Shown piece by piece: positions 1 to 64,000 of a stretch of 64,000 bases of DNA. The position numbers were made by a program, and so were the translations under genes. The notes under the pieces were generated by a model. The model saw nothing but the letters and a program-made list of their open reading frames with translations, had not been told where the DNA came from and searched no databases. The DNA comes from Alkalihalobacillus bogoriensis ATCC BAA-922 (GTDB taxonomy: Bacteria > Bacillota > Bacilli > Bacillales > Bacillaceae_F), in assembly GCF_000621445.1 (NCBI RefSeq), contig NZ_JHYI01000014.1, positions 124,001 to 188,000 of the forward strand, read 5' to 3'. Every line of letters starts with the position of its first letter. Position 1 is the stretch's first letter.

Positions 1-14
1 AAGGGGTAACTCAA

Positions 15-449
15 ATGGATCAAACGTTATTATTACAAAATCAAATTTGTTTTAAACTATATGCATGTACAAGAGAAATGACAAAATTATATGCCCCGTT
101 GTTACAACCATTAGGCGTAACGTATTCTCAATATTTAGTATTACTTGTGTTATGGGAACATGAAAAACTTAGTGTAAAAAGCATTGGCGAAAAGCTGTTT
201 CTGGATTCAGGAACGTTAACACCGATGTTAAAGCGAATGGAAGAAAAAGGGCTTATTTCCCGAGTTCGCTCTGAAAAGGATGAACGAATAGTCGAGATTA
301 TGTTAACAAATAATGGTCAACAATTAAAGCACCAAGCTTGTGATATTCCAGAAAGAATCGTCCAAGAAGCGGGAGAACATGAAGCATTAGCATCATTATT
401 GAAGGAATTGCAGATTGTATTGACAAAGGTAAATATGGAAAACGCGTAG
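15..449 (+). CDS. ohrR: Organic hydroperoxide-sensing MarR-family repressor OhrR
   Basis: This 144-residue winged-helix protein resembles B. subtilis OhrR along its whole length. The family represses the peroxidase gene ohr and lets go of DNA when its N-terminal cysteine is oxidised by organic peroxides. The reactive cysteine is C12 in QNQICFKLY. The tyrosines of the sensing pocket and the LDSGTLTPMLKRME recognition helix (about residues 67-80) are present. An additional cysteine, C18, lies one helical turn away. AAGGGG stands just before the ATG. The upstream DNA lies outside the window, so the operator and the partner ohr gene cannot be seen. The stop codon falls inside the left arm of the terminator stem. 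Identification is confident by family; the exact paralogue is inferred. Confidence 0.9.
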   Translation: MDQTLLLQNQICFKLYACTREMTKLYAPLLQPLGVTYSQYLVLLVLWEHEKLSVKSIGEKLFLDSGTLTPMLKRMEEKGLISRVRSEKDERIVEIMLTNNGQQLKHQACDIPERIVQEAGEHEALASLLKELQIVLTKVNMENA

Positions 450-471
450 ATGGGAAATCTACGCGTTTTTG
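441..471 (+). terminator. Intrinsic terminator of ohrR
   Basis: AACGCGTAGAT pairs with ATCTACGCGTT across a four-base loop and is followed by a T-run. The TAG stop of ohrR lies within the 5' arm. Confidence 0.9.
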
Positions 472-494
472 TGAGCCAGGGGGATGTATTTGGA

Positions 495-680
495 TTAAAG
501 TTGTTGTTGAGCCATACGTACTAGGCGCTTCGTAATTTCGCCTCCTACTGAACCATTGGAGCGAGCTGTTGTTTCTGCACCTAACTGAACACCAAATTCT
601 TGTGCGATTTCATATTTCATTTGGTCTAATGCTTGTTGTACGCCTGGAACTAATAGTTCGTTGTTGTTGTTTTGTGCCAC
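495..680 (-). CDS. Alpha/beta-type small acid-soluble spore protein
   Basis: The 61-residue protein has the layout of alpha/beta SASPs, which coat and protect DNA in dormant spores and are degraded at germination. It has an asparagine-rich N-terminus, the germination-protease region YEIAQEFGV (about residues 23-31), and a C-terminal DNA-binding part with [21 protein letters not shown]. The start is GTG, placed by AAGGAGGTG seven bases upstream. It is a single-gene unit between ohrR and addB, transcribed toward the ohrR terminator. Expression in the forespore under sigma G is expected from the family, and a matching promoter lies upstream. The gene shows that the organism forms spores. Which of the several SASP paralogues it is cannot be told from sequence alone. 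Confidence 0.93.
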
Positions 681-709
681 GCTGTCTCACCTCCTTATGT
701 AATTGGTCT

Positions 710-740
710 TAGTATATATAGTTTGTAAAAAAACTATACA
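710..740 (-). promoter_or_regulatory. Possible sigma G promoter of the SASP gene
   Basis: Read on the minus strand, TGTATA (735-740) and TATACTA (710-716) are separated by 18 bases. This is close to the sigma G pattern (-35 TGAATA, -10 CATACTA). It is supported by position and by the gene's identity only. Confidence 0.45.
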
Positions 741-891
741 AGTTGTACATTGGAAATTTTTTCTTCAAATAGAACTTATATATTCTGTACCCAATTGAAA
801 TCAGGGCAAGTTATACCCTTTTAGCAGAATTCCTATGATAAAATAAGGGAATTGGAATGAAAGAATTCGTTACATAAAGGAGGCGAACGAT

Positions 892-3800
892 ATGAGTCTT
901 CAATTTCTCATTGGTCGTTCAGGAACAGGGAAGACAACGCATTGCTTAGAAGAAATAAAAACAAAGCTTATTTCAGATCCACTAGGTTCTCCTGTCATTT
1001 ATCTTGTTCCTGACCAAATGACATTCCAGTCTGAATATAAATTAGTTCAGTCACCAGATATTAATGGGATGCTTCGCGCGCAAGTGTTTAGCTTTACTCG
1101 TTTAGCATGGCGTGTGCTTCAAGAAACAGGTGGGTTATCTCGCTATCATATTGAACAAACAGGTGTTCATATGATGCTTAGAAAAATTGTCGAACATGAA
1201 AAGGACCAATTCAAAGTATTTAGCAAAGCTGCAGATACGAATGGTTTTATTAAGCAACTTGAAGAAATGGTAGCTGAATGGAAACGATATGCGATTACTC
1301 CTGACATGTTATTAATGAATCGAGAAAGGATTCTTAGTCAAGGAGAACTTAAACCATATGAAAAAGTGTTAGCAGATAAATTATATGATTTTTACATCAT
1401 TACTAAACAGTTTGAGGAGCAGCTAGAAGGAAAATATGTTGATTCCGAAGATTATTTAACGCTTTTAACAGAGAAAATACCTTTTTCTTCTTATATTGAA
1501 GAAAGTGAAATTTATATAGATGGATTTCATAGTTTTACTCCTCAAGAGCTTTATGTTCTTGGTGCGTTAATGAAGAAAGCAAAGAAAGTAACTATCGCTT
1601 TGACGATTGACCAAGTATATGAGCATGACATGCCACATGAATTAGATTTGTTTCATATGACTGCAAAAACATATAAACAATTAATATATATTGCAGAGCA
1701 AAACAATTGTGAACTAGAAAAGCCGATTCTTTTTTCTGAATCGTTTCGTTATAAAAGCCCAGCTATTGCTCATCTTGAACAGCATTTTGATGCAAGACCA
1801 GCTGTTCCGTTTTCCGGTGAAAGTGATGTTTCGGTACTAACAGCTGTTCATCGCAGAGCAGAAGTAGAAGGAGTCGCACGTACCATTCTCAAGCTAGTGC
1901 GAGAGGACCACTATCGTTTTCGCGATATCGCTTTACTCATTCGTAATAGTGAGGAGTATCATCATTTAATTGAAACGATTTTCAAAGATTATGAGATTCC
2001 CGTGTTCCTTGACCAAAAAAAATCGATGTTAAACCATCCGGTCGTAGAGTTCATGCGGTCCATCCTTGACATTTTCCAAGGGAATTGGCGATATGAGGCT
2101 GTCTTTCGTTGTTTGAAAACGGACTTATTATTAAATGGTCCAATTGATAACCGAGTTAGGGAAACGATCGATGTACTTGAAAACTATGTATTGGCATACG
2201 GTATCCAAGGTCATCGATGGTATGATGATAACCGCTGGAAATATCGACGCTTTCAAGCTATTGATGAGAATGAAGCAGTAAAAACCGATGACGAAGAGAA
2301 AATGGAGTCAAGGTTAAATGAGTTAAGACAAGTCATCGTACAGCCAGTGAGAAAGCTAGAAAAGAAATTGATGAAAAAAAATACGGTTCAAGCGAAATGT
2401 GAAGCGTTCTACTTATTTTTAGAGGAAGTGAATCTTCCTGCAAAACTTGAACAACTACGTGAAAAAGCGGTAGAAGAAGGACAAGTAGAAGCTGCTCGTG
2501 AGCATGATCAAGTGTGGAATTCTGTTGTTGGGTTATTTGATCAAATTGTTGAAATGGTTGGAGAAGAAACAATGTCTTTTGGTTTATTCAAGACGATGTT
2601 AGACACTGGTTTTGAAAGTATGACATTTGCAATTGTCCCACCGGCGATTGACCAAGTACTCGTTGCTAGTATGGAACGGTCCCGTTTTTCAGATATACAA
2701 ACGACGTTTATATTAGGAGTAAATGATGGTGTGATTCCTGCTAAGCCGAAAGAAGAGGGCGTGTTATCAGAACAAGAACGAGACTGGTTTGACAAATTAG
2801 GAATGCCATTAGCACCTGGCAGTCGGCAACAATTACTTGATGAAGCTTTCTTGATTTATTTAGCCATGACAAGCCCAGCCAAGAAGTTATATTTATCTTA
2901 TCCACTTGCAGATGAAGAAGGAAAAACTCTTCTTCCCTCAAATGTCATTAAACGAATGGAAGATGTCATACCTTCTGTCACGAAAGAGTTTATTATTAAT
3001 GAACCAAATGAAGTAGCAGAAGAGCACCAGCTTGATTTCGTTTCCAACCCGACAAAAACCTTGTCGTTTTTGTCTTACCAACTTCAAGCTTGGAAAAAAG
3101 GATATCCGATTTCGACTGTTTGGTGGGATGTCTATAACTGGTATGTTGAACATGAACAGACATCGAGGGCAAAAGCCGTGTTATCAAGCTTATTTTATAA
3201 AAATGAAGCGAAGAAACTGGCAGCAAGTACAAGCCGTGCGCTTTACGGTGACCATATAAAAACAAGTGTATCTCGCATGGAGAAATATGAAAGCTGTGCT
3301 TTTTCACAGTTTGCATCACATGGTCTCAAGCTAAAAGAACGGGAACTATTTCGCCTAGAAGCTCCTGACGTAGGAACACTATTTCATGCAGCATTAAAAA
3401 TGGTAGCAGACCATCTAAGACAAGAAGGGATACATTGGGGACAATTATCGAAAGAGCAATGCGAACAATTGGCGAAATTGATGGTCGGACGATTAGCCCC
3501 AAAAATTCAACGGGAAATTCTGTTAAGTACAAATCGTTATCAATATATTACGAGAAAATTAGAGCAGGTCGTTGGACGGGCATCGATCATTCTTCGTGAC
3601 CATGCAAAGGTGAGTGGGTTTTCTCCAGTTGGATTGGAAGTAGGGTTTGGACCGAGCGAACCGTTACCACCGATTCGATTTACATTGCCGAATGGCTGTA
3701 CGATGGAATTAATCGGACGAATCGATCGTGTTGACAGAGCCGACGTTGAGTCAGGTACATTACTTCGAATTATTGATTATAAATCAAGTCAAAAGGCGTT

Positions 3801-4398
3801 ACGACTTGATGAAGTGTATTATGGATTAACGCTACAAATGTTAGTTTATTTAGATGTTGTGCTGACATTTGCCAAGCAGTGGATCGGGACAGAGGCATTA
3901 CCAGCGGGAGTATTGTATTTCCATGTACACAATCCATTGATTCAGTCTTCTAGTGCGATGTCAATTGAGAAAATTGAAGAAGAGATTTTCAAGTCATTTA
4001 AAATGAAAGGTTTGCTTTTAGCGAACGAGACATCGATAAGAGAAATGGACCATACACTTGAAACAGGTCACTCTGATATTATCCCTATAGGATTAAAAAA
4101 GGATGGAAGCTTTTATAGTAATTCATCTGTTGTATCGGCAGAACAATTTGACGAAGTAAGACAGTATTTACGAAAGAAAATGATTCATATAGGTGAGCGG
4201 TTAACGGATGGGGTCATTGATATTAACCCGTATAAGCTTAAAAAGCAAACACCATGTACGTTTTGCGAATATCGTTCTCTTTGTCAGTTTGATACAGTGG
4301 AAACAAATGATTTTCGTGTATTGATTCCTCAAAAACAAGACGAGATACTAGAAATGATGCGCACTGAAGGAAGTGATCATAGTGAAAATAGCAGATAA
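892..4398 (+). CDS. addB: ATP-dependent helicase/nuclease subunit AddB
   Basis: AddB (1168 residues) is the non-translocating subunit of AddAB, the Firmicutes counterpart of RecBCD. The complex resects double-strand breaks to start recombination. A Walker A motif, GRSGTGKT, lies at residues 8-15. The C-terminal nuclease domain includes LRIIDYKSSQ (about 963-972). The four cysteines that hold the 4Fe-4S cluster are present: C802, then C1122, C1125 and C1131 in CTFCEYRSLC. These positions are within one residue of the B. subtilis protein. The ATG follows AAAGGAGG. It is the first gene of addB-addA-sbcD-sbcC, and its end overlaps addA, which implies translational coupling. Length and motifs are normal. 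Confidence 0.97.
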   Translation: MSLQFLIGRSGTGKTTHCLEEIKTKLISDPLGSPVIYLVPDQMTFQSEYKLVQSPDINGMLRAQVFSFTRLAWRVLQETGGLSRYHIEQTGVHMMLRKIVEHEKDQFKVFSKAADTNGFIKQLEEMVAEWKRYAITPDMLLMNRERILSQGELKPYEKVLADKLYDFYIITKQFEEQLEGKYVDSEDYLTLLTEKIPFSSYIEESEIYIDGFHSFTPQELYVLGALMKKAKKVTIALTIDQVYEHDMPHELDLFHMTAKTYKQLIYIAEQNNCELEKPILFSESFRYKSPAIAHLEQHFDARPAVPFSGESDVSVLTAVHRRAEVEGVARTILKLVREDHYRFRDIALLIRNSEEYHHLIETIFKDYEIPVFLDQKKSMLNHPVVEFMRSILDIFQGNWRYEAVFRCLKTDLLLNGPIDNRVRETIDVLENYVLAYGIQGHRWYDDNRWKYRRFQAIDENEAVKTDDEEKMESRLNELRQVIVQPVRKLEKKLMKKNTVQAKCEAFYLFLEEVNLPAKLEQLREKAVEEGQVEAAREHDQVWNSVVGLFDQIVEMVGEETMSFGLFKTMLDTGFESMTFAIVPPAIDQVLVASMERSRFSDIQTTFILGVNDGVIPAKPKEEGVLSEQERDWFDKLGMPLAPGSRQQLLDEAFLIYLAMTSPAKKLYLSYPLADEEGKTLLPSNVIKRMEDVIPSVTKEFIINEPNEVAEEHQLDFVSNPTKTLSFLSYQLQAWKKGYPISTVWWDVYNWYVEHEQTSRAKAVLSSLFYKNEAKKLAASTSRALYGDHIKTSVSRMEKYESCAFSQFASHGLKLKERELFRLEAPDVGTLFHAALKMVADHLRQEGIHWGQLSKEQCEQLAKLMVGRLAPKIQREILLSTNRYQYITRKLEQVVGRASIILRDHAKVSGFSPVGLEVGFGPSEPLPPIRFTLPNGCTMELIGRIDRVDRADVESGTLLRIIDYKSSQKALRLDEVYYGLTLQMLVYLDVVLTFAKQWIGTEALPAGVLYFHVHNPLIQSSSAMSIEKIEEEIFKSFKMKGLLLANETSIREMDHTLETGHSDIIPIGLKKDGSFYSNSSVVSAEQFDEVRQYLRKKMIHIGERLTDGVIDINPYKLKKQTPCTFCEYRSLCQFDTVETNDFRVLIPQKQDEILEMMRTEGSDHSENSR

Positions 4399-7300
4399 AC
4401 CAGCCGGTAGTCAGTGGACGGACGAGCAATGGCAAGCCATTGATGCGTCAGGAAACAATATATTAGTTGCCGCAGCAGCGGGAAGTGGAAAAACAGCCGT
4501 ACTAGTAGAACGAATTATTCGAAAGGTTACGAATAAAGAAAACCCGATAGATGTTGACCGACTGCTCATTGCTACGTTTACGAATGCGGCAGCAAGTGAA
4601 ATGCGAAAACGAATTGGAGAAGCGATTGAAAAAGAGCTTGTTCGCCAACCGTCATCGCTACATTTGCGCCGACAACTTTCTTTATTAAATAGAGCGAATA
4701 TCTCGACATTACATTCATTTTGTATGGAAGTCATCCGTCAATATTACTATAACATTGACATTGATCCAGCATTTCGAATTGCCGATGATACAGAAGCGGA
4801 ATTGCTAAGAGAAGAAGTCATGGAGCAATTGTTTGAAGAGGAATATGGAAAACAAGACAATGATGCTTTCTATGATGTCGTTGATCGATATAGTAGTGAT
4901 CGGAGCGACCTTGAACTCCAAGTTCTCATCAGAAGATTATATGACTTTTCAAGGGCACATCCTTCACCAGCAACATGGTTATTACAATTGCGAGAGAATT
5001 ATCATATTCCGGCGGATACAGCAATCGACGAGCTTCCTTGGACAAAAGATTTAATGGAAGACCTACAGCTTCAACTTGCTGGCTGTATTGCCATGATAAA
5101 ACAAGGCTTAGAAATAACGAAACAGCCTGGTGGGCCAGACGCGTATGCCCAAAACTTTGATGATGATCTACAAATGATTGAAAAACTTCAACAAGCAAAC
5201 TCGTGGGATGCGCGATATGAGCAATTTGCCGACTTGAAGTTCTCGACCTTAAAACGAATAAAAAAAGATGATGCTGTTGATAGCTTTTTACAAGAAAAAG
5301 CGAAACAACTTCGTGAAAAAGTAAAAAAACGAATTGGGAAACTTCAAAAAGAGTTGTTTCGTCGGTCTCCAGATGCTTTTATAAAAGATATCCAAGAAAT
5401 GGCGCCGATAGTAACAACATTAGTTGACCTTGTCCTTACGTTTTCCCAACGTTACCAAGAGGTGAAAAAAGAAAAAGGTCTCGTTGACTTTGCAGACCTT
5501 GAGCATTTTGCTTTAAATATTCTTGCTAAACCAACGGAAACAGGCAAATATGAGCCAACAGAGGCGGCGTTAGATTATCAGGAGAAATTTACTGAAGTTC
5601 TTGTAGATGAGTACCAAGATACAAATTTAGTGCAAGAAACGATTTTACGCCTTGTCACAAAAGAAAATAACATGTTTATGGTTGGGGATGTGAAACAAAG
5701 TATTTACCGATTCCGTTTAGCTGAACCAGGATTGTTTTTGCATAAATATAAAGACTTTGTAAAATTTGGTGATGGTTCGGGATGGAAAATTGATTTAGCT
5801 CGAAATTTCAGAAGTCGGGCAGAAGTACTTGATGCAACAAACTTTATTTTCCGACAAACAATGGATGAAGAAGTTGGAGAAATTGCTTATGATGACGATG
5901 CGGAATTAAAGCTCGGGGCGGCTTATCCTGATTATGAAAATACGAAAACAGAGCTACTGCTTGTCAACAAAGGAGAACCAGTCACCGATTCTTCAGTTGA
6001 TGAAGATGATGTTGTTATCGATGAGGAAGAAGAACTTGAAACAGCGCAATTAGAATCTCGATTTATTGCTAAGCAAATTAAGGAACTTATCGAATCGTCT
6101 CATCAAGTGTATGACCATAAGTTAGGGCAATTTCGAAACATTGCCTATCGGGATATTGTCATTTTAATGAGGTCGATGCCTTGGGCACAAACGATGACAG
6201 AGGAATTTAAACAATACGGTATTCCTGTTTATGCCGATTTAGCTTCAGGTTATTTTGAAGCAACTGAAGTGTCTGTCATGATGTCTCTATTAAAAGTCAT
6301 CGATAACCCGTATCAAGACATTCCATTTGCATCCGTATTACGTTCCCCTATTGTTGGACTAGATGAAGAACAGCTTGCCCAAATTCGCGTGGAAAAACCG
6401 AAAGGACTTTACTATGAAGCATTTTGCAAAGCTCTTCAAACTTTTCCAAATGGGAAAACAAAAGAAACATTGCAACAATTTGCACATCAACTTCAAACGT
6501 GGCGGACTCTCGCAAGACAAGGGTCATTATCACAGTTGATCTGGCAGTTGTATCGAGACACAGGCTACTATGATTTTGTTGGGGGAATTGCGGCTGGTAA
6601 ACAAAGACAAGCTAATCTTCGTGCTTTATATGAGCGTGCTAGAAGATATGAAGAAACATCATTTCGTGGGTTATTTCGCTTCTTGCGGTTTATTGAGCGA
6701 ATGCAAGAGCGTGGTGATGATTTAGGTACCGCAAGAGCATTAGGAGAACAAGAAGATGTTGTACGGATGATGACGATTCATAAAAGTAAAGGACTAGAGT
6801 TTCCGGTTGTTTTTGTTGCGGGGTTAGCGAAGCCATTTAATATGATGGATATGCGCAGTAAAGTATTATTACACAAAGAACTCGGTTTTGGCTCGAAATA
6901 CATTCATCCGAAGTTACGAATTACGTATCCGAGCTTACCTCAACTAGCAATGAAAAAGCGAATGCATCATGAAATGATAGCAGAAGAAATGCGAGTGCTA
7001 TATGTTGCATTAACACGAGCGAAAGAAAAGCTATACCTAGTAGGGACGGTAAAAGACGCCCAAAAAGCGTTAGCAAAATGGAGTATATATGGGACACACG
7101 AGCAATGGTTGTTACCAGCTTATGACAGAATTGAAGCGACATGTTATTTAGATTGGGTTGGACCAGCCGTTATGAGACACAAGGATGCGGTATCTTTTGT
7201 AGAAGAAGAAGGTGGCTATGGCCCTGTATATGAAGATACTTCAAGGTGGAGTGTTTCAATTATAGAAAAGCAACAGTTAGTTGGAACGATTCAGGATGAT

Positions 7301-8092
7301 ATCGAAAAAGATCAAACATTTTTACAAGCAATTTCTGCATGGGAACAAGTAGAATCGACAGGTGAAGATAAAGGTGAAGTTAAGAAACGTCTGGAATATA
7401 AATATCCTCATCATCTTTCTACCATCTCTCGTTCAAAGCAATCGGTAACCGAGATTAAACGAGATCGTTCGATTGGAGAGGAGCATCAAGAAATTCCAGG
7501 GTTTAAAGCAACGTTAGCAGACCGTCCAAGATTTCTGCAACAACAATCACTCACGCCAGCTGAAAAAGGAACAGCGATGCACCTTGTCATGCAGCACGTA
7601 CCGCTCAATCAAGAGATAACAATAGAGTCAGTGAAAAACTTGCTTGACCGTATGGTTCATCATGAGTTGCTAACTGAACAACAAGCTTCTATTATTGAAC
7701 CAGAAGCGATTGTTGAATTTTTTGAAAGTGAAATCGGCAAACGGTTGTTAACAGCTTCTTTTATCCGTCGTGAAATTCCGTTTAGTTTTTCATTGCCCGC
7801 ACACGAAGCGTATAAAGAGTGGCCGGTAGAACAAGAAGAAACGGTTCTTGTCCAAGGGGTTATTGATTGTTTATTTAAAGATAAATTTGGCGTTGTTTTA
7901 CTAGATTATAAGACAGATGCCATTACAACTAGATTTAAAGGCGGGTTTGCTGAAGCAGAGCTGATTTTAAAAGAACGATACCAAGTTCAAATTGAGCTGT
8001 ATTCAAAGGCATTAGAAGGAATTGTCAAAGAGCCGATTACGGAAAAGTATTTGTTCTTTTTTGATGGAAGTCATTTGGTTGAAATGAAATAG
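4382..8092 (+). CDS. addA: ATP-dependent helicase/nuclease subunit AddA
   Basis: AddA is the 3'-5' UvrD-like translocating helicase and nuclease of AddAB. I start it at the GTG at 4382 (1236 residues), because GAAGGAAG lies about nine bases upstream and the protein then begins MKIADKPAGSQWTDEQW, like its homologues. A GTG three codons earlier (4373) is in frame but too close to that site. The motifs are Walker A GSGKT at residues 34-38, VLVDEYQDTN (Walker B), VGDVKQSIYRFR (motif III) and LYVALTRAKEKL (motif VI). The nuclease motif VVLLDYKTDA is near the C-terminus. The start overlaps the end of addB by 17 bases. The gene is intact and of normal length. Confidence 0.97.
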   Translation: MKIADKPAGSQWTDEQWQAIDASGNNILVAAAAGSGKTAVLVERIIRKVTNKENPIDVDRLLIATFTNAAASEMRKRIGEAIEKELVRQPSSLHLRRQLSLLNRANISTLHSFCMEVIRQYYYNIDIDPAFRIADDTEAELLREEVMEQLFEEEYGKQDNDAFYDVVDRYSSDRSDLELQVLIRRLYDFSRAHPSPATWLLQLRENYHIPADTAIDELPWTKDLMEDLQLQLAGCIAMIKQGLEITKQPGGPDAYAQNFDDDLQMIEKLQQANSWDARYEQFADLKFSTLKRIKKDDAVDSFLQEKAKQLREKVKKRIGKLQKELFRRSPDAFIKDIQEMAPIVTTLVDLVLTFSQRYQEVKKEKGLVDFADLEHFALNILAKPTETGKYEPTEAALDYQEKFTEVLVDEYQDTNLVQETILRLVTKENNMFMVGDVKQSIYRFRLAEPGLFLHKYKDFVKFGDGSGWKIDLARNFRSRAEVLDATNFIFRQTMDEEVGEIAYDDDAELKLGAAYPDYENTKTELLLVNKGEPVTDSSVDEDDVVIDEEEELETAQLESRFIAKQIKELIESSHQVYDHKLGQFRNIAYRDIVILMRSMPWAQTMTEEFKQYGIPVYADLASGYFEATEVSVMMSLLKVIDNPYQDIPFASVLRSPIVGLDEEQLAQIRVEKPKGLYYEAFCKALQTFPNGKTKETLQQFAHQLQTWRTLARQGSLSQLIWQLYRDTGYYDFVGGIAAGKQRQANLRALYERARRYEETSFRGLFRFLRFIERMQERGDDLGTARALGEQEDVVRMMTIHKSKGLEFPVVFVAGLAKPFNMMDMRSKVLLHKELGFGSKYIHPKLRITYPSLPQLAMKKRMHHEMIAEEMRVLYVALTRAKEKLYLVGTVKDAQKALAKWSIYGTHEQWLLPAYDRIEATCYLDWVGPAVMRHKDAVSFVEEEGGYGPVYEDTSRWSVSIIEKQQLVGTIQDDIEKDQTFLQAISAWEQVESTGEDKGEVKKRLEYKYPHHLSTISRSKQSVTEIKRDRSIGEEHQEIPGFKATLADRPRFLQQQSLTPAEKGTAMHLVMQHVPLNQEITIESVKNLLDRMVHHELLTEQQASIIEPEAIVEFFESEIGKRLLTASFIRREIPFSFSLPAHEAYKEWPVEQEETVLVQGVIDCLFKDKFGVVLLDYKTDAITTRFKGGFAEAELILKERYQVQIELYSKALEGIVKEPITEKYLFFFDGSHLVEMK

Positions 8093-8105
8093 AAGGAGTG
8101 GTTTC

Positions 8106-9278
8106 ATGCGAATTTTGCATACGGCAGATTGGCATTTGGGACGGACGTTAGAGGGAAGAAGTCGTCTTGAGGAACAAGCACAATTTTTAGATGAACTACA
8201 CGAGATTGTGTTACGCGAACAAGTAGATGTTGTATTAATGGCTGGGGATGTATTTGATACAGTCAATCCGCCTGCTGCAGCGGAACAACTTTTCTATGAA
8301 AGTATGGCTCGAATCTCCAATAAAGGAAAGTGCCCAATCGTAGTTATTGCCGGTAACCATGATAATCCAGACCGTCTTACGGCTTCTTCACCATTAGCTT
8401 TAGAACAAAATATTACGATTATTGGCTATCCTTTATCTACCATTGTTAAAGTTCCAATTATCCGGACAAAAGAAGAATTACGGGTAGCTGCTTTAGCTTA
8501 TCCTTCAGAATCGCGTTTAAATGAAGTATTAGCTGATTCTGTTGATGAGGTGCTTTTACGAGATGAGTATGACAAGCGTGTTCGTTATCTCTTATCTAAA
8601 ATGGCCGAACAATTTTCAAAAGAAGCGGTAAATGTAGCAATGAGCCATATTTATGTTGCGGGGAGTGATTCAACAGAATCAGAGCGTCCGATTGAAGTAG
8701 GTGGAGCTTATACTGTTCGGTCTACGAGCTTGCCAGAGTTAGCCCAATATGTTGCGCTTGGTCATCTTCATCGTCCACAAGATGTGAAAAAAGCGCCAAC
8801 AATAGCAAGATATTCTGGTTCGCCAATTGCCTTTAGTTTTTCAGAAGCAGGTTATGCAAAATCCGTTTCAATTGTTGATGTTGAACCTGGAAAACCGGCG
8901 ACTGTATCTGAAATCTATTTATCAAGTGGGAAACCGCTTGTACGTTGGAAAGCGGAAAACGGGATTGCAGAAGTATATGAGTGGCTAGATGAAGGAAAAG
9001 ACACAAATGCCTGGGTTGATCTTGAAGTTCATGTGGATCATAGTTTATCGATTGAAGAAATTCATCGGCTCAGAAAGCTTCATTCAGGTTTTATTCATAT
9101 TCGCCCTGTTTATAAAGAAATGGACAAGCAGGTTAAAGTGGCATCGTCTAATGTTCCATTGGATGAAATGTTTACGAGATTTTATAAAAAACAAACCGGT
9201 GGAGCAGTACCAGAACAAGATGTTATTCGATTGTTTTTGGAACTTGTGAATGAACAAGTAGAGGAGGATGTGAAATGA
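8106..9278 (+). CDS. sbcD: Exonuclease subunit SbcD (Mre11-like phosphoesterase)
   Basis: SbcD (390 residues) is the metallo-phosphoesterase of the SbcCD complex. The complex opens hairpins and trims protein-blocked DNA ends. The metal-binding motifs are all present in order: HTADWHLGR (D8, H10), AGDVFDT, GNHDNPDR, SHIYVAG and GHLHRPQ. AGAAGGAGTG precedes the ATG. It starts 13 bases after addA and its stop overlaps the ATG of sbcC by four bases (ATGA), the usual coupled arrangement. Placing addAB and sbcCD in one transcription unit is common in Bacillus. Confidence 0.97.
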   Translation: MRILHTADWHLGRTLEGRSRLEEQAQFLDELHEIVLREQVDVVLMAGDVFDTVNPPAAAEQLFYESMARISNKGKCPIVVIAGNHDNPDRLTASSPLALEQNITIIGYPLSTIVKVPIIRTKEELRVAALAYPSESRLNEVLADSVDEVLLRDEYDKRVRYLLSKMAEQFSKEAVNVAMSHIYVAGSDSTESERPIEVGGAYTVRSTSLPELAQYVALGHLHRPQDVKKAPTIARYSGSPIAFSFSEAGYAKSVSIVDVEPGKPATVSEIYLSSGKPLVRWKAENGIAEVYEWLDEGKDTNAWVDLEVHVDHSLSIEEIHRLRKLHSGFIHIRPVYKEMDKQVKVASSNVPLDEMFTRFYKKQTGGAVPEQDVIRLFLELVNEQVEEDVK

Positions 9279-12200
9279 AGCCGATCCAACTCAAAGTAGC
9301 AGGCCTTCATAGTTTTCGTGAGGAACAAACGATTGATTTCACAAAACTATGTGAAGGCGGTGTTTTTGGGATATTTGGTCCTACCGGTAGTGGGAAATCG
9401 TCATTATTGGATGCGATGACACTTGCTCTTTACGGAAAAGTCGAACGTGCGACAAACAATACACAAGGGATTATGAACCATGCTGAAGATCTGGTGTTTG
9501 TTTCTTTTACATTTGAACTAAGTAATCAAGAAGGAGCAAAACGATTCCAGGTTGAACGGAGCTTTAAGCGAACTGGAGATAACACGGTGAAAACAGCGCA
9601 TTGTCGTTTTGTTGAAAAACAAGAAGAGACGATTGTGTTAGCAGATAAAACAAATGAAGTTAATCAAGCGGTCCAAGATTTATTAGGTCTTTCTATAGAT
9701 GATTTTACGAGAGCTGTTGTGTTACCACAAGGGAAGTTTGCTGAATTTCTATCACTGAAAGGAACAGAGCGTCGTCAAATGTTACAGCGCTTATTTCACC
9801 TTGAAAAATATGGGGATGAATTGCATCTGAAATTACGAAGTCGACTGCAGCGTTCTCAAAATGAGCGAAATGAAATTCAAGCAGAACAAGCAGGACTTGG
9901 TGATGCTTCAAAAGAAGCGCTAGAGGAGGCAATGAAACGCTCTGAAGATTGCGAGAAAAAAGTTCAGGAAAGTCAAGAAGCATTAAAGGATGCAGAAAAA
10001 ACGTTGGAGCACACCAGAAAAATATGGGAGTGGCAATCTGAAAAACAACAAGCTTTGATACAGCGTAAACAACTTGAACAAGAAAGCTCCTTAATTGAAA
10101 CATATAAACAAACAATAGCTCTTCATGAACAAGCGAGTCGGCTATTTCCATATGTCGAAGAGCTGAAAGAAAGTGAACAAAAGAAAGTCGATTGGACACG
10201 CAAGTTTGAACATGCCCAAACGCAAGAGCAGCATATAGCAAGAGTGTATGAGGGAAAAGAAGAAGCCTATGGAAAAGCAAAAACAGCACGTGAACAAAAT
10301 GAGCCTATATGGCTTGTGAAGCAAGAGCAATTCACGAGAGCTCTTGAACTAACACAATGGATGGCGCAAGAACAGAAACAAGTAGACGAAAGTCAAGAAG
10401 CGGTAAAAGCAGTTCAGCATAAGCTTAAAAATACTGAAGAACAAATCGAGAAAGAAACACAAATCAAGGCAAAAGGTGAACAGAGGCAAAATGAATTACA
10501 GCAACAGCTAACTGAACTTGCGATTTCAACTGATGAACGCGATCAAATGTATGAAGCAATCGATGGAAAAAAGACGTTGGATCAACTCTTGAAACGGCAG
10601 TCTGACCTAGAAACAGAATATAAAGAAAAACGAGAACAGTTGCGAATCGAAGAAGATAAAGAAAACGAATGGAAAACGAAACTAGAAGCGGGAAAAGAAA
10701 AAATCGTTCAATTGTTTTTCAAAACCGATTCCCTTTTTCAAGTGGTATGTGCTACCGAAAGAAAATTGGAGCAGTTTGCTTCTGTCGCAAAGCTATGCTT
10801 TGAAAATGAAAAAAGGAAGGTAGAAGAACAAAAAGTTCACCATTTGGCTTTGCAATTATCAGAGCAATTAAAACCAGGACAACCATGTCCTGTTTGTGGC
10901 TCAGAGGAGCATCAAAACAAAAGTAGGGAATCCGAACCGTTAGTTGTAAATGAACAAAAGCAACAGCATTTAGAACAATGGCAACGGGATGTTATCGAGT
11001 GGCAGCATCAAGTGAAACAAGGAAAGTGGCAATTAGAACGCATCTCAGAAGATATAATGAACGATGTTTCTAACGACGAGATTGATCTCCCAGCAGCGAC
11101 TGTTGATGTAGAGAAAGAAGCTGCACACCAATTGACGTATGAAGAATTAGAGGGACAAAGAAGGACGATTGAGTCCGAAATGAAAAATATAATGAACAAT
11201 GTTGCTGAGATCGATAAAGTTGTCAAAGCAGAAATTATGAACTATCGGCAAGCGACAGAAAAAAGAAAACAATTTCATGTGATTGGAAATGAAAGAAAGC
11301 AAGAACTCCAATCCATTGCAGAAAAAGGAAAAGAAAACGCAGAAAAAATAAAGAGAGAACGAACGCGTTGGGAAGAGACGTTTCCGCTTTTTTCTTTGGC
11401 TACTCTACAAGAGGCTTTTGAAAAAATGAAGGAAACAGAAAGACAAGCTGAAGATGTCAAAAAAAGATTGGAAGCTAGTATTCCGTTTTTAGAACAAAAG
11501 GAAAAAGATATTCAACGATTGTTTGATGCAAGAAACGAGCTATCCCGGGAAGAAGCTAGTCTCGTTTCACAAGTCGAACAAATGGAGAAAGCACTGCAGC
11601 AAAAGCAAAGCCAACTCGAAAGCATCGTTGGTGACCAAGATCCAAACGAGCTTTTGGTAGAAGTGAAACAGCAACTAAAGCAATTAAAAGTCGGGGAAGA
11701 AATTGCATATAAAGAATATGAAAAAGTAAGACAACAGTGGCAAGAGGCGAAACAACAATATGCGATTGCTAAAGAAGCTAAAACTGAAGCTGTTATAAGA
11801 TATGAACATGCTTTAAAAAAATGGCATGAGCGACAGGCAGATAGTTCTTTTGCAACAGCTGAAAGTGTAGTAAATGCGATTTTGCCGATTGATGAATCAA
11901 ATCAAATTATTGAAAAAATTGAAACGTACACGGATAAAGTAAAACAAGTTTATCATACAATCGAGAAGCTGGATGAGGCACTTCAAGGGCGTACGATCAC
12001 AGAGGAAGAATGGTACAAACAAAATGAGTTAGTTCATGAAGGAAAAGAAGCTTTGCATAAAGCAAGAGAAGAAAAAGGTGCGGCGATTGAAGCGGTAAAA
12101 GAGCTTTCTCAAAAACATGAACGATACACAAAATTAGAAACACGAAGAGAAGAATTAAACAAAAAAATTGAAACGTACGGGAAATTACAAACCGTTATGC

Positions 12201-12676
12201 GAGGAAATGCGTTTGTTGAATTTATGGCAGAAGAGCAACTCGTTCAAGTAAGTCGAGAAGCGTCAGAACGATTGCTCGTTTTAACAAGAGGGCGTTATGC
12301 GATAGAAGTTGATTCGGCTGGAGGTTTTATCATTCGTGATGATGCGAACGGCGGCATTAAACGTCCTGTTACATCTTTGTCTGGGGGCGAAACATTCCTC
12401 ACTTCACTTGCCTTAGCACTTTCATTATCATCATCCATTCAATTAAGGGGGCAGTTTCCTTTAGAATTTTTCTTTCTTGATGAAGGTTTTGGAACGCTTG
12501 ACCAAGATTTATTGGATACGGTTGTCACGTCTTTAGAAAAGCTTCACACATCTAAATTATCTGTCGGTATTATTAGCCACGTTCCAGAACTGCAAGCTAG
12601 ATTACCAAGAAAACTAATGGTAACGCCGGCAGAACCAAGTGGGAAAGGAAGCGCGGTTTCAATGGAATCAATGTAA
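9275..12676 (+). CDS. sbcC: Exonuclease subunit SbcC (Rad50-like SMC ATPase)
   Basis: SbcC (1133 residues) is the SMC-like ATPase partner of SbcD. The N-terminal Walker A motif is GPTGSGKSS (residues 35-43). Two long coiled-coil arms follow, rich in E, K and Q. A zinc hook CPVC at residues 538-541 lies at the middle, where two molecules dimerise. The C-terminal ATPase half carries the signature LSGGETFLTSLALALS and the Walker B motif FFFLDEGFGTLD. The gene is the last of the repair operon and is followed by an intrinsic terminator. All domains are complete. Confidence 0.97.
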   Translation: MKPIQLKVAGLHSFREEQTIDFTKLCEGGVFGIFGPTGSGKSSLLDAMTLALYGKVERATNNTQGIMNHAEDLVFVSFTFELSNQEGAKRFQVERSFKRTGDNTVKTAHCRFVEKQEETIVLADKTNEVNQAVQDLLGLSIDDFTRAVVLPQGKFAEFLSLKGTERRQMLQRLFHLEKYGDELHLKLRSRLQRSQNERNEIQAEQAGLGDASKEALEEAMKRSEDCEKKVQESQEALKDAEKTLEHTRKIWEWQSEKQQALIQRKQLEQESSLIETYKQTIALHEQASRLFPYVEELKESEQKKVDWTRKFEHAQTQEQHIARVYEGKEEAYGKAKTAREQNEPIWLVKQEQFTRALELTQWMAQEQKQVDESQEAVKAVQHKLKNTEEQIEKETQIKAKGEQRQNELQQQLTELAISTDERDQMYEAIDGKKTLDQLLKRQSDLETEYKEKREQLRIEEDKENEWKTKLEAGKEKIVQLFFKTDSLFQVVCATERKLEQFASVAKLCFENEKRKVEEQKVHHLALQLSEQLKPGQPCPVCGSEEHQNKSRESEPLVVNEQKQQHLEQWQRDVIEWQHQVKQGKWQLERISEDIMNDVSNDEIDLPAATVDVEKEAAHQLTYEELEGQRRTIESEMKNIMNNVAEIDKVVKAEIMNYRQATEKRKQFHVIGNERKQELQSIAEKGKENAEKIKRERTRWEETFPLFSLATLQEAFEKMKETERQAEDVKKRLEASIPFLEQKEKDIQRLFDARNELSREEASLVSQVEQMEKALQQKQSQLESIVGDQDPNELLVEVKQQLKQLKVGEEIAYKEYEKVRQQWQEAKQQYAIAKEAKTEAVIRYEHALKKWHERQADSSFATAESVVNAILPIDESNQIIEKIETYTDKVKQVYHTIEKLDEALQGRTITEEEWYKQNELVHEGKEALHKAREEKGAAIEAVKELSQKHERYTKLETRREELNKKIETYGKLQTVMRGNAFVEFMAEEQLVQVSREASERLLVLTRGRYAIEVDSAGGFIIRDDANGGIKRPVTSLSGGETFLTSLALALSLSSSIQLRGQFPLEFFFLDEGFGTLDQDLLDTVVTSLEKLHTSKLSVGIISHVPELQARLPRKLMVTPAEPSGKGSAVSMESM

Positions 12677-12677
12677 G

Positions 12678-12727
12678 AATAAGTGTCGCAAAGTCAGGTA
12701 GAGATTTTGTGACACTTATTGTTTGTT
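12678..12727 (+). terminator. Terminator of the addBA-sbcDC operon
   Basis: AATAAGTGTCGCAAA and TTTTGTGACACTTATT form a stem right after the sbcC stop, followed by a T-rich stretch (TTGTTTGTTT). Confidence 0.75.
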
Positions 12728-12764
12728 TAGGTGACTTGGAGGTATGGTGTAACGACCACTCTAA

Positions 12765-12943
12765 CGGACATCCGTTCCCCTATTTCAAGAAAAAATAACG
12801 TTTCTTAAATTCATACGGACATTGGTTCCGTTAAATATAGAAAATAAGGGGGATTTGTTATATGTTTTGGTACAATAACGGAACAGATGTCCGTAAAGAA
12901 TTAGATAAGGCTGTTTTTCATGAAATATCGGAATAAATGTCCG
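12765..12943. repeat. R1 repeat, copy A
   Basis: This is an imperfect inverted repeat of 179 bp holding four 15-base motifs. Forward motifs start at 12765 (CGGACATCCGTTCCC) and 12816 (CGGACATTGGTTCCG). Reverse-complement motifs start at 12879 and 12929. The spacing is 51, 63 and 50 bases. It fills most of the 317-base gap between sbcC and the next gene. Confidence 0.85.
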
Positions 12944-12993
12944 ATACGACAGGTGACAAATGGCGCTGAAAAGGCAAGGATAGGGGGGTAAAA

Positions 12994-13704
12994 ATGCGAG
13001 ATGTTTCGTTTATACCGATAGATGGAAAAGAAGAGCTTGTCATTGCAACAGATTGTGCGGGTGCGATTGGTGAAAAACCTGAAGATGAAGTGAAAGTACC
13101 ATTAGAGGTTGTTAGTTATTACACAGCACGAGTGGCAATGATGGAATGTGTAAGTGTAGGGGCAACACCATTTGCGGTTGTCCTTCAAAACTTCGCTGGA
13201 GATGATTCCTGGGAGAAGATAAAAGGTGGTATTCAGCAAGCTTGTTCAGAACTCGGATTACAAAATATCAAAATAACAGGAAGTTCAGAATCGAACTTTC
13301 ATTTTAAGCAAACAGCGATAGGCATTAGCGTTTTAGGCAAAGTCGATTCAGAGGAAAAACGTATAGCGATAACTCCTCCGACAGCCCGTTTCGCCGTCAT
13401 CGGAAAACCGCTTGTTGGGAATGAAGTGATAGAACAAGCAAATGATGTTCTATCACTTTCGTTATTTCACTCTTTACTAGACTTCACGTATGAGATGATT
13501 CCTATCGGCTCAAAAGGAATAGCTTATGAGCTAAACGAGCTAATGAAAGATAACGAGTTACAAGCGACAAACATAAAATCAACACTAGCATTAACAAAGT
13601 CAGCTGGACCGGCTACATGTGCTCTCATAAGTTATCACGAAAAAATGGAACCAAAAATAAAAGAATTAGTAGGGCACTTGTTTTTTCGAATAAACTTAGT
13701 GTAG
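12994..13704 (+). CDS. PurM/ThiL-superfamily ATP-binding protein, possibly alpha-ribazole kinase-like
   Basis: The 236-residue protein resembles the AIR synthase (PurM/ThiL/HypE/SelD) superfamily, which binds ATP and phosphorylates small substrates. An acidic early segment, IATDCAGAIGEKPEDEV, and the following ARVAMMECVSVGATPFAV resemble the family's nucleotide/metal region. The later segment STLALTKSAGPATCALIS is also typical of the fold. Small stand-alone members in Firmicutes include the alpha-ribazole kinase CblS; assignment to that activity is only a guess, and no cobalamin genes are in view. A strong AGGGGGG site precedes the ATG. Its last nine bases overlap the 3' end of the oppositely oriented oxidoreductase gene. 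Confidence 0.6.
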   Translation: MRDVSFIPIDGKEELVIATDCAGAIGEKPEDEVKVPLEVVSYYTARVAMMECVSVGATPFAVVLQNFAGDDSWEKIKGGIQQACSELGLQNIKITGSSESNFHFKQTAIGISVLGKVDSEEKRIAITPPTARFAVIGKPLVGNEVIEQANDVLSLSLFHSLLDFTYEMIPIGSKGIAYELNELMKDNELQATNIKSTLALTKSAGPATCALISYHEKMEPKIKELVGHLFFRINLV

Positions 13705-14691
13705 TTTTACGATTGTACGTCCTGTATGTTTTCCATCTAATAAAAGGGCGAGAGTTTCCGGTAACTGTTCAATTGTAATTTCATGGTTAAGCTGTTTTTC
13801 TAATGAAACGGGTTTTAAATCAGTGGCTAACCGTTTCCAAATCTTTTTCCGTAATTCCATAGGACAATAAGCAGAGTCAATACCAAAAATGGTAATGCCT
13901 CTTAAAATAAAGGGGAAGACTGTTGTATGAACATCAGTTCCGGCTGTCAGTCCACTAACGGCAACAGCCCCATGTTGCTTTAAAGAGCTTACAATGGAAG
14001 CGAGTGCTTTTCCGCCAACAGCATCAACAGCAGCTGCCCATTTTTGTTTGCTTAATGGACGAGACGGATCGGTTAAGATATCATTTCTAGAAATTACTTC
14101 ATTTGCACCTATTGATAAAAGAAACTCTTTTTCTGCTTTTTTCCCAGAACTGGCTACAACATCGTACCCTCGTTTATGAAGCATCCCAATAGCAAGACTG
14201 CCTACTCCGCCAGTTGCTCCAGTTACAAGGATGGGGCCACTATCAGGGGTGATCCCATCTTGTTCAAGGCGTTCAATCGAAAGAGCAGCAGTAAAACCAG
14301 CTGTTCCATAAATCATTGCTTCTTTTAACGATAACCCATCAGGTAAGGGGACAACCCATTCTGACTTTACACGAGCATACTCACTGTACCCTCCGAAATG
14401 ACCAGTTCCTAAATCATAACCCGTGACGAGCACAGCATCCCCTTTTTTAAATTTACTGTCAGTGGAATCAACGACAATACCGGCTAAGTCAATTCCTGGT
14501 ACCATTGGGAACTTTGTTACGACTTTACCAGAAGGAGAACAGGCTAAGGCATCCTTATAATTAACACTAGAGTAGGAGACTTTGATGGTCACTTCACCTT
14601 CTGGTAAATCTGACATAGAAAATTCTTTTCGAGTAATAGAAAAGCATGAATCCGCTTTCATAACAATGAGTGCTTGAAACGTTTGTTCCAC
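13696..14691 (-). CDS. Zinc-free MDR oxidoreductase, YhdH/AcuI (acryloyl-CoA reductase) type
   Basis: The 331-residue protein belongs to the medium-chain dehydrogenase/reductase superfamily, YhdH/YhfP/AcuI branch. Its members reduce acryloyl-CoA or quinone-like substrates with NADPH. Typical features are SYSSVNYKDALACSPSGKV (about residues 40-58), PMVPGIDLAGIV, and the nucleotide-binding loop VTGATGGVGSLAIGML (about 153-168). Zinc ligands are absent, as expected for this branch. The GTG start lies seven bases after AAGGAGG. The gene is monocistronic and its end overlaps the converging PurM-like gene by nine bases. The substrate is inferred from family only. Confidence 0.85.
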   Translation of the reverse strand: MEQTFQALIVMKADSCFSITRKEFSMSDLPEGEVTIKVSYSSVNYKDALACSPSGKVVTKFPMVPGIDLAGIVVDSTDSKFKKGDAVLVTGYDLGTGHFGGYSEYARVKSEWVVPLPDGLSLKEAMIYGTAGFTAALSIERLEQDGITPDSGPILVTGATGGVGSLAIGMLHKRGYDVVASSGKKAEKEFLLSIGANEVISRNDILTDPSRPLSKQKWAAAVDAVGGKALASIVSSLKQHGAVAVSGLTAGTDVHTTVFPFILRGITIFGIDSAYCPMELRKKIWKRLATDLKPVSLEKQLNHEITIEQLPETLALLLDGKHTGRTIVKLH

Positions 14692-14949
14692 TAAAAGCCC
14701 TCCTTCTCATTCATTATATATGAGTATAGTAACAGTATATGTTTCTAGCGGTCAAAAAATATAGAATAATATGTAGGAAGCATAACAGTGACATTGCCAC
14801 TATCTGTTAATTACATTGTATGGTAACATGGATTTGAAAACAATATATAATTTTTTTGATAAAGTGAATGTTAATAAGCTCATTTCCTGTCTTTTCTTTG
14901 TCATTTTTATTATAGTATTACTATATTAAAACGGAAAGAAGATGATAGC

Positions 14950-15561
14950 ATGGAGGCGGAAGTACTGCTTCAAGCAGTAATGGACTATGGCTACATCATT
15001 TTATTTCTCTGGCTTTGGTTAGGCATGTTTATTGCACCTGTTCCAAATGAAATTATCGTATCGACAGTTGGATTTTTGTCAGGTCAATACTTGCACCCTA
15101 TGGCTGCTTTACTAACAGCATATATTGGAATTATCGCGAGTATAACTACGAGTTATTTTGCTGGAAGATTAATAGGGTATCCAGTGTTACATTGGTTACA
15201 AAGAAAAGGTCCAAGTAAGTCTGTTCAAATTGCATCATCTATCATGGACAAATATCGTGTGTATTCATTAAGTTTTAGCTATTTTATCCCGGGAGTACGG
15301 AATATTGTACCTTTTTTATTTGGAATGAACCGGCTACCGTTTCAAAAATTTGCAATGCTCGCATACAGTAGTGCGTTTGTTTGGTGTAGTATCTTCTTCT
15401 TTTCAGGGTTATACTTCGGTCAATTTAGTAAGGATTATCCTTGGGAAGGAATCGCCTTTATTGTATTGCTTATAGGTTTTGTCATGTATATAGGAATGGT
15501 AACGTTAAAGAAAATTGCCGCGAATAAAAATGTAAAAGAAAACGAAACACGCCATCAATAA
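14950..15561 (+). CDS. DedA/SNARE-associated family membrane protein
   Basis: The 203-residue integral membrane protein belongs to the DedA family, whose members act in membrane lipid recycling (undecaprenyl phosphate or phospholipid transport) and proton-motive-force homeostasis. The signature motifs are APVPNEIIVSTVGFLSG (about residues 28-44), FAGR (about 74-77), and the conserved YFIPGVRNIVPFLFGMNR (about 111-128), which carries the key arginine. About four to five hydrophobic segments can be seen, and the C-terminus is basic and soluble. The gene stands alone, with an AT-rich upstream region of about 250 bases that should hold its promoter. The lipid substrate is not known. Confidence 0.88.
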   Translation: MEAEVLLQAVMDYGYIILFLWLWLGMFIAPVPNEIIVSTVGFLSGQYLHPMAALLTAYIGIIASITTSYFAGRLIGYPVLHWLQRKGPSKSVQIASSIMDKYRVYSLSFSYFIPGVRNIVPFLFGMNRLPFQKFAMLAYSSAFVWCSIFFFSGLYFGQFSKDYPWEGIAFIVLLIGFVMYIGMVTLKKIAANKNVKENETRHQ

Positions 15562-15575
15562 GTTAACTTGGCTAA

Positions 15576-15755
15576 CGGACATCTGTTCAGCTATTCTATA
15601 AAAAAGTAACCTTTTTCAAAGGCTATTGGACACTGGTTCCGTTAAAGTAGTGAAATGGGGTATTTTTAATGTGCTTTTTGGTCAAATAGCGGAACGTATG
15701 TCCGATAGAAAAGAAAAAAGGGCTTGTTTCGCTGAAATAGCTGAACAGATGTCCG
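15576..15755. repeat. R1 repeat, copy B
   Basis: This 180-bp copy has motifs starting at 15576 and 15627 (forward) and 15690 and 15741 (reverse), spaced 51, 63 and 51 bases. It lies just after the DedA gene. An open frame here (15626-15868) lies mostly within the repeat and is not a gene. Its left arm matches the reversed right arm of copy E over about 40 bases. Confidence 0.85.
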
Positions 15756-15803
15756 TAACGGATGGATGGTGCGACATAAATTCAGCTTTCCTTCTTTTGA
15801 ATC

Positions 15804-15847
15804 AAAAAAAAGCAAGCAACCAACGTAATCGGTCGTTTGCTTTTTTG
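15804..15847 (+). terminator. Intrinsic terminator after the DedA gene and R1 copy B
   Basis: AAAAAAGCAA and its partner TTGCTTTTTT flank ACC-AACG-CG-GGT, ending in a T-run. Confidence 0.65.
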
Positions 15848-15942
15848 TTATTAGTCAAAATCGAATAGTGGAATAAAAGTATAATACCTCTTTTCTTAAA
15901 CCGATAATCCTAAAAGTGAGTGCTTATCAAAAGGAGTGTCAT

Positions 15943-16809
15943 ATGAAAAAAATAGGTGTAATGAGTATGGTCCTTATCATGTTAATCGGTGGAGGTTTTT
16001 TTGTGAGGCAAGCTCTTGGTCATTCGTTAAGTATCGGGTCATGGGTATGGGAAACAAATGAAATAGAAAATGTGGATGCATTATTTACTTTTTTTGAAGC
16101 TGAACAAATTGACCGGATTTATCTTCAAATTGACCAAAGTCGCAGATATTCAGACTATCAGAGATTTATACAAGAAGCAACGGAAAAAGAAATCGAAGTG
16201 TTTGCGTTAGATGGAGGGCCTGATTGGGTTTACACAAATGAAGCGAAGATATTTGTTCGGTGGGTACATTCCTTTAATGAAGTCGTAGAAGAAAATGAAC
16301 GATTTGTTGGAATCCAGCTTGATATAGAACCATACTTATTACCGGAATGGGAGGAGAATAGAGAAGAGATTGTTCGGAGATTCCAAGATGTAATTCTCGA
16401 TGTCAAACAGGAAATACCAATGATTTCTCTTGAGTTAGCCGTCCCGTTTTGGTTTGTTTCAATTGATTATCATAATGAATTTGGAAAAGGAGACTTAGGA
16501 CAATGGGCAGTCCGAAATTCTGACCAAGTTTCAGTTATGACTTACCGAACAGAACTTGAAGGCGAAAACGGGATTTTCTCCTTGTTTGACCCTTTTGTAG
16601 AAAGGGCACAACGAGAAAATAGACCAATCCGATTAGCTATTGAAACAATGGAAATTGATGATGAATCAATTAGTTTTTACTTTCATTCAAAAGAAACGTT
16701 TCAACAAGCTTTAGCTACATTACTCTCTCATTATGAAAAAGATAAAACAGTAACTGGAATCGATATACACCATTATAAAAGCCACAAGGAATTACTTTTG
16801 GATAAGTAA
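15943..16809 (+). CDS. Conserved exported protein, possible TIM-barrel glycosidase-like fold
   Basis: The ATG at 15943 is chosen over an in-frame GTG at 15916, because AAGGAG ends seven bases before it. This gives 288 residues. A typical signal peptide or membrane anchor begins the protein (MKKIGVMSMVLIMLIGGGFFV). The rest is soluble and acidic. Segments such as RIYLQID, EVFALDGGPDWV, GIQLDIEPYLLPEW and QVSVMTYRTE suggest repeating beta-alpha units of a TIM barrel. The LDIEP segment is like the catalytic strand of some glycosidases. I do not recognise a named family. It is transcribed alone, between an R1 copy and a degraded R2 module. Confidence 0.65.
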   Translation: MKKIGVMSMVLIMLIGGGFFVRQALGHSLSIGSWVWETNEIENVDALFTFFEAEQIDRIYLQIDQSRRYSDYQRFIQEATEKEIEVFALDGGPDWVYTNEAKIFVRWVHSFNEVVEENERFVGIQLDIEPYLLPEWEENREEIVRRFQDVILDVKQEIPMISLELAVPFWFVSIDYHNEFGKGDLGQWAVRNSDQVSVMTYRTELEGENGIFSLFDPFVERAQRENRPIRLAIETMEIDDESISFYFHSKETFQQALATLLSHYEKDKTVTGIDIHHYKSHKELLLDK

Positions 16810-16830
16810 AGTGGATTGTATTATGAATCT

Positions 16831-16870
16831 TTAAAAGCTTATTTTAAAAAAGTCGCTCCGCGTTTTTCTT
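16831..16870. repeat. R2 terminator-like module, short fragment
   Basis: AAAAGCTTATT followed by GTCGCTCCGCGTTTTTCTTA matches both ends of the R2 flanking module with the middle deleted. It lies just after the stop of the exported-protein gene and could act as its terminator. Confidence 0.6.
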
Positions 16871-16895
16871 AATAGATAAAAGGAAGAGGAACATC

Positions 16896-17018
16896 ATGAA
16901 ACGAACATATACATATAAAGAAAAAGTTCGTTTGTTCTTAACGGTTCTCATACCGATACTTGTGACTCAGCTTTATCCGAATGCGAAAAAATACAAAGAA
17001 GTAATCCAGCCAAACTAA
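16896..17018 (+). pseudogene. Remnant of a MATE-family transporter gene (N-terminal 25 or so codons)
   Basis: A 40-codon frame with a good AGGAAGAGG site begins MKRTYTYKEKVRLFLTVLIP and continues ILVTQ. This is the typical start of Bacillus MATE (NorM-type) drug/sodium antiporters, which are normally about 450 residues. After LVTQL the sequence changes abruptly to a polar tail, YPNAKKYKEVIQPN, and stops. The simplest reading is an internal deletion joining the start of the gene to its extreme 3' end or to other sequence. It could still be translated as a short one-helix peptide. It sits 19 bases before the RNase H gene. Confidence 0.6.
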
Positions 17019-17037
17019 GGAAAGAAAAGGGGATAAT

Positions 17038-17661
17038 ATGAGTAAAAAACAACAAAAGTATTACGTCGTGTGGAATGGAAGACAACGAGGGATTTACACG
17101 TCATGGGCAGAATGTGAAAAACAAGTAAAAGGTTTTCAAGGCGCAAAATTCAAATCTTTCTCAACGAAAGCAGAAGCGGAACAAGCTTTTCAAGCGGGTA
17201 AGGCTAACTCGGTAAAAACAATAAAAAAAGATAGAACTCATACCGATACAGCTGAAGTTATTTGGGATAGTGTATCTGTTGATGTTGGCTGTCGAGGAAA
17301 TCCAGGCATTGTTGAATATAAAGGCGTTCATACGAAAACAGGTGAAGTGTTATTCTCACATGATGAAATCCATATTGGAACAAACAACATGGGGGAATTT
17401 TTAGCTATTGTCCATGCCCTCGCATATTTAAAAAAAGAGAACAAAACGATTCCTGTTTATTCCGATTCTGAAACGGCGATGAAATGGGTCCAAGCTAAAA
17501 AAGCAAAATCAACATTAAAGCGTGATAGTGAAACAGAGTATATTTGGACGTTAGTAGAAAGAGCAGAAGCGTGGCTACAAAAGAACACGTACCCGAATCC
17601 AATATTAAAGTGGAGAACAGAAAAATGGGGTGAAATAAAAGCAGATTACGGGAGGAAATAA
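17038..17661 (+). CDS. rnhA: Ribonuclease H1 with N-terminal viroplasmin-type hybrid-binding domain
   Basis: The 207-residue protein has two domains. Residues 6-53 form a viroplasmin/RNase H hybrid-binding domain (KYYVVWNGRQRGIYTSWAECEKQV). Residues 73-207 form an RNase HI catalytic domain. The four acidic catalytic residues are present as D82 (SVDVGCRGNPG), E120 (NMGEFLA), D143 (YSDSET) and D203 (KADYGRK). The enzyme cuts RNA in RNA-DNA hybrids, such as primers and R-loops. GGGG in AAAAGGGGATAAT serves as the ribosome site. The gene ends in a strong terminator. The type is common in Bacillus beside the separate rnhB and rnhC genes. Confidence 0.92.
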   Translation: MSKKQQKYYVVWNGRQRGIYTSWAECEKQVKGFQGAKFKSFSTKAEAEQAFQAGKANSVKTIKKDRTHTDTAEVIWDSVSVDVGCRGNPGIVEYKGVHTKTGEVLFSHDEIHIGTNNMGEFLAIVHALAYLKKENKTIPVYSDSETAMKWVQAKKAKSTLKRDSETEYIWTLVERAEAWLQKNTYPNPILKWRTEKWGEIKADYGRK

Positions 17662-17683
17662 AAGTGGACATCTATACAAAGAG

Positions 17684-17714
17684 GACGGACAGATTATCTT
17701 GTCCGTCTTTTTTT
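17684..17714 (+). terminator. Intrinsic terminator of rnhA
   Basis: GACGGAC and GTCCGTC are separated by ten bases and followed by TTTTTTT. Confidence 0.9.
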
Positions 17715-17913
17715 GAAAGATTAAAAAGTAAAAAAATTGATATAGCAATGAAGCTTTGAATGCTTATTCTAGAAGAGCGAAGGCTCCGTACTTCGCTTGA
17801 AACGAAAAGACGCTCCCGTGTTTTTCTTATTGTTTAGGAAACTATAAAATAGTCGACTTATGTATAACATTGCTCTAATAAATTCTTAGAATGATTTAGG
17901 GACTTGGAGTACT

Positions 17914-18012
17914 ATGAGACAAGCAAGAAAAGAACCAAGTGAATCATTCAACAGTTGGGTCGGGTTTATCGGGTTAGCGATTTTGTTGTTTATGGTAAGT
18001 AAGCGGCCATGA
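17914..18012 (+). CDS. Possible 32-residue single-helix membrane peptide within R2 copy 1
   Basis: The frame begins MRQARKEPSESFNSW and continues VGFIGLAILLFMVSKRP: a basic, polar N-terminus, one hydrophobic helix of about 14 residues and a basic end. TTGGAG lies just upstream of the ATG, with short spacing. The same frame is intact in copy 3 and beheaded in copy 2. All five base differences between copies 1 and 3 change amino acids, which argues against selection on the peptide. It may be a by-product of the repeat rather than a gene. Confidence 0.3.
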   Translation: MRQARKEPSESFNSWVGFIGLAILLFMVSKRP

Positions 18013-18183
18013 AAACCGTTATCTGTGAACATTGCTAGCGTTTTGGAACGTTGGCGGACACAGGAGCTGTTAATCATAATACATCGCTAGGAATAGAGTG
18101 GCTTTTGCGTGAATAAGCGCTCCTGTGGCCGCTAAAAAACGGAAACCCGTATCATGTTCACAAATAACGGCTGCTCTGACCGC
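18004..18183. repeat. R2 core: nested inverted repeat, copy 1
   Basis: Three nested pairings are visible. GCGGCCA (18004-18010) pairs with TGACCGC (18177-18183) with one mismatch. CCGTTATCTGTGAACAT (18016-18032) pairs with 18154-18170 with one mismatch. GCGGACACAGGAGC (18054-18067) pairs with GCTCCTGTGGCCGC (18119-18132) with one mismatch. A small hairpin, ACGG-AAAC-CCGT, lies in the 3' half. The order and lengths fit a folded RNA or a cruciform. Confidence 0.75.
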
Positions 18184-18368
18184 AAAAATGAAACAAATGA
18201 GGGAGTATAAAAATTTTGGTCTAGCAGCGAAGCTTTGAAAGCTTATTCAAGAAGTGCAAAGGCTACGCACCTGCGCGTTTCACCCCAAGAAGAGCGCTTG
18301 GGGTTCACTGTCAAAAGCGGGCAGGGATCCGCACTTCGCTTGAAACGAAACACCGCTCCCGTGTTTTT

Positions 18369-19256
18369 TTATTCAGTAAGAAGTATATCTTCTAATTGGT
18401 CAGCTGACTTTTTTAGTAGTGGCTCAGATTTTAAAATCGAGAACAGTCCTTTTAAAATAATTTGTTCAGGCTGTTGTTTGTTTACTTCAATGGAAATTCT
18501 GTCCACACATTCAATCAGTTCCTTTCTCTGACTTTCTTGTATCGTATCGCATAATTCAATTGTTTCATAAATATCTTTCCAAGCTTGTTCACGTTTTTCA
18601 AAAGAAACAAAGGCGCCTTGTTTGTCCATTTGTACTGCAAAAAAAGCCATCTCTTCCTCTTTTAGTAACGGTTGACTATCGCCATGCAAATAACTTTCTC
18701 CTAAATGTTGTAATTGAGTGACTATATGTGTAGCCAAGTCTTTAGATTGAATAGTGGTGTAATCTGAAACAAATAACTTCATATAGGAAGTGTAAATGGA
18801 TTGAATCATCCAAAATAAATCCCATTTATATGGAGTTATGTCAGGCCCGAATAATTCAATAATATTGGCATCTAGCCAAGTGAAAAAACGGCCACGCATA
18901 CGGTATTCAAACTGTTTAAGCTTCTCGCTATGCTTTGGACCGTCTCCTCTCATTTGCATTTTCATGAAAAACTTATATTCGGCAATTCCTTCAAATTGAA
19001 CTTCAAACTGTTTCATTAACCGTTGTTTTACAGGGATATTTCGATGTAAAGAAACAACAAATGCTCGTTCAAAAACGAGTTGTTGGTAATGTTCGTATAT
19101 CGAAATTAAGAGGTCCTCTTTCGACTGAAAATAGGAGTAAATCGATCCTTTCGCAATCCCAATTTCATCTGCGATTTCTTGAATGGAGGTGTTCTCATAA
19201 CCTTTCTCTCCAAAAAGTTCGACAGCTTTTTCTAATATCTGTTGTTGTTTATCCAA
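18369..19256 (-). CDS. TetR-family repressor of the adjacent RND pump
   Basis: I start this at TTG (19256), six bases after GAGGTG, giving 295 residues beginning LDKQQQILEKAVELFGEKG. A longer frame to 19313 lacks a ribosome site. The N-terminal TetR helix-turn-helix is clear (NTSIQEIADEIGIAKGSIYS and the following YFQSKEDL, about residues 24-52). The larger C-terminal part is a ligand-binding domain with no recognised subfamily. It is divergent from an RND efflux gene, and the intergenic region holds two TGACT...AGTCA palindromes. Auto-repression and repression of the pump are inferred. The length is greater than most TetR proteins (about 200 residues), which suggests an extra C-terminal region. 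Confidence 0.87.
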   Translation of the reverse strand: MDKQQQILEKAVELFGEKGYENTSIQEIADEIGIAKGSIYSYFQSKEDLLISIYEHYQQLVFERAFVVSLHRNIPVKQRLMKQFEVQFEGIAEYKFFMKMQMRGDGPKHSEKLKQFEYRMRGRFFTWLDANIIELFGPDITPYKWDLFWMIQSIYTSYMKLFVSDYTTIQSKDLATHIVTQLQHLGESYLHGDSQPLLKEEEMAFFAVQMDKQGAFVSFEKREQAWKDIYETIELCDTIQESQRKELIECVDRISIEVNKQQPEQIILKGLFSILKSEPLLKKSADQLEDILLTE

Positions 19257-19320
19257 GTGATTCACCTCTATTGCAAATTTGATGCTTATGTGTTGACGGA
19301 AATAATCCCACATGAGAAAA

Positions 19321-19334
19321 TGACTTCAAAGTCA
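19321..19334. promoter_or_regulatory. TetR operator 1 (candidate)
   Basis: TGACTTCAAAGTCA has six-base arms TGACTT/AAGTCA around two bases. It lies upstream of tetR, between the divergent genes. Confidence 0.65.
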
Positions 19335-19385
19335 AGGTTATAAATGTTGTTATATTAATGTTTTTATTGTTCTTTTATCAAAAAA

Positions 19386-19399
19386 TGACTATGAAGTCA
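19386..19399. promoter_or_regulatory. TetR operator 2 (candidate)
   Basis: TGACTATGAAGTCA shares 12 of 14 positions with operator 1. It lies 65 bases from it and 21 bases before the ATG of the RND pump, where a bound repressor would block transcription. Confidence 0.65.
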
Positions 19400-19419
19400 G
19401 TGGGAGCTGGGTTGAAAAG

Positions 19420-22400
19420 ATGCTATCATGGATTTTGCAACGTTCAAAGGTTTTTTTAATTTTATTTCTTTTGTTTATTATTATTGGTGTTTACACATTT
19501 TTATCTTTACCACAACGAGAAATCCCTGAAATCACACTAAATATCGGGACTGTAACGACAGTATATCCAGGAGCTACAGTTGAAGATGTAGAAAGAGATA
19601 TTACAAATCCAATTGAAGAGAGTATAAAGAATATTGAAGGCATTGAAGAAATTGTGTCTTCCTCTTCAGCTGGTTTTTCCTCGATTGTGTTAACGCTTGA
19701 GGACGGGGTAAACCAAACACAAATTTTATCTGATGTTCGTCAAGCGGTTTCCGTAGTTGCAACCCAATTCCCTGAAAATGTGAATGACCCTACTGTAAGT
19801 AATGTTTCAGGAAGCACGCCTGTTGTTTCTTATCACATTATAAGTGATGACAGAACAAACTTAAATGGTTTATACGAAGAAATGATGAGATGGCAAAAGG
19901 AAGTTGAGTCACTACGTGGGGTCGACCGTGTTATAATTAAAGGAATTTCGGAAAATGAAGTTATGATTTCATTGGATTCAAGCCTTTTAGCAGAAGCGCG
20001 TCTTACGTTACCGGAAGTAATCGAAGCGATTGAAGATGAATTTGCTCCTTCTCCCCTTGGAAAGGTTGAAACTGATGGACAAATTCTGCAACTAAAAGTG
20101 GATCATTATCGTAATAGTACGAATTTGGAATCGGTTCTTGTTGGAAGTGATCAAGAAAATAATCCTGTTTATTTAAGTGATGTAGCGACGGTAAAGATTG
20201 AGCCAAAAGAAACGACCGACTTAATTGCCTTTGAAGATGCACCGTCCATTTCCTTCACTGCTTTTGTTCAGCCTGGTGAGGATATTCCAACGGTAGATAA
20301 AAGGGTGGATGAAACTGTTCGTGAGCTCGCAAAAGGGCTCCCTGAAAATGTGGAATTGGTTTCTTATTATTCACAAGCGAATATTGTAACGGACATTTTT
20401 GAAAGTTTATTTTTATCGTTAGCCATTGCAGTGGTAGTTGTTATTTTTACGGCTATACTTGGCTTAACATTTTCAGGAGCCATTACTGTCGCTTTGGCTG
20501 TACCGATATCATTGTTAATGGGGTTAATCCCATTACCGTTTACTGGTGTTGACTTAAACCAAATATCGGTGATTGGTGCTATTATCGCTTTAGGGATTTT
20601 AGTAGATGATTCAATTGTTGTAAACGATAATATCCAACGGCATTATAAAATGGGGAAGTCTGCTTTAACTGGGGCCGTTACGGGTGTAAAAGAAGTGTGG
20701 GTATCTATTGTTACTTCTTCATTAGCAATAGTATTTACTTTTTTACCTCTTGTATTTTTAAGTGGGGCCAATGGCGCTTTTATCCGTGCATTACCTATGG
20801 TTTTGATTACAACGATATTGGCTTCGACACTCGTTGCGCTTTTCTTTGTTCCGATGCTTCGGTATTTGATGCAACGAAAAACGAACAGAAAAATGTCTGA
20901 TGCACCAGGATTACTAGGAAAGCCATTAAATCTCGCATCAGATTTTTACGCAAATCGCGTGTTGGCTAAAGCAAGTAAGTGGCCATTTCTTGTTTCCTTT
21001 GCTGGACTTTTCATAACAACAGCTATCATAGGTTTAGTCGTTTTTACACCATTTGAGTTTTTCCCAGCAGCTGACCGGGAAGAAGTAACCATTGATGTCG
21101 AATTACCAATTGGGACGCCATTAGAAGAAACATATGAGCTTATGCAAGAAATGACTGACTTCGTTGCTGCAGATGATGGAGTAGTAGAAACAAGTGTTTT
21201 TAGCGGGACAGGGTTACCGAACTTATTTAATAGTTCTCTTGATGTGAGTGGCCCATTTACTGGTCAAATTGTTGTGCGAGTCGATCGTGTAAATCAAACG
21301 GCGCAAGGGTTTATTAATAATTGGACAAAGCCATTACGCGAAGAATTTCCAACAGCGACGATTTTTTTAGAAACAATTGAACAAGGTCCTCCTACAGGTG
21401 CTCCTGTGACAGTGACTGTGACAGGTCCAGATATTGATGCTCTTGTTGAGTGGAAAGAGGAGCTACAACTTGAAATGCAAGCCATTGGAGCAGAAATAGT
21501 TTTAGATAACATGGGACCAAGAGAACCTGCTATAGTGTATGTACCTGACCGTGAAAAACTAGAACAATACGGAGTAACAGTCAACCAAATTAGCGAACAA
21601 ATTCGTATCGTTACAGGGGGCATTCCGTTTCGGACTTTCGATGATGGAGTTGTGAAATACAACTCAACCTTATTTGTGGATAGAGTAGAAAAAGGACAAC
21701 AAGTGAATTTATATGAAATTGATTTTGTCGTACAAGAAAACGGTATTCCAACACTAGTTCCACTTTCAGATTTGGTGACAGAAGAAAGGTCCGAACAGCT
21801 ACAACGAATCGGTCATATCGATGGAGAACGAGCGATTGTATTACGGGCATACCCAGGTGAGACAGAGGGATTTAAAGCAAAAGTAGCTGAACTTGTTGAA
21901 ACTCATCGCCAAAACCTTCAAGGAAATGAATATTCAATTTGGGTAGGTGGAGAAAATCAAGCACAAGATGACTTCTTTGCAGAAATAATCATTTTGTTCA
22001 TCATTGTTATTTTCCTTGTTTACTTGTTATTAGCCTTTCAGTTTAATTCGCTCAAAATGCCATTTCTAGTGTTAGTCGCTGTTTACTTAGCGATTGCGGG
22101 TGCTATATTAGGGTTGTTTGCTACTCAAACACCTATAAGCTTTTTAGCTGTTATGGGAATGGTCTCGTTAACAGGAATTGTTGTTCGAAATTCAGTCGTT
22201 CTACTTGATTTCATTGAGCAAGGAAGAAAGAGTGGAATGAGTATCCAGGAAGCTGTTATTGAATCTGGCCGGTCGCGATTACGACCGATTTTGTTAACGG
22301 CAGTAACTTCGGTTGTAGCGTTACTTCCTATTGCGATTTCAGGAGACGCACTATTTACGCCATTAGCGATTACGATTATTTCAGGGATATTATTTTCGAC

Positions 22401-22476
22401 ATTGCTAACGCTAGTGCTTGTCCCTATGCTATATATTGTGTTTTCACGTTTTCAAAACAAAGAAAGATTAAATTAA
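19420..22476 (+). CDS. RND-family efflux pump (AcrB/SwrC type)
   Basis: The 1018-residue protein has the RND layout: one N-terminal helix, a large extracytoplasmic porter loop, six helices, a second porter loop and five more helices. The proton-relay helix 4 motif GILVDDSIVVNDNI (about residues 392-405) carries the paired aspartates. EFFPAADREEVTIDVELP begins the second loop region, and GMVSLTGIVVRNSVVLLDFIEQG is the usual helix 10-11 region. Gram-positive members such as SwrC export surfactants and drugs. No membrane-fusion partner gene lies next to it. The gene is terminated by a strong hairpin. Control by the divergent TetR protein is inferred from the operators. Confidence 0.92.
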   Translation: MLSWILQRSKVFLILFLLFIIIGVYTFLSLPQREIPEITLNIGTVTTVYPGATVEDVERDITNPIEESIKNIEGIEEIVSSSSAGFSSIVLTLEDGVNQTQILSDVRQAVSVVATQFPENVNDPTVSNVSGSTPVVSYHIISDDRTNLNGLYEEMMRWQKEVESLRGVDRVIIKGISENEVMISLDSSLLAEARLTLPEVIEAIEDEFAPSPLGKVETDGQILQLKVDHYRNSTNLESVLVGSDQENNPVYLSDVATVKIEPKETTDLIAFEDAPSISFTAFVQPGEDIPTVDKRVDETVRELAKGLPENVELVSYYSQANIVTDIFESLFLSLAIAVVVVIFTAILGLTFSGAITVALAVPISLLMGLIPLPFTGVDLNQISVIGAIIALGILVDDSIVVNDNIQRHYKMGKSALTGAVTGVKEVWVSIVTSSLAIVFTFLPLVFLSGANGAFIRALPMVLITTILASTLVALFFVPMLRYLMQRKTNRKMSDAPGLLGKPLNLASDFYANRVLAKASKWPFLVSFAGLFITTAIIGLVVFTPFEFFPAADREEVTIDVELPIGTPLEETYELMQEMTDFVAADDGVVETSVFSGTGLPNLFNSSLDVSGPFTGQIVVRVDRVNQTAQGFINNWTKPLREEFPTATIFLETIEQGPPTGAPVTVTVTGPDIDALVEWKEELQLEMQAIGAEIVLDNMGPREPAIVYVPDREKLEQYGVTVNQISEQIRIVTGGIPFRTFDDGVVKYNSTLFVDRVEKGQQVNLYEIDFVVQENGIPTLVPLSDLVTEERSEQLQRIGHIDGERAIVLRAYPGETEGFKAKVAELVETHRQNLQGNEYSIWVGGENQAQDDFFAEIIILFIIVIFLVYLLLAFQFNSLKMPFLVLVAVYLAIAGAILGLFATQTPISFLAVMGMVSLTGIVVRNSVVLLDFIEQGRKSGMSIQEAVIESGRSRLRPILLTAVTSVVALLPIAISGDALFTPLAITIISGILFSTLLTLVLVPMLYIVFSRFQNKERLN

Positions 22477-22482
22477 TATGAG

Positions 22483-22517
22483 GAAGGTAGGAAAGATATC
22501 ATTTCCTATCTTCTTTT
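22483..22517 (+). terminator. Intrinsic terminator of the RND gene
   Basis: GAAGGTAGGAAA pairs with TTTCCTATCTTC and is followed by TTTTTG. Confidence 0.85.
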
Positions 22518-22644
22518 TGTTTACCTGGCAGTCTGCATTCGACGTATGTTATTTATTTTGATGTCAATTACATCGGAAAACAATGAGGAGAACCGTATGT
22601 TAAAGCTTTGTTTTGCTTACAATACGGGTAAGAGGTGGCGTAAA

Positions 22645-23499
22645 GTGAACTGTGAATATACATATATCCATACAAATAGCATCACATTACATACGGTTAT
22701 GGCAGGGCCAAAAGAAGGCCCACTTGTAATTTTGTTGCATGGTTTCCCTGAGTTTTGGTACGGGTGGCGTTTTCAAATCGAAGCATTAGCCAAAGCAGGA
22801 TATCGAGTGGTTGTCCCCGACCAACGGGGATATAACTTAAGTGAAAAACCACAGAAAATAGAAAGCTATACGATAGACATTTTACGGGATGATATTTTAG
22901 GATTGTTATCGTCTTTACAGAGAAAAAAGGCAATTTTTATTGGTCATGATTGGGGAGGACTCGTTGCATGGCATATTGCGACAACGGACCCTCTATGTGT
23001 GGAAAAGCTCATTATTTTAAATAGTCCGCAACCTCATGTAATGGTAAAGGTCGTAAGTTATTTGCCGATTCAATGGTATAAAAGCTTTTATTTGCTTTTG
23101 TTTCAGCCTCCTTTTTTACCGGAATGGGCGTTTCGAAATCAACACTTTCAGCTATTTGAAACGATTATGGAAAAGACAAGTCGGAACGGCACATTTACAA
23201 CTGACGATTTTGCGGTGTATAAAACGGCGTGGTCACAAAAACAGGCATTAACAACAATGGTTCATTGGTACCGAGCGATGAGAAAAGGAACGATTAAACA
23301 AGTGAAAGAAAGGGCCATTACTGTTCCTGTCCGAATCATATGGGGAAAAGATGATGTTTTTTTATCGTTGTCATTAGCAAAAAAAAGCATAGAGCATTGT
23401 GTGGATTGTAAGCTAGTTTTAGTTGATGCGACACATTGGGTTCATCTTGAACAACCTCAACTAGTGAATAAGTTTTTATTAGAATTTATTGCTGAATAA
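22645..23499 (+). CDS. Alpha/beta hydrolase, epoxide-hydrolase-like
   Basis: A GTG at 22645, six bases after AGAGGTGG, is preferred to the longer frame from 22546. It gives 284 residues, normal for the family. The oxyanion motif HGFPEFWYGWRFQ is typical of epoxide hydrolases and haloalkane dehalogenases. The nucleophile elbow GHDWGG carries aspartate instead of serine, as in epoxide hydrolases. WGKDDVF and THWVHLEQP supply the remaining acid and the histidine. The cap domain is rich in aromatic residues. The enzyme probably opens an epoxide or a related bond. The substrate is unknown, and no linked pathway genes are visible. Confidence 0.85.
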   Translation: MNCEYTYIHTNSITLHTVMAGPKEGPLVILLHGFPEFWYGWRFQIEALAKAGYRVVVPDQRGYNLSEKPQKIESYTIDILRDDILGLLSSLQRKKAIFIGHDWGGLVAWHIATTDPLCVEKLIILNSPQPHVMVKVVSYLPIQWYKSFYLLLFQPPFLPEWAFRNQHFQLFETIMEKTSRNGTFTTDDFAVYKTAWSQKQALTTMVHWYRAMRKGTIKQVKERAITVPVRIIWGKDDVFLSLSLAKKSIEHCVDCKLVLVDATHWVHLEQPQLVNKFLLEFIAE

Positions 23500-23507
23500 C
23501 TACGAAT

Positions 23508-23538
23508 GCTGCTGCTCTTAAGAGAGTGGCTTTTTTTG
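23508..23538 (+). terminator. Weak terminator after the alpha/beta hydrolase
   Basis: GCTGCTCTT and AAGAGAGTGGC form an imperfect stem, followed by TTTTTTTG. Confidence 0.55.
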
Positions 23539-23624
23539 TTCCACACTGGAGGGATTAAAGATTGATAAGCTAGAAGTAAATCGTGTTGAATACTCGTGTG
23601 TAACTTCTCTTCCTTCTAATCTTA

Positions 23625-23803
23625 CGGACATCTGTTCCACTATTTTAAGTGAAAGTAACGTTTCTCAAGTGCTATCGGACACTTGTTCTGTTATATCATA
23701 GAAGTGTCGTGTTTCCCCGCTTATTTGGCCATATAGCGGAAAGTATGTCCGTAAGAAATGTAGAAAAGGTTAAATTTTCATGAAATAAAGGAATATATGT
23801 CCG
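23625..23803. repeat. R1 repeat, copy C
   Basis: This 179-bp copy has motifs starting at 23625 and 23676 (forward) and 23737 and 23789 (reverse), spaced 51, 61 and 52 bases. It lies in the 644-base gap between the hydrolase and lacI-type genes. Arms between the motifs are partly complementary (CTATTTTAAGTGAAAGTAAC against the segment before the last motif). Confidence 0.85.
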
Positions 23804-23926
23804 AAACGAGAGGTGTCGCAGAAGATCCATTCCTATATATCTATCTCTTTTACAAAAATCTAACATTTTATTCACAAAAAGAGATGAAGACACTAACATG
23901 TGGGGAAAGGTGAAAAGTCTTTTATA

Positions 23927-23950
23927 CCAAGGGTTACTCCTTGGTTCTTT
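23927..23950 (+). terminator. Hairpin with T-rich tail upstream of the LacI-type gene
   Basis: CCAAGG-GTTACT-CCTTGG is followed by TTCTTT. It has terminator form, but no obvious gene ends just before it. It may insulate the lacI region from transcription through R1 copy C. Confidence 0.45.
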
Positions 23951-23970
23951 ATCGTATCTTTAATTATTAG

Positions 23971-23984
23971 TTAAAACGGTTTGA
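23971..23984. promoter_or_regulatory. LacI-family operator 1 (candidate)
   Basis: TTAAAACGGTTTGA has a central CG and near-symmetric arms. It resembles the second, perfect site at 24103-24116. Confidence 0.5.
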
Positions 23985-24033
23985 TTAAATTTATAAAGTA
24001 ATAAAGTAGGAGGAACCTTTATAAATCAATGAT

Positions 24034-24062
24034 TTGCGCTAACTATTAAATAGATTTATTAA
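24034..24062 (+). promoter_or_regulatory. Possible promoter of the LacI-type gene
   Basis: TTGCGC and TATTAA are separated by 17 bases. The -35 box is mediocre. It lies between the two LacI-type palindromes, about 80 bases before the start codon. Confidence 0.4.
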
Positions 24063-24102
24063 TGATTAACATGAAATTTACGCTTAGTTTATTAGTAATT
24101 AA

Positions 24103-24116
24103 TAAAACCGGTTTAA
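24103..24116. promoter_or_regulatory. LacI-family operator 2 (candidate)
   Basis: TAAAACCGGTTTAA is almost perfectly symmetric around CCGG, with the central CG usual for LacI-family sites. It lies 27 bases before the start of the regulator gene, a position suited to autorepression of the whole operon. Confidence 0.65.
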
Positions 24117-24143
24117 TATCAATTATGGTAAAGGGTGATGAAA

Positions 24144-25166
24144 ATGACAAATATCAATGATGTTGCCAAAGCAGCAGGAGTATCCAAAAGCACAGTTTCA
24201 AATGTATTTAGTCAAAAGCGACCAATTAGTAAGGAGGTGAGGGAACGTGTTTTAGCGGTAGCGAAAGAGCTTCACTATAAACCAAATTACTTAGCTCGAA
24301 GTTTAGCGATAAAAGAAACGAAGATTATCGGTTTAAATATGGTTGGTGAAAAAATTAAGTTTAGCCAATTTCATCTTTCATTTATAAATGGCGTGTTAAG
24401 TGAATGTTACCATCAAGGCTATCGATTGCTTGTAAATACTTTACCTGACCATTATCGAGAACAAGTTATTCATGTTGCGTCAAATCCTACAGATGGAGAA
24501 ATCATCTTAGCACCGTCAATGAATGATAATCGGATAATTGAAAGTGTGGAAAAGAATACACCAGTCGTTGTTGTTGGAATCCCGCCAACGCCATATGAAA
24601 ACCAACTTTCTTATGTAGACAACAATAATTTTCCTGCCGCTGTGCAAGTAACTGACTACTTAATTTCGTTAGGGCATCGCAATTTTTTATTTCTTAATGC
24701 TCCTAAAATACGGACTGTTAGTCAAGAACGAGAAATAGGTCATGTTGCCTCGTTAGACAAAAATGGTGTCCCGGTTAATCAGCGTTTTATTATTCCACGT
24801 AATGAAAAATTGACTTCAGTTGAGTTTGGATATGTAACGGCAAAAAAAATGCTAGTTGAAAATAAAGAGCTGACGGCCGTGATTACTGATAATGACAAAG
24901 TTGCCTTAGGGGTATATCGAGCTTGTGCAGAATTAGGGATTCAAATACCAAAGCAATTGTCGATTATAGCTTTTAGTGACGGGTCTGTATATGCATCTGA
25001 ATTTTCTCCACCGTTAACAAATATGAAATTGAATGGAGAAAAATTAGGGAGGGAAGCCGCTAAACTACTAATTGAACAAATCAAGTCTTCTGAACAAATT
25101 GTAAAAAGAGTCATTATTCCAATTGAATTAGAAGAAAGAGGATCAACTTCAAACATTCAAACATGA
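24144..25166 (+). CDS. LacI-family transcriptional regulator of the ABC operon
   Basis: The ATG at 24144 (340 residues) is preferred, because AAAGGG lies eight bases upstream and the protein then begins MTNINDVAKAAGVSKSTVSN, the standard LacI helix-turn-helix. GTG 24135 and ATG 24138 are also in frame. A hinge helix (YKPNYLARSLAIKE) and a periplasmic-binding-protein-like sensor domain follow. Members usually bind sugars or sugar phosphates. No terminator separates it from the downstream ABC transporter genes, and two palindromes with central CG stand upstream. Co-transcription and autorepression of the operon are therefore likely. The inducer is not known. Confidence 0.87.
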   Translation: MTNINDVAKAAGVSKSTVSNVFSQKRPISKEVRERVLAVAKELHYKPNYLARSLAIKETKIIGLNMVGEKIKFSQFHLSFINGVLSECYHQGYRLLVNTLPDHYREQVIHVASNPTDGEIILAPSMNDNRIIESVEKNTPVVVVGIPPTPYENQLSYVDNNNFPAAVQVTDYLISLGHRNFLFLNAPKIRTVSQEREIGHVASLDKNGVPVNQRFIIPRNEKLTSVEFGYVTAKKMLVENKELTAVITDNDKVALGVYRACAELGIQIPKQLSIIAFSDGSVYASEFSPPLTNMKLNGEKLGREAAKLLIEQIKSSEQIVKRVIIPIELEERGSTSNIQT

Positions 25167-25264
25167 AGCTGACATACATATGAACTTACTTATCATCATG
25201 ACATTTACTTTTTCATTCACGTAAGGAAATGTATCGTCACGAATTATTAATTAGGAGTGGGAAC

Positions 25265-27238
25265 ATGTTTAAGAAAAAGTTAGTTATCATGATGATTGTA
25301 CTTTTTATCTCTATGATAGTTGTTGGTTGTCAATCGAAAACGGAAGAAACGACGATAGAGCCGAAGAATGAATTAGAACCGGTCGAAGTAGAGCAGTTAG
25401 CAGTTGGATCTGAACTAAAAGATGCACCAATGCTCCAGGAGCTTGTTAGTAAAGGTGATTTACCAGCAGTAGAAGATCGTATGCCAATTCTTGATGATAT
25501 TATGGTCGAACCGGTTCTTGAAGAAATCGGGCAATACGGAGGAGAATGGAATTACCCGTGGGCTGGTCCGGATGATAAGTGGGGTATAGGTAAAATTACC
25601 GAAGAAGCATTATTTCGATTTACAGAAGATGGGAATGGTGTCGAGCCAAATGTTGCTAAAGGATATGATGTGAACGAAGAAAGAACGGAATACACGATTT
25701 ATTTACGTGAAGGAATGAAATGGTCGGATGGTGAGCCGTTTACTGCCGATGATGTTATTTTCTACTGGGAGCATATGCTCATTCCAGAGACATTTGGAAA
25801 AGCACTTTATGATTGCTATTACTCTGTCAATCCTGAAACAGGAGAAAAAGTTCGTTCCGATGTAGTGAAAGTGGATGATTATACAGTTAAAGTCATTCAC
25901 AAATATCCAAGTGTACTTTTCTTAGAGCGTTTAGCGATTGATAATAAATGGTTTTTTGCTCCAGCTCATTATTATGAAAATATTCTTCCTGAATTTTTAG
26001 GTGAAGAAAAAGCACTTGAAGTTGCGAAAGAATATGGATACAACGACTTAGATACATTTGGAGAATGGACTGGATATTATTTCTGGTTAATTCCTGACCG
26101 CCCAACACTTAGAGCATGGGTAGGAACAAATGACCCACATAGTGACCGCTATATTATGGAACGAAATCCGTATTACTTTAAAACGGATGCAGAAGGAAAC
26201 CAATTACCTTATATCGATCGAATTGTTTTAAACAAAATGCAAGATACTAGCCACTATTTAATGGAAACTCTTGCTGGTAATGTTGATGTGTTTACGTTTG
26301 GTTTTACAGATTTTACAGTATTAAAAGAAAATGAGCAAAAAGGAGATTACCGTGTTTTACAATGGACACCTACAGCATGGTCAAGTACAGGTTTACAGTT
26401 AAATCAAACGATTGATGATCCGAAATTACGTGAACTTTTTCAAGATAAACGTTTCCGTGAAGCTTTATCCGTCGCTGTTGACCGTGTCGAATTATCGGAA
26501 ATTTTAACGAGTGGATTAGGTGAACCACAACAAGCTTCCGTTTCGGAAGGGGTGCCAAACTATCAAGAAGGCTGGAAAGATCAGTGGAACGACTATAATG
26601 TTGACCGTGCTAACGAGTTACTTGATGACATCGGTTTGAAATGGGATGACAAGAAGGAATTCCGTACGTTTGCAGATGGCTCAGAACTAAATCTTGTGAT
26701 TTATCAAGAAAGCCGTGGAGAGACTCAAGTTGGGACATTACAAGAATTATTAAAGATGTATTATGAAAAAATCGGAATTAAAACAGATATTAAGATTGCT
26801 GACCAAGGATTGTTTTTTGATTTGAAATATGACAATAAAATCCCAGCAACAACCCAAAACATCAGTGTTGTAAAAGTAGCGTATCGTCCAGATGAACTGG
26901 TGCCGTTACGTGTGATTACGCCTTGGTTTGGTCACTATGGTTTATACAATTCTTCTAATGGAGAAGAAGGGGTAAAACCAGAAGGTGATGTTGCCAAACT
27001 AGTGGAATATTGGAACAATTTAACAGCCTCAAAAACGTCAGAGGAAGTTGATAAGTGGAGTGATGAAATCGTAAAACTCCATAAAGAAAACCAATGGGTA
27101 ATTGGGTATACGGGTCCAACTCCGTCGTTAGTTGTTGCGAAAAATAATGTTCGAAACGTTCCAGATGGTCTTATTGATAGTGATGAATTTAGAGGGTTAG
27201 GACATGCCAAACCAGTCCAGTTCTTTTTTAAACAATAA
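25265..27238 (+). CDS. ABC transporter substrate-binding lipoprotein (SBP_bac_5), probably oligosaccharide
   Basis: The ATG at 25265 follows AGGAGTGGG, giving 657 residues. A signal peptide ends in a lipobox-like VVGC, so the protein should be lipid-anchored outside the membrane. The mature part is a family 5 extracellular solute-binding protein (cluster C, the dipeptide/oligopeptide fold). The segment APMLQELVSKGDLPAVEDRMP followed by EEIGQYGGEW is characteristic of the subgroup that binds oligosaccharides such as alpha-galactosides or beta-glucans in other bacteria. The LacI neighbour also points to sugar. It heads the transporter genes and is followed by a strong hairpin that may raise its message level above that of the permeases. 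Confidence 0.85.
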   Translation: MFKKKLVIMMIVLFISMIVVGCQSKTEETTIEPKNELEPVEVEQLAVGSELKDAPMLQELVSKGDLPAVEDRMPILDDIMVEPVLEEIGQYGGEWNYPWAGPDDKWGIGKITEEALFRFTEDGNGVEPNVAKGYDVNEERTEYTIYLREGMKWSDGEPFTADDVIFYWEHMLIPETFGKALYDCYYSVNPETGEKVRSDVVKVDDYTVKVIHKYPSVLFLERLAIDNKWFFAPAHYYENILPEFLGEEKALEVAKEYGYNDLDTFGEWTGYYFWLIPDRPTLRAWVGTNDPHSDRYIMERNPYYFKTDAEGNQLPYIDRIVLNKMQDTSHYLMETLAGNVDVFTFGFTDFTVLKENEQKGDYRVLQWTPTAWSSTGLQLNQTIDDPKLRELFQDKRFREALSVAVDRVELSEILTSGLGEPQQASVSEGVPNYQEGWKDQWNDYNVDRANELLDDIGLKWDDKKEFRTFADGSELNLVIYQESRGETQVGTLQELLKMYYEKIGIKTDIKIADQGLFFDLKYDNKIPATTQNISVVKVAYRPDELVPLRVITPWFGHYGLYNSSNGEEGVKPEGDVAKLVEYWNNLTASKTSEEVDKWSDEIVKLHKENQWVIGYTGPTPSLVVAKNNVRNVPDGLIDSDEFRGLGHAKPVQFFFKQ

Positions 27239-27246
27239 TAACTAAT

Positions 27247-27269
27247 AGACAGGGGGATTCCCCCTGTCT
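27247..27269 (+). promoter_or_regulatory. Intercistronic hairpin between binding-protein and permease genes
   Basis: AGACAGGGGG-ATT-CCCCCTGTCT is a perfect ten-base-pair stem without a T-run. Its position fits a transcript-stabilising or partial-attenuation hairpin that favours expression of the binding protein. Confidence 0.75.
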
Positions 27270-27298
27270 CTATCCTACTATGTGTGGAAGGAGAAATT

Positions 27299-28297
27299 AT
27301 GGTTCGTTACATCGTTCGTAGAGTTCTATTAATGATACCGGTAGTTTTTGCAATTTCGGTTATTGTCTTTTTTATCATTCAATTGCCACCAGGGGATTTC
27401 GTCAGTAGTTATGCTTTACAAATGGAGCAAGATGGTGAGGTGTTAAACGATGATGCATTGGACCGATTGCGTGAATCCTATGGGTTAGACCAAGCATGGT
27501 ATATACAATATGGGAAATGGATGTGGGGGATTGTAACAGAAGGTGATTTTGGATATTCATTTAGTTATAATCGTCCTGTTTTAGACGTGATTCAGCAGCA
27601 TATGGGGATGACGCTAATTGTATCGATAGCCTCTTTGCTTTTTACATATTTTGTTGCGATTCCGATTGGGATTTATAGTGCATTAAAGCAATATTCCTTT
27701 GGTGATTATGTGTTTACAACAATCGGCTTTTTAGGGATGGCCACACCCAATTTTTTATTAGCCATTATTTTAATGTACTTATCTTTTACTTTTTTTGGTG
27801 ACCCAATGCTAGGAATACAGTCAAAAGAATTTGTTGACCAGCCTTGGAGTGTGGCAAGAGTAATAGATTTATTAAAGCATCTCATTATTCCGATCGTTGT
27901 CATTGGTACTGCAAATACATGTGAACTTATTCGTGTAATGCGAGGACAAATGCTCGATGAGATGACAAAACCGAATGTATTAACCGCTCGTTCAAAAGGA
28001 TTATCAGAAGGTCGGATTATTCGTAAATATCCAACAAGAGCTGCACTAAATCCGATTATTAGTACGATTGGTTGGTCTTTAACGTCTATTTTTACAGGAG
28101 CGACTATCACGGCTATCGTGTTGAATCTTCCGACGCAAGGACCGGTTATGCATAAAGCATTATTAGGTCAAGACATGTATTTAGCCGGGACATGGTTGTT
28201 TTTTATGGCTGTTTGTACCGTAATTGGAACATTAATTTCTGATATTTTACTTGCTTGGCTAGATCCAAGAATCCGAATGGATAGAAAAGGAATGTAA
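27299..28297 (+). CDS. ABC transporter permease, DppB/OppB type
   Basis: The ATG at 27299 follows GGAAGGAG, giving 332 residues. An in-frame GTG at 27284 lies inside the ribosome site. It starts with the typical N-terminal helix (MVRYIVRRVLLMIPVVFAIS) and then a loop with the usual ESYGLDQAWYIQYGKW. The remaining helices belong to the BPD permease domain, and the EAA-like cytoplasmic loop is TARSKGLSEGRIIRKYPTRAALNP. It should pair with the next gene to form the membrane channel of the importer. No frameshift or truncation is seen. Confidence 0.92.
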   Translation: MVRYIVRRVLLMIPVVFAISVIVFFIIQLPPGDFVSSYALQMEQDGEVLNDDALDRLRESYGLDQAWYIQYGKWMWGIVTEGDFGYSFSYNRPVLDVIQQHMGMTLIVSIASLLFTYFVAIPIGIYSALKQYSFGDYVFTTIGFLGMATPNFLLAIILMYLSFTFFGDPMLGIQSKEFVDQPWSVARVIDLLKHLIIPIVVIGTANTCELIRVMRGQMLDEMTKPNVLTARSKGLSEGRIIRKYPTRAALNPIISTIGWSLTSIFTGATITAIVLNLPTQGPVMHKALLGQDMYLAGTWLFFMAVCTVIGTLISDILLAWLDPRIRMDRKGM

Positions 28298-28300
28298 TCA

Positions 28301-29443
28301 ATGGAAATACAAGTGAAGAAAGAGAAAGTGAATATATGGAAAAAGAAAAAGGTAAGTGAAGAATCTTATTATATGGCTTCGCAATGGACGTTAATGGCAC
28401 GAAAATTGCGGAAACATAAATTAGCACGAATAAGTTTACTCATATTGTTCGTCTTATATATGTCTGCACTTTTGGCACAATTTATTGCGCCATATCATTT
28501 ACAAAGCTATAACAGCGAATATGTCAATGCCCCACCAACAACAATTCAATGGATAGATGAGGATGGCAAATTTCATATTCGTCCCTTTGTTTATGGATTA
28601 ACTACATCAAGAGACCCTGATACATTACGTAAAATCGTAGTTGCTGACACTGACGTTAAATACCCAATTCGATTTTTTGTTGAAGGGGAACCGTATCGGT
28701 TTCTTGGATTATTTGAAACCAATATCCGCTTGTTTGGAGTGGAACAGCCCGGACAGTTATTCCTTTTTGGAACGGACGGTACAGGTCGCGACTTATTTTC
28801 TAGAATTGTGCTTGGGAGTCAAATCTCATTATCGATTCCGTTAATCGGTGTCAGTATAAGTTTTGTGTTAGGGATTATTATCGGAGGGGTTTCCGGATAC
28901 TTTGGTGGTGTAGTCGATTCAGTTATTCAAAGGTTAATCGAAATCATTCGCTCTTTTCCGACTTTGCCGTTATGGATGGCCTTATCAGCGGCAATTCCAC
29001 CAAGAGTACCAGTCGTGCAAATGTTTTTGTACATTACGATTATCATGGCTTTTTTAGAATGGACCGGGTTAGCTCGTGTTGTTCGAAGTAAATTTGTTTC
29101 ATTAAAAAATGAAGATTATATCATGGCAGCCAAAATATCTGGAGTGTCGACGATGAAAATTATTGCTGTGCATCTAGTTCCTGGTTTTATTAGTTATTTA
29201 GTCGTTGCGGCCACGTTGGCAATCCCAGGCATGATTATTGGTGAGACGGCGTTAAGCTTTTTAGGGTTAGGTATACAAGCACCAGCAACAAGTTGGGGAG
29301 TCCTTCTACAAGAAGCTCAGCAAATTGAAAATGTTGCCTTATATCCATGGAAACTGATTCCTTTAGGTTTTGTTATCTTGACAGTATTAGCATTTAACTT
29401 TTTAGGTGATGGATTACGGGATGCGGCTGACCCTTATAAATAG
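28301..29443 (+). CDS. ABC transporter permease, DppC/OppC type
   Basis: This 380-residue permease starts three bases after the previous stop. Its N-terminal tail of about 45 residues is soluble and highly charged. After the first helix it has a long extracytoplasmic segment (about residues 68-150) which ends in LFLFGTDGTGRDLFSRIVLGS, the family signature. The EAA loop reads DYIMAAKISGVSTMKIIAVHLVPG, and the C-terminus FNFLGDGLRDAADPYK is typical. The extracytoplasmic segment is larger than in dipeptide transporters such as DppC, as is usual in members that work with sugar-binding proteins of this fold. It forms the channel with the preceding permease. Confidence 0.92.
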   Translation: MEIQVKKEKVNIWKKKKVSEESYYMASQWTLMARKLRKHKLARISLLILFVLYMSALLAQFIAPYHLQSYNSEYVNAPPTTIQWIDEDGKFHIRPFVYGLTTSRDPDTLRKIVVADTDVKYPIRFFVEGEPYRFLGLFETNIRLFGVEQPGQLFLFGTDGTGRDLFSRIVLGSQISLSIPLIGVSISFVLGIIIGGVSGYFGGVVDSVIQRLIEIIRSFPTLPLWMALSAAIPPRVPVVQMFLYITIIMAFLEWTGLARVVRSKFVSLKNEDYIMAAKISGVSTMKIIAVHLVPGFISYLVVAATLAIPGMIIGETALSFLGLGIQAPATSWGVLLQEAQQIENVALYPWKLIPLGFVILTVLAFNFLGDGLRDAADPYK

Positions 29444-29471
29444 GATGATATGAAAGAAAAGGAGTTCTAGT

Positions 29472-30506
29472 ATGTCAGAACAAGCGATTCTCTCGAAAAA
29501 GTTTTTAGAAGTGAATGGACTACATATCCATTTTCCGACCGACATGGGAATGCTGAAGGCGGTGAATGGGATTGATTTTATTGTTGAACGAGGAAAGACG
29601 TTAGGGATTGTAGGAGAATCAGGTTGTGGAAAAAGTGTCACTAGTAAGGCGCTTATCGGACTAAATCCTAAGGAGTTTCAAACAACAGGCGAAATCTTTC
29701 TTTACGATGAAGAGGAAAATAAAACAAATTTATTAGATTATCATCCAACGAGTAAACAAATGAGAATGATTCGTGGGAAAAAAATATCAATGATTTTTCA
29801 AGAACCAATGACCGCATTTTCACCCCTTTATACAATTGGTAATCAAATTATGGAAGTGATTTTACTTCATCAAACAAAAAATAAAAAAGAAGCAAAACAA
29901 CTTGCAATCAACATGCTAGAAAAGGTCGGGATATCAAATGCCGAAGGACGGTTTCATCAATACCCACATGAATTTTCCGGTGGAATGCGCCAGCGTGCCA
30001 TGATTGCAATGGCCCTCTCATGTAATCCGGAGTTATTAATTGCCGATGAACCGACGACCGCATTAGATGTCACGATTCAAGCCCAAGTGCTTGAATTAAT
30101 GAAAAAGCTTCAAGCTGATTTTAAAATGTCAATTTTGTTTATTACTCATGATTTAGGAATCGTCGCTGAAATGTGTGATGATGTCGCGGTCATGTACTTA
30201 GGACAAATTGTGGAAAAAGCACCGGTGAGAGATATATTTAAAAACCCAAAACATCCGTATACAAAAGGCTTACTTCATTCGATTCCAACTCTCGGACAAA
30301 AAAATGAAAGACTAGCTTCTATAGAAGGTACGGTTCCATTAGCTATAAATATGCCTGAAATGTGTGGATTTTATGACCGTTGTTCAGAGAGAATAGAAGG
30401 AGTTTGTAATCAGGCGTATCCTGCACCGATTTCAATGACAGAAAATCATTCTGTTCGATGTTTTTTATATGATGGAAAAACGGAGGGGAGGGATGGAAAT
30501 GGATAA
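29472..30506 (+). CDS. ABC transporter ATPase, DppD/OppD type
   Basis: The 344-residue ATPase carries Walker A GESGCGKS (about residues 54-61), a Q-loop in [13 protein letters not shown], the ABC signature FSGGMRQR and Walker [15 protein letters not shown]-terminal oligopeptide-transporter domain with a cysteine cluster ([22 protein letters not shown]) may hold the Fe-S cluster known in this family. AGGAG precedes the ATG. It works as a heterodimer with the next gene's product on the cytoplasmic face of the permeases. Confidence 0.93.
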
Positions 30507-31509
30507 TATCATATTAGAAATTAATCATCTAACAAAAGAATTTAAAGGGAAAAAGAATGAAACCGTTCAAGCTGTTTCCGATGTTTCCTTTTCTGTAAAG
30601 CGGGGTGAAACCTTTAGTATTGTTGGAGAGTCAGGCTGTGGAAAAACAACATTAGGACGCTGTATTGTTAGAGGTGTAGATGCAACGTCAGGGGAAGTCC
30701 ATATCGTTGATAAACACAATAAAAAAATCGACTTTCTGCAAGTGAAGAAAAAAGACTATCAGCGACTTAGAAAAGAAATTCAAATGATTTTTCAAGACCC
30801 TTATTCGTCATTAAATCCACGGATGACGGTTTATGACATAATTAGTGAGCCTTTACGGGCGACTACTAAGCTAAAGAAAACAGAAATCGACCAAAGAGTA
30901 ATCGAAATTGCTGAGAAGACAGGGTTAAATGTTAGTTACTTAAAAAGGTACCCACATTCTTTTTCAGGTGGGCAACGGCAAAGAATTGGCATTGCACGTG
31001 CACTAATTACAAATCCACAAGTTATTGTATGTGATGAAGCGGTTTCGGCGCTTGATGTTTCCATTCAAGCACAAATTATAAATCTATTAAAAGATTTACA
31101 AAAAGAATTCCAGATGACATATTTATTTATTTCCCATGATTTATCAATCGTGGAATACTTATCTGACCGTGTAGCAGTCATGTATTTAGGAAAAATAATT
31201 GAGTTAGCCCCTACACAAGAATTGTTTTCCAAACCAAGACATCCGTATACGGAAGCATTATTATCTGCCGTACCTCGGCCAAATCCGGATATTAGATTGG
31301 AGAGAATTGTATTACAGGGGGAAGTTCCTAATCCATCAAATCGTCCGCAAGGCTGTCATTTTCATCCTCGGTGTGCGTATAAAACAGAGAAATGTGAACA
31401 AACGGAACCAGAATGGGAAGAAATAGAAGAAGGCCATTTTGTTGCTTGTCATTATGCTACTGAATTAAACCTGAATGGCATTCATAACCTGACTGCCATG
31501 AATCAATAG
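30499..31509 (+). CDS. ABC transporter ATPase, DppF/OppF type
   Basis: I start this at ATG 30499 (336 residues, [15 protein letters not shown]), six bases after GGAGGGGAGGG. Earlier in-frame starts at 30469 and 30493 give only an odd charged extension. The motifs are Walker A GESGCGKT, Q-loop MIFQDPYSSLNPRM, signature FSGGQRQR, Walker B VIVCDEAVSALD and a C-terminal domain with CHFHPRCAYKTEKC. It overlaps the preceding ATPase gene by eight bases, so translation is probably coupled. It completes a five-protein importer: binding protein, two permeases and two ATPases. Confidence 0.93.
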   Translation: MDNIILEINHLTKEFKGKKNETVQAVSDVSFSVKRGETFSIVGESGCGKTTLGRCIVRGVDATSGEVHIVDKHNKKIDFLQVKKKDYQRLRKEIQMIFQDPYSSLNPRMTVYDIISEPLRATTKLKKTEIDQRVIEIAEKTGLNVSYLKRYPHSFSGGQRQRIGIARALITNPQVIVCDEAVSALDVSIQAQIINLLKDLQKEFQMTYLFISHDLSIVEYLSDRVAVMYLGKIIELAPTQELFSKPRHPYTEALLSAVPRPNPDIRLERIVLQGEVPNPSNRPQGCHFHPRCAYKTEKCEQTEPEWEEIEEGHFVACHYATELNLNGIHNLTAMNQ

Positions 31510-31530
31510 GAGAAAAGAGAGGCGTTAAAT

Positions 31531-32085
31531 ATGGAAACAAAGCAGTTGATTATCTTTCTTGATTGTGGCGATACAATTATAAATGAAGAAACCGAAATAC
31601 GTAACGAGGAAGAGGTAGTCATACAAGCTGAATTAATCCCTGGTGCAGGAGAAATGGTAAAAACTTTAGCAGAACGTGGGTATCGACTGGCACTTGTAGC
31701 AGATGGTTTAGCTCAGTCATTTAAGAATATGTTAACGGACCATCAACTATATGATTACTTTGAAGTGATGATTTACTCTGAAAATATGAAAACGAGAAAA
31801 CCAGACGAACGAATGTTTAAAGCAGCACTCGGAGCGATGAATCTCAGTGAAACGGATTGTGAGCGTATTATGATGGTTGGAAATAATTTAGCTCGTGATA
31901 TAAAAGGTGCCAATGCGATGGGGATGCTGAGCGTTTTTTTACAATGGTCACCACGTTATCCGAAAACCCCAGCAGAGGAGGCAGAAACACCAGATTATAC
32001 AATTTCTACACCGTTGGAATTACTTGAGATTGTTGAACAAGTAAACGAGGGATTAACTCGTAAGTCACAACATCCTGTTCAATAA
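31531..32085 (+). CDS. HAD-superfamily hydrolase in the ABC operon
   Basis: The 184-residue protein has the HAD Rossmann-like fold. Motif I is FLDCGDTI with nucleophile D11. The acid/base position two residues later is glycine (G13) instead of the usual aspartate. Motif II is ALVADG, motif III uses the lysine in TRKPDERMFKAAL, and motif IV is MVGNNLARDIKGAN. The missing second aspartate means that ordinary phosphatase activity is uncertain, although some HAD subgroups with such variants exist. It lies 21 bases after the ATPase gene and precedes the MATE gene, which implies a role with the transported compound. Confidence 0.82.
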   Translation: METKQLIIFLDCGDTIINEETEIRNEEEVVIQAELIPGAGEMVKTLAERGYRLALVADGLAQSFKNMLTDHQLYDYFEVMIYSENMKTRKPDERMFKAALGAMNLSETDCERIMMVGNNLARDIKGANAMGMLSVFLQWSPRYPKTPAEEAETPDYTISTPLELLEIVEQVNEGLTRKSQHPVQ

Positions 32086-32122
32086 AGTCTCATCCATAAA
32101 TATAGGAGTGGGAGCTAAAATT

Positions 32123-33460
32123 ATGAATTTTAACCGGGAACTAAAGATACTAGTTATCCCATTTGTACTCCATATGTTGATAAGTAACTCTTTTTCTTTT
32201 ATCGATACATTGATGATTGCTGGACTAGGTGAGGTAGCTGTAGCAGCAATGGCAGCGGCAGGTCAATTTACATTTGTTCTCGGTATGATTTTATCAGCGT
32301 CATATGGGATTACCGCTTTTATCACTCAGTTTTATGGTAAAGGTGACATGGAGAATGTACATAAAGCATTAGGGTTAATGTTAGTAACGGCTTTCGTTGT
32401 TTCGACGATGGCCGCAATGTTCATTTATTTTTTTAAACAGTCGTTACTATCGATTTTTTTCACTAATGACCAAGCGATATGGTATGGGATTGAGTATGTT
32501 TCGATTATCGTCTTTGTCTTTGTGTTAAATAGTGTGAAGGATGCATATGGCCATACATTAGGCGCTATAGGGAAAGTGAAAGTGAATGTCATCATCGGTT
32601 TGATTGGGATGGCGATAAATACGGGATTAAATTATTTACTCATTTATGGGCATTGGGGATTTCCGAGACTGGAAGTGAAAGGAGCAGCAATTGCTACATT
32701 AGTTTCTACACTCATTACGATTATAGTATTACTTGGATTTATATATGGTGGAAAGTATTATATAAATGCTCCTTTTCGTACAATGTTTGCGTTTGATTGG
32801 AGATTTGTCAAAAAAGTGTATCGGACAACATTACCGATCGTTCTCCATGAAGGCATATGGTCGGTTGGAAATATGATGTATGCGGTCGCTTTTGGCTATC
32901 TTGGTGTTGCAGCACTCGCGGTTTATCAATTAGCACGGACATTTAATAATTATTTTATGATGGGGATCTTTGGTTTTTCCTATGCTGCAAAAGTCATGAT
33001 TGGAAAAAAATTAAGTTTAGAAGACCCAACTGAAGCGATCGAAAATGCAAAAAAGTTTACTAGATTATCGATTTACTCAGCGATAACGGTAAGTTTGATT
33101 ATTATCATTGCGAATCCATACATTGTATCGTTATTTTCAAATTTGAGTGAAGAAGTCCAGGCAACCTTTCGTAATGTTCTTTATATTCAAGCGGTTGTGT
33201 TGCCTGTGTACTTTTTAAATAATATTTGGATTGTTGGTTTGTTTCGTACTGGTGGAGATAATGTATATTCAATGAAACTTGTTATGTTTACAACATGGTT
33301 TATAGCGCTACCGTTAGTTTATTTTGGAGCAGTTGTCATGAAGTGGCCGATCGAACTCGTTTATATTTTCTTTGCTTTAGAAGAAGTGTCAAAAGCTTGT
33401 ATCGGTTATTTTCGTTTTCGGTCAAACAAGTGGGCAAACAATTTAGTGAGTGAAATATAA
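32123..33460 (+). CDS. MATE-family efflux transporter in the ABC operon
   Basis: The ATG at 32123 is placed by GGGAG eight bases upstream, giving 445 residues. An in-frame GTG at 32108 lies within the ribosome site. Twelve hydrophobic segments in two halves, with LVIPFVLHMLISNSFSFIDTLMIAGLG and GAAIATLVSTLITIIVLLG, mark it as a MATE (multidrug and toxic compound extrusion) antiporter. These proteins export cationic or other small molecules using Na+ or H+. Its place behind an importer and a HAD enzyme in one operon is unusual. It may export a by-product or be the exchange route for the imported compound; this is inference. Confidence 0.87.
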   Translation: MNFNRELKILVIPFVLHMLISNSFSFIDTLMIAGLGEVAVAAMAAAGQFTFVLGMILSASYGITAFITQFYGKGDMENVHKALGLMLVTAFVVSTMAAMFIYFFKQSLLSIFFTNDQAIWYGIEYVSIIVFVFVLNSVKDAYGHTLGAIGKVKVNVIIGLIGMAINTGLNYLLIYGHWGFPRLEVKGAAIATLVSTLITIIVLLGFIYGGKYYINAPFRTMFAFDWRFVKKVYRTTLPIVLHEGIWSVGNMMYAVAFGYLGVAALAVYQLARTFNNYFMMGIFGFSYAAKVMIGKKLSLEDPTEAIENAKKFTRLSIYSAITVSLIIIIANPYIVSLFSNLSEEVQATFRNVLYIQAVVLPVYFLNNIWIVGLFRTGGDNVYSMKLVMFTTWFIALPLVYFGAVVMKWPIELVYIFFALEEVSKACIGYFRFRSNKWANNLVSEI

Positions 33461-33491
33461 TGTCAAAGATTAATAGTAAGAGGTGAGAAGG

Positions 33492-34151
33492 ATGGACATG
33501 GAAACTGCAATAACGTATGCACCTGTTCTTTATTTTGATAAACACGAACCGTTTTTTCCTCATTTTGTCGGTGTAAGCTATCTGAAAGATGGAGATGATT
33601 CACCATCTTTCCGTCGCTCCTTTTGTTTCAATGGAGAAATAAAGATGGTGATTGAATACGCGATTTATTGGGACTTTGATATTGAACATATGTATGATTT
33701 AGAGCATATTTGGGTGTATGTCAATCATCATGGAACTGTTGTTCATTGTGAAGCGAGCTTTCATGGAAAATATTTTGTTGGACTTTTGAAAGATAAAAGC
33801 AATATAGAAAATGACAACCATGTCAAATTGTATTCGCAGCCTGGAAAACATGCTTTTTTGCCAAGGGACGATATGTTTTTCCTTCTGCCTCATTTACATA
33901 CGTGTACTAAGGATGGGGCAGGGAAAGGAGGGTTACTTATTACAAGTATATTTCAAGGGATAATTGAAAAAGAGATTGAGACGGATACGCTCGTTCAAAA
34001 GTATATGAAACGATTTGCTTTCCAACCGAGTCTCCAATTTAAACGTTATGAAATTCCAGTAGAAATCATTCATCCTTGGGAGAGTGTAAAAGCACAAATC
34101 CCTGCTCGAATTCGACAAAAGTTAATGGAAATGAAGGGTGAGATCGGGTGA
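33492..34151 (+). CDS. Unrecognised conserved-looking protein, last gene of the ABC operon
   Basis: I start this at ATG 33492 (219 residues), behind AGAGGTGAG; GTG 33483 and ATG 33498 are alternatives. No family is recognised. It has no signal peptide or membrane segment. It is rich in aromatic residues and histidine: YAPVLYFDKHEPFFP, YAIYWDFDIEHMYDLEHIWVYVNHHG, PHLHTC. The D/E-H-x-W arrangement recalls metal- or sugar-binding folds of the NLP/Vps62-like kind, but similarity is too faint to assign. The C-terminus IHPWESVKAQIPARI is basic. It starts 31 bases after the MATE gene on the same strand, so it is probably part of the same message. Confidence 0.65.
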   Translation: MDMETAITYAPVLYFDKHEPFFPHFVGVSYLKDGDDSPSFRRSFCFNGEIKMVIEYAIYWDFDIEHMYDLEHIWVYVNHHGTVVHCEASFHGKYFVGLLKDKSNIENDNHVKLYSQPGKHAFLPRDDMFFLLPHLHTCTKDGAGKGGLLITSIFQGIIEKEIETDTLVQKYMKRFAFQPSLQFKRYEIPVEIIHPWESVKAQIPARIRQKLMEMKGEIG

Positions 34152-34179
34152 TTGAATGTCTTTCTTTTAATAATGTTAG

Positions 34180-34256
34180 CGGACATTTACCTCATTATCT
34201 TTTAGTCATCTAATTGAAAGGGAAGAAGACATACGAGAGCAGATAAGAGCTGTCCG
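34180..34256. repeat. R1 repeat, half copy F (inner motif pair only)
   Basis: A forward motif at 34180 (CGGACATTTACCTCA) and a degenerate reverse motif ending TGTCCG at 34242-34256 are 62 bases apart. This equals the inner-pair spacing of full R1 copies. The outer motifs are absent. It lies between converging genes and could also act as a weak stem-loop. Confidence 0.5.
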
Positions 34257-34267
34257 CATATTATGTA

Positions 34268-34735
34268 TTACACTAAATGTGGATTATATTCCATCGGCTC
34301 TATACAATGGGTATAGCCATGTTTTTTATAAAACGAAATACTATCATCGCTAGGCCAAACCATAATAAATTCATAATTAGATTGTTTTGACCAATCATTA
34401 ATCGTAGAAAGAAGCTTACCGCCGATCCCTTTATTCCGGTATTCTTTAAGCGTGTAAACATTCGTCATATATGCGAATGGAAATGTAATTCTCCCAGGAC
34501 GCGGCACTTTTCGAATAAGCTCAATATAAATATGTGACAAAATTTTATTTTGTTCCTCAGCGACCCAAATAAACCACTGATTTCCTTGCAGTGCCTCTTC
34601 TAAAAACTGACGACATTCCGTTTCAAATTCTAGGAATGAAGCAATTTTTTTACTCTCATCATGTTCAATCGTAAAATCCCAACGCATTTTGATTAACTGA
34701 GGGATGTCCTCTTTTTTTGCAAGCCTAATCATCAT
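34268..34735 (-). CDS. GNAT-family N-acetyltransferase
   Basis: The ATG at 34735 is chosen because AGGGGTG lies six bases upstream; a GTG at 34744 is part of that site. The 155-residue protein is a GNAT enzyme: MIRLAKKEDIPQLIKMRW forms the first strand and helix, and TNVYTLKEYRNKGIGGKLLS carries the acetyl-CoA motif A (R-x-x-G-x-G). SISFYKKHGYTHCIEPM is the usual end. These enzymes move an acetyl group from acetyl-CoA to an amine on a small molecule or protein. The substrate is unknown. It is a single gene converging on the ABC operon. Confidence 0.88.
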   Translation of the reverse strand: MMIRLAKKEDIPQLIKMRWDFTIEHDESKKIASFLEFETECRQFLEEALQGNQWFIWVAEEQNKILSHIYIELIRKVPRPGRITFPFAYMTNVYTLKEYRNKGIGGKLLSTINDWSKQSNYEFIMVWPSDDSISFYKKHGYTHCIEPMEYNPHLV

Positions 34736-34904
34736 CGAAATCACCCCTATAAAATAAGTGTTATTACCATTTTAACGCATATAACATATTTAGTTAAATT
34801 TTAACTAATTTATTCAGACGTATTCATAAAAAGTTGACTTATTTATAAACAATATTATAAAATGTCTACAAAAGAACTTAGTGTAACAGAGAGGTGTTTA
34901 TATT

Positions 34905-35651
34905 TTGGTGAAAGATTGGTTGGCTGAACTTACAGTGGAGGAGTTAACAAGAGGTTATACGTTTGATACGACAAGTGAGAGATATACATGTATTGCTTGT
35001 GGTGAAGGATTTCAACAAGGGGTGATGTATAAAGAAGGGGAGCAATATGTTGATGCAAAGCGAGCGGTTATGCTTCATGTACGAAAAGAACATCAATCAC
35101 CGTTTGATTTTCTTATTCAGTTAAATAAAAAGTATACTGGCGTTTCGGATGCACAAAAAGAAATGATGATTGCGTTTTATGCAGGAATGGACGATAAAGA
35201 GATTTCGGCAAAGTTCGGTCACTCACCATCCACGATTAGAAACTATCGGTTTAAATTGAGGGAGAAAGAAAAACAAGCAAAAGTATTTTTAGCCATGATG
35301 GAACTTTTACAAGATAAAGGAGATGAGCCATTTATGAGTATTCATAAAGGAGCAACGATGATTGACGACCGATACTCAACAACGGAAACAGAAGAAGAAA
35401 AAATACTTTCTTCTTATTTAGATGAAGGTGGAAAAGTAAAACAATTCCCTAGTAAGGAAAAGCGTAAAATCGTAATTTTGAAGTATGTTCTTGCCCATCA
35501 TTTTGAGCGGAACAAACAATATACAGAAAAAGAAGTAAATACGATTATTCAATCGGTTTACGATGATTTTGCAACGATGAGAAGATATTTTATCGAGTAT
35601 GGATTTTTAGATAGAAGTAAAGATGGGTCTGCTTATTGGGTAAAACAGTAG
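34905..35651 (+). CDS. Zinc-finger, LuxR-like HTH and DUF2087 transcriptional regulator
   Basis: The 248-residue protein has three parts. Residues 27-63 contain C29-x2-C32 and H58-x4-H63, a possible Cys2His2 zinc site. Residues about 83-115 (KEMMIAFYAGMDDKEISAKF and HSPSTIRNYRFKLRE) form a LuxR-like helix-turn-helix. Residues about 175-245 form a DUF2087 domain (KVKQFPSKEKRKIVILKYVL and MRRYFIEYGFLDR). GAGGTG stands before the start, which is GTG at 34905 or possibly TTG at 34902. DUF2087 is found in regulators of unknown signal. It is a single gene ended by a strong terminator. Confidence 0.82.
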   Translation: MVKDWLAELTVEELTRGYTFDTTSERYTCIACGEGFQQGVMYKEGEQYVDAKRAVMLHVRKEHQSPFDFLIQLNKKYTGVSDAQKEMMIAFYAGMDDKEISAKFGHSPSTIRNYRFKLREKEKQAKVFLAMMELLQDKGDEPFMSIHKGATMIDDRYSTTETEEEKILSSYLDEGGKVKQFPSKEKRKIVILKYVLAHHFERNKQYTEKEVNTIIQSVYDDFATMRRYFIEYGFLDRSKDGSAYWVKQ

Positions 35652-35683
35652 TTAATCAAACGTTTAATTAAGGTAATAAAAAA

Positions 35684-35714
35684 GGCCTGAAAAGTGCAGA
35701 ATTCAGGCTTTTTT
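35684..35714 (+). terminator. Terminator of the DUF2087 regulator gene
   Basis: GCCTGAA and TTCAGGC enclose ten or so bases and are followed by TTTTTTT. A-rich sequence precedes the stem. Confidence 0.85.
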
Positions 35715-35721
35715 TGAAAGA

Positions 35722-36187
35722 CAAGAAAGCATAAAAATTTTGATGCGGCAGTGAAGCTTTGAAAGCTTATTCTAGAAGAGTGAAGGCTGCGCACTTCGCT
35801 TGAATGAAAAGACCCAAGTGAATCATTCAACACTTGGGTAGGGTTTATCGCGTTAGCGATTTTGTTGTTTATGGCAAGTAAGCGGCCATGAAAACCTTTA
35901 TCTGTGAACATTGCTAGCGTTTTGGAATGTTGGTGGACACAGGAGCCGTTAATCAAAATATATCGCAAGGAATAGAGTTGCTTTTGCATGAATAAGCGCT
36001 CCTGTGGCCGCTAAAAAACGGAAACCCGTATCATGTTCACAAATAACGGCTGCTCTGACCGCAAAAATGAGACAAATGAGGGAGTATAAAAATTTTGGTC
36101 TAGTAGCGAAGCATTGAAAGTTTATTCTAGAAAAGCGGGAAGGGCTCCGCTCTTCGCTTGAAACGAAAAGACGCTCCCGCGTTTTCT
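35722..36187. repeat. R2 repeat, copy 2 (internal deletion)
   Basis: This copy keeps the left module start, the 180-bp core (35882-36062) and the right module (about 36083-36187). The segment from the second half of the left module to the front of the 32-codon frame is missing. The junction lies at GAAAAGAC (about 35806-35813), a sequence that occurs at both edges of the missing part in copy 3. The right end abuts the stop of the minus-strand glnQ-type gene. Confidence 0.82.
35811..35891 (+). pseudogene. Beheaded copy of the R2 32-codon frame
   Basis: Codons 7-32 of the R2 frame remain (DPSESFNTWVGFIALAILLF and six more residues), but the first codons are deleted. An in-frame TGA lies just upstream, so no start is available. 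Confidence 0.6.
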
Positions 36188-36189
36188 TG

Positions 36190-36912
36190 CTATAATACTT
36201 TACTTAAAAATGATTGCAGTCTCGGATGTTGTGGATGGTTGAAAATATGGTCTGGTGTTCCTTCTTCCATAAAGATACCTTCATCGATAAAGAAAACACG
36301 GTCACCGACTTCGCGAGCAAAGCCCATTTCATGGGTGACGACAACCATGGTCATACCTTCTTTTGCAAGGTCTTTCATAACGCCAAGCACTTCACCAACC
36401 AATTCAGGGTCAAGTGCAGAAGTGGGTTCATCGAATAACATCACTTTTGGATTCATTGCGAGAGCTCTTGCAATTGCAACACGTTGTTTTTGACCACCAG
36501 ATAAGCTAGCTGGGTAAACGTGAGCTTTGTCTGAAAGGCCGACTTTTTCCAAAATGGGTAAGCAATTTTCTTCCGCGGCCTCTTTTGTTATCCCTTTCAC
36601 TTGTATAGGGGCAAGAGTTACATTTTCGATGACTGTCATATGAGGAAATAAATTAAAATGTTGAAATACCATACCGACACGTGAACGGACAGCATTAATA
36701 TTCGTCTTTGGATCAGTTAAGTCGCTTCCATCAATTTCTACAGCCCCACTACTAATATCTTCAAGTAAATTTAAACATCGTAAAAAAGTACTTTTTCCAG
36801 AGCCGGAAGGACCGATGACACAAACGACTTCTTTTTCTTCGATTGTTGTCGTAATCCCCTTTAAGACTTCGGTATCTCCAAAACGTTTTTTTAGATTGGT
36901 TACCTTGATCAC
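36190..36912 (-). CDS. Polar amino acid ABC transporter ATPase (GlnQ/ArtM type)
   Basis: The 240-residue ATPase has Walker [10 protein letters not shown] (about residues 33-41), Q-loop [12 protein letters not shown], signature LSGGQKQR, Walker [13 protein letters not shown] and the H-loop [10 protein letters not shown]. It matches the polar amino acid uptake (PAAT) family throughout. The start is GTG, sharing its G with the TAG stop of the permease gene and placed by GGAGGT ten bases upstream. It is the last gene of the minus-strand set glnH-type, permease, ATPase. Glutamine, arginine or cystine are typical substrates; the sequence does not decide between them. Confidence 0.93.
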
Positions 36913-37568
36913 TATACATCTAACCTCCGTTCAATCTTCCTTAATATAATCATAGAAGGAATGGTAATAATTAAATAGAAAATACATATCATGACGTAGG
37001 TTTCAAAATACGTAAAGGTCGAACTAATATATTGCCTGCCCATATAAAGGATTTCGGTTACAGCAATGACAGAAAAGAGAGAGGTATCTTTTAAACTAAT
37101 GATAAATTGATTTCCTAATGGTGGAATCATTCGCTTAATTGCTTGCGGCCATATAATATAGCGCATCGTTTGAGTTTTTGATAAGCCTAAAGAACGTCCA
37201 GCCTCGGATTGTCCCTTATCAATCGATTGAACAGAACCGCGAACAATTTCAGCAATATATGCACCCGCATTTAGGGCAATCGCAATAATAGAAGCAACTA
37301 CTTTATCTAAATTAATTCCGAATAAATCAGAAATACCCATATACAAAAGCAAAATTTGAGCTAGAATCGGTGTACCTCTAACAACTTCAACATAAATTGT
37401 CGCTAGCATATAAATGAATTTGTTTTTGGATAGACGAGCTAACCCTGCTCCTGCCCCTACAAGAAAACCTAAGAAAACACCAACAAAAGTAATAATGAGT
37501 GTATATTTCAAGCCATCAACTAAATAAGGTATTACTTCGATATAATGATGATTAATAAAATCAAACAT
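36912..37568 (-). CDS. Polar amino acid ABC transporter permease
   Basis: The ATG at 37568, four bases after GAGGTGAC, is preferred over a longer frame from 37619. It gives 218 residues ([20 protein letters not shown]). The His/Glu/Gln/Arg permease signature is present: [20 protein letters not shown], and [29 protein letters not shown] with the EAA loop. Five helices are expected. The GGPI-like RGTP motif interacts with the ATPase. A stem-loop of the terminator type separates it from the upstream binding-protein gene. Confidence 0.93.
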
Positions 37569-37596
37569 GTCAGTCACCTCAATTATGATAGAAATA

Positions 37597-37627
37597 AAAG
37601 CGTGACAGCGATCTGTCACGCTTTTTT
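37597..37627 (-). terminator. Intercistronic stem-loop between binding-protein and permease genes
   Basis: AAAGCGTGACAG and CTGTCACGCTTT form a near-perfect stem with T-rich sequence on the minus strand (CTTTTATTT). It lies inside the operon, so it is probably a partial attenuator giving more binding protein than permease. Confidence 0.7.
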
Positions 37628-37638
37628 CCTCCGCTCAG

Positions 37639-38490
37639 TTACATGCCTTCTGGGCGCTCGTCAAACCATTTTTCGTATATATCTCCATAAGTGCCATTTT
37701 CCATTAATTCGGTTAACGCAGCATCAATCTCGTCACGAAGAGGGGAACCTTTAGGAAAAGCAATCCCATATTGTTCACCAGTTAGACGGTCACCTACTAT
37801 TTTGAGTTGGCCGCCACCCTCAGTAGAAGCATAGTATTGAACATTTGGTAAATCATAAAGTGTTGCATCAGAACGACCGGTAATGACGTTTTGATAGGCT
37901 TCAGTAATTTGTGGGAAAGCTTCAGGGATGCCTTCTGTTTCATTCGTTATAAATGTTTCGCTTGTAGACCCTACCCGTGTTGTCACAGTTTTCCCAGCTA
38001 AATCATCAATTGATTGTATCTCCTCATTGTCTACATGGACGGCAAGTACTAGCCCAGCATCATAATATGGCTGTGAAAAATCAATATTCTCTTTTCGTTC
38101 TTCTGTAATAGTCATACCTGCAATGCCAATATCAAATCGTCCTGAGCTGATGCCGGCCACAACACCGTCAAACTCCATTGTTTCAATTTCAATATTTATT
38201 CCTGCTTCTTCCGCAAGGGCGTGAATTAAATCGATGTCAAATCCGATAAGTTCCCCTGTGTCAGGATCTAAATATTCAAATGGAACATACCCATTGTCTG
38301 TTGCAACTACATATGTCTCCTTAGAATCACTAGTTGCTTCTCCATCATCCTGTCCATCAGTATTTTCAGTTTCAGCTTCAGTCTCAGGTTCATTATTTGT
38401 GTCCCCTTGAGTACTGTCACTTGTTCCACATGCCGCTAATAAAAGTAAAAATAAACAGAAAAGTGGAAACAGCCAAGTTCTTTTTCTCAT
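37639..38490 (-). CDS. Polar amino acid ABC transporter substrate-binding lipoprotein
   Basis: I use ATG 38490 (283 residues), six bases after AAGGGGG; a TTG just before is in frame. The signal peptide ends with the lipobox LAAC, giving a lipid-anchored protein. A spacer of about 40 residues rich in D, E, T and N follows. The binding domain is of family 3 (YVVATDNGYVPFEYLDPDTG, FDGVVAGISSGRFDIGIAGMTITEERKENIDFSQPYY). This family binds amino acids such as glutamine or histidine. It is the first gene of its operon, with a good promoter upstream on the minus strand. Confidence 0.93.
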   Translation of the reverse strand: MRKRTWLFPLFCLFLLLLAACGTSDSTQGDTNNEPETEAETENTDGQDDGEATSDSKETYVVATDNGYVPFEYLDPDTGELIGFDIDLIHALAEEAGINIEIETMEFDGVVAGISSGRFDIGIAGMTITEERKENIDFSQPYYDAGLVLAVHVDNEEIQSIDDLAGKTVTTRVGSTSETFITNETEGIPEAFPQITEAYQNVITGRSDATLYDLPNVQYYASTEGGGQLKIVGDRLTGEQYGIAFPKGSPLRDEIDAALTELMENGTYGDIYEKWFDERPEGM

Positions 38491-38521
38491 CAAATACCCC
38501 CTTAGTCATTTAAAAAGCTTA

Positions 38522-38549
38522 ATTATATATAAGCGAGTACGGGAATCAA
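38522..38549 (-). promoter_or_regulatory. Promoter of the amino acid ABC operon
   Basis: On the minus strand TTGATT (38544-38549) and TATAAT (38522-38527) are separated by 16 bases, a good sigma A match about 30 bases before the start codon. Confidence 0.65.
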
Positions 38550-38593
38550 TATTACTGAAAAATGGTGTGATGAGTGTATAACGAGTTCCATAA

Positions 38594-38770
38594 CGGACTT
38601 ATTTTCCTCTATTTACTTAAACAAGGCTTGTTTCAATTCTTACAGACATCTGTTCCGTTATTAGCTCGACAACATCGACAAAACCTTCTTTTTATACGAA
38701 GTAACGGAACTGATGACTGATAGCTTTTGAAAGTCTCCGCGTTTAGTATAAATAGCGGAATCAAGGTCCG
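38594..38770. repeat. R1 repeat, copy D
   Basis: This 177-bp copy has motifs starting at 38594 and 38643 (forward) and 38705 and 38756 (reverse), spaced 49, 62 and 51 bases. It is the most diverged full copy (first motif CGGACTTATTTTCCT). It occupies the gap between two minus-strand genes. Confidence 0.8.
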
Positions 38771-38798
38771 TAAGAAACGGTAAGACCTAAAGAATAAA

Positions 38799-38833
38799 CA
38801 AAAAACGCTGTCGAAAACAAATCGACAGCGTCT
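38799..38833 (-). terminator. Terminator of the Lin0512-type gene
   Basis: ACGCTGTCGA and TCGACAGCGT enclose seven bases; on the minus strand the stem is followed by TTTTTTG. Confidence 0.85.
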
Positions 38834-38844
38834 AAACTACTAAC

Positions 38845-39204
38845 TTAATATCCAACTTCTATCGAAGCGACAACGATATACATTAAATCGTTTTTGTCTC
38901 CTTTTTCTTCGAGAATCACACCGCTAGTGGTAGCCATACCGCCTTTCATCGTTTCTATTGTTACGGTTCCAAACGGCAAAACAGCTTTTACCGCATCTTC
39001 ATTGAGTTGATCCTCATCAAAAGGAATTGCTAATTTCACATTAACTTTCATGTTATGAATGTCATTGTTGGGAAGTGTAGAACGGAGTCCAGGCATGGAA
39101 TTAGTATGAATTGCATTTTCGACAGCGCGTACGGCAGCAGTTGTCACATCTTGACCATGTAAATCGACACCCATTCCTGTTTGAATAAACATAATTTTCT
39201 CCAT
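38845..39204 (-). CDS. Lin0512-family protein
   Basis: The start is ATG 39204, eight bases after GGAGGA, giving 119 residues; a longer frame to 39438 has no ribosome site and an unrelated hydrophobic extension. The protein matches the Lin0512 family end to end: GMGVDLHGQDVTTAAVRAVE, SMPGLRSTLP, NMKVNVKLAIPFD, VLPFGTVTIETMKGGMATTSG and the C-terminal VVASIEVGY. The function of this family is not established; the fold is thought to be small and oligomeric. It is a single gene divergent from the trehalose operon. The 393 bases between them hold the tre promoter and otherwise AT-rich DNA. Confidence 0.82.
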   Translation of the reverse strand: MEKIMFIQTGMGVDLHGQDVTTAAVRAVENAIHTNSMPGLRSTLPNNDIHNMKVNVKLAIPFDEDQLNEDAVKAVLPFGTVTIETMKGGMATTSGVILEEKGDKNDLMYIVVASIEVGY

Positions 39205-39431
39205 TTCGGAAATCCTCCTCATGATTCTTTGTTTTATTGTCCTATAACCGTTTATAAAAGAGATGAAACAAAGATAATTATATCTTATTTCAAGGTATGG
39301 TGTTGTTATTTCCCAGAAAATGAATAAATTCGTCGAGTAACAGAATTTATTGTTTAAGGAGAATCGAAGAGTGAAAATTATAAGAACAAAACTCGAAAAA
39401 GCAGTATTAAAAAAATAAATAAAAAAACAAG

Positions 39432-39460
39432 TTGACAAATTTGTATATACAAGTTAAATT
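39432..39460 (+). promoter_or_regulatory. Promoter of the treP-treA-treR operon
   Basis: TTGACA (39432-39437) is followed after 17 bases by TAAATT, or after 16 by TTAAAT. TreR operator 1 occupies the spacer. Confidence 0.65.
39441..39452. promoter_or_regulatory. TreR operator 1
   Basis: TTGTATATACAA is a perfect palindrome and matches the operator known for the TreR repressor of B. subtilis. It lies between the -35 and -10 boxes. Confidence 0.85.
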
Positions 39461-39474
39461 AAAAATATAAAGAC

Positions 39475-39486
39475 TTGTATATACAA
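39475..39486. promoter_or_regulatory. TreR operator 2
   Basis: A second perfect TTGTATATACAA, with flanks extending the palindrome to CTTGTATATACAAG. Its centre is 34 bases from that of operator 1, near the start of transcription. Confidence 0.85.
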
Positions 39487-39568
39487 GATGGCGTGTCAAT
39501 CCAAAGAGAATAAGAACATCATTATTAAATTATTGGTAACAATAGGGAGAGAACAGTATGCATAACCG

Positions 39569-39582
39569 TGAAAACGGATACA
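39569..39582 (+). promoter_or_regulatory. Probable cre site (CcpA) in the treP leader
   Basis: TGAAAACGGATACA fits the cre consensus TGNAANCGNWNNCW at every fixed position. It is immediately before the treP ribosome site, where bound CcpA would block elongation when glucose is plentiful. Confidence 0.6.
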
Positions 39583-39597
39583 GAAGGGGGAAAAAAC

Positions 39598-41013
39598 ATG
39601 AGTGTGAACTCAAAAGATGTAGTAGCGATAATTGAAGCTATTGGTGGAAAAGAGAATATAGCCTCTGCCACTCATTGTGTAACGCGTTTGCGCTTTGCTT
39701 TACATGATGAATCCAAAGTTAATAAAGACCAGTTGGATAACATTGATATTGTTAAAGGGGCATTTTCAACTAGTGGGCAATTTCAAGTTATTATTGGTCA
39801 AGGGCTAGTTGACAAAGTATACAAAGAGTTAGTGAAACAAACCGGAATTGGAGAATCGTCGAAAGAAGAAACAAAAGAAGCGGCATCGAAAAAAATGAAT
39901 CCGCTTCAACGGGCAATTAAAACATTAGCTGATATTTTTATTCCGATTCTTCCTGCCATTGTAACTGCGGGTCTATTAATGGGGATTAATAATGTATTGA
40001 CTGGGCCGGGTATTTTTTATGAAGGGCAATCTATTATTGATGTACATCCACAGTGGGCAGACATTGCTGGAATTATTAATTTAATTGCAAACACAGCATT
40101 TGTCTTTTTACCAGGGTTAATTGGGTGGTCTGCTGTTAAGCGATTTGGTGGTAGTCCATTACTAGGAATTGTTTTAGGACTCATGCTTGTTCACCCAGAT
40201 TTACTGAATGCTTGGGCATACCCAGGTGCTCTAGAGGCAGGAGAAATACCATATTGGAATTTATTTGGACTTGATGTAGCAGCAATTGGTTATCAAGGTC
40301 AAGTATTGCCAATCTTAGTAGCTTCCTATGTGCTCGCCAAAATCGAACAGTTTTTAAACAAACGAGTGGCAGATGCATTTAAGCTACTTGTTGTCGCACC
40401 AGTAGCATTATTAATTACAGGGTTCTTAGCTTTTATTGCGATTGGACCAGTTACATTTGCCATTGGTAATGGAATTACATCGTTGTTTGTAGGGATTTTT
40501 GATAATTTTGCTTTATTAGGTGGATTACTTTACGGTGCGATATATGCCCCACTAGTAATTACAGGAATGCATCATACCTTCCTGGCCGTCGATCTGCAGT
40601 TAATTGGAACAACAGGTGGAACATTCTTATGGCCAATTCTTGCATTATCAAATATCGCACAAGGGTCTGCGGCATTGGCGATAATGTTTGCTACAAAAGA
40701 TGAAAAAATGAAGGGACTATCTTTTACATCTTCGGTATCTGCTTATTTAGGAATAACAGAGCCTGCTATGTTTGGTGTCAATTTACGTTATCGTTTTCCA
40801 TTTATTTGTGCTATCATCGGCTCAGCCATTGCTGCCACGTTTATTACTGTCAATAAAGTGTTGGCAACATCTATTGGGGTAGGAGGAATACCAGGAATTT
40901 TCTCCATTGTTCCAGAAAGCTGGATCCCGTTTTTAATCGGGATGATACTTGCGATTGTCATTCCATTTGTGTTAACGTTCCTATTTGCCAAGTTTAGAAA
41001 AGAAGCAGTGTAA
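39598..41013 (+). CDS. treP: Trehalose-specific PTS enzyme IIBC
   Basis: The ATG at 39598 follows AAGGGGG, giving 471 residues. The IIB domain (about 1-85) carries the phosphorylated cysteine C27 in ATHCVTRLRF. The IIC domain (about 105-470) has about ten membrane segments, with the family motif YGAIYAPLVITGMHHTFLAV and GITEPAMFGV. No IIA domain is fused, so the protein must take phosphate from a IIA elsewhere, such as that of the glucose permease. It imports trehalose as trehalose-6-phosphate. Neighbouring treA, treR and the TreR operators make the substrate assignment firm. Confidence 0.95.
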   Translation: MSVNSKDVVAIIEAIGGKENIASATHCVTRLRFALHDESKVNKDQLDNIDIVKGAFSTSGQFQVIIGQGLVDKVYKELVKQTGIGESSKEETKEAASKKMNPLQRAIKTLADIFIPILPAIVTAGLLMGINNVLTGPGIFYEGQSIIDVHPQWADIAGIINLIANTAFVFLPGLIGWSAVKRFGGSPLLGIVLGLMLVHPDLLNAWAYPGALEAGEIPYWNLFGLDVAAIGYQGQVLPILVASYVLAKIEQFLNKRVADAFKLLVVAPVALLITGFLAFIAIGPVTFAIGNGITSLFVGIFDNFALLGGLLYGAIYAPLVITGMHHTFLAVDLQLIGTTGGTFLWPILALSNIAQGSAALAIMFATKDEKMKGLSFTSSVSAYLGITEPAMFGVNLRYRFPFICAIIGSAIAATFITVNKVLATSIGVGGIPGIFSIVPESWIPFLIGMILAIVIPFVLTFLFAKFRKEAV

Positions 41014-41134
41014 TATGACATTGAGGAACCATGAGCTTACAAAAGTTCGTGGTATCCTTCTTTTTTATTTCAAGAATGTAAAACAAGCACACGTGTTTGC
41101 GTAACGAAATTAAAAAATAGGTAGGTGTACAACG

Positions 41135-42820
41135 ATGAAAAGTGAACCGTGGTGGAGACGTTCTGTCGTGTATCAAATATATCCGAAAAGCTTTAATGAT
41201 ACGACTGGAAATGGTGTTGGAGATTTGCAAGGGATTATTGAAAAGCTAGATTATTTAAAAGAACTCGGAGTCGATGTAATTTGGCTCACACCAATATATG
41301 ACTCACCTCAAAAAGATAATGGGTATGATATAAGTGATTATTATTCCATTCATGATGAATATGGAACAATGAGTGACTTTAACCAATTATTAGAGCAAGC
41401 CCATAAGCGTGGACTGAAAATTATTATGGATATTGTAGTGAACCATACTTCAACTGAACATGAATGGTTTTTAAAGTCAAAACAGTCGAAAGGTAATCCA
41501 TATCGTGACTTTTATATATGGAAAGACCCGATAGACGGAACTGAACCGAATAATTGGGATTCCAAGTTTGGTGGTTCAGCATGGGAATATAATGAAGAAA
41601 CAGGTCAGTATTATTTACATTTATTTGATGTCACACAAGCAGATTTAAATTGGGAAAATGAAGAAGTCCGTAATGAAATTTATAAGATGATGCATTTTTG
41701 GTTTGAAAAAGGTGTGGATGGATTTCGTCTGGATGTAATTAATTTAATTTCAAAAGACCAACGCTTTCCTAATGATGACGGTTCTGTTGCACCAGGTGAT
41801 GGGAGAAAATATTATACAGACGGACCACGTGTTCATGAATATATAAAAGAAATGAACAGAAAAGTATTTTCTAAATATGACATTTTAACTGTTGGGGAGA
41901 TGTCATCAACAACGATTGAGCATTGCATTCAATATACAAATCCAGTTGAAAATGAATTAAGTATGACGTTTAACTTCCATCATCTTAAAGTTGACTATCC
42001 AAATGGAGAGAAATGGGCGATAGCTGACTTTGATTTTCAAGCACTCAAACAAATTTTGACGAAATGGCAAGTAAAGATGCACGAAGGTGGAGGCTGGAAT
42101 GCCTTGTTTTGGTGTAATCATGACCAACCACGTGTTGTAACAAGGTATGGGAATGATACGACATATCATAGCGAATCCGCTAAGATGCTCGCGACAACGA
42201 TTCATATGATGCAAGGGACACCGTATATTTACCAAGGCGAAGAATTTGGAATGACCGATCCAAAGTTTAATTCTATAGCTGAATATCGTGATGTGGAAAC
42301 GCTAAATCATTATAACATCATGAAAGAAAAAGGGATGTCAGAAGAGGAAATTATGACGATTATTAAACGAAAGTCACGTGATAATTCTAGAACTCCTGTT
42401 CAATGGACAAGTGGACACGAAGCCGGCTTTACAACGGGAACGCCTTGGATTGGGGTTGCATCTAACTATAAGGAAATAAATGCAGAAGCGGCAATCGCTA
42501 ATGAACATTCAATCTATTACCATTATCAAGCATTAATTCAACTTCGCAAAAAATATGATGTGATCACTTATGGGAACTATGAACTGATATTAGAAAATGA
42601 CGATTCCATCTTTGCATATGTGAGAAACTATCAAAACGAAACATTACTTGTATTAAATAATTTTTATGGATTAGACGCTAAGTGTGAGTTGCCAATATCG
42701 TTATTTGACCAAAAAACAGATGTGACGATGCTTTTATCAAACTATGACGAACGTAGACTTGAAAAAAACATGATATTACGTCCATATGAGTCGATTATTT
42801 ATCATTTAAATCAAAAATGA
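41135..42820 (+). CDS. treA: Alpha,alpha-phosphotrehalase
   Basis: TreA (561 residues) is a GH13 hydrolase that splits trehalose-6-phosphate into glucose and glucose-6-phosphate in the cytoplasm. The barrel starts with WWRRSVVYQIYPKSFNDTTG. The catalytic nucleophile is D200 (GFRLDVIN), the acid/base E255 (VGEMSS), and the transition-state stabiliser D330 (CNHDQPR). QGEEFGMT is typical of oligo-1,6-glucosidase-like members. It lies 121 bases after treP, with an imperfect stem-loop in the gap and its own ribosome site (TAGGTAGGTG). It is complete. Confidence 0.95.
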   Translation: MKSEPWWRRSVVYQIYPKSFNDTTGNGVGDLQGIIEKLDYLKELGVDVIWLTPIYDSPQKDNGYDISDYYSIHDEYGTMSDFNQLLEQAHKRGLKIIMDIVVNHTSTEHEWFLKSKQSKGNPYRDFYIWKDPIDGTEPNNWDSKFGGSAWEYNEETGQYYLHLFDVTQADLNWENEEVRNEIYKMMHFWFEKGVDGFRLDVINLISKDQRFPNDDGSVAPGDGRKYYTDGPRVHEYIKEMNRKVFSKYDILTVGEMSSTTIEHCIQYTNPVENELSMTFNFHHLKVDYPNGEKWAIADFDFQALKQILTKWQVKMHEGGGWNALFWCNHDQPRVVTRYGNDTTYHSESAKMLATTIHMMQGTPYIYQGEEFGMTDPKFNSIAEYRDVETLNHYNIMKEKGMSEEEIMTIIKRKSRDNSRTPVQWTSGHEAGFTTGTPWIGVASNYKEINAEAAIANEHSIYYHYQALIQLRKKYDVITYGNYELILENDDSIFAYVRNYQNETLLVLNNFYGLDAKCELPISLFDQKTDVTMLLSNYDERRLEKNMILRPYESIIYHLNQK

Positions 42821-42840
42821 TACAATAATGTTGGTGGTTA

Positions 42841-43560
42841 ATGATGAGAGAAAATAAGTTTAAGCAAATTTATTCACAACTTGTGTCAGATATTCAAAAG
42901 GGAAATATCCAGCCAAACAGTTTTTTGCCGTCAGAACATGAATTGGTTGAACAATTTCAAACATCTAGGGAGACGATTCGCAAAGCATTAAAGTTATTAT
43001 CAGAACACGGCTATATTCAAAAAATGCAAGGAAAAGGTTCACTGGTTCTCGATGTAAAACGAATGGATTTTCCGGTGTCAGGGTTAGTTAGCTTTAAAGA
43101 ACTTGCTGTAAAAATGGGAAAAGAAACAATCACATACGTTGAACATTTTTCAGAAACCGTCCCATCGAAAGAAATCGCCGAGCAGCTAAAGTTAAAAGCG
43201 GACGAGCTTATATGGGAGATTGTTCGAGTTCGAGAAATTGATGGGGAACGAATTATTGTTGATAAAGATTTTATTAACAAAACATATATTCCTTCATTAA
43301 CGAAAACAATTTGCGAACAGTCAATATATGAGTACATCGAAAACGACTTAGGCTTGACCATTAGTTTTGCGAGGAAAGAATTTACGGTTGAAGAACCAAC
43401 AAATGAAGATCAGCGCTATCTCGATTTAGAAGGTCATTGTAATATTGTTGTCGTTAAAAATTACGTGTATTTAGAGGATGCCAGCTTATTTCAGTTTACG
43501 GAATCTCGACACCGCCCAGATAAGTTTCGATTTGTCGATTTTGCCAGGAGAAGCCATTAA
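42841..43560 (+). CDS. treR: Trehalose operon repressor TreR (GntR/HutC family)
   Basis: The 239-residue protein has an N-terminal GntR winged helix (NSFLPSEHELVEQFQTSRET and IRKALKLLSEHGYI, about residues 27-60). A C-terminal UTRA ligand-binding domain follows (EIVRVREIDGERIIVDKDFI, SIYEYIENDLGL). TreR represses tre genes and is released by trehalose-6-phosphate. The expected operators, TTGTATATACAA, occur twice before treP. It is the last gene of the operon, 20 bases after treA, and is followed by a strong terminator. This arrangement is the same as in B. subtilis. Confidence 0.94.
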   Translation: MMRENKFKQIYSQLVSDIQKGNIQPNSFLPSEHELVEQFQTSRETIRKALKLLSEHGYIQKMQGKGSLVLDVKRMDFPVSGLVSFKELAVKMGKETITYVEHFSETVPSKEIAEQLKLKADELIWEIVRVREIDGERIIVDKDFINKTYIPSLTKTICEQSIYEYIENDLGLTISFARKEFTVEEPTNEDQRYLDLEGHCNIVVVKNYVYLEDASLFQFTESRHRPDKFRFVDFARRSH

Positions 43561-43562
43561 CA

Positions 43563-43611
43563 AACCTAGTATAAAGGGAATTATTCCCTTTATACTAGGT
43601 TTGTTTTTTTA
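43563..43611 (+). terminator. Terminator of the trehalose operon
   Basis: AACCTAGTATAAAGGGA pairs perfectly with TCCCTTTATACTAGGTT around ATTAT, followed by TGTTTTTTT. Confidence 0.95.
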
Positions 43612-43799
43612 CAAAAAAAATAAACAAAGTTTGCAGTTTTTCTCTATAATAAAAAAGGAAGGTTCAATAAAGTGTCGAAATATTAGACTTGAAGTCAAAA
43701 AAGTGACAAAATTTTAAATTTTAATAAGTTTTTGTTTATATAAAGGAAACCGACAACATTTGGTAGAAGGAAACAGCAGGGGAATGGGGGAGTTAGGTT

Positions 43800-46625
43800 T
43801 TGGACCAATCACAATCAAGATATTCAAGACTTGCAAACATCACGAAACTGATTAATACAAAACTAGAATTAAGACAAGTTTTGGAACATGTTGTTACGGC
43901 TATTTCTGAGGAAATTGTTCAGTGTGATTCCGTTGGTATCTATCTGCCACAAGAAGATGGAACATTTAGAGGATACGTAGGGAAACCGGAGCTAATCAAT
44001 GGTATGTCATTAGATATGCATGTCATTGATATGGATTATGACTTACTAGCCAAACAAGTAGTAGAAACACAAACGGCCATTTACATTCCTGACACTTCAA
44101 AAGATACACGACCTGACCCTAGGGCTGTTAAGGGCTTTGGAATTAAATCATTACTTGTACTTCCTATTTCTTACGAGCAGGAACTGTTTGGACTTGTTTT
44201 TTTATTTGATTATGGGATACCGATGAATCTATCAGAAGTGGAAATACAAACGGTAGAGTCGTATGTTAATATGGCTGCCGTGGCGATACAAAATGCAAAT
44301 AATTTAACACGTAAGGAAAATTTAATTAAAGAAAAACAATTATTGCTAGATGTGACCCGTGATTTGTCGATGTGCTCGACCATGCAAGAAAGTTTAGATA
44401 AATGTTTCTATTATATTGGAAAAGTCCTACATAATTCGAATGTCGGTGTTCATTTATTGGATCCACTTGCTGGTAAAAAAATTAAACCTGCTAAATTAAG
44501 TAAAGATAGTGAGTGGTCTGAAGAAGAATGGATGAAAACGCATAATCGGATTAACGTCGACCCTGCTAATGATGAGCTATTTCGTGAAGTGATTGAGACT
44601 AGAAAAGCCATTTTAGTTCCTGATGTAACAAAAGATTCTAGACCGAATCATGAGGCGTGTAAGAAATTCGGTATTCATGGTCTATTTATGATTCCATTAG
44701 TGTCAATGGGAGAGGTCCTTGGGTTAATCGCTGTCCCCAATTTTGAGGATAAAGAGTTAATATACTCAGAAACAGATATGCAGTTAGCCCAATCCATCGT
44801 AGATGCAACTGCATCGACATTATCTAACTTGCTTTACATGGAAAAACAAGAAATTTTAATTGAGGAACGGACTTTTGAAATCACGGTAAAAAACAAAGAG
44901 CTTGAAAACGTAGTGGCAGAACTACAGCGTTTAAGCCGTGAAAAAGAATTAATTTTAAATTCAGCGGGTGAAGGTATTTTCGGACTTGACCTTGAAGGGA
45001 AGATTACGTTTTGTAATCCTGCTGGAGAAGCGATGTTAGGGTATGAACCACGCGAAATTATTGGACAATCTTCATCAATTATTTTCAAACAAACACGTAA
45101 CGAGAAAAAGACCGAAAGTTCGTCTACAATCCAAGAGTATAAAATAAATGAACATAACAATGATGACTTGTTTTTCCGTAAAGATGGCTCAGCTTTTCCA
45201 GTAGAGTATGTTATTTCTTCTATTATAGAAGGAGAAGAAGTTGTTGGGGAAGTTGTAACGTTTAAAGATATAACGATACGTAAACAAATGGAAGAGAAAA
45301 TTCGTTACCATGCTTATTATGATAGCTTAACGAATCTACCAAATCGTGTCTTACTAAAAGACCGGTTAAACCAAGGAATTAAGTATGCCCAATTAAATGA
45401 GGGGAGGCTTGCCGTTCTTTTTTTAGATTTAGACCGTTTTAAATTAATTAATGATACATTAGGACATAGCTATGGTGATTTTTTGTTACGAGAAGTAGCA
45501 AACCGCTTGCGTGAATCTGTGCCAAAAAGTGCAACCGTTTCCCGTCAAGGTGGAGACGAATTTACAATTTTTTTACCTAATATAAAAAATAAATCTGAAG
45601 TTTTGAGCACGGTTCGAAAGGTAAACGAGTCTTTTTCAAAGTCCTTTAATTTAAAGGGACATGAGGTGTATGTGAAAAGTAGTATCGGAATAAGTTTATT
45701 TCCGGAGGATGGTTTAACAACAGAAGAGCTAATTAAAAATGCGGATACCGCAATGTATAAATCAAAAGAACTATCAGGGAATAATTTTCATTTTTATAAG
45801 TCGGAAATGGCTATGCGAACATTTGACAGCATTAAACTTGAAAATGCGTTATATAAAGCGTTAGATAAAGAAGAATTAATGATTTATTATCAACCACAAA
45901 TTGATTTTCAAACAAATAGCATTATTGGAGTAGAAGCTCTTTTACGTTGGAACCATCCAACAGAAGGAATGATTCCACCAGATCGATTTATCCCCATCGC
46001 AGAAGAAACGGGGCTGATCGTGCCAATCGGAGAATGGATCTTGCGTAATGCATGTAAACAATTAAAAGAATGGCATGAACTAGGGTACCCGAAAATTAGT
46101 GTTTCAGTGAATCTTTCCGTTCGTCAATTTGAACAAAATAATTTATATTCGGTTGTTAAAAAAATTTTACATGAAGTCGGCTTGCCGCCGGAATTCCTTC
46201 ATTTAGAATTAACCGAAAATCAAATTATAAAAAACAAGGAAGTCACACTACACACAATGGAGCAATTAAAACGGTTAGGGACTCATATCTCGATTGATGA
46301 TTTTGGGACAGGCTATTCATCATTAGGATATTTGAAAAATTTTCCGATTACTACATTAAAAATAGATAAGTCGTTTGTGCAAGACATAACGACTGACCAA
46401 GATAATGCGGCAATTACAAATACGATTATTATATTAGCGCAAAATTTAAATTTACAAGTAGTTGCCGAAGGAGTCGAAACAAAAGAAGAAGCTGAATTTT
46501 TGTTATCCAGAGGTTGTTATTTAATGCAAGGGTATGTGTTCAGTCGTCCTATTATAGCTAAAGACATTGCTGAATATTATCTTTGCCAAAATAAATTACA
46601 AACAAAGGAAAGAGGAGGAGTTTGA
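43800..46625 (+). CDS. GAF-GAF-PAS-GGDEF-EAL cyclic di-GMP signalling protein
   Basis: The 941-residue soluble protein has two GAF domains (about 20-165 and 180-345), a short coiled coil, a PAS domain (about 380-490, [20 protein letters not shown]), a GGDEF domain and an EAL domain. The GGDEF motif is intact at residues 584-588. The EAL motif is intact at 712-714 (EALLRW), and DDFGTGYSS, a catalytic EAL segment, is present. Both synthesis and breakdown of cyclic di-GMP are therefore possible, tuned by small-molecule or redox input. The start is TTG, behind GGGGGAG. The stop overlaps the next ATG by one base, so it is coupled to a ThDP-dependent enzyme, which is an uncommon pairing. Confidence 0.92.
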
Positions 46626-48262
46626 TGAAAGCAGTACGATCGGTTTTAGAATATTTAAAGGCAAATGGGGTGAAGTATATTTTTGGCATACCTGCAGGTT
46701 CCGTCAATGCTTTTTTTGATGAACTATATGATATGCCAGAAATTACTCCTGTCATTACAAAGCATGAAGGAGCCGCTTCTTATATGGCGTGTGCTTATGC
46801 CAAATATTCAAACCAATTAAGTGTAAGTATCGGTTGCAGTGGACCTGGTGGAACAAATTTAGTAACCGGAGCTGCTAATGCTATGAGAGAACATTTGCCT
46901 GTCCTGTTTATTACAGGTGCTGTACCAGTAAATACAGTGGGATTAAACGCTTCTCAAGAGTTAGATGCTGAACCTATTTATCGTTCTGTGACAAAGTATA
47001 GTGTAACCGTCACAAAGGCAGAAGATTTACTTTCAGAAATTGTGAAAGCGACTGAAATCGCCGTTTCAGGTGTACCTGGTCCTGTCCATATCGCGATGCC
47101 GATTAATGTTCAACTTGAAGATGTCGCACCGGTTGATATTCCTGCTCCTCCAAAACGTGCACCAATCGTGCCAAATGCAGATACGATTGCCCAAGTAGCT
47201 AAAGCAATAGTTGAAAAGGAAAGTGGATATGTGTTTGTAGGACAAGGTGCTCGTCATGCCACTGACCAAGTGATTGAATTAGCTGAATTGTTGAATTGGC
47301 CAATAATTACTACGCCACAGGCAAAGGGACTTGTTAAAGACGACCATCCACTATTGGCTGGAATCTTTGGTTTTGCTGGTCATGAAAATGTATCGAAATA
47401 CATTAATGAGGGTGATGCAAAAGCGTTACTCGTTATTGGGTCGAGTTTAGGTGAAACGGCAACTAACAACTGGAATCAAAACTTAACAAAGGACCGTTTT
47501 ACCGTTCAGTTTGATTTTGATGAGTCAGTCTTTAACCGGAAATACAATATTGATATTCCTGTTTTTGGTGATATTCATTTGTCACTCCTTTTCCTAATTG
47601 AAGAATTAAAAAACTTAGGAGTAATGAAAAAGCAACCCATACCTGTTAAAAAACCGCAGCCTATTAATGAAGTCGTTGATTACAATACGAAAAATGTACT
47701 TGTTACATTACAAAAACAACTTCCGAAAAATACAAGGTATACGATTGATATTGGTGAATTTATGGCCTATGTCATTCACCATATGAATGTGGTAGATGAA
47801 GATTCTTTTGAAATTAATGTACACTTTGGAGCAATGGGAAGTGGGATTGGTTCAGCAATTGGTTCAAAGTTCGCAGACCCAAACCGACCAGTTGTTTGTA
47901 TTACCGGAGACGGTTGTTTCTTTATGCATGGAATGGAAATTTTAACAGCTAAAGAATATAATCTTCCTATTTTGTTCGTTGTCATGAATAACGCTCGACT
48001 TGGAATGGTCTATCACGGACATTCTCTGCAATACAAACGAGCGCACGCAAGCTTTGAACAAAAACCAATGAGTATTGCTGCAATGGCAGAGGCGATGGAT
48101 ATTCCGAGTTTCCGCGTAGAAAAGATGGAAGACTTAACGGCGGAAATGGTTGACCGTCTTGTACACTTAAAAGGCCCCACTTTGGTAGAAATTGCACTTG
48201 TGGATAACAATGTCCCGCCAATGGGAGACCGTGTGAAGTTTTTATCATCCTTTGGTAAATAA
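46625..48262 (+). CDS. Thiamine-diphosphate-dependent decarboxylase/synthase (ALS/benzoylformate decarboxylase-like)
   Basis: The ATG at 46625 follows GAGGAGG, giving 545 residues. It has the three-domain layout of the pyruvate-oxidase-like ThDP family. The Pyr domain carries the activating glutamate E48 (KHEGAASYMA). The middle domain includes YVFVGQGARHATDQ. The PP domain has the ThDP-Mg motif starting GDGCFFMHGMEI and ending VVMNN. Family members include acetolactate synthase, benzoylformate decarboxylase and glyoxylate carboligase. The exact reaction cannot be told; no FAD-specific or ALS small-subunit gene is near. Tight coupling to the GGDEF-EAL gene suggests joint expression. Confidence 0.85.
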   Translation: MKAVRSVLEYLKANGVKYIFGIPAGSVNAFFDELYDMPEITPVITKHEGAASYMACAYAKYSNQLSVSIGCSGPGGTNLVTGAANAMREHLPVLFITGAVPVNTVGLNASQELDAEPIYRSVTKYSVTVTKAEDLLSEIVKATEIAVSGVPGPVHIAMPINVQLEDVAPVDIPAPPKRAPIVPNADTIAQVAKAIVEKESGYVFVGQGARHATDQVIELAELLNWPIITTPQAKGLVKDDHPLLAGIFGFAGHENVSKYINEGDAKALLVIGSSLGETATNNWNQNLTKDRFTVQFDFDESVFNRKYNIDIPVFGDIHLSLLFLIEELKNLGVMKKQPIPVKKPQPINEVVDYNTKNVLVTLQKQLPKNTRYTIDIGEFMAYVIHHMNVVDEDSFEINVHFGAMGSGIGSAIGSKFADPNRPVVCITGDGCFFMHGMEILTAKEYNLPILFVVMNNARLGMVYHGHSLQYKRAHASFEQKPMSIAAMAEAMDIPSFRVEKMEDLTAEMVDRLVHLKGPTLVEIALVDNNVPPMGDRVKFLSSFGK

Positions 48263-48276
48263 AAGGGCGATAAGAT

Positions 48277-48327
48277 ACGGGGATGTATAAAAGGGTAAGA
48301 TTAACCTTTTATACATCCCCGTTTTTG
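48277..48327 (+). terminator. Terminator of the GGDEF-EAL/ThDP operon
   Basis: ACGGGGATGTATAAAAGG and CCTTTTATACATCCCCGT form a long stem, followed by TTTTG. Confidence 0.92.
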
Positions 48328-48335
48328 TTGAAGGA

Positions 48336-48393
48336 TAAGAAAATATAGGTCTAGCAGTGAAGCTTTAAAACGAAAAGACGCTCCGCGTTTTTC
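48336..48393. repeat. R2 terminator-like module, short solitary copy
   Basis: TATAGGTCTAGCAGTGAAGCTTT is joined directly to AAAACGAAAAGACGCTCCGCG and a T-run; the middle of the module is missing. It sits between converging genes, and its right end abuts the stop of the minus-strand gene, as in all full R2 copies. Confidence 0.7.
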
Positions 48394-49140
48394 TTATAGT
48401 AAACGTGAATAGTTTGCTTGATTGAATTTTATAATCGTCCCCATTGTTTGCACTTTATAATCATCTGCGACAGATTCACCTGTAGGGTTTGTGTAATGGC
48501 ATTCTCCCACTTCTTCATCATACAGGAAACCTAATGGAGAAAGTGCTTGTTGGAGTTCTACTGGAATAGCTTTTTTACCATAATGGTCAATGAAATATTC
48601 GGTAGGGATAATTCGAACATCGACATCTTTAAAGCCAGTATGGACGACAAATAAATCTGTTGGATATGTTGAAATCCATTGTCCTTTTGAATATAAGGCA
48701 ATTCCTGTACCTTCTAATGAAGCGATGCCTTTTAAGTTAATGCCAAAAATATAATTGACTAGTTCACGAATATTCAAGGGTAGCTGCTGATCTCTTGCGA
48801 CTTGAATTTGCCAATCAATAACTGCTTTTGAGTCTTGGGCAATACTTTCATCAGTAACAACCAAGGATGGAATAACGATTGACGTCGTTGCCCGCTGATA
48901 AGTCGGTACTTCATCAAGACGGATGTTAAAGATTTCTTTAACGATCATAAAGACATCTGAACTTGTGATTGTAGGGAAAAGGAAAGTTGTGTAATGATCC
49001 ATTGCGTCTACTTTTGAGAGGGATAGAGCTTTTTGTTCTATTTTCTCTGACGAAATCGTTTCTTTTTCAGTGGCTTGTACACTTTGTTTCAAGATCGATA
49101 ACACTTCTAAACTATATTGAGGTAGAACTGATTGAGGCAT
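48394..49140 (-). CDS. Unrecognised soluble protein of 248 residues
   Basis: I start this at ATG 49140, behind AGGAGTGGG; the longer frame to 49170 has no ribosome site. No known family is recognised. The protein is soluble, without signal peptide or membrane segments. It is mixed alpha/beta by appearance: FLFPTITSSDVFMIVKEIFN, TTSIVIPSLVVTDESIAQDS, LEGTGIALYSKGQWISTYPT, FKDVDVRIIPTEYFIDHYGK. It has features of a substrate- or phage-like domain but none strong enough to name. It is monocistronic, between the ThDP operon and the NmrA-like gene. Confidence 0.65.
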   Translation of the reverse strand: MPQSVLPQYSLEVLSILKQSVQATEKETISSEKIEQKALSLSKVDAMDHYTTFLFPTITSSDVFMIVKEIFNIRLDEVPTYQRATTSIVIPSLVVTDESIAQDSKAVIDWQIQVARDQQLPLNIRELVNYIFGINLKGIASLEGTGIALYSKGQWISTYPTDLFVVHTGFKDVDVRIIPTEYFIDHYGKKAIPVELQQALSPLGFLYDEEVGECHYTNPTGESVADDYKVQTMGTIIKFNQANYSRLL

Positions 49141-49313
49141 TCTTTTCCCACTCCTATCGTGATTTATCATCGTACACTATGATATAAAATGGTAAATTCT
49201 ATCATTATTATAACCGATTTACTAGATGCTGGGGTAGAGAATATAAAGTTTTTTTGCAACCGCTAATACGAGTTACTCGTAAAGGTAGGTAAGAAAAGAT
49301 GAGGAGTTGGCAT

Positions 49314-49943
49314 ATGACAAACTGTGTTGCAATCATTGGTGGTAATGGAAAAGTGGGAAAGTATATAGTGGAGCAGGCAATAGAAAAAGGCTACCGTGTG
49401 CGAGTGCTCTCTCGAAACCCAAAGCAAGTGCATGTCGTCGACGAAAGAGTAACCGTCATAAAAGGTGATGCAAGAAATTATGAAGCTATTGCACAACTTC
49501 TTCGAGGAAGTGATGTTGTCATTAATACAATAGGTCAACCAAAAGGAGAACGAGCAATTTTTTCAGAAGTGACAAGCCAGATACTTATTGCTATGAAACA
49601 GGAAAATGTCAATCGGTATATTACCGTAGCAGGCGGTTCACTTACGTTAGAAGGAGATAAGAAAACATTGATTAATAGAATTGGTGCAACACTATTTAAA
49701 CTGCTGTTTCCTAAAATGATAAAAGATAAAGAGAAAGAAGTAGAGCTGTTAAAAAAAAGTGATATAGATTGGACTGTCGTTAGGCTTCCATTTATTGTTG
49801 ACCAACAAGAAGTAAAGGTGATAAAAGAAGATCTTTTAAATATGCCAGGCACAAAAATGACGAGCCGAGATGTTGCTACATTTTTATTAAGGCAAATTGA
49901 TAACAAGATGTACATTCGTAAGCACCCTTTTGTTTCCAATTAG
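49314..49943 (+). CDS. NmrA/NAD(P)-binding Rossmann-fold protein (atypical SDR)
   Basis: The ATG at 49314 follows GAGGAG, giving 209 residues; the in-frame ATG at 49299 overlaps that site. The N-terminus VAIIGGNGKVGKYIVEQAIEKG is an NAD(P)-binding loop (GGNGKVG, a GxxGxxG form). SDVVINTIGQ follows at the end of strand 4. The catalytic YxxxK of classic SDRs is not in its usual place, as in NmrA-like and flavin-reductase-like members. The protein may be a redox sensor or reductase. It stands alone, before the MoxR operon on the same strand, with about 100 bases between them. Confidence 0.82.
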   Translation: MTNCVAIIGGNGKVGKYIVEQAIEKGYRVRVLSRNPKQVHVVDERVTVIKGDARNYEAIAQLLRGSDVVINTIGQPKGERAIFSEVTSQILIAMKQENVNRYITVAGGSLTLEGDKKTLINRIGATLFKLLFPKMIKDKEKEVELLKKSDIDWTVVRLPFIVDQQEVKVIKEDLLNMPGTKMTSRDVATFLLRQIDNKMYIRKHPFVSN

Positions 49944-50042
49944 TAAAAGTGCTTAGAACACAATGGTTCAATGGAAAGTAAGAGTGTAATGTGTTAATCT
50001 ATTACAAAAATGGTAGGTCTATTACCGGTGTTGGAGGTTTCT

Positions 50043-50996
50043 ATGGACGTTGGGAGAAAGCTTGTAGAAGTAAAGAAAGCGATCGGTAATGTACTGGTAG
50101 GAAAAGAAAAGATAACTGAATTGCTATTCATTGCTATGTTATGTCGTGGGCATGTGTTACTAGAGGATGTTCCAGGAACCGGAAAAACGGTACTTGCAAA
50201 AACGTTAGCTAAATTATGTGAAGCAAAATTCCGTCGCATTCAATTTACACCAGATGTGTTGCCGAGTGATGTTACGGGAATTCAGTTTTTTAATCCGAAA
50301 GAGCAAGAGTTTCAGTTGCGACCCGGCCCAGTCATGACGAACATATTACTAGCGGATGAAATCAACCGGGCTACACCAAGAACTCAATCAAGTTTATTGG
50401 AAGTGATGGAGGAAGGGCAAGTAACGATTGATGGGGAAACATTAAAAATTCCAACCCCATTCATTGTGATTGCAACGCAAAATCCAATCGACTCGCAACA
50501 AGGAACGTTTGCTTTACCAGAAGCACAAATGGATCGGTTTTTATTGCAAATGAAAGTCGGATATCCGAATATTGAACAAGAACAACAAATGTTGCATATG
50601 TATAAGGAAGAAAATCCGTTTGAATCATTGAATGTTGTTTTTACAATTGAAGAGTTGATAAAGATGCAACAAGAGATGAAACGAGTACAGTTATCTGAAG
50701 ATGTTGAGAAATATTTGTTACATATAGTGAGAGAAACAAGGCAATCTGCTCTTGTCGAAGTAGGAGCAAGCCCACGTGGAACACTTGCACTTATGCGCGC
50801 ATCTCAAGCGAAAGCATTCATTGCAGGAAGGTCATTTGTTACTCCTAACGATGTAAAAGAAATGGCGAGGTATGTATTACCGCACCGCCTCGTATTATCA
50901 ATTGAAGGGTCCATGCGAAAAACGAAACAGCAAGTATTAGCAGATATTTTAGAGAAAGTGGAAGTTCCAGTTGAATCTGGGGCGGTGCAATCATGA
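50043..50996 (+). CDS. MoxR-family AAA+ ATPase
   Basis: The ATG at 50043, four bases after TTGGAGGT, gives 317 residues; the longer frame from 50010 lacks a site. MoxR proteins are AAA+ ATPases that act as chaperones, often for proteins with von Willebrand or DUF58 domains. Walker A is EDVPGTGKTVLAKTLAK (about residues 36-52), Walker B LLADEINRATPRTQ, and the sensor region is IATQNPIDSQQGTF. The end overlaps the DUF58 gene by four bases. Operon order MoxR-DUF58-membrane protein is widespread in bacteria and resembles yeaC-yeaD-yebA of B. subtilis. Confidence 0.93.
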   Translation: MDVGRKLVEVKKAIGNVLVGKEKITELLFIAMLCRGHVLLEDVPGTGKTVLAKTLAKLCEAKFRRIQFTPDVLPSDVTGIQFFNPKEQEFQLRPGPVMTNILLADEINRATPRTQSSLLEVMEEGQVTIDGETLKIPTPFIVIATQNPIDSQQGTFALPEAQMDRFLLQMKVGYPNIEQEQQMLHMYKEENPFESLNVVFTIEELIKMQQEMKRVQLSEDVEKYLLHIVRETRQSALVEVGASPRGTLALMRASQAKAFIAGRSFVTPNDVKEMARYVLPHRLVLSIEGSMRKTKQQVLADILEKVEVPVESGAVQS

Positions 50997-52201
50997 ACTG
51001 GACAGAAGAAGTGATTGTTCCAAAGGTTTACCATTATTTAATGTGGTCTATTCCTTTGCTTGGCCTGTTTGTTATCTTTTCGAAATCACCATGGCTTTTT
51101 AGTTTATTCGTGTTATTCTCATGTTTTTTATGGTTAAATTCAGTGTATGTAAAGAAGATGCGTCATTATGTATCCATTCCAGCGAAGAAAACGACGGTTC
51201 GGATGTTTCCAGGAGATGAGGATATCCTCTCTATTCCGGTCGTAAATCAGTCATTTCTTCCAGTTTCCTATGCAGAAATGACATTTTTTGTTTATGCTCC
51301 TGATGAATCGATAGAAGTGGTAGGACAAACGCAAAACAAGCAAAGTGTTTACAAGTATCCGGTCGTCATTCCTAGTAAAAAACATATAATCCATAAAACA
51401 AGGATAAAGGCTGTAAAAAGAGGGGTTGTCCAGCTTCGTACAATCGAGTTAGAAGTATTTGATTTTTGTAAGTTAGGAAAAAATCGTCTCCAATATCGCG
51501 GTGGGTTTCGAGGAGAAATGATTGTGTACCCTAGCTTAAAACCAGTTTCCGGTTTGACGAATATATCATTTCATACTCAAGGTGAGAGACCGACTAAACA
51601 TTCATTACATGAAGATGTTATGAGTCCTAGGGGGATACGAAGCTATGTTCCAAGTGATCCTTTTAATCGAATTAACTGGAAAGCTTCAGCAAGGACAAAA
51701 GAGTTACAAACAAAATTGTATGAAATGACAACAATAACAAAGTGGTGTTTCCTCGTAAACTTGAAAAATCCTGTTCATAATAACCAAATGGTGGATAACC
51801 TAGAACAAATGATAAGCCATTTAGCATTTGCATGTCATTATGCAACGAAACAACATATTGCTTATGAAATATACTTGAATATAAGAAGTGCCACGAATCC
51901 CGTCGTCCATTTGTCATACGGAACGGGAAAAGAACAGTTAGCCAAAGTGTTGGAAGTATTAGCGCGGGTTAACACGAATGCCATGGTAACGAGTACCTTG
52001 GAAATGATGCATTATGCTAGGAAAAATCAAAATGAACAAAATGTTTTTCTCTATGTTGGTCCAATTGCAGGAGAGGCTGGCAGTGAATTACGGACATGGA
52101 TGAAAAAGGGGGCTACGGTTTACCATATCCGATCTGAAGAAGAAGTAGGTCAAGTCGTAACCATTGGGGGTGGCCAAGATGAAATGGCGGAATGTAAGTA
52201 G
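50993..52201 (+). CDS. DUF58 domain protein, partner of MoxR
   Basis: The 402-residue protein starts with two hydrophobic segments (about residues 10-50), then a soluble domain. The DUF58 signature is GIRSYVPSDPFNRINWKASARTKELQTKL in two parts (about residues 200-245). The family is thought to be clients or adaptors of MoxR, tied to membrane or cell-envelope complexes. It overlaps both neighbours (four bases with moxR, 23 with the next gene), so the three genes are translationally coupled. Function is inferred from neighbours only. Confidence 0.9.
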   Translation: MNWTEEVIVPKVYHYLMWSIPLLGLFVIFSKSPWLFSLFVLFSCFLWLNSVYVKKMRHYVSIPAKKTTVRMFPGDEDILSIPVVNQSFLPVSYAEMTFFVYAPDESIEVVGQTQNKQSVYKYPVVIPSKKHIIHKTRIKAVKRGVVQLRTIELEVFDFCKLGKNRLQYRGGFRGEMIVYPSLKPVSGLTNISFHTQGERPTKHSLHEDVMSPRGIRSYVPSDPFNRINWKASARTKELQTKLYEMTTITKWCFLVNLKNPVHNNQMVDNLEQMISHLAFACHYATKQHIAYEIYLNIRSATNPVVHLSYGTGKEQLAKVLEVLARVNTNAMVTSTLEMMHYARKNQNEQNVFLYVGPIAGEAGSELRTWMKKGATVYHIRSEEEVGQVVTIGGGQDEMAECK

Positions 52202-53381
52202 TTCTCTCATTCTTTTAATTGAAATAACGTTCCTCTATCTCGTTTTTCTCCCCTTTTATATGACAGCAGGTACGGTTCCCCCTGTTTTTCCGCTTCTAAT
52301 TATATTGGTATGTGCTTATTATTTAAATCATGTTCTATTAAAAAAATGGAATAGTAAAAAGGTTGGTTTCATCACCATTCCAGTTATAGCCGTACTTGCT
52401 TTTATAGTGGGTTTTTATTATATAGTAGCAATCCTATTAGCTGGATATTTATTTTGGAGAATTGTTGCGACTATAGAAGGAGAAACAGAGGCATGGCATC
52501 TATTTTTCACGACGCTAATTGTTGGTGTCGTGTTCTATTTACATTTTTTTTCGCTAGAAAATAATTATTTGTTTTTATTACTCGTTGTCATTCAATTTTT
52601 GCTTGTCATTTCTTTGAAATCTTTTCAATCGCCAGTAAGTGTAGAGTTTACTCATAGAGACCGACATTCTTTTATCGGCTGGAATTTTAGTGTTCTTTTT
52701 ATTCTCGTCGTTATAACAGCGATAGGCTGGGCCGTTTATGCTTTTTTTGTTCATATTATTTTGTATGTCATGCAAGTCATTGTATTTTTGTATACATTAT
52801 TATCAATCCCAGTGTTTTACATTATAGAATTATTTGTTAGAGAAAACGAAGTCATGGAAGAAGGGGAGAGAGCAGAATCTTTACAAGAAGGGCTAGAAGA
52901 TGATGCTTCACAATTATTAGAAATTCTCCCACATTTCGGTTGGGTGGAGATGGTTGGATCACTTCTGTTGTGGGGAATTTTTCTTACCATTGCTGTCTCT
53001 TTCACTCTGAGGGTACTTAAGAAGAGACGAGCAGTTCGCTTTCAATCGGAAAATACAATAGTATATGATGGAGATAATGATGTAGAAGAACTTAATAACA
53101 CCTCATCGTTTTGGCGACGAAAAAAACCGAAACATGAAGTGAGAAAGTTATTACTTGGGCTAGAATTAACAGCTAGAAAAAAGGGAATCGGAAGAAAGCA
53201 AGGACAAACGCTTGAAGAATGGCTTTTGCATCTACCCTTACATGATGATGAGCATAAGCGGGAAATTATTAACACGTATACGAAAGTGAGATATGGTCAT
53301 AAACATGTTTCAAAGGAAGAACAAAAACAATATGCTCAACATATTCTTGCGGTAAAACAACAGTGGAAAGACATATTGTAA
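52179..53381 (+). CDS. Multi-pass membrane protein with C-terminal DUF4129-like domain
   Basis: I start this at ATG 52179, after GGGGGTGG, giving 400 residues. About six membrane segments fill the first 215 residues, with one more near 265-285. The C-terminal soluble part (about 325-400) resembles DUF4129: EVRKLLLGLELTARKKGIGR, QTLEEWLL and YTKVRYGHKHV. In many Bacillus the third gene of this operon is a transglutaminase-fold protein with a DUF4129 end. Here the transglutaminase domain (Cys-His-Asp) is not visible, so only the membrane part and DUF4129 remain. It may be the anchor for the MoxR/DUF58 pair. Confidence 0.78.
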   Translation: MKWRNVSSSLILLIEITFLYLVFLPFYMTAGTVPPVFPLLIILVCAYYLNHVLLKKWNSKKVGFITIPVIAVLAFIVGFYYIVAILLAGYLFWRIVATIEGETEAWHLFFTTLIVGVVFYLHFFSLENNYLFLLLVVIQFLLVISLKSFQSPVSVEFTHRDRHSFIGWNFSVLFILVVITAIGWAVYAFFVHIILYVMQVIVFLYTLLSIPVFYIIELFVRENEVMEEGERAESLQEGLEDDASQLLEILPHFGWVEMVGSLLLWGIFLTIAVSFTLRVLKKRRAVRFQSENTIVYDGDNDVEELNNTSSFWRRKKPKHEVRKLLLGLELTARKKGIGRKQGQTLEEWLLHLPLHDDEHKREIINTYTKVRYGHKHVSKEEQKQYAQHILAVKQQWKDIL

Positions 53382-53391
53382 TGGAGGAATT

Positions 53392-53583
53392 ATGTATATA
53401 CTGCTTATATTTGTATTTGCTGTTTGTTTATTTTCATTGATTTTTACATTATCATTAACAAAAACAGAAGATACAGAATACACGGGAAAAAAGAGTTTGA
53501 ACAATCAGTTATGGATTTATGTTATTCTACTGCCTATTATTGTTATTGTCCTTTTGCTCGTCTGTTGGCTTTTTATTTTTTGA
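53392..53583 (+). CDS. Small two-helix membrane protein (63 residues), end of the MoxR operon
   Basis: TGGAGGAATT stands directly before the ATG, an excellent ribosome site, and the frame starts ten bases after the DUF4129 gene. The protein has two hydrophobic segments, MYILLIFVFAVCLFSLIFTL and WIYVILLPIIVIVLLLVCWL, with a polar linker of about 20 residues. No family is recognised. Position and ribosome site make it a real gene, probably a small subunit of the membrane complex made by this operon. Confidence 0.7.
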   Translation: MYILLIFVFAVCLFSLIFTLSLTKTEDTEYTGKKSLNNQLWIYVILLPIIVIVLLLVCWLFIF

Positions 53584-53610
53584 TAAGAAGGTTTTCACAT
53601 AAGGAGCGTT

Positions 53611-53788
53611 CGGACATGTGTTCCGTTAATATAGGGAATTTCAATGTTTGTTCAACCGAACGGACATCTGTTCCTTTATATGATCGAAAAGATGCTGATT
53701 TCTTTATGAAATCAGTGAATAACGGAACACACGTCCGATAGCTTTCGGAAAGTGGCTATTTTTTATAGAATAGCGGAACGTATGTCCG
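53611..53788. repeat. R1 repeat, copy E
   Basis: This 178-bp copy has motifs starting at 53611 and 53661 (forward) and 53723 and 53774 (reverse), spaced 50, 62 and 51 bases. The reversed right arm is nearly the same as the left arm of copy B over about 40 bases, while its own left arm is diverged. Confidence 0.85.
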
Positions 53789-53802
53789 TAACGACTAAAA
53801 GA

Positions 53803-53846
53803 AAAAGAGCAACAAAAGGAGAATATTCTTTTGCTGCTCTTTTTTA
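53803..53846 (+). terminator. Terminator following the MoxR operon and R1 copy E
   Basis: AAAGAGCA-AC-AAAAG and CTTTT-GCT-GCTCTTT form a stem ending in TTTTTT. Confidence 0.8.
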
Positions 53847-53852
53847 ATATAT

Positions 53853-54393
53853 AAGAAAGCATAGAAATTTTGGTATAGCAGTGAAGCTTTGAAAGCTTAT
53901 TTTAGAAGAGCGAAGGCTCCGAACTTCGTTTGAAATGAAAAGACGCACCTGTGTTTTTCTTATTGTTTAGAAAATTATAAAATAGTCGTCTTGTGTATAA
54001 CATTGCTCTAATACATTCTTAGAAGGAATTAGGGATTTGGAGTACTATGAGACAAGCAAGAAAAGACCCAAGTGAATCATTCAACAGTTGGGTCATGTTT
54101 ATCGGGTTAGCGACTTTGTTGTTTATGGTAAGTAAGCGGTCATGAAAACCGTTATCTGTGAACATTGCTAGCGTTTTGGAACGTCGGTGGACACAGGAGC
54201 AGTTAATCATAATATATCGCTAGGAATAGAGTTGCTTTTACGTGAATAAGCGCTCCTGTGGCCGCTAAAAAACGGAAACCCCTATCATGTTCACAAATAA
54301 CGGCTGCTCTGACCGCAAAAATGAGACGAGTGAGGGAGTATAAAAATGTTGGTATAGCACTTCGCTTGAAAGAAAAGGACGCTCCTCGTTTTT
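53853..54393. repeat. R2 repeat, copy 3
   Basis: It keeps the order of copy 1: left module (about 53853-53965), spacer, 32-codon frame (54047-54145), 180-bp core (54136-54316) and a shortened right module (about 54337-54393). The right end abuts the cydB stop codon. In the core, the outer stem is perfect (GCGGTCA with TGACCGC). Confidence 0.85.
54047..54145 (+). CDS. Possible 32-residue single-helix membrane peptide within R2 copy 3
   Basis: This is the same frame as at 17914, intact, with E7D, G17M, I23T and P32S. TTGGAG lies upstream, with short spacing. See copy 1 for the reasons to doubt that it is selected as a protein. Confidence 0.3.
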   Translation: MRQARKDPSESFNSWVMFIGLATLLFMVSKRS

Positions 54394-54394
54394 T

Positions 54395-55435
54395 TTAATG
54401 GTCTGCTTGCTTTTCAGGTTGTAAATATCGTTTATCTTTCATAAAGAGTCGCCAGAACCACCAAAATGCAGGGACTAAGATGGCAAGTCCAATTCCATAA
54501 CCAATTAACAAGGAGCGGAACATCGTTTCATTTGTGAATGCATCGTAAATTGTTAAGTCAGGGTAAAGTAAATAAGGCATATGAGCGGAGCCGTATGCAA
54601 AACTAGCCAAGCCGAATTGAATGACAATCGCGATTACAGCAACGCGTGGTTGTCCAATAGATACTTTTTTTGACGGCCACCAGAGTGCACTATAACCGAC
54701 ACCGAAGGCGATAAGAGAAAATGCGAATAATTCCCATTCATGGACCATATTTTCGACCATCCAAGGAGCTTCTGGTATAAGCGTAAAGGTAGCAGCAACA
54801 GCAAAAGCTAGCGTAATAGGGCCAAGGATAATCGCATTTTTGCGATAAACATGGTAAGTTGATTCGGATTTTGCCTCTCTAGCGTAGTCACCAAGCAAGA
54901 GCGAGGATAGAAATAATTCCGTACTTAAGCCAAATCCTAAATGCATATAAAACGTAGAAGATGAAAGAGCTTCATTATATAAAATATATTGTGTGGAGCC
55001 GACATCCTCGACAAAGCCTGCAATAGCAATCGGTAACATACTTACAAGTAAGGCAGGGATAAGAAGTCCGGTTAATCCGGAAATGACTGTTAATGATTTT
55101 GTATATTTTTGAACGGTATACGAATATACCATGAAGGCACTTCGAATGATTAACAAGATTAATACAAAACTAACAGGGACAACCATAATTGTTCCTAATG
55201 AAAAAGCTGCTCCCGGAAAAAATGTTACAAGAGCGACGACAAGTAAGACGAGAAATACATTTGTGACTTCCCACGAAGGCGACAAATAGCGATTTGCGAT
55301 ACTTGCCGCTTTTGTATCTTTGCGTCCGTAATAAAACATCGACCAAAATCCTGCTCCAAAATCAATAGACCCTGCAATGGCGTAAACAAAAAGGAAGAAC
55401 CAAATAATTGTTATCGCAATATAAACATCATTCAA
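54395..55435 (-). CDS. ythB: Cytochrome bd-type quinol oxidase subunit II (YthB-like)
   Basis: The 346-residue protein has nine hydrophobic segments and the usual subunit II start (IWFFLFVYAIAGSIDFGAGFWS). It supports subunit I in the terminal oxidase that passes electrons from quinol to oxygen. The start is TTG at 55435, seven bases after GTGAGGTG. It follows the subunit I gene by 34 bases. Its sequence type resembles the YthAB oxidase of B. subtilis more than CydAB, a judgement made from memory of the lengths and motifs. The stop lies directly against R2 copy 3. Confidence 0.85.
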   Translation of the reverse strand: MNDVYIAITIIWFFLFVYAIAGSIDFGAGFWSMFYYGRKDTKAASIANRYLSPSWEVTNVFLVLLVVALVTFFPGAAFSLGTIMVVPVSFVLILLIIRSAFMVYSYTVQKYTKSLTVISGLTGLLIPALLVSMLPIAIAGFVEDVGSTQYILYNEALSSSTFYMHLGFGLSTELFLSSLLLGDYAREAKSESTYHVYRKNAIILGPITLAFAVAATFTLIPEAPWMVENMVHEWELFAFSLIAFGVGYSALWWPSKKVSIGQPRVAVIAIVIQFGLASFAYGSAHMPYLLYPDLTIYDAFTNETMFRSLLIGYGIGLAILVPAFWWFWRLFMKDKRYLQPEKQADH

Positions 55436-55469
55436 ACCTCAACACCTCACTTCTCAATAGTGGATAACC

Positions 55470-56801
55470 TCATGCCTGTAATTCTTTTGATACGGGGTTT
55501 CGTTTGAAATAGTGCCGAATGACAAGAAAGGTGAGAACAAGTAAAAAAACGTATAAGAATAAAAACAGTACAAGTAATGTTCCAATATTTCCGGCTTGTG
55601 TGGCAGCTTCTGCTGTTCGCTGAACCCCATATATCGTCCATGGCTGCCGACCGGTACAACTGAAAATCCAGCCTGTTTCAATTCCGATCATCGCTAATGG
55701 TCCTGTTGCAACAACCATGACGAGTAGCCAAGTTGGAAATGGTCTTCCTTTTTTTCGTACGAAAAAGAAATAATAGGCAAGAGCTAAAAAGGAAATCCCG
55801 ATAAGGCCACTGCCGATAAAAACCATGATGTTAAACAAAGTATGGACGAATAAAGGTGGCCATTCATCTTGCGGCCATTCATTTAATCCTTGTACTACAC
55901 CATCTGTTGTACCAGTCGCTAGCCAACTCAGCATTCCTGGTATTTCAATTCCACCGACAACTCGACCAGCTTCTGGGTCTGGAGTTCCGAATATAGCAAG
56001 GGGAGCATTTGATTGTGTTTCAAACAAGCCTTCTGCCGCCGCTAATTTTACAGGAACATGCTCATGTAGCATAATAGCAGTATCATGACCATTTATGGAC
56101 GTATACAAAGAAAAGATCGCACCAAAAATAAGAGTGAGTATGAGTGCTTTTCGATGATAGGCTCGTTCACGGTCAGTGAGGTGATTTTGTAATAGTCGGA
56201 AGGCGGCGATCGCAGCAATCACAAAAGCTCCAGTTAAATAGGCACTACCTAAAACATGTAACGCGGTAACAAACACACTAGGATTAAATACAGCTTCCCA
56301 AGGACGGACATTAACAATAGCCCCTCCAACAATATCAAACCCTCTTGGTGTATTCATCCAAGCATGGGCATCTGTAATCAAAACAGCGGAAGCAGTCGCA
56401 CCGAGTGCAACGAAAAACACACTAATTATTCGCATGAGACTTGAAAGGCGATCAGCAGCGTATACGTAAATCGACATAAAAACGGCTTCTAGAAAAAACG
56501 CAAAAATCTCAACTTGAAATGGTAAAGCGATAACTTGTCCAACAATTTCCATATAACCTGGCCAAAGTAGAGATAACATGACACCGACAATGGTTCCGGA
56601 TGGAATGGCAACACCAAGTAATATTGCGAACCCTTTTGTCCACCGTTTTGCCATTGTTCCGAAATCAGCATCTTTTGTAATGGCACGAACAATTTCTGCA
56701 ATGAAAATCATTAATGTAACTCCGACCCCGAGTGTTGCAAAAATAATGTGAAAAGCCATCGACGAGCCAAATAATACCCGTGAAAGCATAACAGTATCCA
56801 T
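55470..56801 (-). CDS. ythA: Cytochrome bd-type quinol oxidase subunit I (YthA-like)
   Basis: The 443-residue subunit I carries the haem ligands and the oxygen-reducing site. H18 (SMAFHIIFATLG) is the expected axial ligand of haem b595. The FFLEAVFMSIYVY segment has the conserved acidic residue, and TDAHAWMNTPRGF and GRQPW (about residues 392-396) are family marks. The periplasmic Q-loop is short, as in Firmicutes and the cyanide-insensitive branch. AAGGGAAGG precedes the ATG. It forms an operon with the subunit II gene. It provides respiration at low oxygen or under stress. Confidence 0.88.
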   Translation of the reverse strand: MDTVMLSRVLFGSSMAFHIIFATLGVGVTLMIFIAEIVRAITKDADFGTMAKRWTKGFAILLGVAIPSGTIVGVMLSLLWPGYMEIVGQVIALPFQVEIFAFFLEAVFMSIYVYAADRLSSLMRIISVFFVALGATASAVLITDAHAWMNTPRGFDIVGGAIVNVRPWEAVFNPSVFVTALHVLGSAYLTGAFVIAAIAAFRLLQNHLTDRERAYHRKALILTLIFGAIFSLYTSINGHDTAIMLHEHVPVKLAAAEGLFETQSNAPLAIFGTPDPEAGRVVGGIEIPGMLSWLATGTTDGVVQGLNEWPQDEWPPLFVHTLFNIMVFIGSGLIGISFLALAYYFFFVRKKGRPFPTWLLVMVVATGPLAMIGIETGWIFSCTGRQPWTIYGVQRTAEAATQAGNIGTLLVLFLFLYVFLLVLTFLVIRHYFKRNPVSKELQA

Positions 56802-56850
56802 GATGTTCCTTCCCTTCTCAGATGTTCAATTTATTCGCTGTTACTGTTTG

Positions 56851-56863
56851 TTAATTATTAACT
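56851..56863. promoter_or_regulatory. Palindrome in the oxidase/hydrolase divergent promoter region
   Basis: GTTAATTATTAAC has perfect six-base arms around one base, within a flanking TTG. It partly resembles Rex-type TTGTTAA-N4-TTAACAA sites, but the spacer is three bases and the right flank differs. It lies 50 bases before the oxidase start. Confidence 0.35.
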
Positions 56864-56910
56864 TCTTATTCCAATCTTTTCGAATTTAACCAAGAGAGTC
56901 GGAAAACGCT

Positions 56911-57858
56911 GTGCTGTATGAAAGGGGAAAACAGGAATTGAATATAAAAGAGGCGGTAGAAGAGTTGCAAAAAAGAAAAGACCCAATTAGGTGGAAGGAA
57001 GCGACAGCAGTTGACGCGGCGCTGAAAACGTATACTCACTATTATAATTTGCCTACAGATGTTAAATATGGCTTTGGTACATATGAAACAGGAGACTTTA
57101 GTATAAAAGTTCAAGAATTTACTCCAAAGGATACCGTAAAAAAAACGGTGCTCGTCTTACATGGCTATTTAGACCATACAGGCGCATTATCACCATTGAT
57201 TCGGTATTTAACCGCGTTATCTTGTCGTGTCGTTAGTTTTGATTTAATTGGCCATGGCTTATCAGAAGGAGAACGATATGGGATTGATCAGTTTGAAGAT
57301 TATAGTGATTCTGTCATTTCAATCGTTTCCCAGTTGAAACAGGTATATAAGACGGATATCGATGTCATTGCTCATAGTACTGGGGCGGCAGCAGTATTAA
57401 ATGGTATCTTTCAAAAAGATATTTTTCATAAGACAATCTTGCTTGCACCATTAATTCGACCAGCTCATTGGTCATTAGTTAGAGTTAGTCATTTCTGCAC
57501 AAAACACCATATTACAACTGTAAGACGGACAATACGTAACAATACTTCTAATAAAAGTTTTAAAAGAGAAATGAAAAAAGACCCTTTGCAGTATAGGGAA
57601 TTACCTGTTTCATGGGTCACCGCAATGATTCGTTGGAATGTAAACATGAAAAGAAACAGAAGTGCTACACGACCGATCGTGATTATACAAGGTGAAAAAG
57701 ACAAGACAGTCGATTGGCGATTTAATTGTACCTTTATTTGTGAAAGGTTTCCTAACACGAAAGTATATTTTATTGAAAAGGGAAAACATCAATTAATAAA
57801 TGAAAGAGCTCAAATTCAGCTAGAGGTATTTGAGCAAATTCGTAATGAACTTTTTTAA
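56911..57858 (+). CDS. Alpha/beta hydrolase, lysophospholipase/monoglyceride-lipase-like
   Basis: The 315-residue protein is a serine hydrolase. VLVLHGYLDHTGALSPLIRY carries the oxyanion loop, SFDLIGHGLSEGERYGIDQF is the typical lysophospholipase (PldB-like) segment, and the nucleophile elbow is IAHSTGAAAV. The later acid is in QGEKDKTVDW and the histidine in EKGKHQLINE. The start is GTG at 56911 with a weak site; TTG at 56938 after AAAGGGG would remove nine residues. It precedes the SCP2 gene by 70 bases, and both could serve in lipid metabolism. The substrate is inferred. Confidence 0.85.
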   Translation: MLYERGKQELNIKEAVEELQKRKDPIRWKEATAVDAALKTYTHYYNLPTDVKYGFGTYETGDFSIKVQEFTPKDTVKKTVLVLHGYLDHTGALSPLIRYLTALSCRVVSFDLIGHGLSEGERYGIDQFEDYSDSVISIVSQLKQVYKTDIDVIAHSTGAAAVLNGIFQKDIFHKTILLAPLIRPAHWSLVRVSHFCTKHHITTVRRTIRNNTSNKSFKREMKKDPLQYRELPVSWVTAMIRWNVNMKRNRSATRPIVIIQGEKDKTVDWRFNCTFICERFPNTKVYFIEKGKHQLINERAQIQLEVFEQIRNELF

Positions 57859-57890
57859 AAAATAAAGAAATTTGTCTCGATTTTATAGTA

Positions 57891-57914
57891 TAATGAATGA
57901 GAATTCATTCATTA
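57891..57914. promoter_or_regulatory. FadR-type operator 1, at the SCP2 gene promoter
   Basis: Ten-base arms TAATGAATGA and TCATTCATTA lie around GAAT. The core TGAATGA-N4-TCATTCA has the arms and spacing of the B. subtilis FadR box. It overlaps the likely -10 box TATAAT (57889-57894). Confidence 0.7.
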
Positions 57915-57928
57915 TAGGGGGTCATGTA

Positions 57929-58258
57929 ATGGCGGTAAAAGAAACGTTAGCACAACTAAAGGAAAAGATGAACAGTAACCCAGAAGGAATTGCAGGAGTT
58001 GAAAAAGTATATCAATTTGACTTATCTGGTGAAGAAGAGGGGACATACCAAATTATATTTTCCAATGACCAAGTTGAGTATGTAGAAGGCGTTCAACATG
58101 AACCAAAATGTACACTTGTGATGTCCGATAAAAGCTTTTTAAAACTTGTTGAAGGTAATTTAAACCCTACCGTTGCTTTTATGAGTGGGAAGTTAAAAAT
58201 AAAAGGGGAGCTTGGCCACGCGCTTAAACTCCAATCGATTTTAAATAAATATCAATAA
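57929..58258 (+). CDS. SCP2 sterol-carrier domain protein
   Basis: The ATG at 57929 follows AGGGGG, giving 109 residues, a single SCP2 domain: VYQFDLSGEEEGTYQIIFSN, EPKCTLVMSDKSFLKLVEG, and NPTVAFMSGKLKIKGELGHA. Such domains bind fatty acids, acyl-CoA or other lipids in a hydrophobic pocket and often accompany beta-oxidation. It has its own promoter covered by a FadR-like operator, so expression should rise when long-chain acyl-CoA is present. This supports a fatty-acid role. It ends in a perfect palindrome terminator. Confidence 0.9.
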   Translation: MAVKETLAQLKEKMNSNPEGIAGVEKVYQFDLSGEEEGTYQIIFSNDQVEYVEGVQHEPKCTLVMSDKSFLKLVEGNLNPTVAFMSGKLKIKGELGHALKLQSILNKYQ

Positions 58259-58262
58259 AGGA

Positions 58263-58289
58263 AAAACACTGAGCATGCTCAGTGTTTTT
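58263..58289 (+). terminator. Terminator of the SCP2 gene
   Basis: AAAACACTGAGCA and TGCTCAGTGTTTT form a perfect symmetric stem, ending in a T-run. Confidence 0.88.
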
Positions 58290-58341
58290 CTACATTTAGT
58301 ATAGTATCACAAGAAGGAAATAACCGATTGACAGCTATATC

Positions 58342-58491
58342 TTATGCATTTTTCTTTAATTTTTCGTTCTCCTTTTGGGCTTGACGGTCTTCAATTCTTT
58401 TTTCAATTTTTGATAACGCTTCCGGGTCTTCTAACAGTTGTTTCTTATTTTCATTTACGAGCTCTTCAAACGTTAGTGAATGTTTTCGCAT
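58342..58491 (-). CDS. FbpB-like small basic protein
   Basis: The favoured start (ATG 58491) gives 49 residues, MRKHSLTFEELVNENKKQLL onward, matching the FbpB family of small basic proteins. In B. subtilis FbpB is made under iron limitation by Fur control and helps a small RNA silence iron-using genes. ATG 58497 or GTG 58527 are possible earlier starts; AAAAAGG stands upstream. No clear Fur box is visible. The N-terminal SLTFEELVNENKKQLLEDPE is the family core, and the rest is a charged helix. The function in this genome is inferred only from family. Confidence 0.65.
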   Translation of the reverse strand: MRKHSLTFEELVNENKKQLLEDPEALSKIEKRIEDRQAQKENEKLKKNA

Positions 58492-58626
58492 ATGCATCAG
58501 ACCTTTTTCAAAGATTTTCTCTTGCACTTCTATTGTAAACCGCTTTTATGTTAATCATATTAAGGAATTGTTACAATTTTTTGAAAAGTATAATTCTTGT
58601 TTTTTAACAAAAGTCTAACTGAAAAG

Positions 58627-58746
58627 ATATCCACAAACTTATTCACATTATTCACATGGTAAAAAAGCTGATAAAATTGACTTTCAAAAATGTCAGACGA
58701 TGTTATCCACATATTCACATTATTGTGGATAATACTATGTGAATAA
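58627..58746. promoter_or_regulatory. DnaA-box cluster
   Basis: About seven 9-mers fit the DnaA box TTATCCACA within 120 bases. Exact matches are at 58703-58711 (plus) and 58724-58732 (minus). One-mismatch sites are at 58627-58635, 58639-58647, 58648-58656 (plus) and 58738-58746 (minus). 58711-58719 has two mismatches. The region lies in a 492-base gap without genes, between the divergently transcribed FbpB-like gene and the small coiled-coil gene. Confidence 0.7.
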
Positions 58747-58983
58747 GTTTAAAGTTTTGTAAAAAAAAATAACAAAATGGAAACGTTTACATTTTAAAAA
58801 GTAGTTTACAAACGAATTTTATGTTGCTAGAATATTCTTAACTTATTAAATCATTAAAATATTTTTTGTGCAGTGAAACTGAACAACCGTTCGAAAGGGG
58901 ATCGAACCGGGTCAAAAGTTTTGCTATTCCTTTTAGAATTAATTATCAGAATTTTCAAACAAAAAAAGAGGAGTTGGAGAGAA

Positions 58984-59130
58984 ATGACGGTTACAGTAGA
59001 AGTGAAAGTGTTGGAAGAAATGCAAAGAAAAATTGAGCGCTTAAACAAAGAGTTAAAAGAATTACGTAAAGAAAAAGATGGTTTTGAACCATTAGATACA
59101 GATTCATTTTTGACAGAAGTATACAATTAA
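58984..59130 (+). CDS. Small coiled-coil protein (48 residues)
   Basis: The ATG at 58984 follows GAGGAGTTGGAGAG. The protein reads MTVTVEVKVLEEMQRKIERL and continues NKELKELRKEKDGFEPLDTD, ending SFLTEVYN. Leucines, isoleucine and methionine at heptad spacing predict a short coiled coil, so it may form dimers. No family is recognised. It is a single gene with its own terminator, and its leader holds the DnaA-box cluster 240 bases upstream. The longer frame from 58873 has no ribosome site and is not supported. Confidence 0.65.
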   Translation: MTVTVEVKVLEEMQRKIERLNKELKELRKEKDGFEPLDTDSFLTEVYN

Positions 59131-59139
59131 TAAATGAAT

Positions 59140-59177
59140 GATGCTTAACAACTTTTAGTTAAGCATCTTTTTTCTTT
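59140..59177 (+). terminator. Terminator of the small coiled-coil gene
   Basis: GATGCTTAAC and GTTAAGCATC around eight bases, followed by TTTTTTC. Confidence 0.93.
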
Positions 59178-59222
59178 TCCTATTGTGAGATATGATAAAA
59201 GAAAAAAGAAAGGAGTAGGAAT

Positions 59223-60197
59223 ATGAATAGTAATGTTGGTTTAAAGTCGTCTAATATTATTGAATTTGTTCTTCCTACACCATTTTTAGTCGGGCCTGTT
59301 AATGTTTATTTAGTGAAATCAGAGGCTTTGACTTTAGTTGATGCTGGGCCAAAAACGGAAGAGGCGTGGGAGAGTTTTACAATGCAACTAAAAGAAGCAG
59401 GATATTCCCCGAATGATATTGAACAAATCGTTGTCACACATCATCATCCAGACCATGTAGGATTGTTAGACAGATTTCCGAACAGTCGAATAATTGGACA
59501 TAAAAATAATGAAAAATGGCTTAAAAGAGACAATGTTTTTTTACAGTATGTGATTCTTTATTTTGAACAATTTTATCAAGAAAATGGTTTGCCACAACGT
59601 TTAATTGAAAAAATTAAAAGACAACTGCAGTTATATATGGATTTTTCTTGTCAACGCGAGTTAGATATTATCGTAAAAGAAGGAGACTGTATAGACGGGT
59701 TATATGGTTGGAGTGTTGTAGAAGTTCCTGGTCACGCTCAAAGCCAAATTATGTTATTTAATCCAAGTGATAAAAGTGCGATTGCAGGGGATCATCTTAT
59801 TCAAGCTATTTCATCTAATGCTTTACTTGAAGCTCCAGATAAAGGAAGTGACAGGCCAAAACCGCTATTGCAATATCGAAAAGCATTGCAAAAATTAGTG
59901 GATTTAGAAACAAACATCGTTTACCCTGGACACGGTATTCCGATTAAACAAGCACATGAATTAGTGACAACAAGGTTGAAGCAACAGGAAAAACGAGCGA
60001 TTAATATATTGGAGCTTCTTGGTGATAAAGAAAAAAACGCTTTTGAGATTGTGCAAGAACTGTTCCCGCAAAAATATGAAAAACAAGCAGATTTAACTTT
60101 TTCAGAAGTAATTGGTCACCTTGATTTGTTAGAAGAAGAAAACAAGATAACAAAAGGTGTGAAAGACAGTATTGTTTTTTATCGCCAAAAAAAATGA
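59223..60197 (+). CDS. Metallo-beta-lactamase-fold hydrolase with C-terminal winged-helix-like region
   Basis: The 324-residue protein has an MBL fold, in which two metal ions hydrolyse an ester, thioester or lactone. Motifs are VDAGP (about residues 39-43), HHHPDH (HxHxDH metal motif), VPGHAQSQ, AGDHL and YPGHG. The last 70 residues (ALLEAPDK..., then AINILELLGDKEKNAFEIVQ) look like a small helical winged-helix domain, as in the YobT/YqjP-like group of Bacillus. AAAGGAGTAGG precedes the ATG. The TGA stop is the first three bases of the second FadR-type box. Confidence 0.88.
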   Translation: MNSNVGLKSSNIIEFVLPTPFLVGPVNVYLVKSEALTLVDAGPKTEEAWESFTMQLKEAGYSPNDIEQIVVTHHHPDHVGLLDRFPNSRIIGHKNNEKWLKRDNVFLQYVILYFEQFYQENGLPQRLIEKIKRQLQLYMDFSCQRELDIIVKEGDCIDGLYGWSVVEVPGHAQSQIMLFNPSDKSAIAGDHLIQAISSNALLEAPDKGSDRPKPLLQYRKALQKLVDLETNIVYPGHGIPIKQAHELVTTRLKQQEKRAINILELLGDKEKNAFEIVQELFPQKYEKQADLTFSEVIGHLDLLEEENKITKGVKDSIVFYRQKK

Positions 60198-60212
60198 ATG
60201 ATTATTCATTCA
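60195..60212. promoter_or_regulatory. FadR-type operator 2, between the MBL and YtxH-like genes
   Basis: TGAATGATTATTCATTCA has the exact arms TGAATGA/TCATTCA with a four-base centre. It matches the B. subtilis FadR consensus at all but two centre positions. It overlaps the stop codon of the MBL gene. Confidence 0.65.
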
Positions 60213-60287
60213 CATAAATGAACTTTCTTCTTGTCCTAGTTCTTGTTAAAATATAGTAAAGACAAGTAGAGAATGAGGTGTTTTCTA

Positions 60288-60662
60288 ATGGAGGATAAAC
60301 AAAAGAACAATCGCTTTTGGCTAGGCATTCTTTTCGGAGCTATTATTGGTTTTTTGGCGCTTATGGCGAATGGATCTATGCGTAAAAAAGTAATTAAATC
60401 AGTAAAAGAGACAAAGGATGCCTCACTCGAATTAGTAACTTATGTGAAGGAAAACCGAGAATTGATTTATTCACAAGTGAAAGAAACCTCTGAGCAGCTT
60501 TCTGATACTGTAAAAAAATTAAAAGATGATATTGACACGATATCAACAAGTGCAAATCAAATTAAAGAAAGTTCAAAAGACCTTGTCGTAACAACAAAGG
60601 ATGCACTAGACCAAGTGAAAATTTCGACTTCAACAATTCCTAAAAAATCGATCGAAAAATAA
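60288..60662 (+). CDS. YtxH-like membrane-anchored protein
   Basis: The ATG at 60288, seven bases after GAGGTG, gives 124 residues; an ATG at 60273 is within the site. One hydrophobic helix near the N-terminus (FWLGILFGAIIGFLALM, about residues 10-26) with a glycine-rich GAIIG motif is typical of YtxH-type general-stress proteins. The rest is a charged amphipathic helix with repeats (VKETKDASLELVTYVKENRE, TVKKLKDDIDTISTSANQIK). It probably sits on the membrane with the long helix in the cytoplasm. The role is unknown. Confidence 0.75.
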   Translation: MEDKQKNNRFWLGILFGAIIGFLALMANGSMRKKVIKSVKETKDASLELVTYVKENRELIYSQVKETSEQLSDTVKKLKDDIDTISTSANQIKESSKDLVVTTKDALDQVKISTSTIPKKSIEK

Positions 60663-60993
60663 TGTATAGTTTATTTGTAATCGGACATCATAATAACCGA
60701 GGACGCAGCAATGCTCCTTACCCAACAAAGCGTATACGAAATTGTTGTTACATTACCAATGAGGTGATAGCGGTGGACAGTTTCATCACGATTTCTAATT
60801 GTGAGTGAATAATTCTCTTGAAAGAGGTGTCTCCGAAAAACAAAATTCGATACGGCCCCAGATGAAACACTTTGTATCATTAGGAGTTGGGTTAAGAAGG
60901 TGACCATATCAGGTCACCTTCTTTTTTCATGTTTATTTTTGATTGATGAAGGTAATAGACCTCTAACTCTTTCCTAAGGAGGTTGTATCAATA
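60663..60993. other. Non-coding region with a terminator, no gene supported
   Basis: These 331 bases separate the YtxH-like and VLRF1 genes. No frame has both a ribosome site and coding character. A minus-strand frame of 78 codons (60671-60907) is interrupted-looking and lacks a ribosome site. A strong hairpin ends the region. It may hold a small RNA or the ruins of a short gene. Confidence 0.4.
60893..60926 (+). terminator. Intrinsic terminator
   Basis: AGAAGGTGACC and GGTCACCTTCT enclose ATATCA and end with TTTTT. It lies 230 bases after the YtxH-like gene, which suggests that a longer transcript or a separate small RNA ends here. Confidence 0.85.
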
Positions 60994-61767
60994 ATGGCAT
61001 TAACAAAAGAATGGGACAAGCTTAACGGGTTTCGATGCGGAAAAGGGGTATTGTCACTATACTTAAATACGTTTGAATCTCAAGGAGGACAATGGCAAAT
61101 TCGGTTAAAGAACGGATTGAAGAAACTAGACGAATATATTGAATTAGCTGGTGGAGAAAAAGAGCTACGAAGTTATAGGCAACTTAAGAAAAAAGTATCA
61201 AAAGAAATTCAAAACCAAAAAGGTAATTTCGAGCGCGGGCTGCTCGTTTTTGCTTCTGTCGATGAAAAGATATTTATAATAAAGACGCTTCCATTCGAAG
61301 TGAAAAATGAATTTCATTGGGAGCAAGTTCCGGTTACGAAACAGTTGAAAGAAATAAAAGCTAAATATCCACGTTCAGGAATTGTTGTTGTTCAGCAACG
61401 AGATATTTTAACTTTGGATGTAACACTAGGTGAAATAACTGAAGAAAAGTATTATTCCTTTGAATTAGATGAAATGGCTTGGAAGGAACATGATGGAATT
61501 GCTGCCTCGGACCGAGAAGCGTCAAGTGCAAACCATGTTGACAAAATAGCCAAGCGTCAAGAAGAGAATCAACGACGCTGGTTAAAAGAAATAGTGCCTC
61601 TTCTTGAGCAAGAAGCAACGCAAAAGCAATGGAAAGGAATTTATATCGTTGGTCCAGCAGAGCAGGTAAAGGATATGAAATCAAGAATCAATACGAAGGT
61701 ATTTAAAACGATTCCTAAAAATCTTTTTTCAAAACCGAATCACGAAATTATAAAAGAAGTGATATAA
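60994..61767 (+). CDS. VLRF1-family aeRF1-type release-factor-like protein
   Basis: The 257-residue protein resembles the VLRF1/aeRF1-type group (bacterial relatives of the archaeal/eukaryotic release factor 1 fold). Typical parts are GVLSLYLNTFESQGGQWQIR at the start, GLLVFASVDEKIF in the middle, and VPLLEQEATQKQWKGIYIVG in the C-terminal half. Such proteins may release stalled peptides at ribosomes or act on tRNA, by analogy with Vms1/ANKZF1. CTAAGGAGG precedes the ATG. It converges with the MFS gene, and both share a bidirectional terminator. Confidence 0.7.
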   Translation: MALTKEWDKLNGFRCGKGVLSLYLNTFESQGGQWQIRLKNGLKKLDEYIELAGGEKELRSYRQLKKKVSKEIQNQKGNFERGLLVFASVDEKIFIIKTLPFEVKNEFHWEQVPVTKQLKEIKAKYPRSGIVVVQQRDILTLDVTLGEITEEKYYSFELDEMAWKEHDGIAASDREASSANHVDKIAKRQEENQRRWLKEIVPLLEQEATQKQWKGIYIVGPAEQVKDMKSRINTKVFKTIPKNLFSKPNHEIIKEVI

Positions 61768-61816
61768 AAAACAGGGTGTATGAGGAGGACAAGTCTTTTC
61801 ATACACCCTGTTTTGT
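61767..61816. terminator. Bidirectional terminator between VLRF1 and MFS genes
   Basis: ACAGGGTGTATGA and TCATACACCCTGT form a stem, A-rich before and T-rich after, so it works for both strands. Confidence 0.9.
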
Positions 61817-63018
61817 TAAGCGGTTTTTGGTACAGATTGTTCTTGTTCTTTTTCTTTAAAGAAAAGACTTAGGCTAAAGACAATAATAAGAATAGAACCG
61901 ATTGAAAAATAGATACTCCCTGTTTCGATAAAGTCGATCATAATACCTCCAATAAGGGGGCCTGTAATACTTCCTAGTCCAAAACTGATGGCTGTCATGA
62001 CATTTCCTGTAGGAAGTAAATTTTTGGGGAGAAGGTCTGCTAAATACATGACACCTAATGAATAAAGGGAACCGACAAAGGCACCAGCTAAAACAAAGGC
62101 AATGAGCAAAAGTGATGTGTTTTGTTCGAGCCAAATCATACTAATAAACGTCGTTCCCCCTAGTAGAGTTACGATTGATAATAATCGTTTTCGACCAATA
62201 CGGTCACTAAGAAGACCAAGCGGGAATTGCGTAATCAACCCACCTATGACGAAAGCAGGTAGTAAAATAGAAACAAGTTCGATTGTAAGTCCAGAGCGTA
62301 ATGCATAGACAGGGTAGTTACCGTGGATGGATGCTTCTAAAAAGCCGTAACAAAACCCGGGTAATAAAGCAAACCATGCAAGTTTAACAACAGTTTTATA
62401 ACGATGCCATGAACCGGTATTTGTTGCTGTTTCAATTTCCGATTCGGGCCATTCGTTTTTTAATGCTAATACAAAAAGCCATGAAGCAAGACTCGTCAGC
62501 GCTGCGATGACAAAGGGCAAATATTCGTTTATCGATAACAAACGAGTCATAGCTGGTCCTGCGCCAAAACCGAGACCAAATGCAAGTCCATAAATTGAGA
62601 TATTACGTCCGCGTTTATTTTCTGGACTAGTGGTTGTAATCCAAACTTGAGTGGAATAATGAATCATATTATCACCAATTCCAACGATCATTCGTAATAC
62701 AAACCAAAACCAAAAAGCTTGCCACAGAGGGAATAACAGAAGGGACCCGATAATCAAAATTAAGCCAATTGTTATAACAGGTTTATATCCGTATTTGCGA
62801 ATTGGTTTTTCTATAAATGGAGATGCGATTAGTACACCGATATAAAGTGCAGTTGCATTTAACCCATTTAATGATGAAGAAACTCCAAGCTGTTCTAACA
62901 TTATCGCGAGTAATGGTAATAGCATACCTTGTGAAAAGCCAGCAATTAAGACCATAATAATAAGGACGGTTAATCGATATGTAGGATTATTGGCTTGTTG
63001 AATGTGGTCGGTGTTCAT
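61816..63018 (-). CDS. MFS transporter (drug/metabolite efflux type)
   Basis: ATG 63018, behind CGGAGG, is preferred to the frame from 63045; this gives 400 residues. Twelve membrane helices in two sets of six are visible. The loop 2-3 motif appears as FIEKPIRKYGYKPVITIGL and the loop 8-9 motif as GLLSDRIGRKRLLS. The latter is the classic MFS G-x-x-x-D-R-x-G-R-K. NKRGRNISIYGLAFGLGFGAGPAM resembles the drug:H+ antiporter-1 helix 5 motif. It should export a small molecule in exchange for protons. The substrate is unknown. It is monocistronic. Confidence 0.9.
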   Translation of the reverse strand: MNTDHIQQANNPTYRLTVLIIMVLIAGFSQGMLLPLLAIMLEQLGVSSSLNGLNATALYIGVLIASPFIEKPIRKYGYKPVITIGLILIIGSLLLFPLWQAFWFWFVLRMIVGIGDNMIHYSTQVWITTTSPENKRGRNISIYGLAFGLGFGAGPAMTRLLSINEYLPFVIAALTSLASWLFVLALKNEWPESEIETATNTGSWHRYKTVVKLAWFALLPGFCYGFLEASIHGNYPVYALRSGLTIELVSILLPAFVIGGLITQFPLGLLSDRIGRKRLLSIVTLLGGTTFISMIWLEQNTSLLLIAFVLAGAFVGSLYSLGVMYLADLLPKNLLPTGNVMTAISFGLGSITGPLIGGIMIDFIETGSIYFSIGSILIIVFSLSLFFKEKEQEQSVPKTA

Positions 63019-63177
63019 AAAACGCCTCCGATAATTTGATGTCATACCTCTTCATATTTTATTACTTCTATTTTATTATGCAAGAAAAATAAAGATAAGG
63101 TTTTGTCGTATTACGTGACTCTGTTGTTGTTTCGAAGTAAACTAAAGGTAAGATAGTATGGGTAAGGGGGATATAAA

Positions 63178-63567
63178 ATGAAATTTAAGATGAGAGAAAA
63201 TGGTTTTGAAACAAATGTGGAGTATGGAACACTAATTGTTTCTGGAAATGAACAATATGGTTTTCGCCCATACCAACTATTAGTGTCCTCAATTGCGGTT
63301 TGTAGTGGTGGTGTACTTCGGAAGGTATTAACAAAAAAACGAATGACGTACTCTGATATTGAAGTAACGGCAGATGTGACAAGAAATGAAAATGGTGCAC
63401 AAGAAATTCAAAGGATACATCTACATTTTATTATTACTGGTGAAAACTTAGATGAAGGTAAAGTTGAGAAGTCATTAGATGTGACAAGGAAAAATTGTTC
63501 AATGGTACAATCGGTTAAAGATAGTATTGAGATAACAGAATCGTTTGAAATAAAAAAACAGAAATAG
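63178..63567 (+). CDS. OsmC-family peroxiredoxin-like protein
   Basis: The 129-residue protein has the OsmC/Ohr fold. The two redox cysteines are C42 (IAVCSGGVL) and C107 (RKNCSMVQSVK), the positions used to reduce hydroperoxides. The length is at the short end of the family. GGGGGA precedes the ATG. Ohr and OsmC proteins detoxify organic hydroperoxides, but this one looks more like the YhfA/OsmC-related branch than true Ohr. It is the last protein-coding gene before the rRNA operon. Confidence 0.87.
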   Translation: MKFKMRENGFETNVEYGTLIVSGNEQYGFRPYQLLVSSIAVCSGGVLRKVLTKKRMTYSDIEVTADVTRNENGAQEIQRIHLHFIITGENLDEGKVEKSLDVTRKNCSMVQSVKDSIEITESFEIKKQK

Positions 63568-63593
63568 AATTTTTATTTTTTTTATAAAAAAGG

Positions 63594-63622
63594 TTGATTT
63601 TTAATTGTTATCGTAATATAAT
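63594..63622 (+). promoter_or_regulatory. rRNA promoter P1
   Basis: TTGATT (63594-63599) and TATAAT (63617-63622) with an exact 17-base spacer, followed by GCGTCGCTAAAAACGAC at the start of transcription. Confidence 0.85.
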
Positions 63623-63739
63623 CAAAAGCGTCGCTAAAAACGACAAACAATTAAATCAACTTTTTTCTTTCTTTTTTGAGTCTTTTCGGTTATAATTAAA
63701 TAGCTGTCAGACGGCGAAAAAAAGTTTTTTAAAAAAGAC

Positions 63740-63768
63740 TTGATTTGAACAACAGGATTTGTTATAAT
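63740..63768 (+). promoter_or_regulatory. rRNA promoter P2
   Basis: TTGATT (63740-63745) and TATAAT (63763-63768) with a 17-base spacer, about 124 bases before 16S. The start region GTCGCTGCTAAATGCGAC resembles that of P1. A third TATAAT at 63691 has no good -35 box. Confidence 0.87.
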
Positions 63769-63801
63769 TAATTTTGTCGCTGCTAAATGCGACAAAAAAT
63801 A

Positions 63802-63820
63802 GTTCTTTGAAAACTGAACA
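63802..63820 (+). promoter_or_regulatory. rRNA leader antitermination/boxA-like region
   Basis: GTTCTTTGAAAACTGAACA is the leader sequence found before 16S in many Bacillus rRNA operons and contains the boxA-like element. Confidence 0.75.
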
Positions 63821-63891
63821 AGAAAAAGCCAAGCGAATTAAAGAGATAGTAATATCTCGTCAATGAATTTTTTTTGAGCTATATCAAACAC

Positions 63892-64000
63892 TTTTATGGA
63901 GAGTTTGATCCTGGCTCAGGACGAACGCTGGCGGCGTGCCTAATACATGCAAGTCGAGCGGACTGATGGGAGCTTGCTCCCTGATGTTAGCGGCGGACGG
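63892..64000 (+). rRNA. 16S ribosomal RNA, 5' end (partial)
   Basis: TTTTATGGAGAGTTTGATCC and the following CTGGCTCAGGACGAACGCTG are the universal 5' end of bacterial 16S rRNA. The V1 stretch GGACTGATGGGAGCTTGCTC is of Bacillaceae type. The gene continues beyond the window. The exact mature 5' end is estimated by alignment with Bacillus genes. Confidence 0.97.

Follow-up and report, generated by a model that had tools for sequence, protein, structure and literature searches.

A 179-bp intergenic repeat with four helically phased sites, R1, as a candidate operator array for a DNA-wrapping or DNA-bridging protein

Interspersed repeats of bacteria are mostly interpreted either as mobile DNA in decay or as RNA hairpins. 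The window studied here, a 64,000-nucleotide stretch of DNA (C9:124001-188000) from a genome of 5.0 Mb (G000), contains a repeat, hereafter R1, that raises the question of whether either description suffices. An earlier note had recognized in it five copies of an element made of four 15-base motifs, two in forward and two in reverse-complement orientation, and had proposed three readings: a MITE-like element, a binding array or a structured RNA. We have analyzed R1 in this genome, in a sister species (G006), in an array-free congener (G005) and in more distant genera, and we report that the binding array is the best supported of the three, whereas the MITE-like reading holds for the origin of the repeat only and the structured RNA finds little in its favor. 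This choice is based on the sites themselves, which are 21 bp long, on their rigid helical phasing, on purifying selection acting on them in place and on A/T tracts that run in phase with them.

We found all five copies exactly where they had been placed, with each of the 20 motifs in position and every spacing as given; none of the copies is assigned a strand. Copy A (12765-12943) has spacings of 51/63/50, with forward sites at 12765-12779 and 12816-12830 and reverse sites at 12879-12893 and 12929-12943, and the same site is occupied in G006. So are those of copy B (15576-15755; 51/63/51; 15576-15590(+), 15627-15641(+), 15690-15704(-), 15741-15755(-)) and copy D (38594-38770; 49/62/51; 38594-38608(+), 38643-38657(+), 38705-38719(-), 38756-38770(-)). 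Copy C (23625-23803; 51/61/52; 23625-23639(+), 23676-23690(+), 23737-23751(-), 23789-23803(-)) ends on the right at a synteny break, and the 10.4 kb downstream of it are missing from G006. The right end of copy E (53611-53788; 50/62/51; 53611-53625(+), 53661-53675(+), 53723-53737(-), 53774-53788(-)), which lies between convergent genes, is likewise a synteny break with respect to G006. Copies A to D are intergenic, as had been claimed for all five; copy E overlaps a dubious open reading frame of 105 amino acids (53424-53741).

The motifs are indeed better kept than the linkers, but the true unit is longer than 15 bases. Across 124 non-redundant elements the conserved site spans 21 bp, CGGACAT-NNN-TTCCG-Y-TATTT, in which positions 2-6 and 11-14 are fixed at about 90-100%, positions 8-9 are nearly free and position 10 is G or A. 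Each site thus consists of two half-sites, one helical turn apart, flanking a nearly free 3-bp core, and contains about ten near-invariant contact bases. At position 16 the alternatives are C, favored in the outer sites, and T, favored in the inner ones, symmetrically on both sides. A LexA-like interpretation was considered too, but the near-absence of constraint at positions 8-10 led us to abandon it. Four such sites in the order ++-- make up a dyad-symmetric element of 179 bp, whose consensus conservation stops about 3 bp beyond the outer motifs, giving it discrete inverted-repeat ends. In the same 124 elements all three spacings stay within a few bp: the first is 51 in 114, the second 62 or 63 in 116 and the third 51 in 96, a near-constant 51/62-63/51 in which random spacing plays no visible part. 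Distances of 51, 62 and 51 bp correspond to 5, 6 and 5 turns of about 10.2-10.3 bp. Between G000 and G006 orthologues the spacing shifts by 1-2 bp in 12 of 63 intervals. The same geometry recurs in other genera (G233, G258, G271, G160, G075, G154 and G213), and G279 and G205 also count among the array-bearing genomes. In tandem arrays the distance from unit to unit is free, with periods of about 203, 214, 223, 230, 264 and 283 bp, so the rigidity belongs to the R1 unit itself.

Motif matches are numerous, amounting to 949 (477 + 472) in G000 with at most 3 mismatches, against 38 (10 + 28) for a reversed-pattern control, and to 882 in G006 with at most 2 mismatches. Complete four-motif elements numbered 152 in 2.15 Mb of real DNA and 0 in Markov-shuffled sequence. 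Sampling of the complete G006 chromosome (75 samples of 20 kb) yielded 91 full elements; weighting these samples by 0.5-Mb bins gives an estimate of about 250 elements per genome, denser in the origin-proximal half of the chromosome (position 1 being dnaA). No relevant match to the motif sequence was found in the papers searched and no described family fits. R1 is therefore real, abundant and, as far as the literature searched shows, previously undescribed.

R1 is almost always intergenic and sits mostly at gene 3' ends. Among 93 elements, 37 lie in convergent, 53 in co-directional and 3 in divergent gaps, while the corresponding counts for background intergenic regions of at least 100 bp are 126, 378 and 160; convergent gaps are thus favored (40% vs 19%) and divergent ones avoided (3/93 vs 24%). 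This placement bears on the idea that R1 is the operator array of a classical transcription regulator controlling its neighbors. The two half-sites, CGGA-N7-TCCG, do resemble a dimer operator. However, the avoidance of promoter regions, with only 3 of 93 elements in divergent gaps, and the lack of any common theme among neighboring genes, which are unrelated to one another, make such a role very unlikely.

The linkers of paralogous copies are only 35-45% identical, the same as column-shuffled controls, the exceptions being tandem, orthologous and a few neighboring copies. Yet they retain a pattern: AAA/TTT tracts concentrate near positions 20, 28, 39, 71, 79 and 90, are nearly absent from the intervening stretches, and follow a 10.2-bp period (R2 0.25, vs a maximum of 0.17 under a rotated-linker null). 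The G+C content along the linkers swings from about 0.02 to 0.65 with a fitted period of 10.2 bp (bootstrap 10.15-10.2; R2 0.42 at 10.15 bp and 0.41 at 10.2 bp), and its troughs fall on the same face as the minor groove of the site cores. Linker sequence thus evolves freely, with A/T tracts kept where the minor groove shares a face with the cores. Taken one at a time, 70% of 121 elements show phasing at p<0.05, and the same G+C profile is seen in nine other genomes (r=0.79; 17 non-redundant elements). In wrapped DNA, A/T-rich minor grooves face inward; it is from this background that we infer, rather than observe, a wrapping of R1, which combines helically phased specific sites with A/T minor grooves on one face. 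The 10.2-bp phase of A/T and G+C, present in every genus sampled, has the signature of DNA wrapping.

A symmetric, phased element of 180 bp with G+C in anti-phase to A/T, placed at gene 3' ends and between convergent genes, could also be a strong DNA gyrase site, especially as the gyrase sites of E. coli include BIME-2 elements (PMC6379681). The published gyrase binding motif is, like R1, symmetric (over about 130 bp) and has a periodic A/T-G/C phase, but its period is 10.75 bp and it shows no strong motif outside the cleavage centre (PMC6379681), hence nothing comparable to the sequence-specific sites of R1. At 10.75 bp the G+C fit of R1 is nil (R2 0.01), in contrast to the strong fit at 10.2 bp; the ten or so near-invariant contact bases of each site suggest that the sequence is read specifically; and gyrase is universal whereas R1 is patchy. 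We consider a BIME-2-like gyrase site improbable, although, by analogy, the gyrase-bound BIME-2 elements may be those that work most like R1.

Could the palindrome instead be transcribed, as a long hairpin, terminator or stability element? The long imperfect palindrome noticed earlier is real and its predicted folding is strong (z -8.9 for copy E), but its pairing is no better than independent columns predict. Motifs 1 and 4, which would form the outer stem, match weakly above chance (z 3.7), whereas motifs 2 and 3, the would-be inner stem, match below chance (z -2.1), and elsewhere the paired fraction equals that of independent columns. With no consistent covariation, no Rfam match and a 10.2-bp DNA phase that would be meaningless for RNA, the folded-transcript reading loses nearly all its appeal.

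Selection was assessed at sites shared by G000 and G006, where nearly all evaluable R1 sites are common to both genomes. In 21 aligned orthologous pairs, divergence is 2.1% at contact bases, 11.9% in cores, 9.6% in linkers and 5.8% in the intergenic flank. Contact-base losses, counted in G006 only because the elements were ascertained in G000, number 7 of 813 against 39 expected at half the linker divergence (p=2e-10), indicating purifying selection on the sites in place. A/T-tract positions diverge by 7.3% vs 11.4% in the rest of the linker (p=0.006), a conservation that could be partly inherited. Contact bases and A/T phase are thus maintained by selection at fixed chromosomal positions, and their low rate of change argues, as far as sequence comparison reaches, for a role of the sites at their present positions. 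This function cannot be an essential one, since close relatives live without a single array: the congener G005 has one motif match, and 35 of the 36 species in the genus of G233 have no array.

From this architecture, phase, constraint and distribution we infer that R1 is an operator array for a putative lineage-specific protein that wraps or bridges DNA, a reading to which we assign a probability of roughly 55%. A putative oligomeric DNA-binding protein, acquired by some lineages, would bind all four sites together and wrap or tightly loop the 180 bp with their A/T minor grooves inward, giving a nucleosome-like particle with two-fold symmetry. The particles, about 250 in all, would lie mostly at gene 3' ends, with more of them toward the origin, and might serve nucleoid organisation or act as supercoil barriers. 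The array would first have spread as a non-autonomous mobile element, or as part of one, and would now persist because binding matters. More tentatively, and with distinctly less confidence than in the array itself, we suggest that R1 may mark the positions of a previously undescribed bacterial nucleosome-like particle, in which a site-specific, lineage-acquired protein wraps some 180 bp at each of about 250 programmed places; a mobile repeat would have installed these, and selection would since have kept them. R1 is in any case a high-copy repeat with a measurable physical design (four specific sites, a fixed helical phase and bendable linkers) and with measurable constraint in place. It illustrates how a network of binding sites, seeded by a mobile repeat, might come to span a whole genome while being entirely absent from close relatives, and a single 179-bp copy used as bait would offer a direct route to a chromosome-architecture protein.

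How R1 reached its positions is a separate matter. Its distribution is patchy at the level of species: besides the single match in G005, other family members have a handful at chance level, one of 36 species in the genus of G233 carries an array, and 3 of 17 Gracilibacillus genomes have more than one motif match. Beyond the order none was found in a class-wide sample, and none in phages, plasmids or viral contigs at the thresholds used. Nor did 400 kb of the array-free G005 reveal another motif with R1 geometry. One site is common to G233 and G000; it was set aside because convergent gene pairs are often occupied by chance. Recent copies in G258 are carried within larger composite units, and in G233 the homology of several copies extends past R1 into the flanks. 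A 1.5-unit array in G233 also lies inside an IS200-like transposase gene of which an intact relative exists elsewhere; the interrupted gene is present in two copies, as part of a 1.17-kb repeat of 97% identity. Patchy occurrence, composites and this insertion together imply that R1 moved between or within lineages. Mobility is the likely origin of the repeat, and selection during its spread may account for part of the architecture.

Whether R1 is simply a MITE, with two transposase-binding sites at each end, spread by an autonomous transposon and now decaying or lost, is a narrower claim. Its discrete ends, inverted-repeat symmetry, avoidance of promoters and patchy occurrence would suit one, as would the composites, extended flank homology and interrupted gene just described. 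The insertion in G233, however, is not bounded by R1 ends: its left junction lies outside R1 and its right junction within a second unit, and any duplication is at most about 2 bp, which is unlike a clean transposition of R1. No target duplication was detected, flank identity staying close to that of permuted pairs whichever offset and length was used (119 + 27 elements). The comparison of occupied and empty sites in relatives, suggested earlier, covered about 40 orthologous G000/G006 sites and returned no clean pair, only degenerate, 51-bp-deleted and tandem-duplicated copies. The changes seen between the two genomes are 51-bp deletions, tandem duplications and exchanges between copies. In the stretches read there was no autonomous element or recurrent neighboring gene beside R1 and no ++ ... 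-- pair of sites around an open reading frame. Recent dispersed near-identical copies were absent from those sampled in G000 and G006, bar one exchanged tract, whereas the window also contains a different repeat that is clearly of recent date. Moreover, contact bases kept after fixation would be unexpected in a MITE. We therefore regard this as a rather unlikely account of what R1 now is.

Exchange between copies, which the earlier note had suspected from a match between the right arm of copy E and the left arm of copy B, is borne out by another pair. The E/B match is real but not special, because the right arm of copy C matches the left arm of copy A equally well. Elsewhere in G000, two copies 9.7 kb apart share a tract of 240 bp; one end of it lies 58 bp beyond one element and the other within the fourth unit of that element, as expected of exchange.

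The known systems closest to an operator array of this design resemble R1 in part. Like R1, the BIME/REP elements of E. coli and other bacteria, which are associated with REP-associated tyrosine transposases, are high-copy, intergenic, palindromic and patchy between relatives, and gyrase is among the proteins that bind BIMEs (PMC6379681, PMC2817692). REPs, however, are 20-40 bp long with a GTAG/CGTC tag (PMC3733652), a tagged palindrome form absent from the consensus of R1, with its 179 bp and four fixed sites. Y1 (PF01797) transposases do not track R1 either: G271, whose genome is 99% complete, has arrays and no match, and array-free genomes have matches. Bacterial MITEs, including bcr1 of the Bacillus cereus group, are similarly short, non-coding, inverted-repeat symmetric and multi-copy, but R1 differs in having no target duplication, old saturated linkers with conserved sites and no partner transposon in the stretches read. 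R1 thus falls outside the published definitions of REPs (PMC3733652, PMC2817692), on tag, size and Y1 transposase, and of MITEs (PMC10969869), on target duplication and empty sites, while sharing the symmetric ends of the latter. Earlier Bacillus stem-loop families (PMC2267715) are of other size and copy number, a separation made by description, not sequence. For RemA and AsnC/LrpC octamers of Bacillus, wrapping of DNA around a ring has been proposed (PMC8481266), a multi-site, nucleosome-like arrangement akin to that envisaged for R1. RemA contacts weakly conserved blocks of 7 bp, which are separated by 3-bp gaps and located upstream of promoters, whereas the four sites of R1 are strong, 21 bp long, spaced by 51 bp and remote from promoters.

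The window's second intergenic repeat family is represented by three copies (17983-18270, 35709-36185 and 54116-54359) that are near-identical to each other; it has dispersed recently and makes a useful contrast to the copies of R1, the 179-bp four-site element, which are old. In the third of these copies, two arms (54136-54165 and 54287-54316) are in part inverted repeats, and one copy of the family is also carried by the sister species, G006. Missing from that genome is a 10.4-kb gene block (window 23816-34268), the first gene of which encodes a LacI-type regulator; no more than about 13 bp separate the block's start from where copy C of R1 (23625-23803) ends on the right, and synteny likewise breaks at copy E (53611-53788).

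In G233, a genome from another genus, a 1.5-unit R1 array splits the transposase gene of an IS200-like element that occurs twice (L199 1343-2493 and L200 1341-2499, local coordinates; 97% identity), and two long tandem R1 arrays (C1:527638-528987 and C1:1590420-1591339) have periods near 222 and 264 bp. Larger palindromic composites contain R1 in G258, also from another genus (L140 9696-10400 and L141 8063-8606, local coordinates), where the R1-bearing composite adjoins a GC-rich repeat of the 'CTCCTGCGGG...' type. The window's right end holds the beginning of a 16S rRNA gene (63893-64000; Rfam RF00177).
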